NCBI RefSeq assembly: GCF_014201115.1
Contig: NZ_JACHDO010000001.1
Coordinates: forward strand, 1,922,001-1,986,000
Length of the DNA: 64,000 bases
Direction of reading: 5' to 3'
Source: Nocardiopsis metallicus
Lineage (GTDB): Bacteria; Actinomycetota; Actinomycetes; Streptosporangiales; Streptosporangiaceae
Below are positions 1 to 64,000 of the stretch, in pieces. The notes below the pieces were generated by a model that saw nothing but the letters and a program-made list of their open reading frames with translations, was not told the origin of the DNA and searched no databases. Each line of letters begins with the position of its first letter. Position 1 is the first letter of the stretch. The position numbers and the translations under genes were made by a program.

Positions 1-1
1 G

Positions 2-544
2 GCGCTGGGCTCGCTGGCGCTGCTCTTCGTCGCCTTCGCCAACCTCACCAGCATGGTCGGCCAGACCTACTCCGGAGCCCTGTCAGTGCAGCGCCTGCAC
101 CAAGGGCTGCGGCGGCTGCCCTGGTCTTTGCTGGCCGCCCTGCTACTCGTCCCGGGCGCCGTGATGGTGTTCTTCCCCGGCGGGGTCTACGACCTGTTCT
201 TCCGTTTCCTGGCGCTGGTGTCGCTGGTGATCGCGCCGCTGTGCGCGGTGTACTTCGCCGACTTCTACCTGCTGCGCCGCCGCACGCTGCACCTGCGCGA
301 CCTCTACATCGAGGACAGCGAGTCCCGCTACGGGTTCTGGCGCGGGTTCAACCCGGTCGCCTTCGTCTCGGTGGCGGCGGGCACGCTCACCTACCTGGCC
401 CTGCTCAATCCCTTCACCTTCGAGAGCGCAGCGCTCTTCCCGTACCTGACCGCGTCACTGCCCGCCTTCGCCGCCACGGCGCTGGTGCACGTGCTGCTGA
501 CCAGGACCATCGTCCGACCGCTCAACAAGGGAGGCTACAAGTGA
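2..544 (+). CDS. NCS1-family purine/cytosine permease, C-terminal part
   Basis: The reading frame is open from the window edge, so the start is missing; about 180 residues remain. They form several hydrophobic segments separated by short basic loops (for example a LLRRR stretch around position 270), with a GQTYSGALS motif near the beginning, as in the C-terminal half of nucleobase:cation symporter-1 transporters. It would import a nucleobase or a related small heterocycle across the cytoplasmic membrane. The stop overlaps the GTG start of the amidohydrolase by 4 bp, so the two genes are translationally coupled and the permease probably feeds that enzyme. The family call is good; the substrate cannot be read from this fragment. 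Confidence 0.72.
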   Translation, partial: ALGSLALLFVAFANLTSMVGQTYSGALSVQRLHQGLRRLPWSLLAALLLVPGAVMVFFPGGVYDLFFRFLALVSLVIAPLCAVYFADFYLLRRRTLHLRDLYIEDSESRYGFWRGFNPVAFVSVAAGTLTYLALLNPFTFESAALFPYLTASLPAFAATALVHVLLTRTIVRPLNKGGYK

Positions 545-2160
545 GCCCCGCACCCGATCTCCTCATCCGCGGCGCCCGGATTCACACCATGGACCACGAC
601 CGCCCCGCCGCCGGCGCCGTCGCCGTGCGCGGGGGCACGATCGTCGCCGTGGGGGACGACGCCGACGTGGTCCCGCTGGCCGGGCGCCGCACCGAAGTGA
701 TCGACGGTCGCGGGCTCACCGTCACCCCCGGTCTGGTCGACTCCCACCAGCACCCGGTACTGGCGCTCTCCAACGCCCAAGGGGTGGACCTGACCGGGAT
801 CGAGGACCTCGACGCCCTGCGCGGCGCGCTGCGCTCACATTGCGCGGACCTGCCCGCGGACGCCTGGGTGATCGGCTACGGCACGGAGTACACCGCGTTC
901 TCCCCGCGCACCCCGCGCCGCGAGGACATCGACGAGGCCGTGGGCGGGCGGCCCGCCCTGCTCTCCATGATCGACGCGCACAACGCGCTGATGAGCAGCG
1001 AAGGGCTGCGCCGTGCGGGGATCACCGGCCCAATGGAGTTCTCCGACCGTTCCTCGATCGACGTGGACGGGGACCAGCGGCCCACCGGCTACCTGTGCGA
1101 GATGTCGGCGGTGTTCCTGGCCCGCGAGGCGATCCCCGCGATGGACGTGGAGACCAGCGCCAGGGAGCTGCGGCGCGTGCTGGCCGAGCAGAACGCGCTG
1201 GGTCTGACCGGTCTGCACATCCTGGACCTGGTTCCGCGGACCGTGGAGGTCCTGGAACTGCTGGACCGGCACGGCGAACTACCCGTCCGCGTCCTCCTGG
1301 CCCCCTGGGCGCTGCCCGGTCAGGTTCCCGACACCCTGGAGACCGTGCGCGAGCTCCAGTCCCGATCCGGGTACCTGTGGCGCACCGCCGCGGTGAAGTT
1401 CCTGCTGGACGGCACCATCGACGGCGGAGCGGCCTGGCTACACCACCCCGACTGCCAGGGCGAGGGCGAGCGGCCGCTGTGGCGCGACCCCGAGGGCTAC
1501 CGCAAGGCCGTGCGGGCGGTCGCCGGGCTGGGCCTGCCCTCCTTCACCCACGCCATCGGCGACCAGGCGGTCACCTACGCCCTGGACACCTACGGCCAGG
1601 TGGGGCGGCCCGCGCTCGGGCGGCACCGGATCGAGCACGCCGAACTGGTCCGCGACGAGGACGTGCCCCGCTTCGCCGAGCTGGACGTGGTCGCCTCGAT
1701 GCAGCCCACCCACATGGACTGGACGCTGCCGGACCTGTCCGACAACTGGTCCGCGCGGGTGGGCGCCGGGCGGCACGCGCGTGCCTGGCGCTACGGCGAC
1801 ATCGTCGCGGCGGGCGGCCGGGTGGCGCTGGGCTCGGACTGGCCGGTGGCGGCCTTCGACCCGCGCCCGGTGATGGCCGGGGCACGGCTGCGCCGCCCCG
1901 CCGGAGACCGCGAACGCGGCGCGGTCGGCTCCTCCCCTTCGCTCACACCGGCTCAGGCCTTGGCGGGGTACACCCGCTGGGCCGCCTACGGAACGGGCGA
2001 GGAGGAGAGCGCGGGGGTCGTGCGCGAGGGGGCCCGCGCCGACCTGACCGTCTTCGCCGGTGACCCGCTCACCACTGGAGCCGACGAGCTTCCGGACCTG
2101 CCGGTGGCCCTGACGATAGTCGACGGGCGGGTGGTGCACCGGGGCGCGGGCCAGGGGTAA
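541..2160 (+). CDS. Amidohydrolase family 3 (YtcJ-like)
   Basis: A metal-dependent hydrolase of about 539 residues. Visible landmarks are the N-terminal strand ending in TPGLVDSHQHPVL (first metal-binding histidines), a central THAIGDQA, RIEHAEL, and a late GSDWPVAAFDP (metal/catalytic aspartate). The order and spacing match the YtcJ/amidohydrolase-3 group, which hydrolyses C-N bonds of small or cyclic amides. I chose the GTG at 541 because it overlaps the permease stop (GTGA) and begins directly at the usual N-terminal beta-sandwich; an open frame extends further upstream but lies inside the permease. Coupling to a nucleobase-type permease suggests uptake and hydrolysis of a heterocyclic compound. 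The exact substrate is unknown. Confidence 0.85.
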   Translation: MSPAPDLLIRGARIHTMDHDRPAAGAVAVRGGTIVAVGDDADVVPLAGRRTEVIDGRGLTVTPGLVDSHQHPVLALSNAQGVDLTGIEDLDALRGALRSHCADLPADAWVIGYGTEYTAFSPRTPRREDIDEAVGGRPALLSMIDAHNALMSSEGLRRAGITGPMEFSDRSSIDVDGDQRPTGYLCEMSAVFLAREAIPAMDVETSARELRRVLAEQNALGLTGLHILDLVPRTVEVLELLDRHGELPVRVLLAPWALPGQVPDTLETVRELQSRSGYLWRTAAVKFLLDGTIDGGAAWLHHPDCQGEGERPLWRDPEGYRKAVRAVAGLGLPSFTHAIGDQAVTYALDTYGQVGRPALGRHRIEHAELVRDEDVPRFAELDVVASMQPTHMDWTLPDLSDNWSARVGAGRHARAWRYGDIVAAGGRVALGSDWPVAAFDPRPVMAGARLRRPAGDRERGAVGSSPSLTPAQALAGYTRWAAYGTGEEESAGVVREGARADLTVFAGDPLTTGADELPDLPVALTIVDGRVVHRGAGQG

Positions 2161-2238
2161 CGGCCAGGGCCCCGCCGGGTGAACTGCTCCCTGGAAGTTG
2201 GACTGGAAATCCAGTTCCATCGACCAGGGAGCAGTCCC

Positions 2239-2721
2239 ATGAGAGCGAACAGCTCACTCACCCAGGACCAACGCCACCAAGCGATAGCGTTGTTCGAGCA
2301 AGGCAGAGCCGATCACGCGGTAGCGGCCTCTCTGGGGGTCTCGCGATGGGCGGTCCGAAGCCTGTACCGACGGTGGCGGATCCACGGCCCGGGAGCGCTG
2401 GTGACCAAACAAGCGAAGAAGTCCTACTCCTTCGAGTTCAAGGTCGAGGCGGTGCGCCGCCTCCTGGCGGGCGAGCCCAAGACCGAGCTGGCCAAGGAAC
2501 TGGAACTGTCCTCACCCAAGCTGCTGGAATCGTGGGTGCGCACCTACCGCACCCAGGGCTCAGAAGGGCTACGCCCCAAGCAGCGAGGACGCCCGCCCAA
2601 GAGCGCACCACAAGAGCCAGCCTCAGAGCTGGAACGACTACGCCGTGAGAACGAGCTCCTGCGTGCCCAGAACGCCTACCTGGGAAAAGTGCGGGCCTTG
2701 AGGGAACATCCACCAGAGTGA
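2239..2721 (+). CDS. IS3-family transposase OrfA (HTH)
   Basis: A protein of about 160 residues with a helix-turn-helix region (QAIALFEQGRADHAVAASLGVSRWAVRSL), a second HTH-like stretch (VEAVRRLLAGEPKTELAKEL) and a leucine-zipper-like tail (ELERLRRENELLRAQNAYL). This is the DNA-binding and multimerisation half of IS3 transposases. The ATG at 2239 is preferred over the upstream in-frame start at 2179, which lies in the terminal inverted repeat. Its 3' end overlaps orfB and carries a frameshift heptamer at 2682-2688. Confidence 0.88.
   Translation: MRANSSLTQDQRHQAIALFEQGRADHAVAASLGVSRWAVRSLYRRWRIHGPGALVTKQAKKSYSFEFKVEAVRRLLAGEPKTELAKELELSSPKLLESWVRTYRTQGSEGLRPKQRGRPPKSAPQEPASELERLRRENELLRAQNAYLGKVRALREHPPE
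2682..2688 (+). promoter_or_regulatory. Programmed -1 frameshift heptamer GGGAAAA
   Basis: In the orfA frame the sequence reads G GGA AAA, a canonical X XXY YYZ slippery heptamer. The orfB frame is the -1 frame and is open from here through its own nominal start at 2718. Slippage would give the OrfAB fusion transposase usual for IS3 elements, while unshifted ribosomes end at 2721. Confidence 0.7.
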
Positions 2722-3572
2722 GGGTTCACGCTGTGGTCGCCCTCAAGGCCGAACACCGATTGGACGTGCTGCTGCGGGTTGCTGGGCTGGCCCGCTCCAC
2801 GTTCTTCTACCACCAGGCCCGACTCCAAACCCCGGATCCCCACGCAGCGCTCAAGGCCCAGATCAGGCAGCTCTTCGACAAGAACAAGGGCCGCTACGGG
2901 CACCGCCGGATCCATGACCAGCTCCTCAAGAAGGGGTGGCGGGTAGCGAAGAAGACCGTACTCAAGCTCATGAACCAGCTGGGCCTGGTCTGCCGGGTGC
3001 GCCGCAAGAAGCCCTACGGCTCCTACCGGGGCCAGGCGGGCCAGGTGGCGCCGAACCTGCTGGAGCGTGACTTCACCGCGCAGGGGCCGAACCAGAAATG
3101 GGTGACCGACGTGAGCGAGTTCGCCGTCGCGGGCCACAAGGTCTACCTGTCACCGGTCATGGACCTGTTCGACCGGCAGATCATCTCCTACACGGCCGCT
3201 CTGTCACCGAACCTGGAGTTGACCAACACCTCCTTGCGGGAGGCGTTGAAGACCCTGCCCCCTGGTCAGAGCCCGCTGGTCCACTCCGACCAGGGGTTTC
3301 AGTATCAGCACGTGTCCTGGCGGCGGCTGCTCGCCGGGGTCGACGGTCTTCAGTCGATGTCGCGCAAGGGCAACTGTCTGGACAACGCGGTGATCGAGAG
3401 TTTCTTCGGTCACCTGAAGGAGGAGTTCTTCACCCACTCCGAGTTCGAGACCGTCGAGGAGTTCACCGCAGGGCTGGATGAGTACATCGCCTGGTTCAAC
3501 CACGAACGCGTCCATAGCTATCTTGAGGGCCTGAGCCCGGTGCAGTACCGAGCTCAGGCCCTGGCGGCCTAA
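2718..3572 (+). CDS. IS3-family transposase OrfB (DDE integrase)
   Basis: A 284-residue integrase-core protein. It has the HTH_21-like KGRYGHRRIHDQLLKKG region and then the rve catalytic domain with the DDE residues: WVTDVSEF (D), VHSDQGFQY (D) and ESFFGHLKEEFF (E). The last is followed by FNHERVHSYLEGLSPVQYR, the usual C-terminal end. The GTG at 2718 overlaps the orfA stop, but the functional enzyme is probably the OrfAB product made by -1 frameshifting at 2682-2688. It appears complete and undamaged. Confidence 0.92.
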   Translation: MRVHAVVALKAEHRLDVLLRVAGLARSTFFYHQARLQTPDPHAALKAQIRQLFDKNKGRYGHRRIHDQLLKKGWRVAKKTVLKLMNQLGLVCRVRRKKPYGSYRGQAGQVAPNLLERDFTAQGPNQKWVTDVSEFAVAGHKVYLSPVMDLFDRQIISYTAALSPNLELTNTSLREALKTLPPGQSPLVHSDQGFQYQHVSWRRLLAGVDGLQSMSRKGNCLDNAVIESFFGHLKEEFFTHSEFETVEEFTAGLDEYIAWFNHERVHSYLEGLSPVQYRAQALAA

Positions 3573-3672
3573 CCTTTAGTTAGCCGGTCCAACTATCGGG
3601 GACCAGTTCAGGGCTGGCTCCAGCACGATCGGCCGCGGTTTGCCCGGTTCCGTCACGGTGTCCTACTGTGTG

Positions 3673-3691
3673 TCTGGTTAGGCTTACCTAA
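3673..3691 (+). promoter_or_regulatory. IdeR/DmdR (DtxR-type) iron box
   Basis: TCTGGTTAGGCTTACCTAA matches 16 of 19 positions of the TTAGGTTAGGCTAACCTAA iron-box consensus known from actinobacteria. It lies about 20 bp upstream of the GTG start of the siderophore-interacting protein gene, so that gene should be repressed by Fe-loaded IdeR/DmdR and induced under iron limitation. Confidence 0.75.
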
Positions 3692-3711
3692 CCTGAACGA
3701 GAGGGGATGCC

Positions 3712-4581
3712 GTGACGGAGCGGCAGGCGCGTCCGAAGAGGACCGTGCACACCGGCCGGGTCGAGCGCGTGGAGCAGCTCACCCCGCACATGGTCCGGGT
3801 GGTCCTGGGCGGTGAGGGGTTGTCGGAGTTCACCACTGGCGGCGCCACCGACAGCTACGTGAAACTGCTGTTCCCGGCACCCGGACCGGGCGATCCCGAA
3901 CCCTACGACCTCGACGTGATCCGGGCCGAGCGCCCCCGCTCGGAGTGGCCGGTCACCCGCACCTACACCGTGCGTTCCTGGGACGCCCGGGCCCGAGAAC
4001 TGGCCATCGACTTCGTCCACCACGGCGACGTCGGCCTGGCCGGGGTCTGGGCCGCCGGCGCCAAGCCCGGCGACCAGCTGCGCTTCCTCGGGCCCGGCGG
4101 CGGCTACGCCCCCGCCCCCGAGGCCGACTGGCACCTGCTGGCCGGGGACGAGAGCGCCCTGCCCGCCATCGCCGCCAGCCTCGAGGGCCTCCCCCGGGGG
4201 CGTCCGGCGCACGTGTTCGTCGAGGTGGAGAACGCCGCCGAGGAACAGCCCCTGGCCGAGCGCGACGACATCCACGTGAGCTGGCTGCACCGCGAGGGCG
4301 GCGCCCCGGGTTCACGGCTGGTACCGGCCGTGCGCGCGCTGGAGTTCCCGTCCGGCGACGTACAGGCCTTCGTGCACGGCGAGGCCAACTTCGTCCGCGA
4401 CCTGCGCCGCCTGCTGCGGATCGAGCTCTGCCTGCCCAAGGAGCGCCTGTCGGTCTCCGGTTACTGGCGCCTGGGCCGCGACGAGGACGGTTGGCAGGCC
4501 TCCAAGGCCGAGTGGAACCGGAGCGTGGCAGCTGAGGAGGCCGCCGCTCTGGGCACCGGACAGAACACCGATCCGAGCTGA
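3712..4581 (+). CDS. Siderophore-interacting protein (FAD ferric-siderophore reductase)
   Basis: 289 residues. The N-terminal flavin-binding barrel carries TRTYTVRSWD (the RxYT FAD-binding motif). The C-terminal NAD(P)H-type domain carries LLAGDESALPAI and the family-typical ending VSGYWRLGRDED. Members reduce ferric siderophores in the cytoplasm to release Fe(II). The GTG at 3712 follows GAGAGGGG by a normal spacing. An iron box lies immediately upstream and there is no co-transcribed partner. A second paralogue at 51729-52532 belongs to the NRPS siderophore locus, so this copy may handle a different, possibly exogenous, siderophore. Confidence 0.9.
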   Translation: MTERQARPKRTVHTGRVERVEQLTPHMVRVVLGGEGLSEFTTGGATDSYVKLLFPAPGPGDPEPYDLDVIRAERPRSEWPVTRTYTVRSWDARARELAIDFVHHGDVGLAGVWAAGAKPGDQLRFLGPGGGYAPAPEADWHLLAGDESALPAIAASLEGLPRGRPAHVFVEVENAAEEQPLAERDDIHVSWLHREGGAPGSRLVPAVRALEFPSGDVQAFVHGEANFVRDLRRLLRIELCLPKERLSVSGYWRLGRDEDGWQASKAEWNRSVAAEEAAALGTGQNTDPS

Positions 4582-4601
4582 CCCGCCATGGCCTGCGGCC
4601 C

Positions 4602-5960
4602 TCAGACGTCCAGCGCCTCCAGCGCGATCAGGTAGCCCTCGTTGAAGGTCGGGAACTGCGGGACCGTGTCGCGCAGGGCGCCGATCGGCAGCCCCATGCG
4701 GATCGCGAGCGCGGCGGTGTGGATCCACTCCGAGGCCAGCGGACCGAACGCCCAGGCTCCCGCCAGCACCCCGTGCTCGCGGTCGGCGACCAGCCCCAGC
4801 GCGCCGACCGGATCGGACTCCATGGTCCAGGGCCGGGCCAGGGCCGCGGTCAGGTCCGTCTCGGCGGTGGCCACGTCCATGCCCTGGCCCCGGGCCTGCT
4901 CCGCGGTCAGCCCCACCGCCGCGATCTCCGGGTAGGCGAACACCACCCGCGGGACGGCCGTGTAGTCGGCCGCCCGGCCGTTGCCGAGGATGTTGGCGCT
5001 GATCACCCGCCCCTGGTACTTGGCCACGTGCGTGAACATCGCGCGGGCGGTGACGTCCCCGGCCGCCCACAGGCCGGGGGCGACCCGGCAGTGCTCGTCC
5101 ACCGGCAGCGCCTTGCCGTCCAGCTCGACTCCGAGCTCGGCTAGGCCCAGCTGGTCGCCCCGGGGCTCGCGTCCGGTGGCCAGGACCAGCACCTCGGCCC
5201 GGACCCGCTCACCCCCGGAGAGGATCGCGGCGACCCCTTCGCCCTCCCGGGTCACCGAGGTGACCTGGCTGTCCAGGTGCACGGTGATGCCGTCCCGGTC
5301 GAACTGGTCGCTGATCAGCTCGCACAGCCGGGGGTCCTCGCGGTCCAGCAGCCGGGGGCCGCGCTGGACGATGGTGACCCGGCTGCCCATCCGCGCCAGG
5401 AACTGGCCCAGCTCGACCCCGACCGCGCTGCCCCCGACCACCACTGCGCTCTCGGGGATCTCGGTGAGGGTGGTCGCCTCGCGGTTGGTCCACAGCACGT
5501 CGGGACCCAGGTCGTCCAGGCCGTCGATCGGAGGCACCAGCGCCCCGGCACCGGTGGCCACCACCACGTGTTCGGCGGTGTGCTCGGTGTCGCCGACCGC
5601 CACCCGCCAGGGGTCGCGACCCACGATCCGGGCCTCGCCCCGCAGCACCAGGGCGCCGCGCTCCTGGTAACCCTTGACCTGCTTCGCGTCGTCGAGGTGG
5701 CGGATCATCTGATCCCGGTAGGCGCGCAGGGCGGGCCAGTCGAGCGCGGGGGCGTCCACACCTGCGGCGCCGACCGCCTCAGCGCGCACCTCGGGCGGGC
5801 GCAGCAGCACCTTGGTGGGAATGCACGCCCAGTAGCCGCACTCCCCGCCGATGAGTTCGCGTTCGACCACCGCCACCCGTTTTCCGGCGGCGAGCAGCCG
5901 GTCAGTGACCGTCTCACCGCCCGGACCCATCCCGATGACGATCGCGTCCAGGTGCTCCAT
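4602..5960 (-). CDS. FAD-dependent pyridine nucleotide-disulfide oxidoreductase
   Basis: About 452 residues of the lipoamide dehydrogenase/mercuric reductase class. The N-terminal FAD fold is IVIGMGPGGETV; it is followed by GGECGYWACIPTK, in which the two cysteines four residues apart are the redox-active disulfide. A central NAD(P) fold reads VVVGGSAVGVELGQFLARMG, the second FAD motif is GLWAAGDVTA, and there is a C-terminal dimerisation domain. I place the start at the ATG at 5960 because it begins right at the FAD strand; the open frame extends upstream without conserved sequence. It is a stand-alone gene convergent with the siderophore-interacting protein gene (20 bp apart). The electron acceptor is unknown; it lacks the heavy-metal domain of MerA. 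Confidence 0.88.
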   Translation of the reverse strand: MEHLDAIVIGMGPGGETVTDRLLAAGKRVAVVERELIGGECGYWACIPTKVLLRPPEVRAEAVGAAGVDAPALDWPALRAYRDQMIRHLDDAKQVKGYQERGALVLRGEARIVGRDPWRVAVGDTEHTAEHVVVATGAGALVPPIDGLDDLGPDVLWTNREATTLTEIPESAVVVGGSAVGVELGQFLARMGSRVTIVQRGPRLLDREDPRLCELISDQFDRDGITVHLDSQVTSVTREGEGVAAILSGGERVRAEVLVLATGREPRGDQLGLAELGVELDGKALPVDEHCRVAPGLWAAGDVTARAMFTHVAKYQGRVISANILGNGRAADYTAVPRVVFAYPEIAAVGLTAEQARGQGMDVATAETDLTAALARPWTMESDPVGALGLVADREHGVLAGAWAFGPLASEWIHTAALAIRMGLPIGALRDTVPQFPTFNEGYLIALEALDV

Positions 5961-6181
5961 GTGCCTCGCTCCGCCCGTGGTCCGGTGTCTGCCACTACCG
6001 ATGGTGTCCCGCCGGAGCGGCGTCGGGAAGACCCGACACGCGTCCCAGTGACCCGACACGCGCCCCAGGTGGGCGGGTACCCGGCCGGGCACGCTCTTCG
6101 GGGCCCTCGCAGCCAGATCCGGGAGGGCACCCCCGCGACCAGGTCACGGCCGCGCAGCATCTGGATACGCCACGGATCCAG

Positions 6182-6367
6182 GCGCAGGACCTGCCCGCGG
6201 GCGTGGGCGCCGCACTGGTGGACAGCGCGCGACGGGCCTTCACCGACGGGTTGAACGCCGCCGCGTGGGTGGCCGCCGCGTGGGTGGCCGCCGCGCTGTC
6301 CCTGGCCGCCGCCGTACTGGCCGTGGCCCTGTTGCGCCGAACCCCGCCGTCGGGAGCACCGAAGTAG
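6182..6367 (+). pseudogene. Remnant of an MFS drug-efflux transporter (C-terminal end)
   Basis: A 61-codon open stretch ending in TAG at 6365. It translates to GVGAALVDSARRAFTDGLN followed by one Ala/Val/Leu-rich membrane helix and a basic tail (LLRR). This looks like the last helix of 14-TM QacA/EmrB-type exporters. No start or other membrane helices exist upstream, which is occupied by the 5' end of the oxidoreductase gene on the other strand. The helix contains an exact 15-bp tandem duplication (AAAWV twice). It is most likely a truncated leftover. The family call rests on pattern resemblance only. Confidence 0.5.
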
Positions 6368-6568
6368 GAGGCGCGGCCGAGGGGAAGGAAACCGCCGAGG
6401 CCTGAGCTCAGGGCCCGGGCCCTGAGCCCGGGCCCGCTCGCCCCTGCCCCGGACGGGCCGTGGGACGCCTCACAGCGCGGACCTGCCGAAACCGGGGTGG
6501 TTTCGTGTTCTAATTCTCGGTTGGCACTCGGTCCGAACCGGAAGGAACGCCGCTCCCGGCGCACAGGT

Positions 6569-7201
6569 ATGTCCACGCTCGACATTCTTCTCATCCTCGA
6601 TCTCATGGGGATCTTCGCGTTCGCCCTGGACGGTTCGCTGACCGCGATCCGCACCGCCCGGGTGGACATCGTGGGGGTGATGGCGCTGGGGACGGTGACC
6701 GCCATCGGCGGCGGCATCATCCGCGACGTCCTCCTCGGCGAGACCCCGGCGACCTTCCAGGACTGGCGGTACCTGGTGACCGCGCTGGCCGGGTGCACGC
6801 TGGCGTTCTTCCTCAGCCGCCAGCTCACCCACCTGAGCAAACCCATCCTGGTGTTCGATGCCGCCGGGCTGAGCCTGTTCGTGGTGATCGGTGCGACCAA
6901 GGCGCTGGAGTTCGGGTTCGGGCCGCTCCAGGCAGTGATCCTGGGCGTCATCACCGGGGTGGGCGGCGGCACCATCCGGGACGTGCTGCTGAACCGGGTG
7001 CCGACGGTGCTCAGCGCCAACTCCCACCTGTACGCCATCCCGGCGATGATCGGGGCGGGGTTCGTGGTGCTCGTGGACCTGACCGGCTTCGGCCCGGGCT
7101 GGATCGCGGTGATCGGCGCGCTGCTGTGCTTCACCATCCGGATCCTGGCCCTGGTCTACCGTTGGAACGCTCCGAACCCGCCCGGCGCCCCGCCGCTGTA
7201 G
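6569..7201 (+). CDS. TRIC/UPF0126-type membrane channel protein
   Basis: 210 residues with about seven hydrophobic helices in two similar halves. The first half contains ALGTVTAIGGGIIRDVLLGE and the second ILGVITGVGGGTIRDVLLNR; this internal duplication with GGGxIRDVLL signatures defines the UPF0126/TRIC-like family (YicG type). Animal TRIC proteins are K+ channels and bacterial homologues are likely monovalent cation channels, though physiological roles are poorly defined. The ATG at 6569 after GCACAGGT is preferred over an upstream in-frame start at 6497, which adds a basic, non-membrane leader. Confidence 0.85.
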   Translation: MSTLDILLILDLMGIFAFALDGSLTAIRTARVDIVGVMALGTVTAIGGGIIRDVLLGETPATFQDWRYLVTALAGCTLAFFLSRQLTHLSKPILVFDAAGLSLFVVIGATKALEFGFGPLQAVILGVITGVGGGTIRDVLLNRVPTVLSANSHLYAIPAMIGAGFVVLVDLTGFGPGWIAVIGALLCFTIRILALVYRWNAPNPPGAPPL

Positions 7202-7222
7202 GCACAGGTGGGCACCGTCCGG

Positions 7223-7633
7223 TTACGGCCGCACGATGAGCTGCCAGACGTGGCCGTCAAGGTCCGCGCACAGCGCCGTGTACCCCCAGGGCTTGTGCTC
7301 GGGTTCGGCCGGCACCGCTCCCCCGGCCCGCCGGACGCTCTCGACCAGCGCGTCGACCTCGGCTTCGGTGGTCAGGGACATCCCCAGCAGGCACTCGCTG
7401 GTCCCGGGCGCGGCGAGTTCACGGCCCTCGCCGAGAACCCAGCCGAACCCGCCCCTGGGGATCAGCACCAGCAGGGCGCCCTCCCCGGTGCGGAACACGA
7501 GCGGTTCGGGCACCCCGTCCTCGGTGGGTTCACCGACCGGCTCGAACCCGAAGGCGTCCCGGTAGAAGGCCATCGCCCTCACCCGGTCGCCGATCGGCAG
7601 GGCGACGGAAAAACTGGTGGCGGTCGCGGACAC
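7223..7633 (-). CDS. VOC-family (glyoxalase/bleomycin-resistance fold) protein
   Basis: A single-domain protein of about 136 residues with two beta-alpha-beta-beta-beta units: SFSVALPIGDRVRAMAFY then AFGFEPVG, and a second half ending GYTALCADLDGHVWQLIV. Metal-ligand-type residues are present (a C-terminal LDGHVWQL with the usual strand). The start is taken as the GTG at 7633, preceded by GGAG at a normal distance; the longer open frame upstream has no conserved sequence. It is convergent with the TRIC-like gene. The VOC superfamily is functionally broad, so no substrate is proposed. Confidence 0.8.
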   Translation of the reverse strand: MSATATSFSVALPIGDRVRAMAFYRDAFGFEPVGEPTEDGVPEPLVFRTGEGALLVLIPRGGFGWVLGEGRELAAPGTSECLLGMSLTTEAEVDALVESVRRAGGAVPAEPEHKPWGYTALCADLDGHVWQLIVRP

Positions 7634-7889
7634 GGATGCTCCGTTCGTCGGTGTACACGGCAAACTCACCTGTACCGACCTCAGGCGCCTGGGAAACTCA
7701 TCGCGTGCGGGCGTCAGTTCCTCGGGCCGCGGGCGGCGTCGCGGCGCGGGGTGGCCCGCGGCGCCCCTTCCCCGCCGTACCACGTGGCACGGCGAGGCCG
7801 CACAGAACGAAGCCTGGCACGGAGTCGTGCTGAACGTTCTTCGGCAGACCCGACTTTGCGTCGATGACCAGTAGGGGCAGAGTGGAGAC

Positions 7890-8813
7890 ATGAGCACCAC
7901 AACCGCGCCCGCGGTGCCCACGTCAGCCGACGTCCGCGCCGCAGCCGAGCGCATCGCCCCGTACGCCCGCCGGACCCCGGTGATCCGCACCGAGCTGGAC
8001 GGACGCCCCCTCACCCTGAAGCTGGAACACCTCCAGCGCACGGGCTCGTTCAAGCTGCGCGGTGCCCTCAACGCCCTGCTCGGCGGGGAGCCCGCCGACC
8101 GCGTGATCACCGCCTCCGGCGGCAACCACGGCCTGGGCGTGGCCACCGCGGCGCGCATACTGGGTGTGCGCGCCACGGTGTACGTGCCCGAGACGGTGCC
8201 CGCCGCCAAGGCGGAGCTGTTGGCCGCCACCGGCGCGCAGATCATCCGAGCCGGCGAGCGGTACGCGGTGGCCGCCGAGGCCGCGTTGGCCCGCGCGGAG
8301 TCCGACGGGGCCCGCTACCTGCACGCCTACGACGACGCCCTCGTGGTTGCCGGTCAGGGCACCATCGGTCTGGAGATCGACGCCGACGCCCCTGAGTGCG
8401 ATGCGATCGTGGTCGCGGTGGGCGGTGGCGGACTGGCCGCGGGGGTGCGCCTGGGCGCCGAGGGCCGCCGTGTGGTCGCGGTCGAGCCCGAGGGCTGTCA
8501 GAGCATGCACGCGGCGATGGCCGCCGGTCACCCGGTGCAGACCCCGGTGGACTCGGTCGCCTCCTCCGCGCTGGGCGCCTCCATCCTGGGCCGGGTGCCC
8601 TTCGAGGTGCTGCGCGCCGATCCGGTCACGACCGCGCTGGTCAGCGACGCGGAGATCATCAGCGCGCAGACCCTGCTGTGGGAGGAGTTCCGGATCGCCG
8701 CCGAACCCGCCGCCGCGGTGCCCTTCGCCGCGTGGCTGGCCGGGCGCGTTCCCGGAGACCACCCGTGCCTGGTCGTGTGCGGGGCCAACGCCAGCTGGCG
8801 TTTGGCGGATTGA
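7890..8813 (+). CDS. PLP-dependent threonine/serine dehydratase-like enzyme
   Basis: 307 residues of the fold-type II PLP family. RTGSFKLRGA contains the Schiff-base lysine, ASGGNHG binds the cofactor and substrate carboxylate, and VAVGGGGLAAG is the phosphate-binding glycine loop. There is no C-terminal ACT/regulatory domain, so it resembles the short catabolic threonine ammonia-lyases or serine/threonine racemases rather than biosynthetic IlvA. The ATG at 7890 follows GTAGGGGCAGAGTGGAGAC, giving a plausible ribosome-binding site. It is monocistronic. Confidence 0.87.
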   Translation: MSTTTAPAVPTSADVRAAAERIAPYARRTPVIRTELDGRPLTLKLEHLQRTGSFKLRGALNALLGGEPADRVITASGGNHGLGVATAARILGVRATVYVPETVPAAKAELLAATGAQIIRAGERYAVAAEAALARAESDGARYLHAYDDALVVAGQGTIGLEIDADAPECDAIVVAVGGGGLAAGVRLGAEGRRVVAVEPEGCQSMHAAMAAGHPVQTPVDSVASSALGASILGRVPFEVLRADPVTTALVSDAEIISAQTLLWEEFRIAAEPAAAVPFAAWLAGRVPGDHPCLVVCGANASWRLAD

Positions 8814-9025
8814 GGGGAGCCGACCCCGCAGGCCTGGTGCGGGAGCGGTCGGGAGCTGTACGGCCGAGCGCGGGGCCGCCCCTCGCTGGGTGGCGCGGTC
8901 CCGCGTTGAACTCCCGTTTCTCCCGGTACGTGACGTAGCGCACTCTGTGTGCGCCAAGCCATTATTACCGGTCAGTCACCATTACATTGAGGTCGGCTCC
9001 GTCCGACAACACAAGGGAGAAGCAC

Positions 9026-9697
9026 GTGCTCTACGGTGCGTTGCGGCAGACCGCGTCGGTCCTCGCCAGGACCCTGTGCCGCCCGACCATCGAGGGCCGT
9101 GAGAACGTCCCCGCCACCGGACCGGTCCTACTCGCCAGCAACCACCTGTCCTTCGTGGACAGCGTCGTGATCCCCCTGTCGGTCACCCAGCGCCCGGTCC
9201 GTTTCCTCGCCAAGTCCGACTACTTCGAGGGCCCCGGCCTCAAGGGCAGGTTCACCAAGACCGTGTTCAGCTCCCTGGGCGCCATGCCGGTCCGGCGCGG
9301 GAACGCCCGCGACGCCCTGGTGTCGCTGGAGATGATGCTGGACCGGCTCAACGACGGCGAGGCCTGCGTGGTCTACCCCGAGGGCACCCGCTCACGCGAC
9401 GGCCGCCTCTACCGCGGCCGCACCGGTGTGGCGCACCTGGCCCTGGAGTCCAAGGCACCGATCGTGCCGGTCGCGGTCTCCGGCACCCAGCAGGTCCAGC
9501 CCATCGGCGCGAACCTGCCGCGCCCGCACCCCTTCACTGTGCGCTTCGGCGAGCCGATGGACTTCTCCATCGGCTTCGACAGCATGGCTCCGGGCAAGGC
9601 CCGCCGGGTGATCACCGACGAGGTCATGGACGCCATCCACGCGCTGTCCGGCCAGGAGCGCGCCAACGAGTACAACAGCTTCGGCGGCGACGAGTAG
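9026..9697 (+). CDS. plsC: 1-acyl-sn-glycerol-3-phosphate acyltransferase (PlsC-like)
   Basis: 223 residues. Acyltransferase block I is ASNHLSFVDSV (the NHxxxxD catalytic histidine and aspartate) and block III is VVYPEGTRSRDG (EGTR, glycerol phosphate binding); block IV-like APIVPVAVSG follows. It transfers an acyl chain to lysophosphatidate or a related acceptor at the membrane in phospholipid synthesis. The GTG at 9026 has AAGGGAGA six bases upstream and is preferred to the in-frame TTG at 8987. The 212-bp upstream gap shows an AT-richer stretch around 8955-8985 that is a possible promoter. plsC-like genes are usually multicopy in actinomycetes, so the exact acceptor is not certain. Confidence 0.87.
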   Translation: MLYGALRQTASVLARTLCRPTIEGRENVPATGPVLLASNHLSFVDSVVIPLSVTQRPVRFLAKSDYFEGPGLKGRFTKTVFSSLGAMPVRRGNARDALVSLEMMLDRLNDGEACVVYPEGTRSRDGRLYRGRTGVAHLALESKAPIVPVAVSGTQQVQPIGANLPRPHPFTVRFGEPMDFSIGFDSMAPGKARRVITDEVMDAIHALSGQERANEYNSFGGDE

Positions 9698-9898
9698 GAG
9701 GACCGGTCGACACGGCCGACCGGGAGGCGTTACCCGTCGACAGGGCGGCCGCCGGGGCCAGTGCCGGAGCGGTGGCCGCGACCCGCCCGCGCCGGAGTGG
9801 GCGGGCAACGAGCGGGTCGCGCCGCTCAGGGGCACGGCGGGCCAGGAGACTTTCCCGGCGGGCGCGGCCCCCGCCGACAGGTACAGACCCGGAGGTGG

Positions 9899-10924
9899 TC
9901 AGAACCTGTCGGGGTGCAGGCCCTCGGCGATGTGCTCGACCGCGCCGATGTTGCCGAGGGTGCCGGGGAAGAGGTCTGAGGCGGGGACCGCGACCAGACG
10001 GTCCTCGGACACGGCGGCCACGTCGGGGAAGGTCTGGGCCAGGTAGTCGCGGGTGGCCTCCTCGTGGTCGGCGTCGTTGACCGAGAAGACGATGGCCTCG
10101 GGGTCGCGCGAGGTGACCTCCTCGGGGGTGATGGTGGCGGCGAAGAAGTCGCTGAACGCGGCCTCGTCCGGGTCGAAGACGTTGTCGCCTCCGGCGCGGG
10201 CGATGATGTCGTACTCGATCCCCCCGCCGATGGCCATCAGGGTGGCGCCCTCCACGTACAGCTGCGCGACGCTGGGGGCCTCGGCCCCCTCGATCGCCTC
10301 CTCGACGGCAGTGAGGCGGGACTGTCCCTCCTCGGTCATCTCGTCCGCCCGGTCGGGGAGGGCGAAGATCGTGCCGAGGTTCTCGATGTCGGTGAACAGG
10401 TCGTCGACCGTGCCCTGGCTCCTGCGCTCCGGGCAGCCGCCGGTGGCCACGTAGGCGTCGGCGCCGACCTCGGCGAGCTGTTCGATGCTGGCGAAGCCCT
10501 GTTCCGTGGTGAACTCGTAGGTGGTGGGCGAGTAGACGAAGTCGGGTTCGGCCTCCAGGAGCACCTCCCGGGTGGGCGGCGCGACGTCACTGAGTTCGGG
10601 GACGTCGGCGACCTCGGCCTGGACCTGCTCGGGGAGCGGGTGGGTGTCGGTCTGCGCCTGGCCGACGAGGCGGTCGGTGAGCCCGAGTTCGACCAGGAGT
10701 TCGGTCTGTGAGGGGCTCAGTCCGACCAGGCGGGTGGGTGCGGCCTCCAGGACCAGTTCCTCGCCGCAGTTCTCGACGGTGACCGGGTAGCCCTCGGCCG
10801 CGGCCGTGTCGGGCTCGTCGGGGGTCGACACGCCCGTCCCGCAGGCGCTCAGGCCGAACGCGGTGAGTCCGGCCAAGGAGATCGCGGCGGTCCGGAGCCG
10901 GTTCGGAGTGCGGTCGACGGTCAT
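9899..10924 (-). CDS. Metallophore ABC transporter substrate-binding lipoprotein
   Basis: 341 residues. A basic N-terminus and hydrophobic segment end in the lipobox LSAC, so the mature protein is anchored to the outer face of the membrane. The body is a FecB/BtuF-type binding protein: APTRLVGLSPSQTELLVELG, then VADVPELSDVAPPTREVLLEAEPDFVY, then the C-terminal lobe. Its ATG overlaps the ATPase stop by 4 bp. It is the last gene of a permease-ATPase-receptor operon preceded by a Zur-like box rather than an iron box, so the ligand may be a zinc-metallophore complex; a ferric siderophore or cobalamin remains possible. Confidence 0.88.
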   Translation of the reverse strand: MTVDRTPNRLRTAAISLAGLTAFGLSACGTGVSTPDEPDTAAAEGYPVTVENCGEELVLEAAPTRLVGLSPSQTELLVELGLTDRLVGQAQTDTHPLPEQVQAEVADVPELSDVAPPTREVLLEAEPDFVYSPTTYEFTTEQGFASIEQLAEVGADAYVATGGCPERRSQGTVDDLFTDIENLGTIFALPDRADEMTEEGQSRLTAVEEAIEGAEAPSVAQLYVEGATLMAIGGGIEYDIIARAGGDNVFDPDEAAFSDFFAATITPEEVTSRDPEAIVFSVNDADHEEATRDYLAQTFPDVAAVSEDRLVAVPASDLFPGTLGNIGAVEHIAEGLHPDRF

Positions 10925-11736
10925 GAGTGGTGTCCCTTCGTGGTGACGGCGGCGGGCTCGGGTTCGGCCCGGACCACGCCGTTGAGGAGGATGTGCGAGC
11001 GTTCCCGCTCGGGGTTGCGGACGATGGCGGCCTCCACGCGGAAGCGTTCGCGCAGGACCTGGGCGGTGAGGACCTCGTCGGGGGTGCCGGTCCGGTCGAT
11101 GCGGCCGTCGGCGACCAGGGCGACGCGGTCGCAGTGGCCCAGGGCCAGGTCGAGGTCGTGCAGGGCGATGAGGGTGGTCAGCCCCGTCTCCCGGATGAGG
11201 TCCATGAGTTCGAGGCGGTGGGCGATGTCCAGGTGGTTGGTCGGCTCGTCCAGCACCAGGACCCGGGCCTGCTGGGTGATCGCGCGGGCCAGCAGGACGC
11301 GTTGGCGCTCTCCGCCGGACAGTTCGCCGATCTGCCGGTGGGCGAGGTCGCGCACACCGACGCGGTCCATGGCCCGGGCGGCGATCCGGCGGTCCTGCGC
11401 GGTGTCCAGTGAGAAACCGCGGTGGTGCGGGGTTCGCCCCAGGAGCACGGCCTGGGAGACGGTCATGCCGAACTCGTCGTTGGTCTCCTGGGCGACGACG
11501 GCGACCCGGCGGGCGGACTCACGGGGGCTCAGCCGCCACACGTCGTCGCCGTCGAGGAGGATTCTCCCGGCACTGGGGCGCAGGACGCGGTAGACGGCGC
11601 GCAGCAGGGTGGACTTGCCGCTGCCGTTGGTACCCAGCAGGCCGAGCACGGTGCCGGAGGGCACGTCCAGGGACACCCCGGCCACGATGGTGCGCTGTCC
11701 CCGGGCCACGGAGACGTCGTCGAAGGAGACTCTCAT
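10921..11736 (-). CDS. Metallophore ABC transporter ATP-binding protein
   Basis: 271 residues of the FecE/BtuD type. Walker A is LLGTNGSGKST, the signature is LSGGERQRVLLARA, Walker B is VLVLDEPTNHLD, and the switch region is LIALHDLDLA. It overlaps the permease (upstream) and the lipoprotein (downstream) by 4 bp each, so all three are one coupled transcription and translation unit. It energises uptake from the cytoplasmic side. Confidence 0.92.
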   Translation of the reverse strand: MRVSFDDVSVARGQRTIVAGVSLDVPSGTVLGLLGTNGSGKSTLLRAVYRVLRPSAGRILLDGDDVWRLSPRESARRVAVVAQETNDEFGMTVSQAVLLGRTPHHRGFSLDTAQDRRIAARAMDRVGVRDLAHRQIGELSGGERQRVLLARAITQQARVLVLDEPTNHLDIAHRLELMDLIRETGLTTLIALHDLDLALGHCDRVALVADGRIDRTGTPDEVLTAQVLRERFRVEAAIVRNPERERSHILLNGVVRAEPEPAAVTTKGHHS

Positions 11737-12839
11737 CGGTCCATCCCGGCTTTGGAGGCGCCGTCACGGCGCATGATCCACAGGAAGAAGGGGGCGCCGA
11801 CCACGGCGGTGAGGATCCCGATGGGGATCTCGGTGGGCGCGGCGACCGTACGGGCCAGCAGGTCGGCTGCGGCCAGGAAGAACGCCCCGCCGAGCACGCT
11901 CACCGGCAGCATGATCCGGTGGTCGCTGCCGACGGTGATCCGGGCGATGTGCGGGATGATCAGCCCGACGAACCCGATGCTGCCGCTGACCGAGACGACG
12001 GCGCCGACGAGCAGGGCCGAGACCAGCAGCAGGACGGTGCGCAGCCGGTCGACCTGGATACCCAGGGCCGTGGCGGCCTCGTCGCCGATCAGGACGGCGT
12101 TGATACCCCGGATGTTGAAGGCCACGACCACCAGCGCGAACAGCAGAGCCAGGGCGGGCACCAACAGCGATCCCATGGTGGCCGCGGAGACCGAACCCAG
12201 GAGGAAGAACATGACGCTGAAGACGTTCTGCGCCTCCGTGGTCAGGGTCAGGTAGCTGGTCACCGCGCTGAACAGGGAACCGAGGGCGACCCCGGCCAGG
12301 ATCAGCCGTTGGGGCGCGATGCGCCCGTTCTTGCGGGCCAGGAGGTAGACGGCCGCGGTCGCCACGGCGGCTCCCACGAAGGCCGCCGACGACAGGGAGA
12401 GCCCGCCCACCGCTCCCCCGGCACCGACGACGACCAGGACGGCGCCGACCCCGGCTCCGGAGGAGACACCCAGCACGTAGGGCTCGGCGAGCGGGTTGTG
12501 CACCACGGCCTGCATGAGCCCGCCGGCCAGGGCGAGGCAGGCCCCGGTGATGGCGGCGAGCAGGACGCGTGGCAGCCGGAACCGCCAGACCGCTTGGTCC
12601 TGGAGGGCGGTGTAGGTCCCGTCGGTCATCCAGGGCATGCCCGGGACCAGGTGTCCGAGGATCAGCTTGGCCGCGTCGAGGGTTCCGACGTGGACCGATC
12701 CGGTGCCCGCGGAGACCAGGACGACCAGGAGCAGGCCGAGGGTGAGGGCGATGACGACGAGGGCGTTGGAACGTGTTCTGCGCCGTCGTGGGAGGTCGGT
12801 CCGTTCGGCGGCGGGGGCGCTTTGAGCACTGACGCTCAT
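11733..12839 (-). CDS. Metallophore ABC transporter permease (FecCD family)
   Basis: About 368 residues with roughly ten hydrophobic helices. FecCD-family landmarks are LPRVLLAAITGACLALAGGLMQ, NPLAEPYVLGVSSGAGVGAV and the coupling-loop region near GFVGLIIPHIAR. The ATG at 12839 follows AGGAAG and is chosen over the extension to 12872, which would run into the Zur-like box. A single permease gene implies a homodimeric channel. It is the first gene of the operon; the box at 12873-12887 sits at its promoter. Confidence 0.9.
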   Translation of the reverse strand: MSVSAQSAPAAERTDLPRRRRTRSNALVVIALTLGLLLVVLVSAGTGSVHVGTLDAAKLILGHLVPGMPWMTDGTYTALQDQAVWRFRLPRVLLAAITGACLALAGGLMQAVVHNPLAEPYVLGVSSGAGVGAVLVVVGAGGAVGGLSLSSAAFVGAAVATAAVYLLARKNGRIAPQRLILAGVALGSLFSAVTSYLTLTTEAQNVFSVMFFLLGSVSAATMGSLLVPALALLFALVVVAFNIRGINAVLIGDEAATALGIQVDRLRTVLLLVSALLVGAVVSVSGSIGFVGLIIPHIARITVGSDHRIMLPVSVLGGAFFLAAADLLARTVAAPTEIPIGILTAVVGAPFFLWIMRRDGASKAGMDR

Positions 12840-12872
12840 GCTGTGGGTTCTTCCTGACCGGAGGGGTGACAA

Positions 12873-12887
12873 TGAAAACTATTATCA
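12873..12887. promoter_or_regulatory. Zur-like operator upstream of the ABC uptake operon
   Basis: TGAAAACTATTATCA is an imperfect palindrome with TGA/TCA outer arms, resembling the TGAAAATNATTTTCA Zur box known in actinobacteria. It differs at one base (the central position) from the box at 16813-16827. The flanks are AT-rich (AA before, TTA after), against a very GC-rich background. Regulation by Zur is inferred; a Fur-like iron regulator cannot be excluded. Confidence 0.6.
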
Positions 12888-12982
12888 TTACTGGACCATG
12901 AGCGCGAATCGGAAACTACCGGACACCCCCGGGGCCGCCCCGGACTCCACAACCCCCGCGGGGCGAAACCGCAGTGCAGAGG

Positions 12983-13012
12983 TTGATATGCAAGAATTCA
13001 CTTGCCTATAGT
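12983..13012 (+). promoter_or_regulatory. Promoter and palindromic operator of the ArsR-like gene
   Basis: TTGATA (12983-12988) and TATAGT (13007-13012) are each one base from consensus, with an 18-bp spacer. The spacer holds an inverted repeat GCAAG-6-CTTGC (12990-13005), well placed for autorepression by the ArsR-type protein. The GTG start at 13019 is only 6 bp after the -10 element, so the mRNA is probably leaderless. Confidence 0.6.
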
Positions 13013-13018
13013 GGTGCC

Positions 13019-13312
13019 GTGTCCGACCCACTGTTCAAAGCCCTGGCCGACCCGACCCGCCGCAGGATCCTCGACGAGCTCAGCGAGCGCTCCGGGCAGA
13101 CGCTGTTCGAACTCTGCGCGCGGCTGGTCTCCCGGCACCAGCTCGCGATGTCGCGCCAGGCGATCTCCCAGCACCTGGCCGTCCTGGAGGAGGCCGGCCT
13201 GGTCAGGAGCAGGCGCGAGGGGCGCTACAAGTTCCACGACATGGACCCGGAGCCGCTACGGCACATCACCGAGCGGTGGCTCCGACCCGAACCGGAAGAG
13301 AGCGGCTCATGA
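13019..13312 (+). CDS. ArsR-family transcriptional regulator
   Basis: A 97-residue winged-helix repressor. It begins LFKALADPTRRRILDELSER and has the recognition helix region MSRQAISQHLAVLEEAGLV and the wing RSRREGRYKFHDMDPEPL. No cysteine cluster for metal sensing stands out, so it probably belongs to the metal-independent ArsR type often paired with VOC or SRPBCC genes. GTG 13019 lies 6 bp downstream of a strong -10 element (leaderless). Its stop overlaps the ATG of the VOC gene. A degenerate second copy of this gene pair lies at 40071-40621. Confidence 0.85.
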   Translation: MSDPLFKALADPTRRRILDELSERSGQTLFELCARLVSRHQLAMSRQAISQHLAVLEEAGLVRSRREGRYKFHDMDPEPLRHITERWLRPEPEESGS

Positions 13313-13707
13313 GAATCCACATCAACAGCGTCTTCGTGGACAGCCAGGTCAAGGCCCTGGACTTCTACACGAACGTGCTGGGCTTCGAGAAGAAGCACGA
13401 CGTGCCCCTGGGCGGCCCCGAGGGCGAGAACCGGTGGCTGACCGTGGTCTCCCCGGAGAACCCGCAGGGAGCCGAACTCCTCCTGGAGCCCGCGGGCCAC
13501 CCCGCGGTGGGCCCCTACCGGGAGGCCCTGGCCAACGACGGCATCCCGGCCACCCAGTTCGCCGTGGACGACGTGCGCGCCGAGTACGAGCGGCTGCGCG
13601 CGCTGGGGGTCGAGTTCACCCAGGAGCCGCTGGAGGCGGGCCCGGTCACCACCGCGGTACTGGACGACACCTGCGGCAACCTGATCCAGATCGTGCAGGG
13701 CCCGTAG
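13309..13707 (+). CDS. VOC-family protein co-transcribed with ArsR
   Basis: 132 residues with the glyoxalase/bleomycin-resistance fold: INSVFVDSQVKALDFYTNVL at the N-terminus and TTAVLDDTCGNLIQIV at the C-terminus. The ATG overlaps the regulator stop by 4 bp (ATGA). The ArsR-VOC arrangement is common in actinobacteria and usually autoregulated, but the metabolite is not known. It lies between the two Zur-box operons without sharing their box, so it need not belong to the metallophore system. Confidence 0.83.
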   Translation: MRIHINSVFVDSQVKALDFYTNVLGFEKKHDVPLGGPEGENRWLTVVSPENPQGAELLLEPAGHPAVGPYREALANDGIPATQFAVDDVRAEYERLRALGVEFTQEPLEAGPVTTAVLDDTCGNLIQIVQGP

Positions 13708-13821
13708 GCCCCCTGCCCAGGCGCGGCGGCCGCGGGGCGTCGAGAACCGGTCCGCGTTCGCCGCCCGCCGCCCGTGCTCGTGCCGGGCGCCCTCTCGTGG
13801 CGTGCGCCGCACGGACTCCCC

Positions 13822-15582
13822 CTACGCGGTCGCTGGAGCCCTCCCCTCGGGCCCGGTGGCCGCGGCGGCGAAACTGAGGACGGTGGCCCCGAGGCGGTGC
13901 AGGCTGTCGAGGTGGTTGCCGCCGTGACCGGTCTGCGGTGCGCGCCATACGGCGGCGCTGCCCCCGGCCCGGCGCAGCGCGTCGGCCACCGCCAGGGTGT
14001 CGTCGGCGGCCACCCGGGAGTCCTCCGCCAGGACGATGCCCAGGAAGCGGGGAAGCGGGGTGCCGGGGGTGAGCGCCCTGGCCCGGTGCAGCGGTGAGAT
14101 CCGGCGCAGGTGTTCGATCGCCTCGGGGGTGTCCGAGGCTCCGAACTCGCTGGCCCAGCGCTGCCCGAGCGGGTGGGCACCGAGATTGAGCAGGTCGAGC
14201 GGGGCCGCGGTGCTGACGACGCCAGCGCACAGGTCAGGAGCGCCCAGGGCGCAGCTGGTGACCAGGACGCCGCCGTGCGAGGCTCCTGCCAGGACGAGCA
14301 GGTCGGGTCGGGTGAGCCCGGCCTCAACGAGACCGCGCGCGATGGCGACGAGGTCCTCGATGCCGCGCTCCTTGGCGAGGCCGTGCCCGGCCCGCCGCCA
14401 GGCGGGACCGTGCTCGCCGCCTCCCCGCACCTGGGCGACGGCGTACCGGCCTCCGTTCTCGACCCACGCTGGCACGGTCGGCTCGAACACCGGCAGGCTC
14501 GGCACACCGAAGCCGCCGTAGCAGGTGAGGATCAGCGGTGCGGGCCCCTCGGCGCCGATCGGCGAGGTGACCAGGACGGGGACGCGCGAGCCGTCCCCGG
14601 CGGTGAAGACGTACCGTTCGGTGTGTGCCGGGTCGGTGCGCGCCGGGGACCGCGTGCGGGCGGTGGCGGTCGGGTCGGACAGCAGTTTCTCGACGGGTAC
14701 GACCCGCGGGGGCAGGACCGGGCCTTCGATGAGGGCGTGGAAGCGGCCCGCGTCGGCGCTCACCCCGGTAGCGACCGCCGGGGAGCCCCGGTAGGCGACC
14801 TCGCGTTCGGCCACCGCCGAACCCCGGACGAGCCGCACGAGGACGCTGCGGCCGGCGCGTACGCCGACGGCGACGACCTCCGATCCGCTGGCGGCGACGG
14901 AGGTGACCCGCACTTCCGGATCGTCCCAGCACCACTTCTGGGCACCACTGCCCGGGTCGATCCCCTGAAGGCCGCTGCCGTCGTCGACGACGACGTCCTC
15001 ACCCGCCCGCAGGACCCGGACGATGGCGGCGAACGCGGCGATCTCGGCACCGGTGTCCCGGTCGATCAGGCGGCTGGGGCTGCCGGGGCTGCTCTGGGCG
15101 AGCAGGCCGCGGCGCCCCCCGGGAAAGAGTCTGAGCCGGGCGTCCGGGGACACGTCCGAGGCCGTCGCCTCCCCGGTCCTCGCGTCGACGCGGACGAGGC
15201 GGTGGGAGCCGCCCGCCACCAGTGCGGCGCCAGAGGAGTCGGCGTCCCAGAGCACGGGGTCGTAGCGGCAGCGAAACTCCGGGTAGAGCCGCAGGGCTCC
15301 GGTCGCGGTGTCGACCAGCCCCAGCGCGGCGTCCTCGTCAGCGCGCTCGGCCAGTTGGACACAGATGCTTCGCCCGTCCGGGGAGGGATCCATGCGCAGG
15401 ATGTGCCCGTCGGGTTCGATCACCGGCGCCCCGGTGTCCGCCCGGTAGATCCCCCGGCGTCGGCGTCCGGTCGGTCGGCTGAGGGTGAACCCGTTCTCCG
15501 GCAGGCCGGGACGGCCGTGCCGTTCCCACTCGGTGAGCGCGTCGTCGAGGGCGGGGTCGAGAGGCGGAGGGGAGTCGTGCAT
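13822..15582 (-). CDS. Prolyl oligopeptidase family serine peptidase (S9) of the RiPP locus
   Basis: About 586 residues: an N-terminal beta-propeller region followed by an alpha/beta-hydrolase domain. The catalytic triad can be read as Ser435 in LAGASHGGV, Asp521 in LAEDSRVAADD and His553 in QTGHGGNHLD; ILTCYGGFG near residue 350 is the usual oxyanion region. The ATG at 15582 lies 2 bp after the stop of the beta-propeller-like gene, so they form a two-gene operon that diverges from the RiPP precursor across a shared Zur-like box. S9 peptidases cut after proline, and some (plant PCY1, fungal POPB) release and cyclise RiPP cores. The precursor here carries one Pro per repeat (ENPFD). A role in precursor maturation or metallophore breakdown is inferred. 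Confidence 0.82.
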   Translation of the reverse strand: MHDSPPPLDPALDDALTEWERHGRPGLPENGFTLSRPTGRRRRGIYRADTGAPVIEPDGHILRMDPSPDGRSICVQLAERADEDAALGLVDTATGALRLYPEFRCRYDPVLWDADSSGAALVAGGSHRLVRVDARTGEATASDVSPDARLRLFPGGRRGLLAQSSPGSPSRLIDRDTGAEIAAFAAIVRVLRAGEDVVVDDGSGLQGIDPGSGAQKWCWDDPEVRVTSVAASGSEVVAVGVRAGRSVLVRLVRGSAVAEREVAYRGSPAVATGVSADAGRFHALIEGPVLPPRVVPVEKLLSDPTATARTRSPARTDPAHTERYVFTAGDGSRVPVLVTSPIGAEGPAPLILTCYGGFGVPSLPVFEPTVPAWVENGGRYAVAQVRGGGEHGPAWRRAGHGLAKERGIEDLVAIARGLVEAGLTRPDLLVLAGASHGGVLVTSCALGAPDLCAGVVSTAAPLDLLNLGAHPLGQRWASEFGASDTPEAIEHLRRISPLHRARALTPGTPLPRFLGIVLAEDSRVAADDTLAVADALRRAGGSAAVWRAPQTGHGGNHLDSLHRLGATVLSFAAAATGPEGRAPATA

Positions 15583-15584
15583 CG

Positions 15585-16793
15585 CTACCGGCCGATGGTG
15601 TCGGTGTCGACGGCGCCGCCGTGCCAGTACAGGTGCCCGCCCTCGTCGAGCGGGCTGGGCACGCTGACGGTGTCGAGCCGTCCGTCGCGGAACAGGTGCA
15701 GCTGGCCGTCGCCTCCCCGGGTCACCGCGACGGTCGTCCCCGTGGGGTCGACGGCCAGGGAGCGCCGTTGCGCGGGCGCGTCGCCGACCGGGTCCCAGGG
15801 CAGGTGCCCGGGGACGGGCGGGCACGACATCGCAGGGAGCGCGATGGTGCGGGCGAGGCTCATCGAGGGCTCGGTCCGCTCGATGACGGCGAGCTCGTCC
15901 CCGTCCGGGTGGATGGTGGCTACAGCGGCCCGGGGGCCGCCGAGCGCGAAGCGGAAGGCCAGCCCCCGGGGAAGCTCCAGGTAGCGCGTCGCACCGGTGG
16001 ACAAGTCGACGTCGACCAGGTGGTTCGTCCACTCGGTCCATGCCGTCGGGGATGCGGGACCGCCTCGGACCACGCCCACCGCGCGGCCGGTCTGCGGGTC
16101 TAGGCGCAGGTAGTAGGCGCGCCCGGGCACGGGCCAGGCGACGGTGTCGAGCATGCGCGGGACACCGCCGTCGACGACGAAACGCTCCAGTCCCCTGCTG
16201 GTCGCGGTCGCCGCGATACCGGTGCGCTGGTCGACGACGTCGCCGTGTCCGTCGTCGGCGATACCGCGAAGGGTCTCACCGGTGATCCGGGGCACGTGCG
16301 CGGCGACGCCCAGGCACTGGGAGAGGGGGAACGCCTCCAGGGACCCGGGCTCCCTGTGGCGCAGCACGACCGCGGGCTCGCCGCCGGCCTGGTCGGGGAC
16401 GACCATGGCGCCGGGTTCTCCGACCCGGGAGCGGAACCGTACGGACTCGCTCCGCTCCAGGTCGACCAGGGTGACGACGTCGCTCCACGGCTGCTCGTTC
16501 GCGCCCAGTCCGGTCGTCACCACCACGTAGCGGCCCGAGGCGTCACAGGCGAGGTGTTCGCCGGGGATGGCCGCGGGGAAGCGGCGCTCCCCCCGGGTGC
16601 CCGAGACCACGAGCGCGCCGGAGCGGTCGTCGACGAAGGCCCACTCGCCGGGCCCCCGCTCCGTACCGGGCAGCGCCAGGAACCCGGCGTGCTCGGCGAG
16701 TACGGCGTTGCCGAGCTCTCTCACCGCGCCGTCCGCTACGGCGTAGGTGCGGCCCGCACGGTAGTCGGCCACGAGGAGGTTCTGGAAGTTCAT
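15585..16793 (-). CDS. Beta-propeller-like protein of unknown function in the RiPP locus
   Basis: 402 residues with no recognised catalytic motif. The sequence is a series of short beta-rich blocks (for example YVVVTTGLGANEQPWSDVV, FVVDGGVPRMLDTVAWPV and SLAVDPTGTTVAVTRGGDG). They resemble WD40- or S9-propeller blades, so it may be a stand-alone propeller related to the N-terminal half of the neighbouring peptidase. It has no signal peptide. It is the first gene of the minus-strand operon and starts 20 bp from the Zur-like box at 16813-16827. It may chaperone the precursor or gate the peptidase, but nothing in the sequence proves it. Confidence 0.65.
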   Translation of the reverse strand: MNFQNLLVADYRAGRTYAVADGAVRELGNAVLAEHAGFLALPGTERGPGEWAFVDDRSGALVVSGTRGERRFPAAIPGEHLACDASGRYVVVTTGLGANEQPWSDVVTLVDLERSESVRFRSRVGEPGAMVVPDQAGGEPAVVLRHREPGSLEAFPLSQCLGVAAHVPRITGETLRGIADDGHGDVVDQRTGIAATATSRGLERFVVDGGVPRMLDTVAWPVPGRAYYLRLDPQTGRAVGVVRGGPASPTAWTEWTNHLVDVDLSTGATRYLELPRGLAFRFALGGPRAAVATIHPDGDELAVIERTEPSMSLARTIALPAMSCPPVPGHLPWDPVGDAPAQRRSLAVDPTGTTVAVTRGGDGQLHLFRDGRLDTVSVPSPLDEGGHLYWHGGAVDTDTIGR

Positions 16794-16812
16794 TGCGCCA
16801 AGCTATTGGAAA

Positions 16813-16827
16813 TGAAAACCATTATCA
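16813..16827. promoter_or_regulatory. Zur-like operator in the RiPP divergon
   Basis: TGAAAACCATTATCA lies between the divergent beta-propeller gene and the precursor gene. It is identical to the box at 12873-12887 except for the central base. Its position, 20 bp before the minus-strand start and about 85 bp before the plus-strand start, lets one site control both directions. Confidence 0.6.
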
Positions 16828-16910
16828 AGTACAGTGAGCGCCGTTCGTCCCCCACGAACACGTATCGGCGCCTATGACCGATACGCCATGCATTGAGAAG
16901 GGAATGACCT

Positions 16911-17093
16911 ATGGACAACCAGATCGTCGCCGAGGTCGAAGAGACCGAGCAGCTCGCCCACCTGTCCGCCTCCCACTCCAACGCCCTCGTCGAGAACCCC
17001 TTCGACGTCGTCGCCGAGATCGAGGAGACCGAGCAGCTCGCCCACCTGTCCTCCACCCACTCCAACGCCCTCGTCGAGAACCCCTTCGACTGA
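16911..17093 (+). CDS. RiPP precursor peptide with two tandem core-like repeats
   Basis: A 60-residue acidic peptide: five N-terminal residues (MDNQI), then two units with a period of 28 residues. Each unit reads VAE(V/I)EETEQLAHLS, then (A/S)(S/T), then HSNALVENPFD; the second unit ends exactly at the stop. There is no cysteine; Ser/Thr residues cluster next to His (LSASHSN and LSSTHSN). AGAAGGGA precedes the ATG at a good distance. The gene lies directly after the Zur-like box and is followed by a strong hairpin, then by genes for an E1-like protein, YcaO and SagB-like enzyme. This is the arrangement of azol(in)e RiPP precursors, so Ser/Thr would be the modification sites. I recognise no known family for the repeat. 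Confidence 0.8.
   Translation: MDNQIVAEVEETEQLAHLSASHSNALVENPFDVVAEIEETEQLAHLSSTHSNALVENPFD
16926..17093 (+). repeat. 84-bp tandem duplication inside the precursor gene
   Basis: Unit 1 starts at 16926 and unit 2 at 17010. The 81-bp coding units differ at only a few bases, giving V/I, A/S and S/T changes, so the duplication is recent or under strong selection. The second unit runs directly into the stop codon. Confidence 0.9.
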
Positions 17094-17133
17094 CTCCCGT
17101 CCCCGCGACGTAGGACGTAGTCATTGAGAACCA

Positions 17134-17166
17134 CCCGGTCGGGCAGCCCCGCGCTGCCCGACCGGG
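17134..17166 (+). terminator. Hairpin between precursor and biosynthetic genes
   Basis: A perfect 13-bp stem (CCCGGTCGGGCAG with CTGCCCGACCGGG) and a 7-nt loop, followed by CCGTTT. It lies 40 bp after the precursor stop and 19 bp before the next gene. It probably acts as a partial terminator or mRNA-stabilising hairpin, keeping precursor mRNA in excess over enzyme mRNA. Confidence 0.75.
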
Positions 17167-17184
17167 CCGTTTGAGAGGTCGGCC

Positions 17185-18075
17185 ATGCCCCCAGAACCAT
17201 CCGTCTCCCCCGTGCCGGGAACCGGTGCGCACGCCATCATCGACAGCGCGGGCACCGGTGTCGTACGCACCTCCTCAGGGCGCTTCCTGCGCCTGGTGTC
17301 CCCGCCGGACGACCTCCTGGACGTTCTGGGCGGCGCTTCGGGCGCTGACGGGAGAACCGCCGCGTACGCCGAGGCACTGCGGGCGAAGGTGTCCGCACGC
17401 GAGGAAGAGGACGCACAGCACCGCTGGCCGGGTCCGCGACGCGAGGTCGCCCTGATCGGCACGGGCCCCCTCGTCGACGCGGTGGCTGAGGCCCTGACCG
17501 GCTGGGGTGCGGCCGTTACCCGCCACACCGACGGCGATGCCCTGCTCGCCTCGATCGACGGAGCGGCTGCCCCTGATCGACCGGCCCGCGGCGCGGTCGG
17601 CCGCCGCGGAGAAGGCACTCCACCGTGGGGGCTGATGATCGCGTACGCGGACTCCCACGCAGAGCGCCTCGGCTGGGACCGGCTCGACGCGCTGCCGGGC
17701 CAGGGCGTCGCCTGGCTGCGCGCCTACCGCGAGGGCGAGAACTGCTTCGTCGATCCCCTCTCCCTGAACGGGGACGACCCCGGTGCCGAGCAGGTGTACC
17801 GGCGGCGCCTCGCGGCGAGCTTCGTCCCCCGCGAACTCGACACCTGGCGGCGCGCGGCCATGGCCTCCACGCCCCCCTCGGCGGCCGCGCACACTCTGAT
17901 GACGGGCCGGCTGCTCACCCTGGCCCTCGCCTGGGCCCAGCGGGCGGACACGTTGGAGGGCTACCGCCGCACGCTGTGGAAGTTCGTCCCCGCCACCGGC
18001 ACGATCAGCGAGCATCCCGTCCTGGCCTACGACCCGCCACCCTCCATCGACCCGGACGCGCGTCGGCGGGTATGA
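17185..18075 (+). CDS. E1-like (ocin-ThiF) precursor-binding partner of YcaO
   Basis: 296 residues. The N-terminal part (VVRTSSGRFLRLVSPPDDLLDVL) resembles the leader-peptide-clasp region of azoline cyclodehydratase partner proteins. The middle VALIGTGPLVDAVAEALTGWG is a Rossmann-like ThiF/E1 strand-loop-helix. The later GVAWLRAYREGENCFVDPL matches the conserved block these proteins use. No zinc-binding cysteine tetrad is seen. It would bind the precursor and present it to YcaO. GAGAGG precedes the ATG; the stop overlaps the hydrolase start (ATGA). The TOMM partner role is inferred from these blocks plus the adjacent YcaO and SagB-like genes. Confidence 0.7.
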   Translation: MPPEPSVSPVPGTGAHAIIDSAGTGVVRTSSGRFLRLVSPPDDLLDVLGGASGADGRTAAYAEALRAKVSAREEEDAQHRWPGPRREVALIGTGPLVDAVAEALTGWGAAVTRHTDGDALLASIDGAAAPDRPARGAVGRRGEGTPPWGLMIAYADSHAERLGWDRLDALPGQGVAWLRAYREGENCFVDPLSLNGDDPGAEQVYRRRLAASFVPRELDTWRRAAMASTPPSAAAHTLMTGRLLTLALAWAQRADTLEGYRRTLWKFVPATGTISEHPVLAYDPPPSIDPDARRRV

Positions 18076-19070
18076 CCGTGGAACCCGGACGCGAACACCT
18101 GTGCCAGGGCGGGGACGGCGCAGTACTGCGCGGGCGCGTGTGGGAATGCGCGAACCCGGCGGGCCTCGTGGTGATCCGCACCCCCTACGACGCGGACCAG
18201 CACGCGGGGACGGCACGCTCATGGAACGCCCGTGGCTACCACTGCCTCGTCCAGGACGTGCGCGGACGGTACCGGTCAACGGGAGCGTGGGCCCCCTACT
18301 CCCATGAGGAGGACGACGGCGGCCGGGTACTCGCCCGACTGACCGAGGAATACGAAGGGCTGCCGCTGGTCCTCTTCGGTGCCTCGTACGCCGCCCACGC
18401 CGCTCTGGAAGCCGCTCGGGCCGTGACGGGTGACCACGCGCCCACGGTCGCGGCGATCATCGTCCTCGTCCCCGCTCTCGGGCTGGCCGAGACCGCGTGG
18501 GACCACGAGGGCGCCCCGCAGATCCTGCACCGGATCGGATGGTGGCACGAACACGGGCGCCACCGGCGCTCCCAGCCCCCGCTGTCAGCGGCCGAGCTCG
18601 ACCGGCGCGTCGCACAGGCGCGCGGCCGGGGCGTGGTCGAGGCCGCCCGGGACTGGGGCTGGTCGCCAGCGACGTTGGCCGGCTGGCGGCGGCTGTGGAG
18701 CGCTGAGCGAGTGGACCTGGCGTCGCGCTACGGCCGCGTCGACGCGCCGCTCCTGGTGGTCAGCGGCGATGACGACTTCTTCGACCATGACGCCCGGCGA
18801 CTCGCGCGCGAATGGGGCGCCCCGAGCCACTTCGCCAGCGGCCCGTGGGGACACGGTCTGGTCGGCGGCGTCGCCGACCGGGCCCTGCGGGCACGTATCT
18901 CGGCCGCGGGCGGACTGGCCCACATCATCGATCCGTGGCTTGCGGCCCAAGGTCTGCCGGGCTCACCAGCGGAGTGGACCGGGATCCTCACGGCCGCCTC
19001 CACTTCCCGTACCCGGTCGACCCTCGATTCCGCGTCAGAGGCCTGGCGCCACGAAAGGACCTCACCTTGA
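18072..19070 (+). CDS. Alpha/beta hydrolase (S15/CocE-like) of the RiPP locus
   Basis: 332 residues. GLVVIRTPYDADQHAGTARSW and VQDVRGRYRSTGAWAPYSHE are typical of the X-Pro dipeptidyl-peptidase/CocE group. The nucleophile elbow is LFGASYAAH (GxSxxA), the acid is likely in LVVSGDDDFFD, and the histidine in SGPWGHGL. It overlaps the E1-like gene and the YcaO gene by 4 bp each. A second candidate protease/esterase within the pathway suggests multi-step trimming or release of the peptide; X-Pro specificity would again fit the NPFD motif of the precursor. Peptidase versus esterase activity cannot be decided by eye. Confidence 0.75.
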   Translation: MTVEPGREHLCQGGDGAVLRGRVWECANPAGLVVIRTPYDADQHAGTARSWNARGYHCLVQDVRGRYRSTGAWAPYSHEEDDGGRVLARLTEEYEGLPLVLFGASYAAHAALEAARAVTGDHAPTVAAIIVLVPALGLAETAWDHEGAPQILHRIGWWHEHGRHRRSQPPLSAAELDRRVAQARGRGVVEAARDWGWSPATLAGWRRLWSAERVDLASRYGRVDAPLLVVSGDDDFFDHDARRLAREWGAPSHFASGPWGHGLVGGVADRALRARISAAGGLAHIIDPWLAAQGLPGSPAEWTGILTAASTSRTRSTLDSASEAWRHERTSP

Positions 19071-20497
19071 GCACCACCACAACGGGGCGGCACCGCCCGA
19101 GTGCCACCGAGACCGCTACGGCAGGAACCGATCACCCCCTGCCCGTGGAGGCGCTCGTCGACCCCGAATGCGGAATCATCCGCTCCGTGCGGGCCGTGAA
19201 GCATCCCCCCGGCGCTCCCGCCTCCTACACGGGGCTGACGGCGGCCGTCGCCGACGCCCGGCAGCTCGGCGAGTGGCCGGCCGACCGCGTCTCGCTGGGC
19301 ACGACGTTCGGTGACGTCGAGCAGGCCCGGATCGCCGCGATCGCCGAAGGGGTCGAGCGCTACTGCGGGAACTGGCTCCCCGCCGACCTCCCCCACGACG
19401 AACTGCGCATCGGAACCCGCGCGGAACTGCTGGCCGCGGGCCGTCGACCGATCGCCCTGGACGACCTGCCCCGGTGCGCTCCGTGGCAGTACGGCCGCGA
19501 CGGGTTCCCCTACCAGCCCCTCACCGAGGACACCCCCACCCTCTGGACGCGCTGCGGCGAGCGCGACGGCTCCGAGGTGTGGATGCCGGCCTCGCTGGTC
19601 TACCTCAACTGGCGGCAGTCACGCTTTCGCCACCTGCCGCGCGTGCACCACCTGAACTACGCCGGGATCGCCACCGGGCAGGGGGCCGACGACGCGAGGG
19701 ACCGCGGGGTCATGGAGGTCATCGAACGCGACGCCCTCGAACTGTGGTGGCATCTGGACGGGCCCACCTTCGGGATCGACCCCGCCAGCGTTCCCGGGCT
19801 CGCCGACGACCTGCGCGGCAGCTCCCTGGAGGTGTCCCTCGCGGTCATGCCCTCGGAGTTCGCCCCGGCCGTGGCCGCGCTCGTGCACGACGGGGAACGC
19901 GGCCTGTACGCGGCGGGGTTCTCCGCCGCACTCGACCCGGTCAGGGCCGCCCGCAAGGCCGTGCTCGAAGCCGTCCACACCTGGGTCTACACCCAGGGCT
20001 GCACCACCGCCGACGGGTGGGTCTTCCGCGCCGTCGAACAGGGCCTGATGGCCCGCGGCCTCTACCTCGACTTCCGTGCCGACACCAACTACCTCGACGC
20101 CGCCGGCGCCCAGTTCGAGCACGTCGTCGACCTGGGCGCGCACGTCCAGGTCTGGCTCGACCCCCGAGTCCACGGCGAGGCCCGGCGCTTCACCGCACCC
20201 GCCCTGGGCGTCCGGCCCATCAGCGAGGTCGCGCCCGTGTCGATGGACGAGGTCTACCAGCGGCTGGACGCTCGCGGGCACCGCGTCATCACCCGTGACC
20301 TGACGACGAGCGACGTGCGCCGCACGTCGCTGCGCGTGGTGCGCAGCTTCGTCACCGGGCTCGTCCCCAACGCTCCCGCGGCCTTCGCCTACCTCGGCAT
20401 GCCGCGTTTGGAGGAGGCGGCCCTCGAACGGGGGTGGCGCACCTCGTGGGACGGGAGCCCCGGGGACCTCACCCTCGTCCCGCCGCCGCACATGTGA
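19067..20497 (+). CDS. YcaO-domain cyclodehydratase of the RiPP locus
   Basis: 476 residues. YcaO landmarks are RVSLGTTFGDVEQARIAAIA followed by EGVERYCGNW (ATP/Mg-binding glutamates), then GIATGQGADDARDRGVMEVI and ERDALELWW, and a late AALDPVRAARKAVLEAVHTW. The C-terminus is proline-rich (LVPPPHM), like the PxPxP tail of azoline-forming YcaOs, but imperfect. It would activate backbone amides with ATP to turn Ser/Thr into oxazolines. The start is a TTG at 19067 overlapping the hydrolase stop (TTGA) with AAAGGA upstream; the open frame further upstream lies inside the hydrolase gene. Confidence 0.88.
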   Translation: MSTTTTGRHRPSATETATAGTDHPLPVEALVDPECGIIRSVRAVKHPPGAPASYTGLTAAVADARQLGEWPADRVSLGTTFGDVEQARIAAIAEGVERYCGNWLPADLPHDELRIGTRAELLAAGRRPIALDDLPRCAPWQYGRDGFPYQPLTEDTPTLWTRCGERDGSEVWMPASLVYLNWRQSRFRHLPRVHHLNYAGIATGQGADDARDRGVMEVIERDALELWWHLDGPTFGIDPASVPGLADDLRGSSLEVSLAVMPSEFAPAVAALVHDGERGLYAAGFSAALDPVRAARKAVLEAVHTWVYTQGCTTADGWVFRAVEQGLMARGLYLDFRADTNYLDAAGAQFEHVVDLGAHVQVWLDPRVHGEARRFTAPALGVRPISEVAPVSMDEVYQRLDARGHRVITRDLTTSDVRRTSLRVVRSFVTGLVPNAPAAFAYLGMPRLEEAALERGWRTSWDGSPGDLTLVPPPHM

Positions 20498-20507
20498 GGC
20501 CGTACCC

Positions 20508-21602
20508 ATGCCCCTTTCCTTCCCGCAGGGCCCCGCCCCCTACGATGCGGAACCGGGCCCGGCGGGGCCCTCGCCCCTGCCACCCGCCCTGGCGCGCGCC
20601 TTCTCCGCCCAGGTTCCGGGCCCGCCCGTGCCTCCCGGACCGCGTGCCAACCCCTGGCACCGGGCCGGAGCCGACCCGGTGGCGGTACCGGAGCGCGAAC
20701 GCGCCCTGCTCGACGGCCTGTGGCTCAGCAGGGGGCACCACCGCCTGGCCGACGGGACGGCGACCCGTGTGCCCAGGCGACCGGTGCCCTCCGCGGGGGC
20801 GGCCTACCCCGTGCACACCCACCTGGTCGTCGGCGCGGACGGCCCCCTGGAGGCGGGCCGGTACGCCTTCGACATGGAGAAGGGCGTACTGCTGCGGCGC
20901 GACGCGGCCCGCGAACGGGACGCGGGTTGGGACGCCCCCGGTAGCGGTACCGCCGTGCGGGGGACCCACCTGGTCCTGACGGTGCAGCCGGGTCGCAGCT
21001 TCGGCCGGTACCGCCACCGGGCCTGGCCGCTGTGGATCGCGGACACCGCCTACGCCCTGGCCGCGGTGGAGTTCCTGTGCGCCCCGGGCCCCGCCGCGGT
21101 CCACCTGGGCCCCGGGCCGTGGCTGCGCGAGCTGCTCGGCGTGCCGCGCGCCTGCGAGCACGGCCGGTGGCTCGCACGCGGACTCGCACCCGAGATCGCG
21201 CTGGCCGCCGTCGAACTTCCCGGGACCTGGTCGGTCCCGGCAGATCGCCGCGACGCCCTGGCCGCGAGGCGTTCCCCGGCGATCGGCGAGTTCGAGGCCG
21301 CTGAGCGCAACCGCGACCCGCGGTCCGCGCGGGCCGCGAAGGAGTCCGGGCAGGCCTGGGTACTCGGAGCCCACCGACTGAAGACCTGGTCCGTGGCGGT
21401 GGGCACACCCGCCGCCGCACTCGCCCCGGCCCTGTGGCGGGCCCACCGGCAGGCGGCCGGGCTGTGCTACGCCGGCGCCCTGTCCCAGCGGTGGCGCTGC
21501 CGCCCGGTGTCGGGGTTCACCGCCGCGCGCGGCCGCTGGACCGTCCACGCCCTGGCGATGCTCCCCGGCGCACACCATCTCGACAAGGAGTCAGCCGCAT
21601 GA
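20508..21602 (+). CDS. SagB-like nitroreductase-fold oxidoreductase (azoline dehydrogenase)
   Basis: 364 residues. RPVPSAGAAYPVHTHLVVG matches the conserved SAGxxYP block of SagB-type FMN dehydrogenases, and YRHRAWPLWIADTAYALAAV corresponds to the later flavin-contact helix. The catalytic Lys-Tyr pair cannot be assigned confidently. In azole RiPP pathways this enzyme oxidises azolines to aromatic azoles. It is 10 bp downstream of YcaO and its stop overlaps the first exporter (ATGA). Its presence supports oxazole or methyloxazole formation from the precursor's Ser/Thr residues. Confidence 0.72.
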   Translation: MPLSFPQGPAPYDAEPGPAGPSPLPPALARAFSAQVPGPPVPPGPRANPWHRAGADPVAVPERERALLDGLWLSRGHHRLADGTATRVPRRPVPSAGAAYPVHTHLVVGADGPLEAGRYAFDMEKGVLLRRDAARERDAGWDAPGSGTAVRGTHLVLTVQPGRSFGRYRHRAWPLWIADTAYALAAVEFLCAPGPAAVHLGPGPWLRELLGVPRACEHGRWLARGLAPEIALAAVELPGTWSVPADRRDALAARRSPAIGEFEAAERNRDPRSARAAKESGQAWVLGAHRLKTWSVAVGTPAAALAPALWRAHRQAAGLCYAGALSQRWRCRPVSGFTAARGRWTVHALAMLPGAHHLDKESAA

Positions 21603-23272
21603 TGATCGTCCCCCTGCTGTGGCGGGAGGCGACCCGATTCCCCGCTGCCCTGACCCGGAGCGTGGCCCTGCTCGTCCTCGTCTTCCTCACCCACGTCGGA
21701 CAGGCCGTGGCGATCGCCTGGTCGATGTCGGCCGTCCTGCACGGCCAGGCCCGGGAAGTACTCCTGGCGCTGTCGCTGATCCTCGGGATCGCACTGCTGC
21801 GCCTGGTGCTCTCCCTGGCGCAGGCGTGGGCCGCAGCGTCCCTGGGCGGCCTGGTCAAGCAGGCGGTGCGCCGCCGTGCGATGGAGGCCGCGCTCGTGCC
21901 CGAGCGGCTGCACGACACGGGCGCCCGGGACGGCTCGATGCGGGCCAGCCTCGGTGACGGCGTCGACGGGATCGACGCCTACGTCTCCAAGTACGTTCCA
22001 GCGATCGTGCAGCTGCTCCTCACCTGCCCCGTCGTCGTGGTCGCCCTGCTGTGGCTCTCACCCTGGGCCGGCCTGTTCGTGGCCGCCGGGGTGGTGTTCG
22101 CCCTGGTGGGCCCGCTGGCCTGGAAACGGATGATGGCCCGGCGCGGACTCGACCACTGGGACAGCTACGAGGCGCTCAGCGCCGACCTGCTCGAATCCCT
22201 GCGCGGTATGGCCACCCTGCGCGCACTCGGCGACGTGTCCGGCACCCGGGCGCGGCTGGACCGCCGCTCGGAGGCGCTGCGCAGGGCCACCGAACGCGTG
22301 ATGCGCGGCTCCCTGGGCGAGACGTCGGTTACCGACGCCGCCGTCCAGGGGGGCGTGGTCGCCGCGGCCGCCGTCGCGATCACCCACGCGGTCACCGGGC
22401 AGGCCCCGGCGCTGGAGGTCTACCTGATCCTGTTGCTCTCCTCCGAGGCGTTCCGCCCCGTCCGGGACCTGTCCCGGCACTGGCACGCCGGGTTCCTCGG
22501 CCTGACCGCGATCCCCGGCCTGAAAAGGATCGGGGCCTTCACCGAACCGGGTGGCGCCGAGGCCGAGCGCCCCGCCGGCCCCGCCGCTCCCGGCCCCGGG
22601 GATGCTCAGTCCGGCGAGGTACGGTCGGCGGACGAACTACGGGTGAGGGGCCTGAGCTTCGGCTACCCCGACGCCGCGGGCGACGTCATCCACGACCTCG
22701 ACCTGACCGCCCGGCGGGGCTCGCTCACCGCGATCGTCGGAGAGTCCGGAGCCGGTAAGTCCACCCTCTTCGACCTCCTCCTGGGTTTCCTCACCCCGCG
22801 TACCGGAAGCATCGAACTCGACGGGCGGCCGCTGCGCGCCCGCGACATCGCCGTGGTCTCCCAGCGGCCCGTGCTCTTCGCCGGGACCATCCGCGACAAC
22901 CTCGCGGTCACCGGCGCCACCGCGGAAGCGGACCTCGTCCGGGCCTGCCGCGACGCGGGCATCCTCGACGAGATCCAGCGCTTCCCGCGCGGCTTCGACA
23001 CCGAGGTCACCGAAGCCGGGACCAGCCTCTCCGGCGGCCAGCGCCAACGCCTGGCCCTGGCCCGCGCGCTGCTGGCACGGCGCCCGGTCCTGCTGGTGGA
23101 CGAGCCGACGAGCGCGTTGGACGCCGACCGCTCAGCGGATGTCGTGCACACCCTGCACCGCGTGGCGCGCGACCGCGTCGTCCTCATGATCAGCCACCGC
23201 ACCGAGACGCTCACCGAGGTTCCCGCCGTGTTCAGCCTCGACTCCGGACACCTGCACAGGAGCACCTTGTGA
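21599..23272 (+). CDS. ABC exporter, fused membrane/ATPase subunit 1
   Basis: 557 residues: an N-terminal ABC_membrane region of about six helices and a C-terminal ATPase with Walker A GESGAGKST, signature LSGGQRQRLALARA, Walker B VLLVDEPTSALD and an H-loop SHRTE. It overlaps the SagB-like gene upstream and subunit 2 downstream by 4 bp. It pairs with the next gene as a heterodimeric (CydDC-like) exporter, most likely of the mature RiPP. There is no C39 peptidase domain, so leader removal must be done by another enzyme. Confidence 0.88.
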   Translation: MMIVPLLWREATRFPAALTRSVALLVLVFLTHVGQAVAIAWSMSAVLHGQAREVLLALSLILGIALLRLVLSLAQAWAAASLGGLVKQAVRRRAMEAALVPERLHDTGARDGSMRASLGDGVDGIDAYVSKYVPAIVQLLLTCPVVVVALLWLSPWAGLFVAAGVVFALVGPLAWKRMMARRGLDHWDSYEALSADLLESLRGMATLRALGDVSGTRARLDRRSEALRRATERVMRGSLGETSVTDAAVQGGVVAAAAVAITHAVTGQAPALEVYLILLLSSEAFRPVRDLSRHWHAGFLGLTAIPGLKRIGAFTEPGGAEAERPAGPAAPGPGDAQSGEVRSADELRVRGLSFGYPDAAGDVIHDLDLTARRGSLTAIVGESGAGKSTLFDLLLGFLTPRTGSIELDGRPLRARDIAVVSQRPVLFAGTIRDNLAVTGATAEADLVRACRDAGILDEIQRFPRGFDTEVTEAGTSLSGGQRQRLALARALLARRPVLLVDEPTSALDADRSADVVHTLHRVARDRVVLMISHRTETLTEVPAVFSLDSGHLHRSTL

Positions 23273-24948
23273 ACACCCTTTCCGCGTTCCGGGCCTTCCG
23301 TGAACTGCTGCCCGTCCTGCGCCCGCAGTGGCGGGGGATGGTCTGGAGCTACCTGCTGGGCACCCTGAGCGCGCTCGCCCTGGCCGCTCTGACCGTGCTC
23401 ACCGCGTGGGCGGTCGGCCACGCCGTGGTGGAGCGCACACCGCCCGGCCCCGTGTGGTGGGCCCTGGTCCTGGGGCTCGTGGTGCTGCGCGTGCTCCTGA
23501 CCTGGCGGGAGATGGACGTCTCGCACGCCCTGGCCTACCGTGTGCTGGCCCGGCTGCGGATGGCGCTGTTCGACGCCTACGCGCGCAGTGTCCCCGGTCG
23601 GCGCCGGGAGCACTCCGGGCGCGCCGCGTCCGTCGCGATGGACGACATAGAAAAGCTCGAGTTCTTCTACGCCCACACCCTCGCTCAGCTCGGCGCCTCG
23701 CTCACCCTGTTCGCCGCGTCCCTGGCCACCGCGTCCCTGCTGCTGCCCGAAGCCGCACTGGTCATGCTCCTGGGCTCCGCCCTCGTGGCGAGCAGCGCAC
23801 TGTACTGGGCGCGGACCGCCCGGCGGCTGGGTGAGCGGGAGCAGCGGGAGCGCTCCGACCTGTCCGCGCACATCGTGGACGCGCTGGGCGCACTCCGCGA
23901 GGTACTCGCCTACGGACTCGCGCCCCGCACCATCGCCCAGACCAACGACGCCACCGCCCGCGCCACCGCCCTCGCGCGACGGCGCGAACTGCTGTCACAG
24001 CTGGTCACCAGCCTACGGGAACTCATCCTCACCGGCGTGGTCATCGGCGTCATCGCCACCAGCGCCGCCGCGGCGGGCGTGCTCTCCGCGGGCGCCCCGG
24101 TTCGGCTGGCGCCCGCGGAACTGCCCGCGCTGGTCGCCCTGGCCCTGGTCGGCATCGCCGCGGTCGTGGACGCCACCGACACACTCACCCGGCTCCATCC
24201 GCTCGTCTCCGGCGCCGAACGCGTCGCCGCCGGCATCAACCGTCCCCCGGTCGTCGCCCTGCCCCAGGCTCCGAGGCAGCTGCCCGACGGGCCGCTGGGC
24301 CTGCGGTTCCGGGACGTGTCCTTCTCCTACGAGGGCCGACGGCCAACGCTCACGTCCTGGTCCGCCGAACTCGCCCCGGGCGAGCACGTCGGTCTGGTCG
24401 GCCCCTCCGGTTCGGGCAAGAGCACCCTCATCGCCCTGGCCGCCCGCCTCTGGGATCCTTCCGCGGGCGCCGTCGAGCTCATCACGGCCGACGGCGAGGG
24501 CGTACCCGTCGCCGAACTGGACGACGGGGCGCTGCGGGGTGCGGTGGCCCTGGTCGACCAGGACGCCGTGCTCTTCCACGGCACCGTCCGCGACAACCTG
24601 CTGCGCGGCTGCGGACCGCGCTCCGACAGTGAACTGACCGCCCTGCTCGAACGCGTCGAAGCCACCACCTGGATCGGTCTCGACGACGAACTCGGAGAGG
24701 CGGGGGTGCGGTTGTCCGGCGGACAGCGGGCACGCCTGTGCCTGGCCCGCGCCCTCGCCCGCCGACCGCGCGTCCTCCTCGTGGACGAGGTGACCGCCAG
24801 CCTCGACCCGGCCACCGAACGACTGGTCTCCGACGTCATCGCCGAATTCCAGGGCACCGTCCTCATCGCGTCCCACCGAGCCGAGACCCTGGCCCGCCTC
24901 GAACGCGTCGTCGAGGTGGCCGCGACCCCGCAGGCCGCCCGGGGGTGA
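23269..24948 (+). CDS. ABC exporter, fused membrane/ATPase subunit 2
   Basis: 559 residues with the same layout: helices in the first 320 residues, Walker A GPSGSGKST, signature RLSGGQRARLCLARA, Walker B VLLVDEVTASLD (Val instead of Pro after Glu) and a SHRAE H-loop. The GTG start overlaps subunit 1. It ends the RiPP operon; about 1 kb without a convincing gene separates it from ramC. Confidence 0.88.
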   Translation: MNTLSAFRAFRELLPVLRPQWRGMVWSYLLGTLSALALAALTVLTAWAVGHAVVERTPPGPVWWALVLGLVVLRVLLTWREMDVSHALAYRVLARLRMALFDAYARSVPGRRREHSGRAASVAMDDIEKLEFFYAHTLAQLGASLTLFAASLATASLLLPEAALVMLLGSALVASSALYWARTARRLGEREQRERSDLSAHIVDALGALREVLAYGLAPRTIAQTNDATARATALARRRELLSQLVTSLRELILTGVVIGVIATSAAAAGVLSAGAPVRLAPAELPALVALALVGIAAVVDATDTLTRLHPLVSGAERVAAGINRPPVVALPQAPRQLPDGPLGLRFRDVSFSYEGRRPTLTSWSAELAPGEHVGLVGPSGSGKSTLIALAARLWDPSAGAVELITADGEGVPVAELDDGALRGAVALVDQDAVLFHGTVRDNLLRGCGPRSDSELTALLERVEATTWIGLDDELGEAGVRLSGGQRARLCLARALARRPRVLLVDEVTASLDPATERLVSDVIAEFQGTVLIASHRAETLARLERVVEVAATPQAARG

Positions 24949-25960
24949 CTCGGCCGCGGCCGCCCCAGGCCCCGGGGAAACACGGGAGACAGTGGCGGGA
25001 AGGGCCCCTGGGGCCTTGTCCGTGAGCCCGCGCGGCTGCGGCTCATGCCGCCCGGGGCCGAGCCGAGGGCACCGACCGCGCGAAGCCGACGGCCGAGCTC
25101 TCCGGCGAGGGGTCGGGGGTGTCACCGCCACCACGGGTCAAGGCCGGGCAGGCTGTGGAACTGAGCGACTGCCCGGCCGTTCCGTGTCTGTCAGGCGCAG
25201 TGTTCTCCGACGCGAAAAACCTTTTTGGCGATGGAGGAACCGCAGCGGGCGAGAAGTCCTGGGATTCACCCCGAATCGGCCTCCCCCATGAGGCCGGAAA
25301 GCGCTTCGGATGGCCCTCCAGAGCAGCTCACATGGAATTCAGCAGAGGCCTGAGCAGCCGCACTCCCGACATGCACGCCTTCTACCTTCCGGGAGATGCA
25401 TTTCTTCGTGACGAGGATATACCGAAGACGGATACGCCCTCGGAGGGCATCGCACATGCTGACACCGGAGATAGGCCTTCAACGTTTTCCTCAAGTCCAT
25501 GCGGTTCAACTAGACCTCATCCGAGAGACCTCTGGATAGACCTCCACACCTTCCCGAGAAGACTTAACCTCCCTGTTCACACCCCTTTCAGACCTCGCAA
25601 AACTTCACAAATCAGCATATTGCCGACAGCACGTCAAGTGCAGAGAAATACCAGGCCAGAGGCCTCACAGCGCTTCGACCTGCCTTCATCGGCCACCTCC
25701 GAAGCAGAGAGGCCTTTCGACCCTGGAAGTGACAGGGAGGAGCCCGTAGGAACCCCGCAAGCCAGACCCGGCGCCGAACCTGGCCCCAGGAGCAGCGAAT
25801 ACGCAGATCAGGACCGAAGAAGGACGCCCTTTTCCACCCCGTAAGTTAATGACGAGTAAAGGAAGACCCGAAAAATAACAGGCAAAGGTATGGACATGGA
25901 GATAACCCACATGCCACCCTTTGGAAGGCCGCTGACCAATTAAGCCGTGAGGGAGTTCGT
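24949..25960. other. 1-kb intergenic region upstream of ramC
   Basis: No credible gene is seen. A 241-codon open frame from 25119 has low-complexity, non-conserved composition and ends in a region that must hold the ramC promoter. From about 25200 the DNA is clearly less GC-rich than its neighbours. AGGCCT occurs at 25346, 25473, 25660 and 25710, three times as AGAGGCCT. It is probably a long regulatory region for the developmentally controlled ram operon. Confidence 0.55.
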
Positions 25961-28618
25961 ATGATCAAGGGGTACGGTGTGTTCTGCGACGCCGACCGCT
26001 ATTTCTACGACACGCCCCACCGCGTCTGGGCTGGTTCCGACACCTCAGGAACGGTCGGCGAACGCGACCAGGTCTTCACCAGGGCGGCGTGGCCGGCACC
26101 CGAGGGGTGGCAGAGGAACCGAGCCGGTGACTGGCTGGCGCTGCGTCCCGTCGAGCACCGGCTACCGGACCAGGGCTGGAAGATCCATGTCTCCGCCTGC
26201 CTGGACAACGCGGAATCGATCCTGGCCCGGGTCTGGGACTACTGCGTGGAACGGGCCGTCTCCTTCAAGTTCGTCCCCACCCGGTACCTGCTGCACAACC
26301 GGAACGCCAAGTACGCGGATCGCGGGGGCAGCGGGAAGTTCATCACCGTCTACCCGACCGACGACGAGTGCGCCTCGGTCGCCGCCGGTCTGGACGCACT
26401 CGTGGGCGGCGAACCCGGCCCGTACATCCTCAGCGACCTGCGCTGGAACGCGGGACCGGTCCACCTGCGCTACGGGAGCTTCACCCGGCGGCACTGCTAC
26501 GACGAGCACGGCGAGCCGGTACCCGCGCTGGAGAACGACGAGGGCGTGCTCGTGCCGGACCAGCGCGGCCCGGCCTTCCACGTGCCGGAGTGGGTGACCG
26601 TCCCCGACTTCCTCCGTCCGCACCTGGAGGCGCGCGAGGCCGTGGACGTCACAGGTCTGCCCTACGACATCGAGCGCGCCCTGCACTTCTCCAACGGCGG
26701 CGGTGTCTACGCCGGGCGGGACCGGCGCACAGGTGAGCCCGTGGTGCTGAAGGAAGCCCGGCCGCACGCCGGCCTGGCCGCCGACGGCGCCGACGCGGTA
26801 CACCGCCTGGAACAGGAGCGCAGCGCCCTGGAACGCCTTTCCGGACTGGCCTGCGCCCCCGAGGTCAAGGACTCCTTCACCCTGGGCGAGCACCACTTCC
26901 TGGTGATGGAGTTCATCCACGGCAAACCGTTGAACTCCTTCTTCGCCCATCGGCACCCCCTGGTCGAGGCCGACCCCGCACCGGAGGCGCTGAGGGAGTA
27001 CGGCCGGTGGGCGATGCGCCTGCACGGTCTGGTGGAGGAGGCCATCGAGGCGGTGCACGCGCGCGGCGTCGTCTACAACGATCTGCACCTGTTCAACATC
27101 ATGGTTTCCGAGGACGAGTCCTCGGTGGTACTGCTCGACTTCGAGGTCGCCCGGAGCGCGCACGAGGGCAGCCGACAGACGGTCGCCAACCCGGGTTTCG
27201 TCGCCCCGCGGGGGCACCGGGGCTTCGACGTGGACCTGTACGCACTGGCCTGCCTGCGCATCGCTCTCTTCCTACCCCTGACCAATGTGCTGGCGGTGGA
27301 CCGGGGCAAGGCCCGGCACCTGGCCGAGGAGGCCACGCGTGTCTTCCCCGAGGCCCGGGAGTTCCTGGAGACCGGTGTGAGGGAGATCCTGCGCGAGCCG
27401 GACGGCGCCGCTGGGGCGGGCACCTCCACCCGAAGGGTGCGCCCCGCGGCCAGCGACGCGCGCGCCCCCTTCCCGCCGGTCGAGCCGGGGGACTGGCCCC
27501 GCAGCCGGGACTCGATGGTCCGCGCCATCCTCGCATCGGCGACCCCCGACCGGGAGGACCGCTACTTTCCAGGCGACATCACCCAGTTCACGACGCCCGG
27601 CGGCGGGCTCTCCTTCGGCTACGGCGCGGCCGGGGTACTCTACGCCCTCGCTGAGAGCGGCGCCGCGCGATACCCCGAAGCCGAACAGTGGCTGGTGCGG
27701 CACAGCAAGGAGCCCGACTCGGGAGCCCCGCTGGGTTTCTTCGACGGCCTCTCGGGACTGTCCTGGACCCTGCACCGCCTCGGTCACGTGGATGCCTCCC
27801 TGGCTCTGGCCGAGCTGGTCATGGAGCAGCCGTGGGAGGGGCTGGGTCCGGGCCTGCACGGCGGGACGGCCGGAATCGGGCTGGCCCTGGACTCCCTGGG
27901 CACCGGAACCGGGGAGTCGGAGCTGCACTCGGGCGCGCTGCGCTGCGCGGAACTGGCCGCAGAGGGCTTTCTGGCGGCCGCGCCCGAGCGGCGCCGCGCC
28001 GGACTGCTGCACGGGGGCGCGGGCGTGGCCCTGCTCTGCCTGCGCCTGTACGAGCGGACCGGTGACACCGCACTGCTCGACCTGGCCGAGCGCGCCCTCC
28101 GGGCCGACCTCGACCGTTGCGTCACCAGCGCCTTCGGCACGCTCCAGGTGGACGAGGGGTGGCGGACCATGCCCTACCTGGGTGAGGGCAGCGCCGGTGT
28201 GGGGATCGTGCTCGACGACTACCTGGAGCACCGTTCCGACGAGGTGTTCGAGCGGGCCCGCCCGGGGATCGTCGGAGCCGCGCGGTCCGGCTTCTACGCC
28301 CAGCCCGGCCTCTTCCGCGGTCTGGCGGGAATGATCCTGTATTTGAGCCGGACGACGGCTCCCGGGCCCGGCACCGAGCCGGCACAGGTGCGTCGCCAGA
28401 TCGACGCGCTGACCCGGTACGCCATGCGCTACCAGGGCCACCTGGCCTTCCCCGGAGAGCAGCTGATGCGGCTCTCCATGGACCTCTCCACGGGCACCGC
28501 GGGCTGTCTGCTGGCACTCGCCGCAGCGCAGAGTGAACAGCCTGCCCGGCTGCCCTTCCTCCCTCCGCTGCGGCGGACCCAGAACCGGCCACTGCCATGG
28601 TCCGGAACAAATGAATAA
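25961..28618 (+). CDS. ramC: Class III lanthipeptide synthetase RamC-like (LanKC)
   Basis: 885 residues in three parts. The N-terminal lyase domain is residues 1 to about 220. A Ser/Thr-kinase-like domain covers about 230-480, with catalytic loop VVYNDLHLFNIM near 370 and LLDFEVA after it. A LanC-like cyclase domain covers about 540-880 and has GLHGG and LLHGGAGVALL but none of the zinc-ligand Cys/His motifs, as in class III enzymes. It phosphorylates and eliminates Ser residues of RamS and forms (labionin/)lanthionine rings. The ATG at 25961 follows GAGGGAG. It is the first gene of a ramC-S-A-B operon. Confidence 0.93.
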   Translation: MIKGYGVFCDADRYFYDTPHRVWAGSDTSGTVGERDQVFTRAAWPAPEGWQRNRAGDWLALRPVEHRLPDQGWKIHVSACLDNAESILARVWDYCVERAVSFKFVPTRYLLHNRNAKYADRGGSGKFITVYPTDDECASVAAGLDALVGGEPGPYILSDLRWNAGPVHLRYGSFTRRHCYDEHGEPVPALENDEGVLVPDQRGPAFHVPEWVTVPDFLRPHLEAREAVDVTGLPYDIERALHFSNGGGVYAGRDRRTGEPVVLKEARPHAGLAADGADAVHRLEQERSALERLSGLACAPEVKDSFTLGEHHFLVMEFIHGKPLNSFFAHRHPLVEADPAPEALREYGRWAMRLHGLVEEAIEAVHARGVVYNDLHLFNIMVSEDESSVVLLDFEVARSAHEGSRQTVANPGFVAPRGHRGFDVDLYALACLRIALFLPLTNVLAVDRGKARHLAEEATRVFPEAREFLETGVREILREPDGAAGAGTSTRRVRPAASDARAPFPPVEPGDWPRSRDSMVRAILASATPDREDRYFPGDITQFTTPGGGLSFGYGAAGVLYALAESGAARYPEAEQWLVRHSKEPDSGAPLGFFDGLSGLSWTLHRLGHVDASLALAELVMEQPWEGLGPGLHGGTAGIGLALDSLGTGTGESELHSGALRCAELAAEGFLAAAPERRRAGLLHGGAGVALLCLRLYERTGDTALLDLAERALRADLDRCVTSAFGTLQVDEGWRTMPYLGEGSAGVGIVLDDYLEHRSDEVFERARPGIVGAARSGFYAQPGLFRGLAGMILYLSRTTAPGPGTEPAQVRRQIDALTRYAMRYQGHLAFPGEQLMRLSMDLSTGTAGCLLALAAAQSEQPARLPFLPPLRRTQNRPLPWSGTNE

Positions 28619-28653
28619 CGGAGAAGCGAATTCCGATCGAAAGGATAACAGCT

Positions 28654-28779
28654 ATGACCCTGCTCGACCTGCAGTCCATGGAGACCGCCAAGAACGAGGC
28701 GCACGGCGGATCCGGCGGCACCAGCACCGCCAGCCTGCTCCTGTGCGGCGACAGCAGCCTGAGCGTCACCACCTGCTAG
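28654..28779 (+). CDS. ramS: SapB-type lanthipeptide precursor RamS-like
   Basis: 41 residues. The leader contains LLDLQSME, the class III LLxLQ-type recognition motif. The core is TASLLLCGDSSLSVTTC, which matches Streptomyces RamS apart from conservative changes (Val for Ile, and no final Asn). In SapB, two rings form from Ser to Cys over SLLLC and SSLSxTTC, and two Ser stay dehydrated. The product is an amphiphilic surfactant peptide that lets aerial hyphae leave the aqueous surface. AAAGGA precedes the ATG; a perfect hairpin follows the stop. Confidence 0.95.
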   Translation: MTLLDLQSMETAKNEAHGGSGGTSTASLLLCGDSSLSVTTC

Positions 28780-28812
28780 GGAGCCCGCCGCGGACGAACG
28801 CGGCGTGAGCGA

Positions 28813-28842
28813 GCCGTGGGGGCGGGATCCCGCCCCCACGGC
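28813..28842. terminator. Perfect 30-bp palindrome between ramS and ramA
   Basis: GCCGTGGGGGCGGGA is followed immediately by its exact complement, giving a 15-bp stem without loop bases. It lies 33 bp after the ramS stop and 92 bp before ramA. It probably acts as a partial terminator or stabiliser that makes ramS mRNA more abundant than ramAB. Confidence 0.7.
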
Positions 28843-28934
28843 CCCGGGTCCGGTGAGCACGGACCCTGCTGCGGCCCGGCGGTGCCCACGGGCGCCGCCG
28901 GGCTTCACCACGAGCCATGCAGGAAGGCGACCGG

Positions 28935-30692
28935 ATGGTGTCCACCCGCCCCCGTGACGGCAAGGCAGACCCCCGTGCCGTACGCTCCGCGGACGCCCTG
29001 CTCGTCCGGGTGACCAGGGCGAGCGCCGGACGCACCGCGGCTATCCTGCTGTGCGCCGCCGCGGCGGCGGCTGCCTCGCTGGCCCTGCCCGCCGTGCTCG
29101 GCCTCACCCTCGACCTGCTCCTGGAAGGCCGTCCGGGCGCCGGACGCGCGTTGGCGGCGACGGTGGCCCTGACCGCGGCCGAGGTCGCCCTGGGCGCGAC
29201 CGTCGCCCTGCTGGCGGGAACGGTCGGCGCACGATCGACCGCCTGGCTGCGGCTGCGTGCGATCCGACGGCTGTTGGCAGCCCCGCCCAGGAGCGTGAGC
29301 CGGTTCTCCCCCGGCGACGTGGCTACCCGGCTCTCGGTGCACGCCACCGAGGCAGGTGCGGCCCCGGCCGCCGCGGCCCAGGTCATCACGGCGGTCCTCG
29401 CCCCCGCCGGAGCCCTGGTCGCGCTGTTCGTGATCGACCCGTGGATCGGCTTGGCCTTCCTCCTGGGACTGCCCGCCCTGGGCCTGCTGCTGCGGTCCTT
29501 CGCCCGCGACTCCTCCGACACCGTCTCCCGGTACCAGCGGGTGCAGTCCCTGCTCGCGACGCGGCTCACGGACGCCTTGGGCGGTGCCCGCGCCATCGCC
29601 GCCGCCGGGACAGCGGACGAGGAACGCGCACGCGTCCTGCGCCCCCTGGGTGAGCTCGGCACCGAGGGGCGGCGCATGTGGTCGGTGCACGGCTCCGCGA
29701 TGGCGCGCAGCGGAGTGCTCATGCCCCTGCTCATCACGGCCGTGCTCGCGGTGGGCGGGTTCGGCCTCGCGGAGGGGAGGATCAGCGTCGGTGACCTGCT
29801 GGCGGTGTCCCGCTACGCCGCACTGGCCGCGGGGCTGGGGGCGGTGGCCGGTCCGCTCGGAGCGCTGATCCGCGGCCGCACGGCCGCGCGCCGCGTGAAC
29901 GAGCTCGTCACCGTCCCCCCGCTGACCCACGGGCGGAGGGAGCTGCCCCTCGGCGGTACCGGGACCTTGGAACTGCGCGGTGTCGGAGTGGCACTCGACG
30001 GCGTGTGGGTACTGCGCGGGGTGGACCTGTGCGTGCCCGGAGGCCAGACGGTGGCCGTCGTGGGGCGTTCCGGCTCCGGCAAGTCGACGCTGGGCGCCGT
30101 CGCGGGACGGCTCACCGCCCCCGACGAGGGCGAGGTCCGCCTGGACGGCGTGCCCCTGGAAGCGGTGGCCGCCGATGTACTCCGCCGGGAGGTCGGGTAC
30201 GCGTTCGAGCGGCCCTCCCTCCGGGGCGCCACCGTCGCGGACGCGATCGCCTCGGGGGTCCAGACCCCGTCGGCCGAGCGCGTACGGGCGGCCGCCCGAG
30301 CGGCCGGAGCCGACGACTTCGTCAGAGCGCTCCCCCGGGGGTACGCCACCGCGTTGGAGGAGGCTCCGCTCTCGGGCGGGGAACTGCAACGGTTGGGACT
30401 GGCCCGGGCTTTCGCCCACGCCGGACGGCTGATGATCCTGGACGACGCCACCTCAAGCCTGGACACGGCGACCGAACGGCAGGTGGACCGGGCTCTGGCG
30501 CGTGAGGTCCGCCCGGGTACCCGAATCGTCATGGCGCACCGGCTCTCCACCGCGGCGCGCGCGGACCAGGTGGTGTGGTTGGAGGGCGGCCGTGTCCGAG
30601 CCGTGCGCACGCACGCCGAACTGTGGCGCGACCCCGAGTACCGAGCGGTCTTCGACTGCGGCGACGCACGCGGCGAGCGGGTGGACCGGTGA
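28935..30692 (+). CDS. ramA: RamA-like ABC transporter (membrane/ATPase fusion)
   Basis: 585 residues: about six N-terminal helices and an ATPase with Walker A GRSGSGKST, signature LSGGELQRLGLARA and Walker B LMILDDATSSLD (Asp in place of the usual Glu, a deviant site). I use the ATG at 28935, with AGGAAGG upstream, rather than 28917. It overlaps ramB by 4 bp. With RamB it forms the heterodimeric exporter of the SapB-like peptide. Confidence 0.88.
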   Translation: MVSTRPRDGKADPRAVRSADALLVRVTRASAGRTAAILLCAAAAAAASLALPAVLGLTLDLLLEGRPGAGRALAATVALTAAEVALGATVALLAGTVGARSTAWLRLRAIRRLLAAPPRSVSRFSPGDVATRLSVHATEAGAAPAAAAQVITAVLAPAGALVALFVIDPWIGLAFLLGLPALGLLLRSFARDSSDTVSRYQRVQSLLATRLTDALGGARAIAAAGTADEERARVLRPLGELGTEGRRMWSVHGSAMARSGVLMPLLITAVLAVGGFGLAEGRISVGDLLAVSRYAALAAGLGAVAGPLGALIRGRTAARRVNELVTVPPLTHGRRELPLGGTGTLELRGVGVALDGVWVLRGVDLCVPGGQTVAVVGRSGSGKSTLGAVAGRLTAPDEGEVRLDGVPLEAVAADVLRREVGYAFERPSLRGATVADAIASGVQTPSAERVRAAARAAGADDFVRALPRGYATALEEAPLSGGELQRLGLARAFAHAGRLMILDDATSSLDTATERQVDRALAREVRPGTRIVMAHRLSTAARADQVVWLEGGRVRAVRTHAELWRDPEYRAVFDCGDARGERVDR

Positions 30693-32551
30693 GGCCCGCA
30701 GCGGTGGCGGAGCAGGCCGGAGCGGCGCGGACAGCCGGGGCGGCCAGCCAGCCCTCACCCCGGCCCGCCCACCACCGGGGCGCGCTGCGCCGGCTGATGC
30801 CGCACGCCTGGCCCTTCCTGTGGCGCCACAGGCGGGTCCTGCTGCGCCTGGGCGCCTGGTCGTTGCTGGAGTCAGCACAGACCTTCCTCGTCGGGATCTG
30901 TCTGGCGCGCGCCCTGGACCAGGGGTTTCTGGCGGGGCAGCCCACCGTCGGCCTGGGGTGGCTGGCCGTCGCCGCAGTCTCGATCCTGCTGGCCGGACCC
31001 GTACTGCGCGGTGTGTTCGGTCAGCTCTCCGGACTGGTGGAACCGCTGCGGGACGGGCTGGTGCGGCGCGCGGTCCGCCAGGCGCTGAACCGGGCCGTGG
31101 CCGATCCGGCACGGGCGTCGGGTGCCCGGCGCGCCGCGGTCTCGCGGCTCACCCAGCAGACGGAGATCGCGCGGGACAGCTTCGCCGGCCTGGTCCTGAC
31201 GGTTCGGTCCTTCCTGTTCATCGCGGCGGGGGCGCTGGTGGGGATGTTCGCCCTGGCCCCCGAACTGCTGCTGGTCGTGCTACCCCCCATGCTGCTCGGG
31301 CTGGTGCTCTTCCTACTGACCCTGGCCCCCATGGCCGCGGCGCAACGCCGGTTCCTGGACGCCGACGAGGCGTTCACCGACCGTGCCGGAGGCCTGCCGG
31401 GCCAACTGCGCGACCTGGTGGCCTGCGGGGTCACCGACACGGCGGGCGAGGAGACCGGAGCCCTGGTCGAGGAAGCAGCCGCGTCGGCGCGGTCCCTGGC
31501 CCGGTGGACGGCCGTGCGGACCCTGACGCTCGGCGTCGCCGGTCACCTCCCCGTGCTCATGCTGCTAGCCGCAACGCCGTGGCTCCTGCGGCAGGGCGTC
31601 ACCACGGGCGCGATCATGGGAGCCCTTGCCTATCTCGTACAGTCCCTGCTGCCGGCGCTCCGGGCGATGATGACCGCCGTGGGCGCCGCGGGCAGCCGTC
31701 TCGTGGTGGTCCTGGACCGTTTCGTGGCCGTGGATGCGGACGGCGCGGACACCGCGGGCGGGGGAACCCGCCGGACGGCGGAGCCGGGTGCGCGGCGGGC
31801 GTTCTCCTTCCCGGACACCGGACCGGGGCCGGTGCCGGCGGTGTGGTGCCGTGGTGTGCGGGTGTCCTACGGGGCGGGCACACGCCCCCTGGTGGAGGGT
31901 TTCTCGCTCTCGGTCGGGGCTGGGGAGCGCATCGCGGTCGTCGGCCCGAGCGGGATCGGCAAGTCCACGCTGGCGCACGTGCTGTCCGGCCTGCACGCCC
32001 CGGACGAGGGAACCGTACGTCTGGCGGGACAGCCGGTCTCCGGGCGCTCCCCACGGGAACTGGCCCGGATGCGGGTGCTCCTCCCCCAGGAGGGCTACGT
32101 CTTCGCTGGTTCGGTCAGGGAGAACCTCGCCCAGCTGGAGCCCGGTGCCGGGGACGAGCGCATCGTCCGGGCGGTGGCGGCGCTGCGCATGGAAGCGCTG
32201 GTGGACCGCCTCGGCGGCCTGGACGCCGACGTGGATCCCGCGAGCCTCTCGGCCGGGGAGCGGCAGGCGCTCTGCCTGGGCCGGGCCTACGTGTCCCCGG
32301 CGCCGCTGCTCATCCTGGACGAGTCGACCTGCCACCTGGACCCGGCCGCCGAGGCGCACGCGGAGGACGCGTTGGCGGGCCGGCCGGACACGACACTGCT
32401 CGTCATCGCGCACCGGCTGTCGTCGGCGCTGCGGGCCGACCGGATCCTCGTCCTGGACGGCGCGGGTACGGCCTTGGGCACGCACGAGTCCCTGCTACGC
32501 GACTCCCCGCTCTACCGGGACCTGGCGGGGCACTGGAACGCGTCCGGCTGA
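30689..32551 (+). CDS. ramB: RamB-like ABC transporter (membrane/ATPase fusion)
   Basis: 620 residues. The ATPase half has Walker A GPSGIGKST, signature LSAGERQALCLGRA and Walker B LLILDESTCHLD (canonical Glu present). The RamA/RamB pair therefore has one degenerate and one intact Walker B, common in heterodimeric exporters. The GTG at 30689 overlaps the ramA stop (GTGA). No ramR-like response regulator follows; the LuxR protein at 35585 is of a different, larger type. Confidence 0.88.
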   Translation: MRPAAVAEQAGAARTAGAASQPSPRPAHHRGALRRLMPHAWPFLWRHRRVLLRLGAWSLLESAQTFLVGICLARALDQGFLAGQPTVGLGWLAVAAVSILLAGPVLRGVFGQLSGLVEPLRDGLVRRAVRQALNRAVADPARASGARRAAVSRLTQQTEIARDSFAGLVLTVRSFLFIAAGALVGMFALAPELLLVVLPPMLLGLVLFLLTLAPMAAAQRRFLDADEAFTDRAGGLPGQLRDLVACGVTDTAGEETGALVEEAAASARSLARWTAVRTLTLGVAGHLPVLMLLAATPWLLRQGVTTGAIMGALAYLVQSLLPALRAMMTAVGAAGSRLVVVLDRFVAVDADGADTAGGGTRRTAEPGARRAFSFPDTGPGPVPAVWCRGVRVSYGAGTRPLVEGFSLSVGAGERIAVVGPSGIGKSTLAHVLSGLHAPDEGTVRLAGQPVSGRSPRELARMRVLLPQEGYVFAGSVRENLAQLEPGAGDERIVRAVAALRMEALVDRLGGLDADVDPASLSAGERQALCLGRAYVSPAPLLILDESTCHLDPAAEAHAEDALAGRPDTTLLVIAHRLSSALRADRILVLDGAGTALGTHESLLRDSPLYRDLAGHWNASG

Positions 32552-32949
32552 GCACGCCGGGCCCCGTGTGCGGGGCAGGGCTCCTCCACCCCCGCCCGCG
32601 GTCCGGGGCCGCGCCGACGGTTCGCGGTCGCAGGGGTGCGCGCCCCTCCGTGCGGCCGGGAACCGCGGTCCAGGGTTTCGCGGAACGCTGCCCGTTGACT
32701 GCGGCTGCACGCGGCCCTCCGTGTGGACCAGGCGCGGACCCGGGCCAAACCGTGCTCCCGCGTTCCCCCGGGGCCTGGGCGGGTCACCGCCCCGCCCAGG
32801 GTTGGGAGGGGCACGGAGCTGACCGGCGGTGGCGGTGTGGTGGACCCGACCGGTGCGGCGCTGGCTGGCGCGGTCGCTGGTACCGCTGTCCGGAGTGAGG
32901 AGTAAGAGGAATAACCGGAGTCCCTCCGGGGACCATGACGGTTGCGCAG
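32552..32949. other. Intergenic region after ramB with a repeat-like fragment
   Basis: No convincing gene is seen. At 32823-32890 the plus strand reads GGGGVVDPTGAALAGAVAGTA; a close relative (GGVVDLTGAALVGAVLVGAALL) lies at 37350-37420. Both look like pieces of a pentapeptide-repeat-like or repeated sequence without start or domain context. Confidence 0.35.
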
Positions 32950-32968
32950 CCCCCCCCCCCCCCCCCCC
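32950..32968 (+). repeat. Poly-C tract of 19 bases
   Basis: An uninterrupted run of 19 C lies between an ATG at 32935 and the GTG at 32986 of the DUF2207-like gene. If translation starts at the ATG, the tract encodes prolines and any length change would shift the frame. It is also a site where sequencing errors are likely. Confidence 0.85.
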
Positions 32969-32985
32969 GAGAGAGCGAGATCCCC

Positions 32986-34242
32986 GTGGCCAACAGGTCC
33001 CGTTCCGCCAAGCGTCGGAAGAGGCGGGACAAGATCCGTGCCGCCAAACGCCGACACGAACGCGCCCACGCGCTCAGAGCCATCGAGCACAAACCGCAAC
33101 ACGACGCCCCGCTCCAGACCACCGAAGACGAGCAGGAGCACCCCAGACCCCCCGTCACGGCCCTACTCGTGGGAAGCGCCTCACTGTTGATCCTGCTCGC
33201 CCTCGGCCTCCACCTCCTCCTCGACCGGGAAGCCGAACCGTATCCCGGATGGCGCATCACAGGATTCGATACCCAGGTCACCGTGCACGCCTCAGGATCA
33301 GTCGACACGATCGAGACCATCACCTACGACTTCGGTAGCCACCCCTCCCACGGCCTGACCCGAGAACTACCCGAGACCGGCTGGATCGACGGCTACGGCT
33401 GGCGCGACTTCGGCCTCACCAGCATCCGGGGAGAGGGACCCGACGGCCTGCCGGTGGAGATCAGCCCCCACCACCGAGAGGGCCGCGGAGAGAGCACGAC
33501 CGTCGTGCGCATCGGCGACTTCGAAGCCGGTCCGGCTCTCACCGGTGAACACGTCTTCGAGATCGCCTACACCTACGAACGCCTCACCACCCTGGGCAGT
33601 GACGGCGCGCCGAACTACTACGCCGACATCATCGGCACAGGCTGGAGGGTTCCCATCGAGTCGGTCGACGTGGCGTTCCACCTGCCCGACCTCGCCCACC
33701 CCGACGGTTCGCCCGAAGAGGGGCGAGCCGGGCAGGGGAGCGGGACGGGAGAGCCGCACACCGAGATCGACGCTGCCTGCTACGCGGGGTACACCGGCGA
33801 GCGCGGCGACTGCGCGGACTTGGTGTGGGCGGAACCGGATCCGGTCGGGCCGCTGTTGACCGCAGGACACGAATGGCTCTCGCCCGGACAGGCCGTGAGC
33901 GTGCGACTGTCCCTTCCCCCGGCCGTCTACTCCGCTGATCGCACCGGTGAGGGCGAGGGCGCTGCCCGACCCGATCCGCCTGACCCCGCGGTCTCTTTCG
34001 CAGCTGTCGGTGTCTTGGCCCTCGTCTGTGTGGGTGGGCTGATGTTCAGCATGGTCCACCTGGTCGGGCACTACTTCCCGCCCAGGCCCGGGTCCGCCAC
34101 CGGCCCCGGAGCGGTCGGAGGCGGTGGCGGCATGGGCGGAGGAGGAGGCGGGGGTGGCGGAGGTGGTGGGGGTGGCGGAGGTGGTGGGGGTGGCGGAGGA
34201 GGCGGTGCCGGAGGAGGAGGTGGAGGCGGCGGCGGAGGCTGA
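32986..34242 (+). CDS. DUF2207-like membrane protein with poly-glycine tail
   Basis: About 418 residues. A very basic N-terminus (RSRSAKRRKRRDKIRAAKRR) is followed by one membrane helix (LLVGSASLLILLALGLHLLL) and an extracytoplasmic DUF2207-type domain (WRITGFDTQVTVHASGSVD, then VETITYDF-like strands). A second helix (FAAVGVLALVCVGGLMFSMV) leads to a C-terminal tail of nearly pure Gly. Gly-rich endings are usual for the family, whose function is unknown. I start at the GTG at 32986 to leave out the 19-C tract; an in-frame ATG lies at 32935. Part of the gene (33002-33437) is duplicated at 40633-41025. Confidence 0.75.
   Translation: MANRSRSAKRRKRRDKIRAAKRRHERAHALRAIEHKPQHDAPLQTTEDEQEHPRPPVTALLVGSASLLILLALGLHLLLDREAEPYPGWRITGFDTQVTVHASGSVDTIETITYDFGSHPSHGLTRELPETGWIDGYGWRDFGLTSIRGEGPDGLPVEISPHHREGRGESTTVVRIGDFEAGPALTGEHVFEIAYTYERLTTLGSDGAPNYYADIIGTGWRVPIESVDVAFHLPDLAHPDGSPEEGRAGQGSGTGEPHTEIDAACYAGYTGERGDCADLVWAEPDPVGPLLTAGHEWLSPGQAVSVRLSLPPAVYSADRTGEGEGAARPDPPDPAVSFAAVGVLALVCVGGLMFSMVHLVGHYFPPRPGSATGPGAVGGGGGMGGGGGGGGGGGGGGGGGGGGGGGGAGGGGGGGGGG
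33002..33437 (+). repeat. Segmental duplication, source copy in the DUF2207-like gene
   Basis: 436 bp from the basic N-terminal region through the start of the DUF2207 domain recur almost base for base at 40633-41025, same orientation, 7.6 kb away. The distant copy lacks 43 bp. This copy is inside an intact gene and is probably the donor. Confidence 0.9.
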
Positions 34243-34594
34243 GATCGGGCCGTCCGGGGGACCTCACCGCGAGCACCCCGCCCCGAGCTGTTCCACCGGC
34301 CAGAGCCGGGCTCCGTCGAATGAAGTCGACCCGGGGTGCGCCCCGCGCTGCCCCAGCCGGCCCAGAGCCGCACCCCTCCCGAGGATTTCGCCGCGATGGT
34401 GGCCCCTGCGCCGACCCCGAGCCGCGTACGCGTTACCGAGCCGGTTCGGACTCCCGGTTGGTGAACGCGATGCCCCAGGTGCTGCCAGGCCCTCTGCTCG
34501 ACCGCTGCTCCGCGGGAACCGTCTCAGCTTGACGGGCCCCGGGGAGGAGGGTCCAAGCAGCGGCCCTCCTCCCCTCGCGGTTTCGGCGGCGCGC
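34243..34594. other. Intergenic region without a visible gene
   Basis: Between the DUF2207-like stop and the stop of the convergent methyltransferase. Open frames here have no conserved blocks or ribosome-binding sites. I see no clear hairpin or operator. Confidence 0.4.
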
Positions 34595-35449
34595 TCAGCC
34601 GAGCGCCGGGCGCTCGGCGGTGGCCAGGTAAGTCTGCACGGGCAGAACCACACCGTCGTCGTCCAGCTGGTCGGCGAGCAGGTGGCCGGTCTCCTCGATG
34701 AGCGCGGCGCGGGTGACGTCGCCGAGCCCGTCCACGTGGGCGGCCAGCGGTGAACTGACCGTCTCCTGACGGACCATCTCCGCCACCGACGGGTAGCGCA
34801 CGCTCGTCACGGCGATCCGAACGGCGACCCGGGCGAACCCGGCGCCGCGCATGAGGTCGCGCAGGTCGTCGACGGCCAGGTTCGCGAACGGGGACCGCAT
34901 CATCGCCCCGGCGTCGGGCCCAGCGTGGTGGTCGAGCGCGTCGGCGAAGTGGCGGTAGGCGGCGTTGTGGCTCAGCGGACGCAGCACGCTCAAGGCCACC
35001 CGCCCTCCGGGCACCAGCACACGGCGCATCTCGGACAGGGCCGCGTGGCGGTCGTCGAAGAACTGCAGGGCCTGCTGGCACAGCACGGTGTCGAAGTCGG
35101 CACCGGGCAGGCCGAGCGAGCAGGCGTCGCCGACCACGAAGGTGATCGGCTCGGCACGTTCGGGGGCGACCGCGCGGGCGACCGCGATCATGTCGGGGTT
35201 GACATCGACCCCGGTGATCTCGGCGTCCGCGTTCAGCCGCTCGGCCGCGATCCGGGCCATCACGCCGGTGCCGCACGCGACGTCCAGGACTCGGGCGTCG
35301 GGCGCGGGGTCGGCCGAACGCAGGAGTTCGCGGCCCCAGGGAGCGAAGATCGCCGGGACGAGGAACCGCTCATAGGCCTGGGCGGTCGAGTCCGTCAACT
35401 GCCAGCCCTGCCACGACGGAGACTGCTGAGGAATGTTCTGAGTGGTCAT
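34595..35449 (-). CDS. Class I SAM-dependent methyltransferase
   Basis: 284 residues. Motif I is RVLDVACGTGVMARIAAERL, an acidic strand ITGVDVNPDMIAVA follows, then VVGDACSLGLPGADFDTVLC and FFDDRHAALSEMRRVLVPGG (motifs II and III). This is the UbiE/Methyltransf_11 type acting on a small molecule. It diverges from nothing close by: the LuxR regulator lies behind it on the same strand with a 135-bp gap. The substrate is unknown. Confidence 0.87.
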   Translation of the reverse strand: MTTQNIPQQSPSWQGWQLTDSTAQAYERFLVPAIFAPWGRELLRSADPAPDARVLDVACGTGVMARIAAERLNADAEITGVDVNPDMIAVARAVAPERAEPITFVVGDACSLGLPGADFDTVLCQQALQFFDDRHAALSEMRRVLVPGGRVALSVLRPLSHNAAYRHFADALDHHAGPDAGAMMRSPFANLAVDDLRDLMRGAGFARVAVRIAVTSVRYPSVAEMVRQETVSSPLAAHVDGLGDVTRAALIEETGHLLADQLDDDGVVLPVQTYLATAERPALG

Positions 35450-35584
35450 CTCGGCCTCCCTGGATCACGGTGGACACTGTCACCGTAGGCCGAAGGCCGC
35501 TGCAGCCACATCGCCTGACCTGCCTATTCACCCCCGGTTCCGGGTATGGTGCGTTCTGCCCACGGGCCCGGGTCCGGAGCGGGC

Positions 35585-37204
35585 TCACACGAGGCGGCTC
35601 CGGAAGGCGATGGCGGTGGCCGCCGCACGGGAGGACACTCCCAGCTTGGTGAAGATGTTGTTCATGTGGCGGGCCACCGTGTGCTCGCTTATGTGCAGCC
35701 CCGCGGCGATGCACCGGTTGCTCCTGCCCGTCGCGACCAGTCGCAGGACCTGTGCCTCGCGCGGGGTCAGCCCGTGCGGCAGACGGGTGGCCGGTCCCAG
35801 GAGCCCGGACACGTGCTCGGCGTCGGCACGGGCCCCCACCAAAGCGAACTGCTCGCGTGCCTGCGCCCAGTCCTGTCGGGCACCGTCCAGGTCGCCCTCC
35901 TCGGCGCGGGCGGTCCCGGCCAGCATGCGCGCCTGAGCGGCCTCGAAGGGCAGTCCGATCCCCGTCAGCGCGCCGTGCGCACGGCGCGCGGAGACCAGTG
36001 CCGTCGCGGGACGGCCCTCCATGAGGCGTAGCCGCGCCGTCGTCAGGTCCGCGGCGGCGCCCTCCAGGGTGCTGCGCGCGTACTCGGCCAGTCCGGCCGC
36101 GGCGGACTTGAGCGCGGGCAGGTCACCGCGTGCGTGTGCGACCTCGGCCACCGCGGTCAGGTGTCGGGCGCGGCTGGCGGGGTCCATGCCGGACACGGAC
36201 CCACGTCCTTCGAGCATGTCCGCCGCCACGTCGGGGTCTCCGAGCGCGAGCCGTACCAGGGCGAGCCCGGGCTGGCCGTCACCGCCCAGGTCGCGGGCGC
36301 GGGCGAAGGACCTGTCCGCGTCGGCGGCCGCGCCCCGGCGACGGAGGATCTCGCCGAGTACGGTGTATCCCTCGGCGGCCGAGGCGGGCTGGTAGGCGAG
36401 GAGTTCGTCGCAGGCGCGGCGGCACTCGCGCTCGGCTCCGTCCAGGTCGCCGCGCAGCGCGCTCAGCTCAACCCGTTTGATCCGGCACATGCCATGGTAG
36501 GGGGCTTCCGGATCCAGGCTCTCGCACCAGGTCATGGCGGCCTCGGTCCACTCCTGGGCACGTTCCAGGTCACCCACGGCGAAGCAGTCGGACACCACCA
36601 GGCAGTGGATCCAACCGGTGAACAGCGGGGTGGTCTCCTCGGCCAGGACGGCGCACATGGCCTCGTCCAGCAGGCCCAGGCCCTCCTCCACCAAACCCTC
36701 GGCGACACGGACGCGCCCCCTGACGACGGTGCCCATCGCCGCCAGGTCCGAGTCGCCGTGCCTCTCACCCAGATGTCCCATCCGCCCGGCGGCCTCCCAC
36801 GCGGCGGCCAGGTCCGAGCGCTGGAAGGCGCCCTCGGAGTCCGCGAAGGCCAGGTAACCGTGCACAGCGCACTCCGGCACACCCTCCAGGCGCCTGCGTG
36901 CGCACCGCAGCCATCCGGCGGCCACCCGCTCCCTGGCGGACATCAGGTGGGCGTCGAACAGCCGCCAGGCGGCCATGGCGGCCTCGGGCGCCGCTCCGGC
37001 GGCGTGGTGGGCGGCGTAGGCGCGCTGGCGCGCGGCGATGGACTCCTCCAGTCGGCACCGCCACCAGTGGGTGTCGGCGAGGTCGTCCAGCGCGGGCCCG
37101 TCCAGTTCGGCGGGGTCCAGGTCGCGGAAGCACCGCTCGGCCTCCGCCCACCGGCACGCGAGGGCCGCGGCCCGCGCCGCCTCCACCCTCGGCTCGTTCG
37201 CCAC
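35585..37204 (-). CDS. LuxR-family regulator with TPR-like N-terminal domain
   Basis: About 539 residues. The C-terminal LuxR HTH is LTPREAQVLRLVATGRSNRC then IAAGLHISEHTVARHMNNIF. The first 450 residues are Ala/Leu/Arg-rich helical repeats (tetratricopeptide-like) without Walker motifs, so it lacks the ATPase of full LAL/MalT regulators. The GTG at 37204 has GGGGGAGG upstream; the longer frame to 37480 has no conserved sequence. It could control the adjacent methyltransferase gene. The target and signal are unknown. Confidence 0.82.
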   Translation of the reverse strand: MANEPRVEAARAAALACRWAEAERCFRDLDPAELDGPALDDLADTHWWRCRLEESIAARQRAYAAHHAAGAAPEAAMAAWRLFDAHLMSARERVAAGWLRCARRRLEGVPECAVHGYLAFADSEGAFQRSDLAAAWEAAGRMGHLGERHGDSDLAAMGTVVRGRVRVAEGLVEEGLGLLDEAMCAVLAEETTPLFTGWIHCLVVSDCFAVGDLERAQEWTEAAMTWCESLDPEAPYHGMCRIKRVELSALRGDLDGAERECRRACDELLAYQPASAAEGYTVLGEILRRRGAAADADRSFARARDLGGDGQPGLALVRLALGDPDVAADMLEGRGSVSGMDPASRARHLTAVAEVAHARGDLPALKSAAAGLAEYARSTLEGAAADLTTARLRLMEGRPATALVSARRAHGALTGIGLPFEAAQARMLAGTARAEEGDLDGARQDWAQAREQFALVGARADAEHVSGLLGPATRLPHGLTPREAQVLRLVATGRSNRCIAAGLHISEHTVARHMNNIFTKLGVSSRAAATAIAFRSRLV

Positions 37205-37585
37205 GACCAGGCACCTCCCCCAGGGGACACCTCCATTGTGCCACCGGTCACATCGCGTTCCTGGGCGCGAGGCAGGCTGTGGCCGCGACCACCAGCGCAG
37301 TGACCAGGCGCTGGCCGCACCGCAGATCGCACGGCGGCTGACCAGCCTGGGCGGCGTGGTGGACCTGACCGGTGCGGCACTGGTCGGTGCGGTACTGGTC
37401 GGCGCGGCACTGCTCTCCCCGGCGGACCCGCTCGCCCAGCACTCGCTCGCACACACCTCGCTGCGGGTGGGCGCGGTCACGGATGAGAAGGACGGGACGA
37501 ACCTGAGCCCTCTTCTCCCGCGCCCCTCTCCTCGGGGATAGAGGGGTTGCGGACGTACGGCGGAGCGCCAGGAACCCGGTCAGGC
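37205..37585. other. Intergenic region with repeat-like remnant
   Basis: On the plus strand, 37345-37500 reads GGVVDLTGAALVGAVLVGAA, then LLSPADPLAQHSLAHTSLR, with a five-residue periodicity like a pentapeptide-repeat protein. There is no start or ribosome-binding site. A similar shorter stretch lies at 32823-32890. It is probably a relic. Confidence 0.35.
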
Positions 37586-38281
37586 TCAGAGTGCGCCCTG
37601 AGGGCGGACGGCGGTGTCCGCCGCCCGTCCCGCCGGAACGCTCTCGCCCGTGCCCGCCTCGCGCAGCATCGCGTAGAGCGTGGGCCCTTCGGGGAGGGTG
37701 ATCTCCTCCGTCGTGCGGAACCCGAACCTCTCGTAGAAGGGCAGGTTCTCGGCCTTGCTGGACTCCAGGTGAACGGGGAGTCCGCTCTGGTCCGCGCGGC
37801 GAAGGCCGGAGCGCAGCAGGGCGACCCCGGCTCCGGCGCCCCGCACGTCCGGGTCGGTGCCGAGCTCGGACAGGTACCAGTGCGGGGTGCTGGGCGCGCT
37901 CGCCCCGAGCATCCCCATCCCCCTCATGATCACGGGCAGCCTGCGCGGTTCGAAGAGCCCGGCGAGGTGCGGGGCGGAGCGCAGGAGGGCCATCGCGGAG
38001 GCCGTCCGCGATGCCTCGGGGTCACCCCACATCGCGGCGCCGACCACCTTCCCGTGGAGCTCGGCGACCTCCACCCGACCGTGCGGGAGGTACTCGAACC
38101 CCGCCTCGATCGCGTAGAGCCGCCTGGACCTGCCCGGCAGCTCATCGGGGTCGGGGAACATCCACGCGTTGACCGGATCCTGCTCAAAGGCCCGGCCCAG
38201 GACGCGGGCCACCTCCACCACGTCCGAGGCTCGCGCGGCCCTGACCCGGGCTCGGTCCTTGCGCTGGGTCCCGTTGCCCAC
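37586..38281 (-). CDS. GNAT-family N-acetyltransferase
   Basis: About 231 residues. RVRAARASDVVEVARVLGRA is the usual N-terminal block, LYLSELGTDPDVRGAGAGVA-type sequence (HWYLSELGTDPDVRGAGAG) is the acetyl-CoA pyrophosphate loop (motif A), and NLPFYERFGF is the C-terminal motif B. The GTG at 38281 has GGGGGAGAAGA upstream. It is a single gene with no informative partner. Confidence 0.85.
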   Translation of the reverse strand: MGNGTQRKDRARVRAARASDVVEVARVLGRAFEQDPVNAWMFPDPDELPGRSRRLYAIEAGFEYLPHGRVEVAELHGKVVGAAMWGDPEASRTASAMALLRSAPHLAGLFEPRRLPVIMRGMGMLGASAPSTPHWYLSELGTDPDVRGAGAGVALLRSGLRRADQSGLPVHLESSKAENLPFYERFGFRTTEEITLPEGPTLYAMLREAGTGESVPAGRAADTAVRPQGAL

Positions 38282-38383
38282 TCTTCTCCCCCTCAGTTGA
38301 CCGTCTGGACGGTACAGTACCGCAGGCAGGGGCCGTGGACCCCGTGACATTCCCCACGGGGCAAGGGATCTCGGGGCGACTTC

Positions 38384-38920
38384 TCAGGGAGCGGGGGGAC
38401 GCACGAGCACGTCGTAGGTGTCGGTGGTGCGCTCCAGCTCCACACCGAGCCCGCGCGCCCAGGCGTCGAGTTCGTCCTGGACGGCGGGCCCGTCACGATC
38501 GTCGTCGGCGAGCACCTCGAGCTCGACGAACACCCCGGCGCCCTCGACGACGTCCACGCACACACCGATCGGCCCGGCGTGCCCCGTCCGGCGGTCCTTG
38601 ACGATGCGCACGGCGGGCTCGTATCCCAGCGCCAGCAGCGCACCGTGCATCTGCTCCCGGTCCGCCACCACGGTTTCGTACTCGACGCATTCCATGGGGT
38701 TGGCCAGCGGGGTCTTGGTCGTCATGGTGTGCGTACCGCCCTGCGTCCGCAGACGGGCGAAGGTGTGACCGACCTTGCCGCGTGCGGGCTCCCACCCGGC
38801 GGGCGCGTAGGCCTGGTCATCCTGGTAGGCGGGAGCACTCATCTCCACCCCGGCCTCCTTGAGCGCGACCAGCAGCGCCTCCAGGTCGACCACACGGTAC
38901 TTCGTCTCGATTTCCCGCAA
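38384..38920 (-). CDS. Class IV adenylyl cyclase/thiamine-triphosphatase-like CYTH protein
   Basis: About 178 residues. It begins REIETKYRV (the ExExK motif of CYTH triphosphate tunnel enzymes) and continues with TFARLRTQGGTHTMTTKTP, ECVEYETVVADREQ, VKDRRTGHAG and EGAGVFVELEVLADD, the acidic and basic tunnel strands of the CyaB/class IV cyclase group. It hydrolyses or cyclises a triphosphate substrate. The best start is a TTG at 38920 with GGGGATACG upstream. The IS982-like element begins only 15 bp beyond it, so the native promoter has probably been displaced. Confidence 0.8.
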   Translation of the reverse strand: MREIETKYRVVDLEALLVALKEAGVEMSAPAYQDDQAYAPAGWEPARGKVGHTFARLRTQGGTHTMTTKTPLANPMECVEYETVVADREQMHGALLALGYEPAVRIVKDRRTGHAGPIGVCVDVVEGAGVFVELEVLADDDRDGPAVQDELDAWARGLGVELERTTDTYDVLVRPPAP

Positions 38921-38980
38921 TACGTATCCCCAGCGTCTAGATCGTTGATGGGAGTTTTCTGGAACTCCTGCGCCCATGAC

Positions 38981-39027
38981 GAAGGGCGTCAAGGATCGGT
39001 GTGTGACGACCAACCTTGACGCCCTTC
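38981..39027 (+). promoter_or_regulatory. Stem-loop around the IS982 transposase start
   Basis: GAAGGGCGTCAAGG (38981-38994) pairs exactly with CCTTGACGCCCTTC (39014-39027). The GTG start at 39003 lies in the 19-nt loop and the AAGG ribosome-binding site is in the 5' arm. The structure would block initiation on transcripts entering from outside. Confidence 0.6.
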
Positions 39028-39902
39028 TGACCGCACTCTACGTCCATCTGGACGACCACGTCCTGCCTTCGCGTGAACAACCCCGCAAACGCGGCCCCAA
39101 AAGGCTGCTCACCGACCCAGAACTCGTGTGCGTGGCCATCGCCCAAGTCCTGCTGCGCCATGACTCAGAGCGCCACTGGCTGCGCGCCGCACCGGCCCGG
39201 ATCGGCCACCTCTTCCCCCGCCTGCCCGGCCAGTCCGAGTACAACCGCCACCTGCGCGATCTGGCACCGGCCCTGTTCACAGCAGCGATGTGGTTGGCCA
39301 GGGCCGTGCCTACCTGGTGGGAGCGGCTGCGGTTGATGGACGGAACCCCACTGCGCTGCGGTGCTTCGCGCACCACGGTCAACCGCTCCATGCTGGGCGA
39401 GATCGCCGGATACGGACGCGACGTCTCCCACCACGCCTTCTACTGGGGCGCCAAGCTCATGCTCATCACCACCACCGAGGGAGCGGTGTGCGCGTTCAGC
39501 CTGGCTCATCCCAAAGAGCTGGACGAGCGTGCTCAGGCCCTGCACCTGCTGCACGTTCAGGCCTGCGCTCCCGGGCCGGCCCCGATCGTGTGTGACAAGG
39601 GCTTCGCCGGAGCCAAGATCGAGGCTGATGCGGCTGAGCTGGGTTATCTACTCATCCGCCCGATCCGCGAGGATGAGCCCGAACCCGACGTGAAGGTGTT
39701 CCCCTCCTGGCTGCGCCAACGCGTTGAGGCGGTGATCTGGACGTTGAAGAACCAGCTGGGGTTGGAGCGTCACGCGGCCCGCACCACGGAAGGGTTGTGG
39801 GCGCGCACCTGTCAGAGGATTTGCGCGCTCAACGCCGCGATCTGGCACAACTGGTTGATCGGTGCCCCGGTCAAGCGGTCCCTGATCGCCTACGACCACT
39901 GA
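39003..39902 (+). CDS. IS982-family transposase
   Basis: 299 residues. VTTNLDALLTALYVHLDDHV at the N-terminus is typical of the family. The DDE-type core includes LRLMDGTPLRC, then APIVCDKGFAGAKIE and VEAVIWTLKNQLGLERH (likely D, D, E). I use the GTG at 39003 rather than the ATG at 38976 because the family N-terminus begins there. It appears intact. Confidence 0.85.
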   Translation: MTTNLDALLTALYVHLDDHVLPSREQPRKRGPKRLLTDPELVCVAIAQVLLRHDSERHWLRAAPARIGHLFPRLPGQSEYNRHLRDLAPALFTAAMWLARAVPTWWERLRLMDGTPLRCGASRTTVNRSMLGEIAGYGRDVSHHAFYWGAKLMLITTTEGAVCAFSLAHPKELDERAQALHLLHVQACAPGPAPIVCDKGFAGAKIEADAAELGYLLIRPIREDEPEPDVKVFPSWLRQRVEAVIWTLKNQLGLERHAARTTEGLWARTCQRICALNAAIWHNWLIGAPVKRSLIAYDH

Positions 39903-40070
39903 CCAGGACACCAAACCCCCATCAACGATCTAGACCCCACCGTCCCGGCGAGCGTACCGAGACAGTCGGCTGTATGTGCCGCGTTCGCCGCCGAAGGCGC
40001 CCGCAATGACACCGAAGCATCGGCGGGAGCTTCGTCTTTACAGAAGAATCAAAGGCCGGGGATTGAGCGG

Positions 40071-40621
40071 CAGGCGATCTCCCCGCACCTCGCCGTCCTG
40101 GAGACCGACGTCCTGGTCGAGAGCCGACGGGAGGGGCGCCAGAAGTTCCACCACATGGACCCGGCACCGCTGAGGCACATCACCAAGCGGTGGCTCAAGC
40201 CCGACGAACGAGAGCGGCCCATGAGGATCCACCTGAACGGCGTCTTCGTGGACGGCCAGGTCAAGGCCCTGGACTTCTACACGAACGTGCTGGGCTTCGA
40301 GAAGAAGCACGACGTCGCCCTCGGCGAGCCCTCGGAGGAGCACCGCTGGCTGCCCGTGGTCTCGCCCGAGAACCAGGAGGCGCCGAACTCCTGCTGGAGC
40401 CCTCCGGCCACCCAGCGGTGGGGCCGCACCGCGAGGCACTGGTCAGCGACGGCGTTCCGGCCACCCAGTTCACCGTGGACGACGTGCACGCCGGGTACGA
40501 GCGGCTGCGCGAACTCGGCGTCCGCTTCACCCAGGGGCCGTTGGAGATGGGGCCGGTCACCACAGCGGTACTGGACGACACCTGCGGCAACCTCATCCAG
40601 ATCATGGACGATGGGACGTAC
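40071..40621 (+). pseudogene. Degenerate copy of the ArsR-VOC gene pair
   Basis: 40071-40200 encodes the C-terminal half of an ArsR protein (QAISPHLAVLE, then FHHMDPAPLRHITKRWLKP). 40221-40621 encodes a VOC protein (IHLNGVFVDGQVKALDFYTN) closely related to the intact pair at 13019-13707. The regulator's N-terminal half is missing, its stop has been lost so both parts share one frame, and the VOC part shifts frame near 40378 (NQEAPNS instead of NPQGAELL). It is then fused to the duplicated DUF2207 segment. Confidence 0.8.
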
Positions 40622-40632
40622 GACGAGGTCCT

Positions 40633-41025
40633 GTTCCGCCAAGCGTCGGAAGAGGCGGGACAAGATCCGTGCCGCCAAACGCCGACACGAACGCGCCCAC
40701 GCGCTCAGAGCCATCGAGCACAAACCGCAACACGACACCCCGTCACGGCCCTACTCGTGGGAAGCGCCTCACTGCTGATCCTGCTCGCCCTCGGCCTCCA
40801 CCTCCTCCTCGACCGGGAAGCCGAACCGTATCCCGGATGGCGCATCACAGGATTCGATACCCAGATCACCGTGCACGCCTCAGGATCAGTCGACACGATC
40901 GAGACCATCACCTACGACTTCGGTAGCCACCCCTCCCACGGCCTGACCCGAGAACTACCCGAGACCGGCTGGATCGACGGCTACGGCTGGCGCGACTTCG
41001 GCCTCACCAGCATCCGGGGAGAGGG
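40633..41025 (+). pseudogene. Duplicated and deleted fragment of the DUF2207-like gene
   Basis: 393 bp nearly identical to 33002-33437. 43 bp are missing near 40737 between two CCCCG repeats, which shifts the frame, and the copy stops abruptly at GGAGAGGG. It has no start and no C-terminal half. An open frame from 40190 to 41053 runs through the VOC remnant and this fragment, but the product would be a meaningless chimera. Confidence 0.88.
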
Positions 41026-41123
41026 GCATCCCACGCGCCCGTCTTCCCGCTGAAACCCGCAGAAACCGACCCGGTCCACCACTGTGGCCGCTATCTCCGC
41101 GCAGGGTGCGTGGCCGGCCCCGG

Positions 41124-41294
41124 TCACGCCGGGCGTACGACGGTGTGGGCGCGCAGGAGCGCCTTGTCGCGCCTCTTGCGTTCGGAGCGCACTTCCGCGA
41201 GGGCTTTCCGCAGCCCTTCCTCGGGCTTCTTCGTGTCCTTGGAGAGGTAGCTGTCTCTCGGCTTGGTCAACTTGATCTTGCCCATGGCATCCAT
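41124..41294 (-). CDS. Small basic hypothetical protein
   Basis: 56 residues, highly charged: KIKLTKPRDSYLSKDTKKPE, then GLRKALAEVRSERKRRDKAL. CTGGAGAAG lies at a good distance before the ATG at 41294. It lies just downstream of the GAF-domain gene remnant on the same strand (16-bp gap) and may once have been co-transcribed with it. No family is recognised; a nucleic-acid- or membrane-associated role would be a guess. Confidence 0.5.
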   Translation of the reverse strand: MDAMGKIKLTKPRDSYLSKDTKKPEEGLRKALAEVRSERKRRDKALLRAHTVVRPA

Positions 41295-41310
41295 TTCGCT
41301 TCTCCAGGGT

Positions 41311-41839
41311 CTATGACCCGGACATACCGCCACGTGCCGCTTCCGCGAACAATATACCCAGCGCGGCGGCGAACAAAGCGATCGTCGACCCGTGCTGATG
41401 GTCCAGGCTTCCCGGGACGGGAGCGTCGATGGTCACCATCCCGAAAGCGTGCTCGGTGGAGCGGATCGGCGCGGAGATGAACGTCCGGTAGCGCGACCCC
41501 GTACCGGCCCAGTAAGGGCTCCGAGGCCCTTCCCTGTCAAGGTCCTCCACGATGTAGAACCGGTCGGTGAGCTCGTCCAGGATCCGGAAGGCGCTATCTC
41601 CCCGGGGCGTTCCCCGCTCGAAGTCCCCCGGCCGGTCCGGCCTCCCGGCGGGGAAGCTCGGGGTCATCCTCTGCCCGTCCGCGCTGACGACGAACACCAC
41701 CGCCCGCACCCCGGGGACGTCGCTGAAGGCGGAGCGCAGGTCGCCGGCCACCCGCATGGCGGCGCCTTCAGCCACCTTGCCGCGTTCGTCCCGGTTACGG
41801 AAGGTCGTGGTGGCCGCCAGTTCGAGGAGAGGAGCCAGT
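41311..41839 (-). pseudogene. GAF-domain protein, C-terminal part, severed by an IS
   Basis: About 176 residues from LAPLLELAATTTFRNRDERG through a GAF-like domain (VVFVVSADGQRMTPSF, RFYIVEDLD, RTFISAPIRSTEHAFGMVTI) to the stop. At its N-terminal edge it runs into the IS end at 41839/41840. Joining it to 42831-43090 across the AGT target duplication restores one frame (EKVLEEALAPLLELAATTT), so it was one gene: two membrane helices followed by a GAF sensor domain. Confidence 0.82.
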
Positions 41840-42830
41840 GAGGTGATCCCAGCGACTTTGAAGTGGGATGAAAACGGCAATCCGGATCCTGGAGGAGGAA
41901 TGACCGTTCGGCAGACATAGACGTGGAGCCCCAGGTAGAAGGCGAGGTGTCGAATCTTGCCGGGCTACCGTGAAAGGCTCCACGTGGTCACCTATCGTGC
42001 CATCCTCGACGTCCCCAGGGAAGCCGTTCTCTCCCTGGCCCGCCTTCTGGCCGCCGAACGCGCACTGCGCGGCACCCGGAAGGGGACCCGTGCTCTGACT
42101 TGCTACCACCAGGCGATCATGGTCCTGCGCCATTTCCGCGAGGGGACCGACCCCGCCACTTTGGCCCGCGACCACGGCATCGGCCGATCCACCGGCTACC
42201 GCTACATCGACGAAGCCACCGCTGTCCTGGCCGATCAGGCCCCGCACCTACACGACGCACTCCAGCAGGCTCACGAGGCGGGCGTGTCCCACCTGGTACT
42301 CGACGGCATGGTGATCCCGACCGACCGATGTTTGGAGAAGACGACCAGCGTCAAAGGAAAGAGCATCGATCTGTGGTACTCGGGAAAGGCCCGCCACCAC
42401 GGAGGCAACGTCCAAGGCGTCATGGAACCGGACGGGTTTCCCCTGTTCATCAGCGATGTCGAGCCCGGATCAGTGAATGACCTGCCCGCGGCCCGCTCCC
42501 ACGTGCTCGGCGCCCTCTACGCCTTCGCGGCCAAAGGCCTGCCCACGCTGGCCGACCTGGGATACGAGGGTGCCGGAATCGGCGTCATCACCCCCATCAA
42601 GCAGCCGAGTGACGGGTCGGCACTGGCCCTGGACAACCGCGCTCTCAACAAGCTCCAACGGGGTGTGCGCTGTCTGGGCGAGCGTGGGTTCGCACTGCTC
42701 ACCCAGCGGTGGCGGCTGCTCCAGCACATCACCGCCAGCCCCAGCAAGATCGGGGGCATCGCCAGAGCCGCCCTCGTCCTCACGCACTTCGAACACGGGC
42801 GCCTGGCATAAAACTCACTGGGATCACCTC
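41840..42830 (+). mobile_element. IS5-like insertion sequence splitting a GAF-domain gene
   Basis: The ends GAGGTGATCCCAG (41840) and CTGGGATCACCTC (ending 42830) are inverted repeats. AGT flanks both sides (41837-41839 and 42831-42833), a 3-bp target duplication. Removing the element and one AGT restores a continuous reading frame on the minus strand, confirming the boundaries. It carries one transposase gene. Confidence 0.88.
41984..42811 (+). CDS. IS5-like DDE transposase
   Basis: About 275 residues. An N-terminal HTH (LARDHGIGRSTGYRYIDEAT) is followed by a DDE_Tnp_4-type nuclease core: HLVLDGMVIPTDR (D), FISDVEPGSVND and LADLGYEGAGI (D), and a late C-terminal region LLTQRWRLLQHIT. The GTG at 41984 has GAAAGG upstream; an in-frame TTG at 41957 is the alternative. 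The gene appears intact. Confidence 0.83.
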   Translation: MVTYRAILDVPREAVLSLARLLAAERALRGTRKGTRALTCYHQAIMVLRHFREGTDPATLARDHGIGRSTGYRYIDEATAVLADQAPHLHDALQQAHEAGVSHLVLDGMVIPTDRCLEKTTSVKGKSIDLWYSGKARHHGGNVQGVMEPDGFPLFISDVEPGSVNDLPAARSHVLGALYAFAAKGLPTLADLGYEGAGIGVITPIKQPSDGSALALDNRALNKLQRGVRCLGERGFALLTQRWRLLQHITASPSKIGGIARAALVLTHFEHGRLA

Positions 42831-43090
42831 AGTGCCTCTTCCAGAACCTTCTCCCGTGCCGAGGCCAGAACGTCGTTGTTCTCGCTCTTGCGCTCCCACC
42901 ACAGGTCGAGGGCGGGGATCGTCACGCCCATCAGGATGGGTGGTGCTCCCCACCAGACACTGGATCCGGCCAGGACACCGCCGAAGGCGAACAGCAACCC
43001 GGAGAGCAGCAGAGCGACCGGCTTGTGACGGTGAGCGACGTATCCCAGCCACAGAGTTGTGGCCAGCAGGGGGTTGACTGGCTTTTTCAC
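42831..43090 (-). pseudogene. N-terminal part of the severed GAF-domain membrane protein
   Basis: About 86 residues: KKPVNPLLATTLWLGYVAHR, two hydrophobic helices (VALLLSGLLFAFGGVLAG and APPILMGVTIPALDLWW), then a charged helix SENNDVLASAREKVLEEA that continues in the fragment at 41311-41839. The start is the GTG at 43090 or the GTG at 43129. The stop now comes from the IS sequence, so only the membrane part would be made. Confidence 0.78.
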
Positions 43091-43300
43091 ACCGCCAACT
43101 TTAGTGGCACCCTTTCCCCGGATAACCACGATTCGACAGGATCGTGGAATTGTTACGATCGCCAGAAAAAGGCGTCACACTTCGCTGAACTGCGAATTCT
43201 CTTTTTCCTTGGGGTCGGCTCTCCTCTGAGCCGAGCAGGGGCCGGAGGAAATCAACGGGTGTCGTCCTCCGGCCCCGTGAACGGCTCAGACTGGAGCGGG

Positions 43301-44548
43301 TCAGGAGGTCACGGCGACCTGGCCGCGGTCCTTGTGCTCAGGCCCGGCCTTACCCGGGCGGATGTCGTCGGCGAAGATCTCGGTGGGCAGGTAGAGCGCG
43401 CAGCAGGCGTTGGGGATGTCCACCACGCCCCCGATCCGCCCCTCGATCGGCGAGGTACCGAGGATCAGGTAGGCCTGCTCCCCGGTGTACCCCCACTTCT
43501 TGAGGTACTCGATGGCGTTGAGGCAGGCGTTCCGGTAGGCCTCGGTGGCGTCCATGTACAGGTTGGTGTTGTCCCGGTGGTCGACGGAGATCCCGATGAA
43601 CGTGAGGAACTCCGAGTACAGCGGGGCGACCCGGCCCGGCTGGAAGACGGGGTTGCGGTGGACCCCGTAGGTCTCCATACCGTTCTTGATCACGTCGACG
43701 CGCAGGTCGATGAAGCCGCCCATCTCGATCGCGCCGCAGAAGTTGATCTCGCCGTCGCCCTGGCTGAAGTGCAGGTCTCCCACGGAGAGCAGCGCCCCGG
43801 GGACGTGGACCGGGTAGAAGATCCGTGACCCCCGGGTGAAGTTCTTGATGTCGTGGTTGCCACCGTTCTCCCGCGGCGGCACGGTGCGTGCCCCTGAGGC
43901 GGCGATGCGGGCCAACAGGTCGCCGTCGGCGTTCCCCGCCAGGGTCTGATCCACCAGGGGCGGCAGCGCCAGCGGGGGTACCCGCTCCGGATCGGTGTCG
44001 ATGAGCGCCTGTTCACGGCGGTTCCAGGTGTCGAGCAACCCGTGTGAAGGCGCCACCCCCATGAGACCGGGGTGGGTGATCCCCGTGTACTCCACGCCCG
44101 GCACGTGCCGGGAGGTGGCCGCCTGGCCGTGGAAGTCCCAGATGGCCTTGTAGGCGTCGGGGTAGTAGTCGGTGAGGAATCCTCCCCCGTTGACCTTGGC
44201 GAAGATGCCGCTGTATCCCCACCCCTGGCCGCACACGGGCCCCTTCTCCTGCGGGATGGGGCCGAGGTCGAGGATGTCGACGATGAGCAGGTCGCCCGGC
44301 TCGACCCCCTCGACGCGGACAGGACCGCTGAGCATGTGGCAGCGGTTGAGGTCCACGTCGCGCACGTCGTTGGCGGAGTCGTTGTTGCCGATCTGGCCGT
44401 CCGTCCACTCCCGGCACTCGATGCGGAACTCCTGGCCGGGGCGCACGCTGGCCGCGGCGGGGACCTCGGGGTGGAAGCGGTTGTGCCCGGGGACGGCCTG
44501 CTGGGCCATGGGCTTGGACGGATCGTGGCTGAAGACGACGTCGGGCAT
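43301..44548 (-). CDS. fmdA: Formamidase/acetamidase (FmdA family)
   Basis: 415 residues, full length for the family. Recognisable blocks are EWTDGQIGNNDSANDVRDVD, VEPGDLLIVDILDLG, GGFLTDYYPDAYKAIWDFHG, GITHPGLMGVAPS, PPRENGGNHDIKNF, LSVGDLHFSQGDGEINFCGA and YLILGTSPIEGRIGGVVDIP. It hydrolyses formamide or short aliphatic amides to the acid and ammonia. It is the last gene of an amide-utilisation group with AmiS (141 bp upstream), FmdB and an AmiC-like sensor. Confidence 0.93.
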   Translation of the reverse strand: MPDVVFSHDPSKPMAQQAVPGHNRFHPEVPAAASVRPGQEFRIECREWTDGQIGNNDSANDVRDVDLNRCHMLSGPVRVEGVEPGDLLIVDILDLGPIPQEKGPVCGQGWGYSGIFAKVNGGGFLTDYYPDAYKAIWDFHGQAATSRHVPGVEYTGITHPGLMGVAPSHGLLDTWNRREQALIDTDPERVPPLALPPLVDQTLAGNADGDLLARIAASGARTVPPRENGGNHDIKNFTRGSRIFYPVHVPGALLSVGDLHFSQGDGEINFCGAIEMGGFIDLRVDVIKNGMETYGVHRNPVFQPGRVAPLYSEFLTFIGISVDHRDNTNLYMDATEAYRNACLNAIEYLKKWGYTGEQAYLILGTSPIEGRIGGVVDIPNACCALYLPTEIFADDIRPGKAGPEHKDRGQVAVTS

Positions 44549-44688
44549 GACGGGCTCTCTCTCCGAATGTTCACCGGGCGTGGCCCGGGTGGTGGTGTGC
44601 GGCCCGGAACGGCTGTCCGGGCCGGGGCGGGATCGGGTGGCGGGATCGAATCGGGCTCATGGCGGAGCGGGCTCGGGCGACAGAGGAC

Positions 44689-45315
44689 TCAGGTGCTGTG
44701 CGCGGGTTCTGCGGGTGTGGTCTCTTCGGGCGCAGGGCGTGCAGTGGACAGCCACAGCCAGGCGAGGCTGAGCACCCCCACGCAGGCGAGCGCGATGGCG
44801 ACGGGTGTGTTGGTGGGCCAGTAACCGCTCACGAGCAGGGCGCCGGGAACCGCTGCGGTGACCACGCCGGTGATGATCGCGAACCAGCCGGTGAGGCGGG
44901 CCAGGTGCGTGCGCTCGACTCCCAGGACACAGAAGAAGAGGAACCAGAGCACAGCCCAGTAAAGCCAAATCACCGCGAAGGGACCGTCGCCGCGAATCAG
45001 GCCGGTGTAGACCGCCGTGGTCAGGGCGGTGGCGGAGACGAAGAGCGAGAACCAGCCCAGGCCGTGCTGCTCCCAGCCGGTGATCGCGTTGACGCCGACC
45101 CACAGGTAGGTGAACCCGAACAGGTACAGCGGGGCGGCGTCGGCGATGGCGAACGTGTCGGCGGCCTGGACCAGCAGGACGGTCGGCACGACCACCTGCA
45201 GGGAGCCGACGAAGAGGTTGAGCGGGGCGGCGGCCTTCGCGGAGATGACGCCCAGCAGGAGAAGGCCGTTGATGATCAGTACGGCTCCGACGTAGAAGAG
45301 TCCGGCGGCACTCAT
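44689..45315 (-). CDS. amiS: AmiS/UreI-family amide channel
   Basis: 208 residues with about six or seven membrane helices, beginning GLFYVGAVLIINGLLLLGVI and containing LYLFGFTYLWVGVNAITGW, a signature of the AmiS/UreI family of urea and short-chain-amide channels. GCAGGAG precedes the ATG. It would let amides enter for the FmdA enzyme. It lies 10 bp after the FmdB stop, so both are co-transcribed. Confidence 0.88.
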   Translation of the reverse strand: MSAAGLFYVGAVLIINGLLLLGVISAKAAAPLNLFVGSLQVVVPTVLLVQAADTFAIADAAPLYLFGFTYLWVGVNAITGWEQHGLGWFSLFVSATALTTAVYTGLIRGDGPFAVIWLYWAVLWFLFFCVLGVERTHLARLTGWFAIITGVVTAAVPGALLVSGYWPTNTPVAIALACVGVLSLAWLWLSTARPAPEETTPAEPAHST

Positions 45316-45325
45316 CTCCTGCTCC

Positions 45326-45595
45326 TCAGGCCCGTGGGAGGAGGGCGTGGCGGGGGTCGGCGAGCGGCTGCGGGGCCGGCGCCGACATCGTGGTGACCGC
45401 GGGCAGTTCCGTGCTCTGCTCCGCGGCGTCGCGCACCCGTTCCCCGGTGCGGGGGACGGCTCGCACCATCGGTGCGGTGAAGGTTCTGCGCGCCTGGTTT
45501 CCGCAGGCGCAGCCGGTGTGTGCGGGGGCCTGCCCCATGGGGGCGGCCAGGTCGGTCTCGTGGCGGTCCGGACAGCGGTACAGGTAGGTGACCAT
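45326..45595 (-). CDS. fmdB: FmdB-family zinc-ribbon protein
   Basis: 89 residues. The N-terminal ribbon is YLYRCPDRHETDLAAPMGQA then CACGNQARRTF, a single C-x-x-x-H then CxC ligand set as in the FmdB regulatory/zinc-ribbon family found beside formamidases. The rest is Pro/Ala-rich. Two ATGs are adjacent; the second (45595) has the better distance from AAAGGAG. The gene starts just after a paired direct repeat (45608-45631). A regulatory role is assumed from family name and context. Confidence 0.82.
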   Translation of the reverse strand: MVTYLYRCPDRHETDLAAPMGQAPAHTGCACGNQARRTFTAPMVRAVPRTGERVRDAAEQSTELPAVTTMSAPAPQPLADPRHALLPRA

Positions 45596-45607
45596 CATCA
45601 CTCCTTT

Positions 45608-45631
45608 CAAATGAAAATAATTCAAATGAAG
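45608..45631. promoter_or_regulatory. Paired direct repeat upstream of fmdB
   Basis: CAAATGAA occurs twice with a 15-bp start-to-start distance, each inside a TTCAAATGAA near-palindrome. The same layout (CGAATGAA twice, 15 bp apart, both ending AATGAAG) is found at 46909-46932 by the marR gene. It is probably the operator of that MarR protein. Confidence 0.5.
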
Positions 45632-45701
45632 GGAAGTGGCAAGGGAGGGACGGAGACTTCATCGGGAAGGCCGGGGCGCATGCTTCAGGGCGCGGGCCCC
45701 G

Positions 45702-45746
45702 GAGGCAGGAGCGTCAGAGGCGGGAGCGTCAGAGGCGGGAGCGTCA
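45702..45746 (-). repeat. Three tandem 15-bp units at the amiC-like stop
   Basis: Units GAGG(C/A)GGGAGCGTCA-like at 45702, 45717 and 45732; two are identical and one differs at one base. On the minus strand each unit carries a TGA, the most upstream being the real stop of the AmiC-like gene. Confidence 0.75.
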
Positions 45747-46829
45747 GAGCCGGGCGAGGATCTCGAAGCCCAGGCCCTCGGCGCGGGCGATGTACACGCG
45801 CTGGTGGATGTTGCCGGACCTCAGCTGCATGGGCCCGCGCGGCCCGTCGTAACCCACGGAGTCGCCCACCCGCGAAAGGTGTTCGGGCCGGGTGGTACCC
45901 GCACGCCGGACCAGCGCGCCGAGCGCCATCAGACCCTCGTAGCACGATTCGGCCATGTTGTTCAGCGGAGGGGCCTCCGGGCCGTGCATACGCGTGTAGG
46001 CACCGGAGAGGTCCAGGGCGGATTCGGTGGGCAGCGAACGGAAGTAGGCAGCGGCCACGAAGAGGTTCGCCGTGCAGTCCGCGCCACTTCCGAGCAGCAT
46101 GTTCTCCTCCATCAGCGGAGTCAGGCGCCGGACGTGCTCGTGGAGTCCGCGCGCGGCGAACAGTCGGTTGAAGGCCACCGCGTCCTGGCCGACCAGCAGC
46201 ATGAGCACGGTGTCGGCCCCGCTGCCCCGGACACGTTCCAGGGTGGGGCCGAAGTCCTCCGTGCCGAGTTCGACGAACGACTCCCCCACGACGCGCATCC
46301 CCAGTTCGCGGGCGTAGGCGCGGACCGAGCGCGAGGTACTCCGCGGCCAGACGTAGTCGTCTCCGACGACGAAGAGGTCCCGGGTTCCCTGCTCGTCCCG
46401 CATCCACCGCATGGCGGGAGCGATCTGGTCCGGGGGTGTCTCACCGGAGCAGAAGACCCCACTGGAGTTCTCACCGCCCTCGTACAGGGAGGTGTACACA
46501 TAGGGAACGTGGCCCCGCACCACGGGGACGAGGTGCTGGCGGACCTGCGAGATGTGCCAACCGGTCACCGCGTGGATCTCTCCTGAGCGCACGAGCGCCC
46601 CCACCTGGGCCGCGATCTCGCGAACGGGTCGGCCGCCGTCGATGACCACGGGTCGCACGCGCCTGCCCAGCAGACCTCCCGAGGCGTTGATGTGGTCGAG
46701 AGCGGTCTCGGTGACAGCCTCGCAGGAGGGACCGAAGATCCCGGCGGGGCCGCGCAGCGGGATGACCACACCCACGGGGAAGTCGTCGGAGGACCGCTCC
46801 GCGCCGTGTTCGGGACAGTGGCACAACAT
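45744..46829 (-). CDS. AmiC-like amide-binding protein without signal peptide
   Basis: 361 residues of the type I periplasmic-binding fold used by AmiC and urea/amide ABC receptors: VGVVIPLRGPAGIFGPSCEA, GLLGRRVRPVVIDGG, FVVGDDYVWPRSTSR and GPRGPMQLRSGNIHQRVYIA. The ATG at 46829 follows GGGAGG and the protein starts LCHCPEHGAERS, with no signal peptide or lipobox. It is therefore likely a cytoplasmic sensor like Pseudomonas AmiC rather than a transport receptor. No AmiR antiterminator is nearby; a divergent MarR gene is. It stands at the head of the fmdB-amiS-fmdA group. Confidence 0.82.
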   Translation of the reverse strand: MLCHCPEHGAERSSDDFPVGVVIPLRGPAGIFGPSCEAVTETALDHINASGGLLGRRVRPVVIDGGRPVREIAAQVGALVRSGEIHAVTGWHISQVRQHLVPVVRGHVPYVYTSLYEGGENSSGVFCSGETPPDQIAPAMRWMRDEQGTRDLFVVGDDYVWPRSTSRSVRAYARELGMRVVGESFVELGTEDFGPTLERVRGSGADTVLMLLVGQDAVAFNRLFAARGLHEHVRRLTPLMEENMLLGSGADCTANLFVAAAYFRSLPTESALDLSGAYTRMHGPEAPPLNNMAESCYEGLMALGALVRRAGTTRPEHLSRVGDSVGYDGPRGPMQLRSGNIHQRVYIARAEGLGFEILARL

Positions 46830-46864
46830 GAACGCTCCCTCCCGGGCCACACATCACCGACTCA

Positions 46865-46877
46865 TTACTGAAAGTAA
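46865..46877. promoter_or_regulatory. Inverted repeat between amiC-like and marR genes
   Basis: TTACTGAAAGTAA is a perfect 5-3-5 palindrome in the 51-bp gap between the divergent genes. MarR-family dimers commonly bind such sites; it may also overlap a -35 element for marR. Confidence 0.5.
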
Positions 46878-46880
46878 CCA

Positions 46881-47417
46881 ATGATGCCGAGTATGCTAAA
46901 TTTACCCCCGAATGAAATCTTCTCGAATGAAGATGTTCCAGGCAAGGTACCGGACGAGACACGAGATGTGGAGCTGCAGACGATGCTCGGCGGAGGTCTC
47001 CCACCCCTGCTCCTGCGCAAGATGGCCGCGAGACTGGACGCCTGTGCCGCGGGCCTGGTGCGCGAACACGGCCTGACCGTCGACCGGTGGCGCATGCTCG
47101 AACTCCTGGTGGCCCGCGGGCCGCTGTCCATGGCGGTGCTGTCCGAGGAGCTCAGCCTCACCGGGCCCACCGCCAGCCGTGTCGCGGACCGTCTGGTCAG
47201 TGAGGCACTCGCCTACCGAAACGTCGACCCCACCGACCGCAGGCGCGTCGTCCTCCAGGTCTCCAAACGCGGTCGCACCCTCCACGGCCAACTGGCTCCC
47301 GAGGTCGAGGAGGCCCAGGCGCGCGCCTTTCACCTGCTCACCGAGAGTGAACAGGCGGAGTTCGCCTCGCTCCTACGCTCCCTCGGCACCGAACGGGAAG
47401 GCAGCCAGAGCGTCTGA
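46881..47417 (+). CDS. MarR-family transcriptional regulator
   Basis: 178 residues as drawn. The winged HTH is LTVDRWRMLELLVARGPLS then MAVLSEELSLTGPTASRVAD, and the wing RNVDPTDRRRVVLQVSKRG. The family is usually about 150 residues, and a direct-repeat operator candidate lies at 46909-46932, so the true start may be the GTG at 46968. Neither start has a good ribosome-binding site. Divergence from the AmiC-like gene points to control of the amide operon. Confidence 0.83.
   Translation: MMPSMLNLPPNEIFSNEDVPGKVPDETRDVELQTMLGGGLPPLLLRKMAARLDACAAGLVREHGLTVDRWRMLELLVARGPLSMAVLSEELSLTGPTASRVADRLVSEALAYRNVDPTDRRRVVLQVSKRGRTLHGQLAPEVEEAQARAFHLLTESEQAEFASLLRSLGTEREGSQSV
46909..46932. promoter_or_regulatory. 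Paired direct repeat near the marR 5' end
   Basis: CGAATGAA twice, 15 bp apart, matching the arrangement upstream of fmdB (45608-45631) at about 18 of 24 positions. If it is an operator, marR translation starts downstream of it. Confidence 0.45.
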
Positions 47418-47563
47418 GCAGTACGAGGGTTCCGCAAGGGCGGGGGAGTCCTCGAGCATGACCGAGCCGTGCTCGCGCGTGAAGGTGCGCCCGCCCCAGA
47501 AGCTGGTCCCGGCGACGTTCGGCTTACAGGTTCTTCCCGTCCCCGCGTGCGCGGGGCTCACAC

Positions 47564-47896
47564 TTAACGAACTGCGACAATGCGGGCCGTTATCTTGCCG
47601 CAACCTAGATTCAGGGCATGGGTTCCGAGATTCCGGTACTGCACTGCAACACATGGTGAAGGGCCGGACATGGGGGCGAGCGCCTCGCGCAGGCCAGTGG
47701 GGCTGGACGCAGTAACGAGGTCCGGCGGGCAGGGACAGCTCCGGCGGAGAAGAGTCGCCACGAACACCGGCTGGCCGTGGCGGTCGTGGAGCTCGCCGAT
47801 CAGGTGGTGCGGGAACTCCCTGCGCAGCCGCTGGATCTCGTGGCTGGGAAAGACGCTGTAGCCGACCACGCTCACCCCTGCCCGAGGGGCGGCCAC
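47564..47896 (-). CDS. Small conserved-looking hypothetical protein
   Basis: Up to 110 residues. The stretch HEIQRLRREFPHHLIGELHD, then GQPVFVATLLRR and PTGLREALA, resembles short actinobacterial proteins with a RREFPxxxIG motif often encoded divergently from XRE-DUF5753 regulators, as here. The start is uncertain (GTG 47896 or a GTG about 20 bases inside). The last 40 residues look less conserved, so the 3' end may be altered. No function is known. Confidence 0.45.
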   Translation of the reverse strand: MAAPRAGVSVVGYSVFPSHEIQRLRREFPHHLIGELHDRHGQPVFVATLLRRSCPCPPDLVTASSPTGLREALAPMSGPSPCVAVQYRNLGTHALNLGCGKITARIVAVR

Positions 47897-47904
47897 GTGA
47901 TCGA

Positions 47905-48189
47905 GTGGCGAAGTCCATCGACGTAGCGCCGAGCAGCATCACCAGGTGGGAGGACCCAGCAGGGGCGATCCCCCGCCGCCGTGACCTGCGCGCCCTCCTG
48001 GAGTACTACGGCGTTTCCGAGGACGACGCCGCCCGCTACCTGGAACTACGGGAGCGTGCTCGCGAATCGGGCTGGTGGCAGCGCTACGGCATCAAGGGGG
48101 AATACGGGGCCTACATCGGGTTGGAGAGTGACGCCCGCAGGATCCAGCGCTACGACGCCCTCCACATACCGGGCCTCTTCCAGACCTAG
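47905..48189 (+). pseudogene. XRE-DUF5753 regulator, N-terminal fragment
   Basis: It encodes the end of an XRE HTH (AKSIDVAPSSITRWEDP, RRRDLRALLEYYGVSED) and the first part of DUF5753 (RRIQRYDALHIPGLFQT), then stops at TAG 48187 just before the IS481-type element. Helices 1-2 of the HTH are missing upstream. The DUF5753 domain continues at 49266-49724 in the same frame once the IS is removed, but the joint codon is TAG (QT-stop-DYQRA) where relatives usually have an acidic residue. Confidence 0.82.
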
Positions 48190-48190
48190 G

Positions 48191-49260
48191 TGTACTGACC
48201 ACAGAGGTTGAGTACGGCCCGGCAGTGATTTGACAGCAAGAGAGGGCCTCCGACATAGGTGTGGATTGTCTAGATCAACACCTGAAGTAGGTCAGGAGGC
48301 CCTCCGTGGCCCACACTACCCATGCCAACGCCCGTCTCACACCCGCCGGACGCCTGGAGTTGGCCCGCTGCGTGGTCGAAGACGGCTGGACACTGCGTAG
48401 GGCCGCGGAACGCTTCCAGGCCAGCGTGAGCACCACCAAACGCTGGGCCGACCGCTACCGCGCCCATGGCGAGGCGGGCATGGTCGATGCCTCCAGCCGC
48501 CCGCACCACTCACCCCGGCGTACCCCCACCCACCGTGAGCGCCGCGTCATCAAACTGCGCTGCCTCAAACGCTGGGGACCAGCCCGCATCGCCGGGCACC
48601 TGGGCATGTGCGCCTCGACCGTGCACCGCGTCCTGACCCGCTACAAGTGCGCCCGCCTGTCCCACCTGGACCGCGCCACCGGCCGCACCGTGCGCCGCTA
48701 CGAACGCGAGCGGCCCGGTGAACTCGTGCACGTGGACATCAAGAAGCTCGGCAACATCCCCGACGGCGGCGGCCACAAGACGCTGGGGCGGCCCCAAGGC
48801 CGCAAGAACCGCGCCAACGTTGGCTATGCCTTCCTCCACAACGCCGTGGACGATCACTCGCGGCTGGCCTACACCGAGATCCTGGCCGACGAGAAAAAGG
48901 AGACCGCTGTCGGGTTCTGGGAACGAGCCAACTCCTACTTCGCCTCGGTCGGGATCACCGTGGAGCGGGTACTGACCGATAACGGGTCCTGCTACAAGTC
49001 CCACCTGTGGCGCGACGCCCTGGTCAAGGCCGGGATCAAGCACAAACGCACCCGCCCTTACCGGCCTCAGACCAACGGCAAGGTCGAGCGGTTCAACCGC
49101 ACCCTGGTCGACGAATGGGCCTACGCCCGCCCCTATCGATCAGAGACCGAGAAGCGGGAGGCGTTCGGTGGGTGGTTGCACGAGTACAATCACCACCGGT
49201 TCCACACCGCCGTTGGCGGCCCTCCCGCTTCTCGTGTTCCTAACCTCTCAGGTCAGTACA
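48191..49260 (+). mobile_element. IS481-family insertion sequence with CCTAGG target duplication
   Basis: The ends TGTACTGACCACAGAGGTT (48191) and the complement of the right end TGTACTGACCTGAGAGGTT match at 17 of 19 positions. CCTAGG flanks both sides (48185-48190 and 49261-49266): a 6-bp duplication of an NCTAGN target, the known preference of IS481. Between the left end and the gene, GAGGGCCTCC and GGAGGCCCTC (with inner GGTGT/ACACC) form a long stem-loop that would limit read-through translation. Confidence 0.93.
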
Positions 49261-49265
49261 CCTAG
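48306..49265 (+). CDS. IS481-family transposase
   Basis: 319 residues. Two N-terminal HTH units (WTLRRAAERFQASVSTTKRW and WGPARIAGHLGMCASTVHRV) precede an rve integrase core: ELVHVDIKKLGNIPDGGGH (D), RVLTDNGSCYKSHLWRDAL (D) and NGKVERFNRTLVDEWAYA (E). The reading frame leaves the IS and stops at TAG 49263-49265 inside the CCTAGG target duplication, so the stop is supplied by the host site. Confidence 0.93.
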   Translation: MAHTTHANARLTPAGRLELARCVVEDGWTLRRAAERFQASVSTTKRWADRYRAHGEAGMVDASSRPHHSPRRTPTHRERRVIKLRCLKRWGPARIAGHLGMCASTVHRVLTRYKCARLSHLDRATGRTVRRYERERPGELVHVDIKKLGNIPDGGGHKTLGRPQGRKNRANVGYAFLHNAVDDHSRLAYTEILADEKKETAVGFWERANSYFASVGITVERVLTDNGSCYKSHLWRDALVKAGIKHKRTRPYRPQTNGKVERFNRTLVDEWAYARPYRSETEKREAFGGWLHEYNHHRFHTAVGGPPASRVPNLSGQYT

Positions 49266-49724
49266 GACTACCAGCGCGCGCTTGCCGCCGGAAGCATGGC
49301 CGATGTGAGCCAGGACGAGATCGACATCCGGATCGGAGTCCGCAAGGAACGGCAGCGTGTCTGGAGGAGCAACCGACCGCAGACCTGGGCGATCATCGAT
49401 GAAGCCGCTATCCACCGAATGGTAGGCGGACCCGCTGTCATGCGGGAACAGCTCGAACATGTCATCGCCCTGATGAACGAGCCGTACGTGACCGTTCAGC
49501 TGCTCCCCTATGAGGTGGGTGCGCATGCCGCGATGGAAACCGGCCCGTTCACGGTGATAGACGTCGGGTCCTTGGATGTCGTGCACGTGGAGCAGCACAA
49601 GAGCGTCCTGTTCCGCGATGACTCCCATGAGGTGGAGGAGCACCTCCGGGTGCTCGATAGGCTGCGCATGAAAGCCCACGGGGACGCGAGGACCAAGGAC
49701 GGTCTGCGCAGCGCCCTGAGGTGA
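49266..49724 (+). pseudogene. XRE-DUF5753 regulator, C-terminal fragment
   Basis: It continues DUF5753: DYQRALAAGSMADVSQDEID, then RPQTWAIIDEAAIHRMVGG, ALMNEPYVTVQLLPYEVGA, VEQHKSVLFRDDSHEVEEHL to the stop. It is in frame with 47905-48189 if the IS and one CCTAGG are removed. It has no own start and is probably not translated. Confidence 0.82.
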
Positions 49725-49727
49725 GAC

Positions 49728-49853
49728 TTGATCGGGCAGTGGCACAAGAACAGCTACGCCAAAGCGATCGGGTAGTGCGTTGAGGCTGCTCTATTCGCTT
49801 CGGGCAGCTGGAACGCCTTCGTCTCCTCGGTGAAGGCCCCGCGCGCCAGCTGA
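49728..49853 (+). pseudogene. DUF397 gene remnant
   Basis: Directly after the DUF5753 stop, one frame reads IGQWHKNSYAKAIG, TAG, then CVEAALFASGSWNAFVSSVK and a terminal TGA. WHKNSY, CVEAA and SWNAFVSSVK are the start, middle and end blocks of DUF397, the usual partner of XRE-DUF5753 regulators. The part between CVEAA and the end block is deleted and an in-frame TAG interrupts it. Confidence 0.7.
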
Positions 49854-49923
49854 CCCTCGCTCCCCAGCACGCTCCGAGCCACGGGACCGTCCGCACGGCC
49901 CTGGGCTCGGCTGTGGAACGGCC

Positions 49924-50322
49924 TCAGTTCAACCTGAGCAAGCCCGCCCGTGTCGGGCCGAAGCCGCACGCCTCGCGGTAGAAACCTTCGAGGTGGGGCT
50001 CGTAGTCGACGTGCACCCACTCGATGCCCAGCCCCCGCAGGTCCTCCAGCAGGGCGGCGACCACCCGCCCGCCCACGCCCCGACGCCTCATGTCCGAGGC
50101 CACCGCGGTGTCCAGGACGAACGCGTGTTTCCCCCCGTCCCACACCGCGTGCACGAAGCCGACCAGCCGCCCCCGGACGAAGGATCCCGCCCAGGAACGG
50201 CTGTGCCGTTCCAGCCTCTCGCCCCAGGGGACGAGGGCGACCTCGTGGGAGAAGGCGTCGGCGTGCAGGCGGGACAGCTCCCCGTCGTCGACGGGGAACC
50301 GCAGTCGAATCTCCTCGCGCAT
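49924..50322 (-). CDS. GNAT-family N-acetyltransferase
   Basis: 132 residues. AFVLDTAVASDMRRRGVGGR is the acetyl-CoA-binding loop (R-x-x-G-x-G type) and HLEGFYREACGFGPTR the C-terminal motif. It is compact and single-domain. It is 13 bp downstream of the MFS exporter and may be carried along in that transcript. The substrate is unknown. Confidence 0.84.
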   Translation of the reverse strand: MREEIRLRFPVDDGELSRLHADAFSHEVALVPWGERLERHSRSWAGSFVRGRLVGFVHAVWDGGKHAFVLDTAVASDMRRRGVGGRVVAALLEDLRGLGIEWVHVDYEPHLEGFYREACGFGPTRAGLLRLN

Positions 50323-50335
50323 GAGGGAAGGCTAA

Positions 50336-51616
50336 TCACCGGTTCCCCTCGGTATCGGGCTGGCTTGGTGCAACGGCCGGTTCCTGCAGGACCTGGGCGG
50401 TGCGCAGTCCGGCGAAGGCGACGGCCAGAGCACCGACGCTGACTACGGTGAGCGCTCCCCCCGCCATCAGCGCGCCCGCCGCGCCGATGAGCGGCGCCAG
50501 CCCGCCGAGGGTGAGCGCACCGGCCGAATCTCCGATGGTGGCCTGGGCGGTCCACACCGAGTTGACCCGCCCGCGCAGCCGGTCGGGGGTGTGCGACTGC
50601 AGCAGCGCGTACCGCAGGATCTCCTCCACGACCTGGCCGAAGCCGAGGAAGACCAGGAACAGGAAGGCCAGCGGTGCCCAGGTGCTGGCCCCGAAGCCGA
50701 ACACCGCCAGGCCGCACAGGGCGACCGCGACCAGCAGCAGAGAGCCGGTCCGGCGGGCGCGTCCGGCCCAGCCGCTGGTGAGCGAGCCGATCAGCGCGCC
50801 GACCGCCGGGGCGGTGTACAACAGCCCGACCATGGCCGGTCCGCCGCCCAGCACCTTGTCGGTGAACTCGTTGATGAGTACCTGGGGCGCGGCGAACAAC
50901 ATCTGCGCCAGCCCCAGGAGCAGCAGCGGCCCGACGACCCGGTGCCGGAAGGCGAACCCCGCCCCTTCGCGCATCGCGGCCAGAACGGACTGGACGCGGG
51001 CCTCCTCGGGGGCTTCGAGCCGGGGCAGCCGCCAGACGAGGACGGTCGTGAAGAGGGAGAGGACCGTGGTGATCAGGTAGTTTCCGCCCATCCCCGCCGC
51101 CGCGATGATGACACCGCCCAGCGCCGGTGCCAGCACGGAGCCGAGTTCGCCGTTCAGGGCGAGCAGCGCCCCGGCGGCCGGGAGCTTGTCGCGCGGCACG
51201 AAGCCGGGCGCGGCCGCCTGGAGGGCGACGGCGCTGAAGGAGCCGAGGAAGCCGTTGAAGGCGGCGACCGCGTAGATCACCCACAGCCAGGGCTGGTCGG
51301 GGACGAGGGTGTTGACGGCCAGGGCGCCGAAGCCGAGGACGGCGGAGGCCCGGCCGATGACGATGAGGCGCCGCCGGTCGCCGCGGTCGGCGAGCATCCC
51401 GCCGACCAGTGTTCCGGCCAGCACGCTGACCGCGGAGGTGGTGTGCACGGTGGCCACCAGCAGCGAGGACCCGGTGAGCTGGTAGACCTGCATCGGCAGG
51501 GCCACGGCCGCGAAGCCCAGCCCGAAGATGGAGACGAGCCGGGCAACGAAGACGATGCGGAACTCGCGGCTCAGACGCAGGGGGCTGACGTCGACCATCA
51601 GCTGGGAAAGTTTCAC
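50336..51616 (-). CDS. MFS exporter (EntS-like), probable siderophore efflux
   Basis: 426 residues and about 12 helices. LVGGMLADRGDRRRLIVIGR is the MFS loop 2-3 motif; FNGFLGSFSAVALQAAAPGF and GRVNSVWTAQATIGDSAGAL are typical of the EntS/MFS_3 group that exports enterobactin and related compounds. The GTG at 51616 fits the family N-terminus. It is 112 bp behind the siderophore-interacting protein of the NRPS locus, so it likely secretes the NRPS siderophore. Confidence 0.85.
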   Translation of the reverse strand: MKLSQLMVDVSPLRLSREFRIVFVARLVSIFGLGFAAVALPMQVYQLTGSSLLVATVHTTSAVSVLAGTLVGGMLADRGDRRRLIVIGRASAVLGFGALAVNTLVPDQPWLWVIYAVAAFNGFLGSFSAVALQAAAPGFVPRDKLPAAGALLALNGELGSVLAPALGGVIIAAAGMGGNYLITTVLSLFTTVLVWRLPRLEAPEEARVQSVLAAMREGAGFAFRHRVVGPLLLLGLAQMLFAAPQVLINEFTDKVLGGGPAMVGLLYTAPAVGALIGSLTSGWAGRARRTGSLLLVAVALCGLAVFGFGASTWAPLAFLFLVFLGFGQVVEEILRYALLQSHTPDRLRGRVNSVWTAQATIGDSAGALTLGGLAPLIGAAGALMAGGALTVVSVGALAVAFAGLRTAQVLQEPAVAPSQPDTEGNR

Positions 51617-51699
51617 GGAGGCCTTCGCTGGTGGTGGGGCGGGGTCGCAGGGCGTGCGAGGCGAGGGGCCGGGGCGGGGCCGCCCCGGTGCCCCCTCAG

Positions 51700-51725
51700 G
51701 CGGCGGTGCCCGAGGGCACCGCCGC
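51700..51725 (-). terminator. Hairpin after the siderophore-interacting protein gene
   Basis: GCGGCGGTGCCC and GGGCACCGCCGC form a 12-bp stem around GA. It begins 3 bp after the stop of the gene at 51729 on the minus strand and may reduce read-through into the exporter gene. Confidence 0.55.
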
Positions 51726-51728
51726 TTC

Positions 51729-52532
51729 CTAGTCGTCTTCCTCGTGGTGGTCGAGGTTGGAGGTGCCGCGCCGCCAGTAGCCGTCCACCTCGCAGGTCTC
51801 GTTGCGCACGAAACCGCGTTCCTTGAGCAGTCGGCGGATGGGTTTGAGGGTGTCGGCCTCCCCCGCCGCGTAGACGAATCCCTCACCCTCGGGCAGTTCG
51901 AGGGCGCGGAAGGCCTCCAGGAGCAGGTCGGTGCTGCCGGGCTCCGCGTCGCCGCGGTGCAGCCAGGTGAGCTTGCTGCCCTCGGGCGCCTTGATCTGCT
52001 GCTCCTCGGCCGCGTCGAAGACCTCGAAGAACGCGATCACCTCGGCGTCGGCGGGCAGTTCCTCGATGTAGCGGGCGGCGGCGGGCAGTGCGGTCTCGTC
52101 GACCAGGAGTACGTGGTAGTCGAACTCCCCGGTGATCCAGGCGGTGCCGCGGGGGCCGAGCACGCCGAGCTTGTGGCCGGGTTCGGCGTTGATCGCCCAG
52201 CGCCCGGCGGGGCCGTGGTCGTGGGCGACGAAGTCGATGCTCAGGCGCTGGGCCTCGGGGTCGAGGGCGCGCACGGTGTAGTCGCGGAAGAGGGCACCGT
52301 CGGCGCGGAAGTTCAGGCAGCGGTCGTCCTCGACGACCGGGAGCACGTGCCCGCCGGTCTCGTTCGGGAACCAGAGCTTGACGTGGTCGGCGAAGTGGTC
52401 GCTCTGGATCCCTTCGAAGTCGGGTCCCTCCAGGTGGACGCGGATCATCCTCGGGGTGATCCGCTCGACCTCGGCGACCTCCAGCACGCGTCGCTTGAGC
52501 GGATACATCTCGATGATGCGTTCGTGGGTCAC
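51729..52532 (-). CDS. Siderophore-interacting protein of the NRPS locus
   Basis: 267 residues. The FAD-binding barrel contains FRDYTVRALDPEAQRLSIDF and the C-terminal domain ends CEVDGYWRRGTSNLD, the family hallmark. It would reduce the imported ferric NRPS siderophore. It differs clearly from the paralogue at 3712-4581. It lies between MbtH and the exporter with 112-132 bp gaps, each containing a hairpin. Confidence 0.9.
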   Translation of the reverse strand: MTHERIIEMYPLKRRVLEVAEVERITPRMIRVHLEGPDFEGIQSDHFADHVKLWFPNETGGHVLPVVEDDRCLNFRADGALFRDYTVRALDPEAQRLSIDFVAHDHGPAGRWAINAEPGHKLGVLGPRGTAWITGEFDYHVLLVDETALPAAARYIEELPADAEVIAFFEVFDAAEEQQIKAPEGSKLTWLHRGDAEPGSTDLLLEAFRALELPEGEGFVYAAGEADTLKPIRRLLKERGFVRNETCEVDGYWRRGTSNLDHHEEDD

Positions 52533-52560
52533 TGCTTCCTCATCCTTGGGGTGCTGGTTG

Positions 52561-52592
52561 CGTCGCTCCGGGCGGCGCCGCCCGGAGCGACG
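52561..52592 (-). terminator. Perfect 32-bp palindrome between mbtH and the SIP gene
   Basis: CGTCGCTCCGGGCGGC is followed directly by its exact complement (16-bp stem). It lies 72 bp after the mbtH stop and 28 bp before the next start on the minus strand: a terminator or partial terminator within the siderophore gene series. Confidence 0.7.
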
Positions 52593-52664
52593 GGCGGTGT
52601 GCCGGGAGACGGCGGGTGGAGCCCCGGTTCATGAGGGGCTCCGCCGCTCGGGTAGGGGTGCGGG

Positions 52665-52871
52665 TCAGGCCATGGCCTCGCGCAGGCTGCGGGGGCGCAG
52701 GTCGGTCCAGTGCGTGTTGACGTACTCCAGGGCCTCGTCGCGGGAGACGGGGCCGTGGACGGGTGTCCACCCCTGGGGGACCTGGGCGAACCCGGGCCAC
52801 AGCGAGTACTGGTCCTCGTCGTTGACCAGCACGAGGAAGCTGCCTTCGGTGTCGTCGAAGGGGTTGGTCAT
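52665..52871 (-). CDS. mbtH: MbtH-like NRPS adenylation partner
   Basis: 68 residues, the usual size. [33 protein letters not shown] and the final [14 protein letters not shown] carry the family residues (Asn-Pro-Phe, the tryptophans, Asp-x-Arg-Pro). MbtH proteins bind and activate NRPS adenylation domains. It lies 85 bp behind the receptor lipoprotein gene and serves the NRPSs upstream. Confidence 0.96.
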
Positions 52872-52955
52872 GGTGACTCCTCCGTTGGGGTCGCGGGGTG
52901 CGGTCCCCCGGGGTTCGGGGGCGGGGTCCGCCGGTGCCGGTGTGCCAGGGGGCGG

Positions 52956-53927
52956 TCAGAGGCCCTGGAGGACCTCCTCGATCTGATCGAGGACGTCGTT
53001 GGCCTGGGCCCAGGTACGGGAGGCGCTGTAGCGCATCGGGTGGACCTGGTCGTTCTCGGCGGCGGGCAGGCTCTGCCAGAGGCTCTGGTCGAGCAGGTCG
53101 GCGGTGAAGGGGTCGGGCTCGTGGGACACGTCGGTCTCGTAGAAGACGACGTCGGCCTCGTCGAGCTTGTCGATGTTCTCGTAGGACTGCCAGGCGGCGA
53201 AGTCACCCTCGGCCTCCTCGGTGACGGAGACGGCCTGCGCGCCGAGTTCGTCGAGGACGTAGGCGCCCCAGGCGTTGGTGTTGATGACGGCGAACTCGCT
53301 TTCGACGCCGAACACCACCGCGAAGGTGTTGTCACGGAGCTGGTCGGCGTAGGTCTCGCCGAGCTCGACGAGGCGTTCCTGGTAGCGGTCGCGTTCGGCC
53401 TCGGCGTCCTCGGCGCTACCGATGACCTCGGCGAGCTTCAGGTTCATGTCGCGCATCTCGGGGCCGGCGCCCTCGAAGTCGAAGAAGACGGTGGGGGCGA
53501 TCTGGGAGAGGTCCTCGTAGTGGTCCTCGTAGGCGTCGTGGCTCTGCTCGCGCACACCGCCGATGATGAGGTCCGGCTCAGCCGAGGCGATGGCCTCGAT
53601 GTTGAGTTCCAGGCTCATCTCCTGGACCACAGCGGCCTCTTCGAGGATGCTCAGCTGCTCGGGGGTGTAGAGGCTGGGGTTGGGGTCGATGACGCCGACG
53701 GGGGTGATCCCGGCTTCGACGACGGCTTCGTTGCCGAACTCCAGGGCGACGATGCGCTCGGGCTCGGTGGGGACCTCGACGGTGCCGTAGTCGGTCTCGA
53801 CCGTGGTGGTCTCCCCTGCGGTCTCGGCCTCGTCGGAGGAGTTTCCGCAGGCGGTGAGGGCCAGGGCCAGGGCGAGGCCGCTCGCGGTGAGTGCGCCGCC
53901 GCGGAGGCGGGTCGTCAGCTGGGTCAC
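52956..53927 (-). CDS. Ferric-siderophore receptor lipoprotein
   Basis: 323 residues. The signal segment ends at the lipobox LTAC followed by GNSSDEAE. The binding-protein body (FecB/FhuD type) is EPERIVALEFGNEAVVEAGI, PDLIIGGVREQSHDAYEDHY and MRYSASRTWAQANDVLDQIE. There is no ABC permease in this part of the locus. An iron-box-like site lies 140 bp upstream. The position next to the last NRPS corresponds to the receptor gene of the fuscachelin cluster. Confidence 0.9.
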   Translation of the reverse strand: MTQLTTRLRGGALTASGLALALALTACGNSSDEAETAGETTTVETDYGTVEVPTEPERIVALEFGNEAVVEAGITPVGVIDPNPSLYTPEQLSILEEAAVVQEMSLELNIEAIASAEPDLIIGGVREQSHDAYEDHYEDLSQIAPTVFFDFEGAGPEMRDMNLKLAEVIGSAEDAEAERDRYQERLVELGETYADQLRDNTFAVVFGVESEFAVINTNAWGAYVLDELGAQAVSVTEEAEGDFAAWQSYENIDKLDEADVVFYETDVSHEPDPFTADLLDQSLWQSLPAAENDQVHPMRYSASRTWAQANDVLDQIEEVLQGL

Positions 53928-54067
53928 GGTGTCCGCTTTCGTGGGAGTGGGGTTCGGGGAGTCTGTTCAGGGGTGTTCGGCAGGAGTGGTCGGGGGTGTC
54001 GCAGACGCACTCCGGGCATGGTGCGCGGGCGGTGTTCCGGAGAGCGGAGAGGAACGCGCGGCATCGA

Positions 54068-54086
54068 TAAGGCTAGCCTTGCCTTA
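54068..54086 (-). promoter_or_regulatory. Weak IdeR/DmdR-like iron box
   Basis: TAAGGCTAGCCTTGCCTTA matches about 13 of 19 consensus positions and has strong AGGCTAGCCT symmetry. It lies in the 190-bp gap between the last NRPS gene and the receptor gene and would make the receptor-mbtH-SIP-exporter series iron-regulated. Confidence 0.5.
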
Positions 54087-54117
54087 CCCCCAACGGGAAC
54101 CCGGGGGCGGGTTTTCC

Positions 54118-57100
54118 TTAGGTGAGGCTTCCCTCCCCTGGCTGTTCGCCGCGCAGTGCCCGCTCCAGGACGGGGCCGATCACGGCCAGCGCCGCGGGTC
54201 CGGTCAGGTCGTTGTGGTGGTGGTCGACCGGGGTGTCGTGCACCTGTCCGCGCACGTGCTCCTTCCACAGTTCGGCGCTGATACCCGAGTCCGGGTCCCG
54301 CTGCGCGGTGGCGGAGAAGAAGTGCAGGTCACCGTCGAAGACCCGGTAGCCGGTGCGGTACATGACCTCGTTGGTGTACATGCGCGCCCGCACCACGCGC
54401 TCGATGGTGGCGGTGTCGAAGTCGGCCCAGACCCCGTCGCTGTCGCGCATGAACTCCACCACCTCCTCGCGTTTGTAGGGCCTGGTCAGCCGGGATGGCA
54501 GGTCGCGTTGGGAACTGGAGAGCAGGAAGTCGAGCGCTTCCTGTTCTGCCTCGTCCTCCGCCATGGCGCCGCCCGCGCGCAGCACAGGTTCGGAGTCGGT
54601 GGGGTAGGTGTCGAGCAGCCCGAGGAAGGCGACCCGCTCCCCCTCGGACTGCAGCAGCGTCGCCAGCCCGTAGGCGATCTGTCCGCCGAAGGACCAGCCG
54701 ACCAGGTGGTAGGGGCCGTTGGGCTGGACGGCGCGGACCAGGCGTGCGTAACGCTCGACGAGCGCGTCCATGGTGGGCGGCAGGTCGTCCTCGCGCAGGC
54801 CGGGGAACTGGACGCCGACGATGGGCCGCTCCCTGTCGATGTAGGGGGCCAGACCCGCGTAGGACCAGCTGAATCCGCTCGCCGGGTGGAAGCAGAACAG
54901 CGGGCTCCTGCGGCCGCCTTCCCGCAGGCGCAGGACCGGGGCGAGCAGGTCCTCGCGGCGCGGGGACTCCAGGTACTCCCGCAGCCGGGCGACGGTGGGT
55001 GCCGCGATGAGGTCTCCGGCGCGCAGCCGCTGGCCGGTGCGCTTGCGGATCCGGCCGACCAGGCGCATGGCCAGCAGGGAGTGCCCGCCCAGGTCGAAGA
55101 AGTCGTCGTCGATGGTCGGTGCCGGGGATCCGGCTGCCCCGCTGTCGGTACCCAGGCCCAGGACGGCGGCGAAGTCGGCGCACAGGTCGCGGTCGGTGTC
55201 GTCGCGGGGCGGGCGCCCCGCCGTGCCCTGGTGGGCGGGCGCGGGCAGGGCGGCCGCGTCCAGCTTGCCGTTGACGGTGAGCGGAAGCCAGTCCAGGGCC
55301 ACCAGCGCGGCGGGCACCATGGCGTCGGGCAGGGCCTGCTGGAGGCCGCGCCGCAGAGCGTCGGTGTCGATACCGCCGCCCGCGGCGGGCACCAGGTAGG
55401 CGACCAGCCGTTTGAGGCCGGGGGTGTCCTCGCGCACGAGCACCGCCGCCTGGGCGACGGACGGGTCCTCCTCCAGGGCGGAGACCACCTCGGCGGGTTC
55501 GATGCGCACGCCGCGGATCTTGACCTGGTCGTCGGCGCGGCCCAGGTAGTCGATGAGGCCGTCGTCGTCCCAGCGCACCAGGTCGCCGGTCCGGTACATC
55601 CGGGAGCCGGGCGGCCCGTAGGGGTCGGCGACGAAGCGTTCGGCGGTCAGGTCGGGACGGCCGGTGTAGCCGCGTGCCAGTCCGGCGCCGGTCACGTAGA
55701 GCTCTCCGGGCACCCCCGGGGCGACCGGGCGCAGGGCGGAGTCGAGCACGTGGACGTCGGTGTTGGCGATCGGGCGGCCCACCGTGGGGGTCCGGCTGTC
55801 GGCGGTGCCGCCGCCGAGGGTGTTGATCGTGTACTCGGTGGGCCCGTACAGGTTGTACCCGAGGACGCCGTCGGCCTCACGCAGGGCGTCCCAGACGGTG
55901 GCGGTGACCGCCTCGCCGCCGAGCAGGACCAGCGGCGGCCGGTGCGCGAAGCCCCCGGCGCCGGTGCCGCCCGCTCCCGACGGCCCCAGCAGACCGTCCT
56001 CGATGAGCTGTCCGCAGTAGGAGGGGGTCACGTTGATCACGTCGATGTCGTGGTCGGCGCAGTAGGCGACCAGGGCGGCGGAGTCACGGCGCAGCTCCTC
56101 GTCCATGAGGTGGACCTCGTGGCCGTCGATCAGCCACAGGAGTTCCTCCCAGGACATGTCGAAGGAGAACGAGACGGTGTGCGCGATGCGCATCAAGCGC
56201 CCGCCCTGGGCCCGCACGACCGGACCGAAGATCTCCTCGCGGTGGTTGACCAGCATGTTCACCAGGCCGTGGTAGGGGATCTCCACACCCTTGGGCCGTC
56301 CGGTGGAACCCGAGGTGAAGATGGTGTAGGCGAGGTGGCCGGGCCGGTGGGCGGCCGGGGGCCGGGGCTGGGAGAGGTCGGTTCCGGCGAGGGCGTCGAC
56401 GGTGTGCGGCTCGTCCAGGTAGACGCGGTGTCCGCCGGTACTCCGCCCGGCTGCGTCCTCCCCGGGCAGGTGCTGGGCCGCCCGGGTGGTGGTGACGGTG
56501 ACCAGGGGGCCGGAGTCGGCGATCATGTGTCCGAGCCGGGCGGCCGGATGCTCCAGGTCCAGGGGCACGTAGGCGGCGCCCAGTTTGAGGACGGCGAACA
56601 GGGTCACCACCCAGTCCGCCGAGCGGTGCAGGGCGATGGCTACCCTGGCCTCGGGTCCCGCGCCGAGGCCGCCGAGCAGGCGGGCCAACCGCTCGGCGCG
56701 CTCGTCGAGCTCGGCGAAGGTGAGGCTCTCGTCGCGGGTGACCAAAGCGGTTCGCTCAGGATTGCGCCGGACGGACTCCTCGAAGATTCCGGCGAGGGTG
56801 GTCTCGGGCAGTGCGCGCCGCACCCCCTCCCCCAGGGCGAGGGCGGCTCTCGCGGCGCGTACCGGGAGCGGGTTCAGGTCGGCGACAGGGGCGTCGGGCT
56901 GGGCGGCGATCTGTTCGAGCAGGCGCACGACCCGGTCATACAGGTCCTGCGCGACCTCCGCGGCGACGACGTCGGTCCGGTAGGCGAGACTGAGGCGCAG
57001 CTCCTCACCGGGCTGGGCGACGAGGGTCAGCGGGTAGTGGGTGGCGTCGTTGCCGGTGACCGACTCCAGGCCGGTCCGCTCGCGCACGCTCTGGTAGCGC

Positions 57101-58188
57101 TCGTCGTCACGGGGGATGTTGCGCTGCACGTAGAGCGAGTCGAAGAGCCGCTGGCCGCCGACCGCGCCCTGGATGTCGGCGAGGCTGACGTGGTGGTGCG
57201 CGAGCAGGTCGGCCTGCTCTCCCTGGAGGCGGACCAGCAGCTGACGGACGGTCTCCGCGGGCCGGACCCGTACCCGGACCGGGACGGTGTTGAAGAAGAC
57301 GCCGACGATCGAGTCCACCCCGTCGATCTCGGGCGGGCGCCCGGCGACGGTGCTACCGAAGACGATGTCGTCGCCACCGGTGTGGGAGCGCAGGACCAGC
57401 CCCCAGGCGGCGAGGAAGAGGGTGTTGGGGGTGACCCCGGTGCCGCGGGCCAGTTCGGTGAGTCGGCTCACCAGGTCGGGGGCGAGGACCCCGTCCACGG
57501 TGCGGGGCATGATCGTGGTGTCCCCGGTATCGGCGGCCGAGACCAGGGTGCCCTCCTCCACCCCTTCGAGGGCGGAGCGCCAGGCGTCGACGGAGCGCTG
57601 GTGGTCCTGCCTGGACAGCCACACCAGGTAGTCGCGGTAGGGGCGGGGGGCGGGCAGGCCGGTGTCGTCTCCGCCGCGCAGGTAGAGGTCCATGAGCTCG
57701 GCGTTGTAGAGCTCGCCGGACCAGCCGTCCATGACGATGTGGTGGAAGGTGAGGACCAGGATGTCGCGGTCCTCGGGCAGGTGGACGAGGACGTGCCGGA
57801 TGAGCGGCGGCCGGGCGAGGTCGAAGCGGCGTTCGCGCTGGCCGACACGGACGTGCTCGAAGCGGCGGCGGGCCTCGGCCGGGGGCAGGTCGGACAGGTC
57901 GGTCTCGTGCCAGGCGGCCGGGACCTCGCGCGGGATGAACTGGACGGGGCGCTCCACGCCCTCGTGCATGAACCCGGCGCGCAGGGCGGGGTGGCGGCGC
58001 AGGAGGGTCTGCGCGGCTGCGCGCAGGGCCGCGGCGTCGACCCGGCGGGTGAACTCGAAGACGTTCTGGACGGTGTAGACGTCCAGGTGCTGTTCATCCT
58101 TGACGGAGTGGAACAGCAGCCCCTCCTGGAGGGTGGCGAGGGGGAGCACGTCCTGGATGTCGCCGGGGCCGGTGGCGCTGGCGTTCAT
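54118..58188 (-). CDS. NRPS C-A-PCP-TE, terminal module (N5-hydroxyornithine predicted)
   Basis: 1356 residues. The condensation domain has HHIVMDGWS near 150. The adenylation domain has [21 protein letters not shown] near 678, [11 protein letters not shown] and TVNGK. The carrier has DLGGHSLL near 1037, and the thioesterase GWSFGGQIA near 1166 with a late His-rich segment. By alignment with GrsA the specificity residues read D-M-E-N-L-G-L-I-N-K, the code known for N5-hydroxyornithine (coelichelin module 3). It therefore adds the hydroxamate residue and releases the peptide. It corresponds to FscI of fuscachelin synthesis. No internal damage is seen. Confidence 0.93.
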
Positions 58189-58249
58189 GGGTGTCCTCTT
58201 CTTGTCGGTGCTGGTGTGGAGGCGGAGTGCGGCCTCTGCGGCCGCGGGG

Positions 58250-61200
58250 TCAGTCCCGGGTGTCCCAGAGCTGCTGGAGCCGGCCCATCTCGCCCGCGTC
58301 GAGCAGGTCGGCGAACTCGTCCCCTTGCGCCGGTGCGGGGTCGGGGCCCTCGGTGTGCGGCCCCGGGGAGGGCTGGGCGGCGGCCCGCTCGGCGTGTTCG
58401 GCGAGGCGCTGCGGGGTGCGGTGGGTGAAGACGTCGCGCACGGTCAGTTCCAGCCCGGCGGCGCGGGCCCGCCCGACCAGCCGGATGGAGGTGACGCTGT
58501 CTCCGCCCAGGGCGAAGAAGTCGGCGTCGGCGGGGACCTGGTCCGCGGCCAGGCCGAGGATGTCGGCCGCGGCCGAGCACAGGGTGCGTTCGGCCTCGCC
58601 CTCCGGGGGACGGCCGGGGCCGGGAACCGGTGCGGGTTCGGGCAGGGCCTTGCGGTCGAGCTTGCCGTTGACGCTCAGGGGCAGGCGGTCCAGGACGGTG
58701 ACGGTGGCGGGCACCAGGGCCGGAGGCAGTGCCGCGGCGAGTTGGGCGCGCAGGTGTTCTGGGTCCGGGGCCAGACCGGGGGCCGGGACGGCGTATCCGG
58801 CGAGGGCGGTACTGCCTCCCGCGGGGCCCGTGGCGCCGGTACGGACGGTGACGGCGGCGTCGGCGACTCCGTCCAGGGCGCGCAGGACCGCTTCGGCCTC
58901 CCCTGGTTCGACGCGCACTCCGTTGATCTTGACCTGGTCGTCGGAGCGTCCGAGGTAGACGAGGGCGCCGCCGGCTCGGCGGCGCACCAGGTCCCCGGTG
59001 CGGTAGAGACGGGCTCCGGGCGGGCCGGAGGGGTCGGCGACGAACCGGGCCGCCGTGAGGTCTGGGCGGCCCGTGTAGCCGCGGGCGAGCTGGACCCCGC
59101 CGAGGTAGAGCTCTCCCACAGCTTCGGGCGGGACCGGGCGCAGGGCGTGGTCGAGGACGTGCAGGGTGGTGTTCCAGACCGGGTGGCCGATGGGGACCGG
59201 ACCGCCCGGTCCGGTGCCGGGTACGGCGGGAGGAGGACCGGGTACGGCGGCGGGGTGGGAGGTGACGTCGATGGCCGCCTCGGTGGGGCCGTAGAGGTTC
59301 TCCAGCCGGGTGGCGGGCAGGGCTTCGGCGAAGGCTCGGGCGAGGTCGCCGGTGAGTGCCTCGCCGCTGGCGATGACCAGGCGGAGGCTGGCCGGGCGGC
59401 CGGTCCGCGCAGGCGCCGGAGGGAGTTCGTCGAGGAACAGGCGGAGCATGGCCGGGACGAAGTGGCAGACCGTCACGTGCTGCTCGGCCAGGAACTCGAC
59501 CAGGTAGACGGGGTCCCGGTGGCCGTCCGGGCGGGCCGGGACGATGGCCGCTCCGACGGCCAGCGGCCAGAGGAACTCCCACACCGAGACGTCGAAGCCG
59601 ATCGGGGTCTTCTGTGCGATGCGGTCCTCGGAGGTGAGCTGGTAGGCGGCTTGAGTCCACTCGACGCGGTTGGCGATGGCTCGGTGGGAGACCCCGACGC
59701 CCTTGGGGCGGCCGGTGGAGCCGGAGGTGAACAGGGTGTAGGCGAGCTGATCCGGGTGCGGTTCCGCCCACGGCAGGGGCGTGCGCCCGGCCAGACGGGC
59801 CCGGGTGGCCGGGTCGTCGAGTTCGATGCGAACGATGTCGTCGGGCAGGTCGGCGAGGGCCTCCCGCTGTGCCGAGGTGGTGATCACGACGATCGCGCCG
59901 GCGCGCTCAGCCATGTCGGCCAGGCGCCCGGGCGGCTGGTCCAGGTCCAGCGGGAGGTAGGCACCGCCGCTGCGTACGGCCGCTACCAGAGCGGTGACCA
60001 GTTCGGTTCCGCGCGGCAGGGCCACCGCCACGGCGGTATCGGGACCGGCTCCGTGTTCGCTGAGCAGGCGGGCGAGGCGGGCGGCGTCGCCGTGTAGCTG
60101 CCGGTAGGTGAGTTCGCGGTCCTCCGCGACGACGGCGGGCCGGTCCGGGTGGGCCCGCTCGGCGGCCGCGAGCAGCGCGGTGATGGTGCTGTGGGTGGTG
60201 GGGTGTGCGGTGCTGTTGTGGCGGGAGAGCTCTGAGTGCTGATCCGGCGTGAGCAGGTCGAGCTCGCGCGGGGTCCGCCGGGGATCGGTGCAGACCTGGG
60301 CGAGTAGGTGCTCAAAGAGTTCGAGCAGCTGGCGGGCGGCGGGTTCGGGTACCGCTGCGGGCAGGTGGTCCAGGCGCAGCAGGGTGCTCCGGTCGGGGCC
60401 CTCGTCCGGCAGGACGGTGAGCATGGCCGGGTAGTGGGTGGCGTCGCGGACCTGGATCTCCCCGGCGCGGACACCGGCGTGGTCGGCCCGGGCGGCGGCC
60501 TCGTCGAGCGGGTAGTTCTCGACGACCAGGAGGGTGTCGAAGAGGGTTCCGTGCCCGGCTGCGCGCTGCACCTCGGCCAGGCCGGTCCACTGGTGGTCCA
60601 GCAGGTCGGCCTGGTCCATCCGGACTCGGGTGAGCAGGTCGGCGAGGGGTTCGGCGGGGTCGAGGGCGACCCGGACCGGGAGGGTGTTGGTGAACAGGCC
60701 CACGGTGTCCTGGGAGCCGGTGAGCTCGGGAGGACGCCCGGAGACGGGCTGACCGAAGACGACGTCGCCGCGGCCGGTGTGCGCGGCGAGCGTCAGCGCC
60801 CAGGTCACCTGGAGGACGGTGTTCACGGTGACCCCGGTTTGGGCCGCGAGGGCGCGGAGCCGCTGGCTGGAGTCGGCCCCGAGGACTGATTCGATTGCGG
60901 CCCGCGCGGGATCGGGTGTGCCGGTGTCGGCGCAGGCGAGCAGGGTGGGTTCGGGCAGGCTCTCCAGAGCGGCGGCCCATGCCTTGCGGGCCGACTCGTG
61001 GTCACGGCCGTTGAGCCAGGCCAGGTGGTCGCGGTAGCGCGGGGCGGCGGGCAGGGCCGCGCCGTCGCCGTTGGCCTCGTACAAGCGCAGGAGGTCGCGG
61101 GCGAGGATCGGCAGCGACCAGCCGTCGAGCAGCACGTGATGGGCGGTGACCACCAAGACGGTGCGGGCGGGGTCGGTGGTGAGGGCGTGGAACCGGATGA

Positions 61201-61636
61201 GCGGCGGCGCCGAAAGGTCGAACCCCTTCGCGAACTCCTGCTCGGCCACCCGTTCCTCGGCCGCCCTCAGGGCCCCCGGGTGCGCGGGACCGGTGCTCGT
61301 GCCCAGATCGGTGCGGGTCCAGTCGAGATCGGTGTCGGCGGGGACGAACTGGACCGGCTGGTCGAGCTCCTCGTGCAGGAAACCCGCACGCAGGTTCGGG
61401 TGTCGTCCGAGCAGCGCCGCCGCGGCCAGGCGGAGGCGTTCCGGATCGACCCGGCCGAGGAGTTCGACGCGCAGCTGGATGCCGTATACGTCTCCCTCGC
61501 CCCCGGAGAGGGCGTGGTGGAACAGCAGCCCTTCCTGGAGCGGGCTGAGCGGCAGGACGTCGGCGATCGCTCCCGGAGCGGGCCCGTCGGAGGCGGACGA
61601 GTGGGGGGCGGGGGTGGGGTCGGTGGGCTGGATCAT
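58250..61636 (-). CDS. NRPS C-A-PCP module (serine predicted)
   Basis: 1128 residues. Condensation motif HHVLLDGWS near 170; adenylation with [23 protein letters not shown] near 681, [11 protein letters not shown] and SVNGK; carrier ALGGDSVTS near 1045. The residues aligned to GrsA give D-V-W-H-I-S-L-I-D-K, one change from the Ser code DVWHLSLIDK. The last 25 residues ([20 protein letters not shown]) form a helical tail that looks like a docking segment. The ATG overlaps the upstream NRPS stop (ATGA). It corresponds to the single-module Ser synthetase FscH of the fuscachelin pathway. Confidence 0.92.
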
Positions 61637-64000
61637 CGCCGCTTCCTCCACATCGATTCGAGCTGGTCGAGCTGGCCGGGGGCCAGGGAGATCAAGGGTT
61701 CCTCCGGAGCGGCGGGAGCGGGTTCGGGTTCGGTTGGGGAGGCGGGCTCGGCCACGGCTGCCAGGTCGGCGACCACGGGGTGGCGGAAGACCTGGCGACC
61801 GGTGACGGTCCACCCGGCCTGGCGGGCCCCGCCGACCAGGCGCAGGGTGAGGACGCTGTCGCCGCCCAGGGCGAAGAAGTCCTGGTCGGCTCCGACCTCG
61901 TCGAGGCCGAGGACGTCGGCGTACACCGCGCACAGGGCGTGTTCGGCCTCGGTGGCGGGGGCCCGCCCGGCGGGTCGGTCACTGGCTGTGGTCGACGGGT
62001 CGGGCAGCGCCTTGCGGTCGACCTTGCCGTTGGCGGTGAGCGGCCAGGAGTCCAGCGGAACGAAGGCCGAGGGGATCATGTAGCCGGGCAACTGCGCGGA
62101 GAGCGCGGCCCGCAGGTCGACCGGTTCGGGCACGGCCTGCACTGCCGTGAGGTAGGCGACGAGGCGGTGGCGGCCGTCGGTCCCCTCCTGGGCGGTGACC
62201 ACGGCCTGGGCGACACTGTCGAGGCGGGCGAGTGCCGTCTCGATCTCGCCGAGCTCGATCCGGAAGCCGCGCACCTTCACCTGGAAGTCGGCGCGGCCCA
62301 GGAAGTCCAGGGTGCCGTCGGGCTGCCAACGGGCCAGGTCACCGGTGCGGTACATCCGGGAACCCTGCTGGTCCGGGGTGGCGTACGGGTCGGCGACGAA
62401 GCGTTCGGCGGTCAGGCCGAAGCGCTGGTGGTAGCCGAGTCCGACCCCCGCGCCCGCGATGTACAGGTCGCCGGGGACCCCGGCCGGGACCGGCTGCAGG
62501 TCGGCGTCGAGCACGTAGACCCGGGTGTTGGCCATGGGGCGACCGATGGAGACCGGATCGTCCGTGTGAACCGGAGAGGTGGTGGACCAGATGGTGGTCT
62601 CGGTGGGCCCGTAGACGTTGGTGACCTGCGGTGCGTGCGCGGCGAGGTCATCGGCCAGCGCCTGCGGCAGGGCTTCGCCGCCGACCAGTACGCGGAGGTC
62701 GCGCAGGACCTCGGGTTTGGTCTCCAGGAGCATCCGCCACAGGGTGGGGGTGGCCTGCATGATCCCGATCCCGCCGCCTTCCAGCAGGTCGGCGAGGGCC
62801 ACCCCGTCGCGGACGGTGTCCTTGTCGGCGAGGACCACCGTGGCCCCCGCCAGCAGCGGCAGGTACAGCTCCAGGGCGGAGATGTCGAAACTCACCGTGG
62901 TCACCGCCAGCCAGCGCTCACCCGGGGAGAGCGGGAAGCGCTGACCCATGTCGGTGAGGAAGTTGGCCAGGTTGCGGTGACTGATCACCACACCCTTGGG
63001 CTTACCGGTGGAACCGGAGGTGTACAGGACGTACGCCACCGAGTCGGCGTCCGTCGGGGTGCTCTCGGAACCATGGGCACCCTGAGCGCCCTGACCAGGA
63101 CGTGCTCCGTCCAGGTCCAGGACCGGGGTGGTGGCACCGGCGGGGGCCTCCACTCCCCCGCCGGTGAGAACGAGGACCGCACCGGAATCAGCGAGCATGT
63201 ACGCCAACCGGTCGGCCGGGAACTCCGGGTCCAACGGCAGGTACACACCACCCACCCGCTGCACCGCCAACAGCGACGCCAGCATGTCCACCGAACGCGG
63301 CACCGCCACACCCACGACCTGGCCGGGTTCGACACCCCGCTGCCGGAGCAGGCCCGCGATCGCCGTCACCCGTTCGAGAACGGCGGCGTAGGTGTGGGTT
63401 CCCGAACCGTCCTCGACCGCGATCGCCTCGGGTGCACGCTTGGCCCAGTCCACCAGGGCGTCGCAGGGGCGGGCCGCGGTGATGGCGGTCCCGGTGCGGT
63501 TGAAGCCCTCGATCAGCTGGTCGCGTTCGCTGTCGCCGAGCACGTCGATCTCGCCGATGGACAGCTCGGGGGCGGCCGCGACCTGGCTCAGCAGCCGCAC
63601 GAGACGGTCGGCCATCATCTGGGCCGTCGAGGCGTCGAACAGGTCCGCGGAGTGGTTGAGCGCCAGTCGGGTTCCCTGCTGCGGGTCCTCGATGTAGGCG
63701 AACTCCAGGTCGAACTTGGCGGTCTCCAGCGGGATCTCGACCAGGTGGGTGGTCGAGCCGAAGAGCTGGTCGGCGCCCTCGGGCCTGCGCTGGTAGGACA
63801 CCATCGTCTGGAACAGCGGGTGTCGGCTGACCGAGCGCTCCGGGCGCAGCGCCTCGACCACGGCGTCGAAGGGCGCGTCGGCGTTGGCGAAGCCCGCCAG
63901 GTCGACCTCGCGCACCCGGGCGAGGAGTTCGGCGAAGGTCGGCCGCCCGGACAGGTCCAGGCGCAGGACCAGGGTGTTGAGAAAGAATCCGACCGCGTCC
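61633..64000 (-). CDS. NRPS, C-terminal C-A-PCP module (glycine predicted), incomplete
   Basis: The gene continues past the window edge; 789 residues are visible. It opens within a condensation domain ([20 protein letters not shown], then [12 protein letters not shown]), followed by adenylation ([39 protein letters not shown]), carrier (ALGGDSVLT) and a tail [18 protein letters not shown]. The aligned code D-I-L-Q-L-G-V-I-W-K is one change from the Gly code DILQLGLIWK. In fuscachelin, Gly precedes Ser and hydroxyornithine, so this should be the FscG counterpart, with Arg and aryl-acid loading modules expected beyond 64000. Confidence 0.9.

Follow-up and report, generated by a model that had tools for sequence, protein, structure and literature searches.

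Which ribosomally synthesized and post-translationally modified peptide (RiPP) is encoded at this locus of Nocardiopsis metallicus, and under which condition would it be of use to the cell? The question is a general one, as streptamidine-type clusters have been reported from over 230 species, and a role in metal import was already proposed by the 2021 authors on the basis of fec-like genes (PMC8442711). Such a role was not found. The relevant part of the window, i.e. the whole analysed stretch of 64,000 nucleotides, contains the following features.

9899..10924, minus strand: FecB-type substrate-binding protein, AmiF-like (PF01497, 69.9 bits)
10921..11736, minus strand: ABC ATPase of the importer (PF00005, 119.6 bits)
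11733..12842, minus strand: FecCD-type permease (PF01032, 300.6 bits; ATG start at 12842 chosen in our analysis)
12873..12887: Zur-type box of the importer operon, TGAAAACTATTATCA, 30 bases before the permease ATG (matrix score 25.1)
13019..13312, plus strand: ArsR-type regulator (family assigned by eye from the translation)
13309..13707, plus strand: VOC protein (family assigned by eye from the translation)
13822..15582, minus strand: S9 peptidase (PF00326, 97.7 bits)
15585..16793, minus strand: amiX-type conserved protein (homologue in 73 of 81 loci)
16813..16827: Zur-type box common to the divergent amiX and amiA operons, TGAAAACCATTATCA (matrix score 28.1)
16911..17093, plus strand: AmiA precursor, 60 aa, two repeats with cores HLSASH and HLSSTH (NF040714)
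17185..18075, plus strand: AmiB-like protein that by analogy would partner the YcaO protein (80 of 81 loci have a homologue)
18072..19070, plus strand: AmiC, S15/CocE-type hydrolase (PF02129, 63.1 bits)
19067..20497, plus strand: AmiD, YcaO protein (PF02624, 137.7 bits; TTG start at 19067 chosen in our analysis)
20508..21602, plus strand: AmiE, distant SagB-like protein (TIGR03605, 25.5 bits, below the cut-off of 78.4)
21599..23272, plus strand: AmiT1, CydDC-like ABC exporter half (TIGR02857, 318.6 bits, below the cut-off of 435)
23269..24948, plus strand: AmiT2, CydDC-like ABC exporter half (TIGR02868, 251 bits, below the cut-off of 329)

The precursor matched the NCBIfam model NF040714, 'streptamidine family RiPP', over two stretches with 117.5 bits (cut-off 40). 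By this match and by its gene content, the locus is a gene cluster of the streptamidine RiPP family, and the original prediction that no RiPP with this repeat had been described had to be given up. Besides the AmiA-type precursor, amiB to amiE, amiT1/T2 and a set of fec-type importer genes are present, with homologues in the same order in relatives, AmiB being without a family match and AmiE having a weak one. The streptamidine (ami) cluster of Streptomyces albidoflavus J1074 has the same precursor family, amiB to amiE, two exporter halves and fec-type importer genes (PMC8442711). Each of the window cores differs from the streptamidine core HLSATH by one residue and, unlike the J1074 cluster, the window has two precursor repeats, an S9 gene and a three-gene importer with a box of its own. 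This importer is a distant relative of those in the Streptomyces loci, the permeases being 30-36% identical. The gene order of the window, FecBCD-S9-amiX and amiA-B-C-D-E-T1-T2, is also found on plasmid pNit of Rhodococcus rhodochrous (NZ_CP032676.1), where the AmiA match has its box 94 bp upstream, the precursor has one repeat and the importer is contiguous with the S9 gene.

As for the individual genes of the predicted RiPP operon, the precursor, the S15-type hydrolase and the YcaO protein were clearly recognized, whereas the SagB-like protein was only weakly matched (with no match in Pfam), the exporter halves were CydDC-like below the cut-offs, and the 'E1-like' protein had no match in Pfam or NCBIfam. 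The latter label does fit AmiB of the streptamidine cluster, in which Phyre2 was reported to recognize an E1-like/RRE region (PMC8442711). Similarly, in the divergent operon the S9 peptidase was verified, while the 'propeller' proposed for the neighbouring ORF (15585-16793) found no family match in Pfam and NCBIfam profile searches. In Streptomyces loci, the gene next to the importer box is 40-44% identical to this ORF, which we therefore regard as amiX by position. The genome also encodes AztD, which prompted us to consider AmiX as an AztD-type zinc metallochaperone. However, there was no NF038015 match, and neither the profile comparison (3.5% probability) nor a search against the sequences of solved structures (best E 0.011) supported this view. 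The metallophore-type FecBCD importer was confirmed by matches for all three of its components, and among solved structures the FecB-type protein best matches periplasmic binding proteins, 4mlz being an example. The ArsR and VOC genes, which separate the importer from the S9 gene and had previously gone unmentioned, recur as a pair in a sister genome (G950, locus L173) with no such match in loci L174-L184, and they are probably not part of the RiPP system.

The claimed box was present at both promoters, the two copies differing by one base, and no matches were obtained in 100 dinucleotide shuffles. The ten training sites have matrix scores of 24.6-28.8. The starts of amiX and of the permease gene follow their boxes by about 20-30 bases, and this closeness suits repression; a consensus promoter scan at the window boxes gave no match. 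Elsewhere in the genome, the box also precedes the L31/L33, znuA and zur-cobW genes. The Fur-family protein encoded at the zur-cobW site (PF01475) has 3mwm and 7vo0 as its best solved matches, followed by 2o03, which is annotated as 'probable zinc uptake regulation protein FurB'. Judged by these neighbours and by this zinc-regulator-like Fur protein, the window box is very probably a Zur box, in agreement with the original prediction. With a box at the promoter and a Zur-like protein in the genome, we strongly infer that the cluster is under zinc control. The main text of the streptamidine paper (PMC8442711) makes no mention of Zur control, and our literature search turned up no publication that connects Zur with streptamidine. 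A separate Zur-boxed importer is located at 2.09 Mb in the same genome; no second zincophore of the NRPS type was noticed near it when the long ORFs of 52 kb were inspected by eye.

A search for homologous loci yielded 158 stretches encoding a YcaO relative, of which the best 80 loci were used. Three of these (L017, L048 and L091) lacked an amiA match in the piece retrieved and were left out. A Zur-type box was found within 200 bp upstream of amiA in 76 of the remaining 77 loci (the exception being L025), compared to 41 of 3608 control windows, and the amiA-proximal boxes start 75-116 bp before the precursor match. Two conserved stretches emerged from a search that used no Zur prior, and one of them was the box. 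Among the 28 family-seeded loci from the taxonomic order of N. metallicus, L171 was left out as its core was not found, and the box was upstream of amiA in all other loci (27/27); together with four loci from a phylum sample the count was 30 of 31, with L108 failing. However, it should be noted that 52 of the 77 loci come from one genus, and that the strict published Zur motif fits 17 of the 77 amiA-proximal boxes and 2 of the 52 in Streptomyces. Iron control was considered as well, but an IdeR/DmdR consensus gave one weak site in the best 80 of the 158 stretches and none within 300 bp upstream of amiA.

Both in the window and in relatives, the box is common to the RiPP genes and the importer. 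Among the best 80 of the 158 stretches, type-1 importers that are contiguous with the amiX-S9 genes never had their own box (0/21), whereas those placed elsewhere always did (7/7). In the 48 further loci, the box invariably precedes amiX and a distantly related importer (48/48). The window importer, with the ArsR and VOC genes between it and the S9 gene, has a box of its own. That the box follows the importer speaks in favour of zinc acquisition. Like the cluster identity, the boxes and their recurrence, this pattern was read from the sequence.

Altogether, the locus most likely encodes a Zur-repressed RiPP that would be exported and re-imported for zinc acquisition; for a streptamidine-family cluster in the Zur regulon that feeds zinc acquisition, we estimate a probability of about 0.6. 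Two points are taken from S. albidoflavus (PMC8442711): the chemistry of the amidine, a six-membered ring that joins the amine of His1 to the carbonyl of Leu2, and the requirement for amiB-E and amiF1-F4. For the remainder, i.e. Zur binding and repression, zinc as the ligand, re-import, and the roles of S9 and AmiX, we infer the following scheme. When zinc is sufficient, zinc-loaded Zur on the two boxes would block the amiX-S9 genes, amiA to amiT2, and FecBCD. Upon zinc starvation all three would be derepressed and AmiA would be made. AmiD with AmiB would then activate the core backbone, AmiC would free the N-terminal His, and the six-membered amidine would close. AmiT1/T2 would export the product, FecBCD would retrieve its (possibly zinc-loaded) form, and the S9 peptidase and AmiX may help to release or recycle it.

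The Zur-type switch at the cluster and its uptake pump, recurring across related clusters, suggests that streptamidine-type peptides very probably serve zinc starvation. The conserved placement of a Zur box in many genera indicates when the clusters should be switched on, and it points to zinc-starved strains without other zinc importers as the place to look for a phenotype. We know of no earlier RiPP zincophore, so that a product carrying zinc would be the first. Methanobactin is a RiPP for metal acquisition, but it serves copper and is matured by other enzymes, and ethylenediamine-disuccinate is not a peptide. The genes for the latter in Amycolatopsis japonicum are metabolite genes found via Zur sites, as cited in PMC12161575. 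PMC3430247, PMC12161575 and PMC5472717 describe coelibactin of Streptomyces coelicolor as a Zur-controlled putative zincophore; unlike the RiPP of the window, it is a non-ribosomal peptide.

It is possible, if rather unlikely, that the product is no metallophore but a signal or antagonist made in zinc shortage, with the importer as a co-regulated device for recycling, immunity or sensing. Indeed, purified streptamidine did not bind Zn(II) or the other ions tried, and the amiD deletion mutant showed no metal-starvation phenotype (PMC8442711), which counts against zinc acquisition. The lack of His in the core-like stretch of the AmiA-related precursor family NF040715 points the same way, whereas the presence of the box in 4/4 loci of this family, and of FecBCD in the 3/3 loci read further, favours zinc acquisition (the family was found in 0 of 396 genomes of the phylum-wide sample). 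Moreover, although gene sets for export and dedicated import are both present, the window and its close relatives have exchanged their importers, and simple orthology of the window importer with those of its relatives was rejected. On the other hand, antibacterial or antifungal activity was likewise not found (PMC8442711), and an importer stays under Zur control across three different arrangements. Within the zinc acquisition reading, it is conceivable, if rather unlikely, that streptamidine-family peptides are ribosomal zincophores whose in vivo ligand is not the isolated hexapeptide but a larger or different compound. Streptamidine would then be the remnant left after re-import of the zinc-loaded peptide by FecBCD and intracellular cutting. 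This would explain why streptamidine itself does not bind zinc, and why importer genes and a dehydrogenase are required for streptamidine to be seen even though it is not oxidised.

It seems very improbable that Zur switches this cluster on at high zinc, the exported peptide removing surplus zinc. PMC5472717 describes such activation by Zur for zitB, an exporter gene of S. coelicolor whose box precedes the -35 element, and the present cluster does encode an exporter. However, the importer is under the same control, and binding so close to the amiX and permease starts should block transcription. Even less credit can be given to another Fur-family regulator, specific for another metal, reading the boxes: some of them are degenerate, above all the amiA-proximal ones of Streptomyces, but these genomes carry the same boxes ahead of their znuA, cobW, L31/L33 and zur genes. 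Finally, the originally proposed chemistry, in which Ser/Thr residues converted to oxazol(in)es join His, Glu and Asp in binding zinc, could draw on the YcaO and distant SagB-like genes and on oxazoline-containing shunt products proposed for the amiE mutant (PMC8442711), but is very improbable. It was rejected as a ligand model on the published structure of streptamidine, which leaves Ser and Thr unmodified and has the amidine as its ring (PMC8442711), and the Glu and Asp of the window precursor fall outside both cores.

The exporter genes are followed by a gene for a class III lanthipeptide synthetase, which the original prediction had not mentioned. If analogous to streptamidine, with one dehydration each, the two products of the window would have computed [M+H]+ values of 633.310 and 663.321.

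The genes named in the original prediction, which had proposed a zinc-controlled oxazole RiPP metallophore, were found at their positions by ORF and profile checks. A ram/amf-like cluster (25961-30692) lies directly 3' of the ami cluster.

9899-12842, minus strand: FecBCD importer
13019-13707, plus strand: ArsR and VOC genes, between the importer and the S9 gene (families assigned by eye)
13822-15582, minus strand: S9 peptidase gene
15585-16793, minus strand: conserved gene (amiX), for which a family search returned no match
16911-17093, plus strand: precursor gene (amiA)
after the precursor and up to 24948, plus strand: in this order, AmiB-like protein, S15-type hydrolase, YcaO, weakly SagB-like protein and two CydDC-like exporter halves
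within 25961-30692: class III lanthipeptide synthetase LanKC (NF038151, 1121 bits)
28654-28779, after LanKC: SapB/AmfS-type precursor-like ORF (by eye)
28917-30692, after LanKC: ABC transporter ORF (by eye)

The precursor had been thought to resemble no described RiPP. It belongs, however, to the streptamidine family: it matches the NCBIfam model NF040714 ('streptamidine family RiPP') with 117.5 bits at a cut-off of 40, and a homologue on a Rhodococcus plasmid, annotated as amiA, has the same neighbours as in the window. Most of the nearest named YcaO relatives come from Nocardiopsis, with 83-87% identity over the best segment, which makes Nocardiopsis or a close relative the probable host. 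The core H-x-S-A-[ST]-H was present in all 78 precursors, as HDSASH, HLSASH, HLSATH, HASASH, HASATH or HHSATH, and the second repeat of the window precursor reads HLSSTH. According to PMC8442711, streptamidine derives from the core HLSATH and carries an N-terminal amidine, with Ser and Thr unmodified, which contradicts the predicted oxazole chemistry.

The same paper reports over 230 streptamidine-type clusters. The streptamidine cluster itself holds four Fec-type genes, amiF1-F4; the product was lost upon deletion of amiB, amiC, amiD, amiE or amiF1-F4, and reduced without amiT1-T2. Binding of Fe, Co, Cu, Mg, Mn, Ni or Zn ions was not detected, the amiD deletion gave no metal-starvation phenotype, and the compound had no antimicrobial activity (PMC8442711). 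The metal idea for streptamidine is already published there, without regulatory evidence; the main text contains 'zinc' once and 'Zur' not at all. Our literature search, limited to open-licence papers, found none that joins Zur to streptamidine and none reporting a RiPP zincophore. Streptamidine is not formed without the importer genes, nor without a dehydrogenase of whose action the product bears no trace (PMC8442711). Both requirements would be expected if streptamidine arose by breakdown after re-import, and we infer that the published compound may be such a breakdown product.

The two boxes of the window, said to differ by one base, do so, and no match was obtained in 100 shuffles. Both match the actinobacterial znuA motif taaTGaNAANNNTTNtCANta and, apart from a single mismatch where conservation is weak, the S. 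coelicolor Zur motif tGaNNatSatNNtCa, as given in PMC5472717. The distance from box to start is about 20 bases for amiX, 30 for the permease (ATG) and 83 for amiA, and this placement near starts suits a repressor. Genome-wide, nine places carry TGAWAAYSRTTWTCA with no more than one mismatch, versus one for the backward-read control. Two of these are the ami boxes. By Pfam, the others lie between cobW and a Fur-family gene (L003; L-numbers denote individual loci), near L003 (L009), ahead of genes for cysteine-free L33 and L31 proteins (L007), before znuA (L010), before a FecCD permease gene (L004) and between ArsR and MFS genes (L006); L005 is the remaining place. The best structure matches of the Fur-family protein are 3mwm and 7vo0 ('putative metal uptake regulation protein'), which we take to be S. 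coelicolor Zur, followed by 2o03 ('probable zinc uptake regulation protein FurB'). At about 2.12 Mb (L140, 14065-18406) this genome also has genes for zinc acquisition of the AztC (NF040870) and AztD (NF038015) types, and such other zinc importers could mask an ami phenotype.

Marinactinospora contains six exact box matches, at L33/L31, cobW, an NRPS gene, ami, an ABC ATPase gene adjoining a ZnuB-like permease (the permease by eye) and a site resembling cobW/ZIP (by eye only). The pattern used gave 11 sites in 10 genomes and none for the backward control. The NRPS gene (condensation and carrier domains; L100) directly follows its box, making this a candidate non-ribosomal zincophore cluster. 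A second set comprised 11 genomes, nine reached via ami loci (eight of them also in the first set) and two carrying the AmiA-related family. Here TGANAAYSRTTNTCA marked 20 sites: nine ami loci, five znuA, two cobW, one FecCD, two SBP_bac_5-type genes (one by eye) and one site adjoining genes of the S8 peptidase and TetR types; with the backward-read pattern there was a single site, a palindrome. SBP_bac_5-type binding-protein genes adjoin a Zur-type box in three genomes (L132 by Pfam, L093 and L133 by eye), reached via Streptomyces and Microtetraspora ami loci.

The proposed co-occurrence of precursor, YcaO, FecBCD and box was examined in the best 80 of 158 YcaO-related stretches. The box matrix was trained on ten non-ami sites (own genome, Marinactinospora and Streptomonospora), the neighbours of eight being HMM-checked and of two judged by eye. 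At scores of at least 14 it gave 183 matches in 1.61 Mb, overlapping matches counted apart, versus 0 in letter-reversed loci, and 78 of the 80 loci had at least one. amiA was found in 77 of these loci, and 76 of them have a box scoring at least 14 within the 200 bp upstream of it, with a box start 75 to 116 bp away from the AmiA match; the exception is a Jiangella locus (L025, score 10.5). Control windows from the same loci passed in 41 of 3608 cases, which may include true second boxes. The 76 loci cover 13 genera by record title and are not independent, because 52 are from Streptomyces. The eight Streptomyces loci with the exact streptamidine core HLSATH (L061, L070, L073, L082, L085, L086, L088, L090) each have an amiA-proximal box scoring 24.3. 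The strict pattern TGANAANNNTTNTCA was found near amiA in 17/77 loci (2/52 in Streptomyces; controls 21/3608); the boxes near amiA are degenerate in the majority of Streptomyces loci, where those between amiX and the importer come close to the consensus. A search without a Zur prior in 14 loci, one per genus, drew its 15 best 15-mers from only two stretches, the amiX start and a palindrome near -90 (TGAGAATCATTTTCA and variants of it), and these exceeded five shuffled nulls. When the host's own order was sampled with the family as seed, in a set that shares species with the YcaO-based one, 29 of 297 genomes had members, the own genome included; among the 28 other loci the core was found in 27, all with a box, and with four further loci the box was present in 30 of 31. 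Two loci, L170 (genome G747) and L171 (G790), have streptamidine-family matches below the cut-off; L170 resembles a decayed amiA with one internal stop, its upstream box being kept at 29.4.

The AmiA-related family NF040715 occurs in 4 of 299 genomes of one taxonomic family and in none of 396 sampled phylum-wide. All four loci have the box (scores 19.4-20.0), and FecBCD homologues are present in the three read further. The core-like stretch VLSAPQGPGT lacks His, which speaks against His-only zinc binding as a principle common to both families.

Among the best 80 of 158 loci, a minus-strand permease at least 50% identical to that of the window is found in 28. In 21 of these, no more than 278 bp separate it from the S9 match; it follows amiX and S9 and has no box of its own, and transcription from the amiX-side box can reach such contiguous importers. 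In the other seven the importer is on the opposite side of the cluster and always has its own box. amiX is present in 48 of the other 52 loci, each time with a box within 200 bp upstream; 47 of them have a distantly related importer (permease 30-36% identity), and L039 is on a short contig. In the window the importer, separated from the S9 gene by the ArsR and VOC genes, has a box scoring 25.1. The sister genome G950 (L173, 5079-8836), of the same genus, encodes an identical precursor and shares the ArsR-VOC pair, but a different FecBCD, 38/48/56% identical to that of the window, occupies the same place, with a weaker box (17.9). Orthology of the window importer with those of its relatives was rejected, the permease being 65-71% identical to theirs versus 85-93% among L012, L013, L018, L019 and L174. 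Since the importers are not orthologous and the boxes are kept, the occupant was therefore exchanged while the zinc switch stayed, which we read as selection for importing something along with the RiPP in zinc shortage. The window importer may thus not be dedicated to the ami peptide. In the permease tree, the ami locus of L012, whose record is titled Glycomyces fuscus, groups with those of Nocardiopsis, reflecting either a mislabelled genome or a recent transfer.
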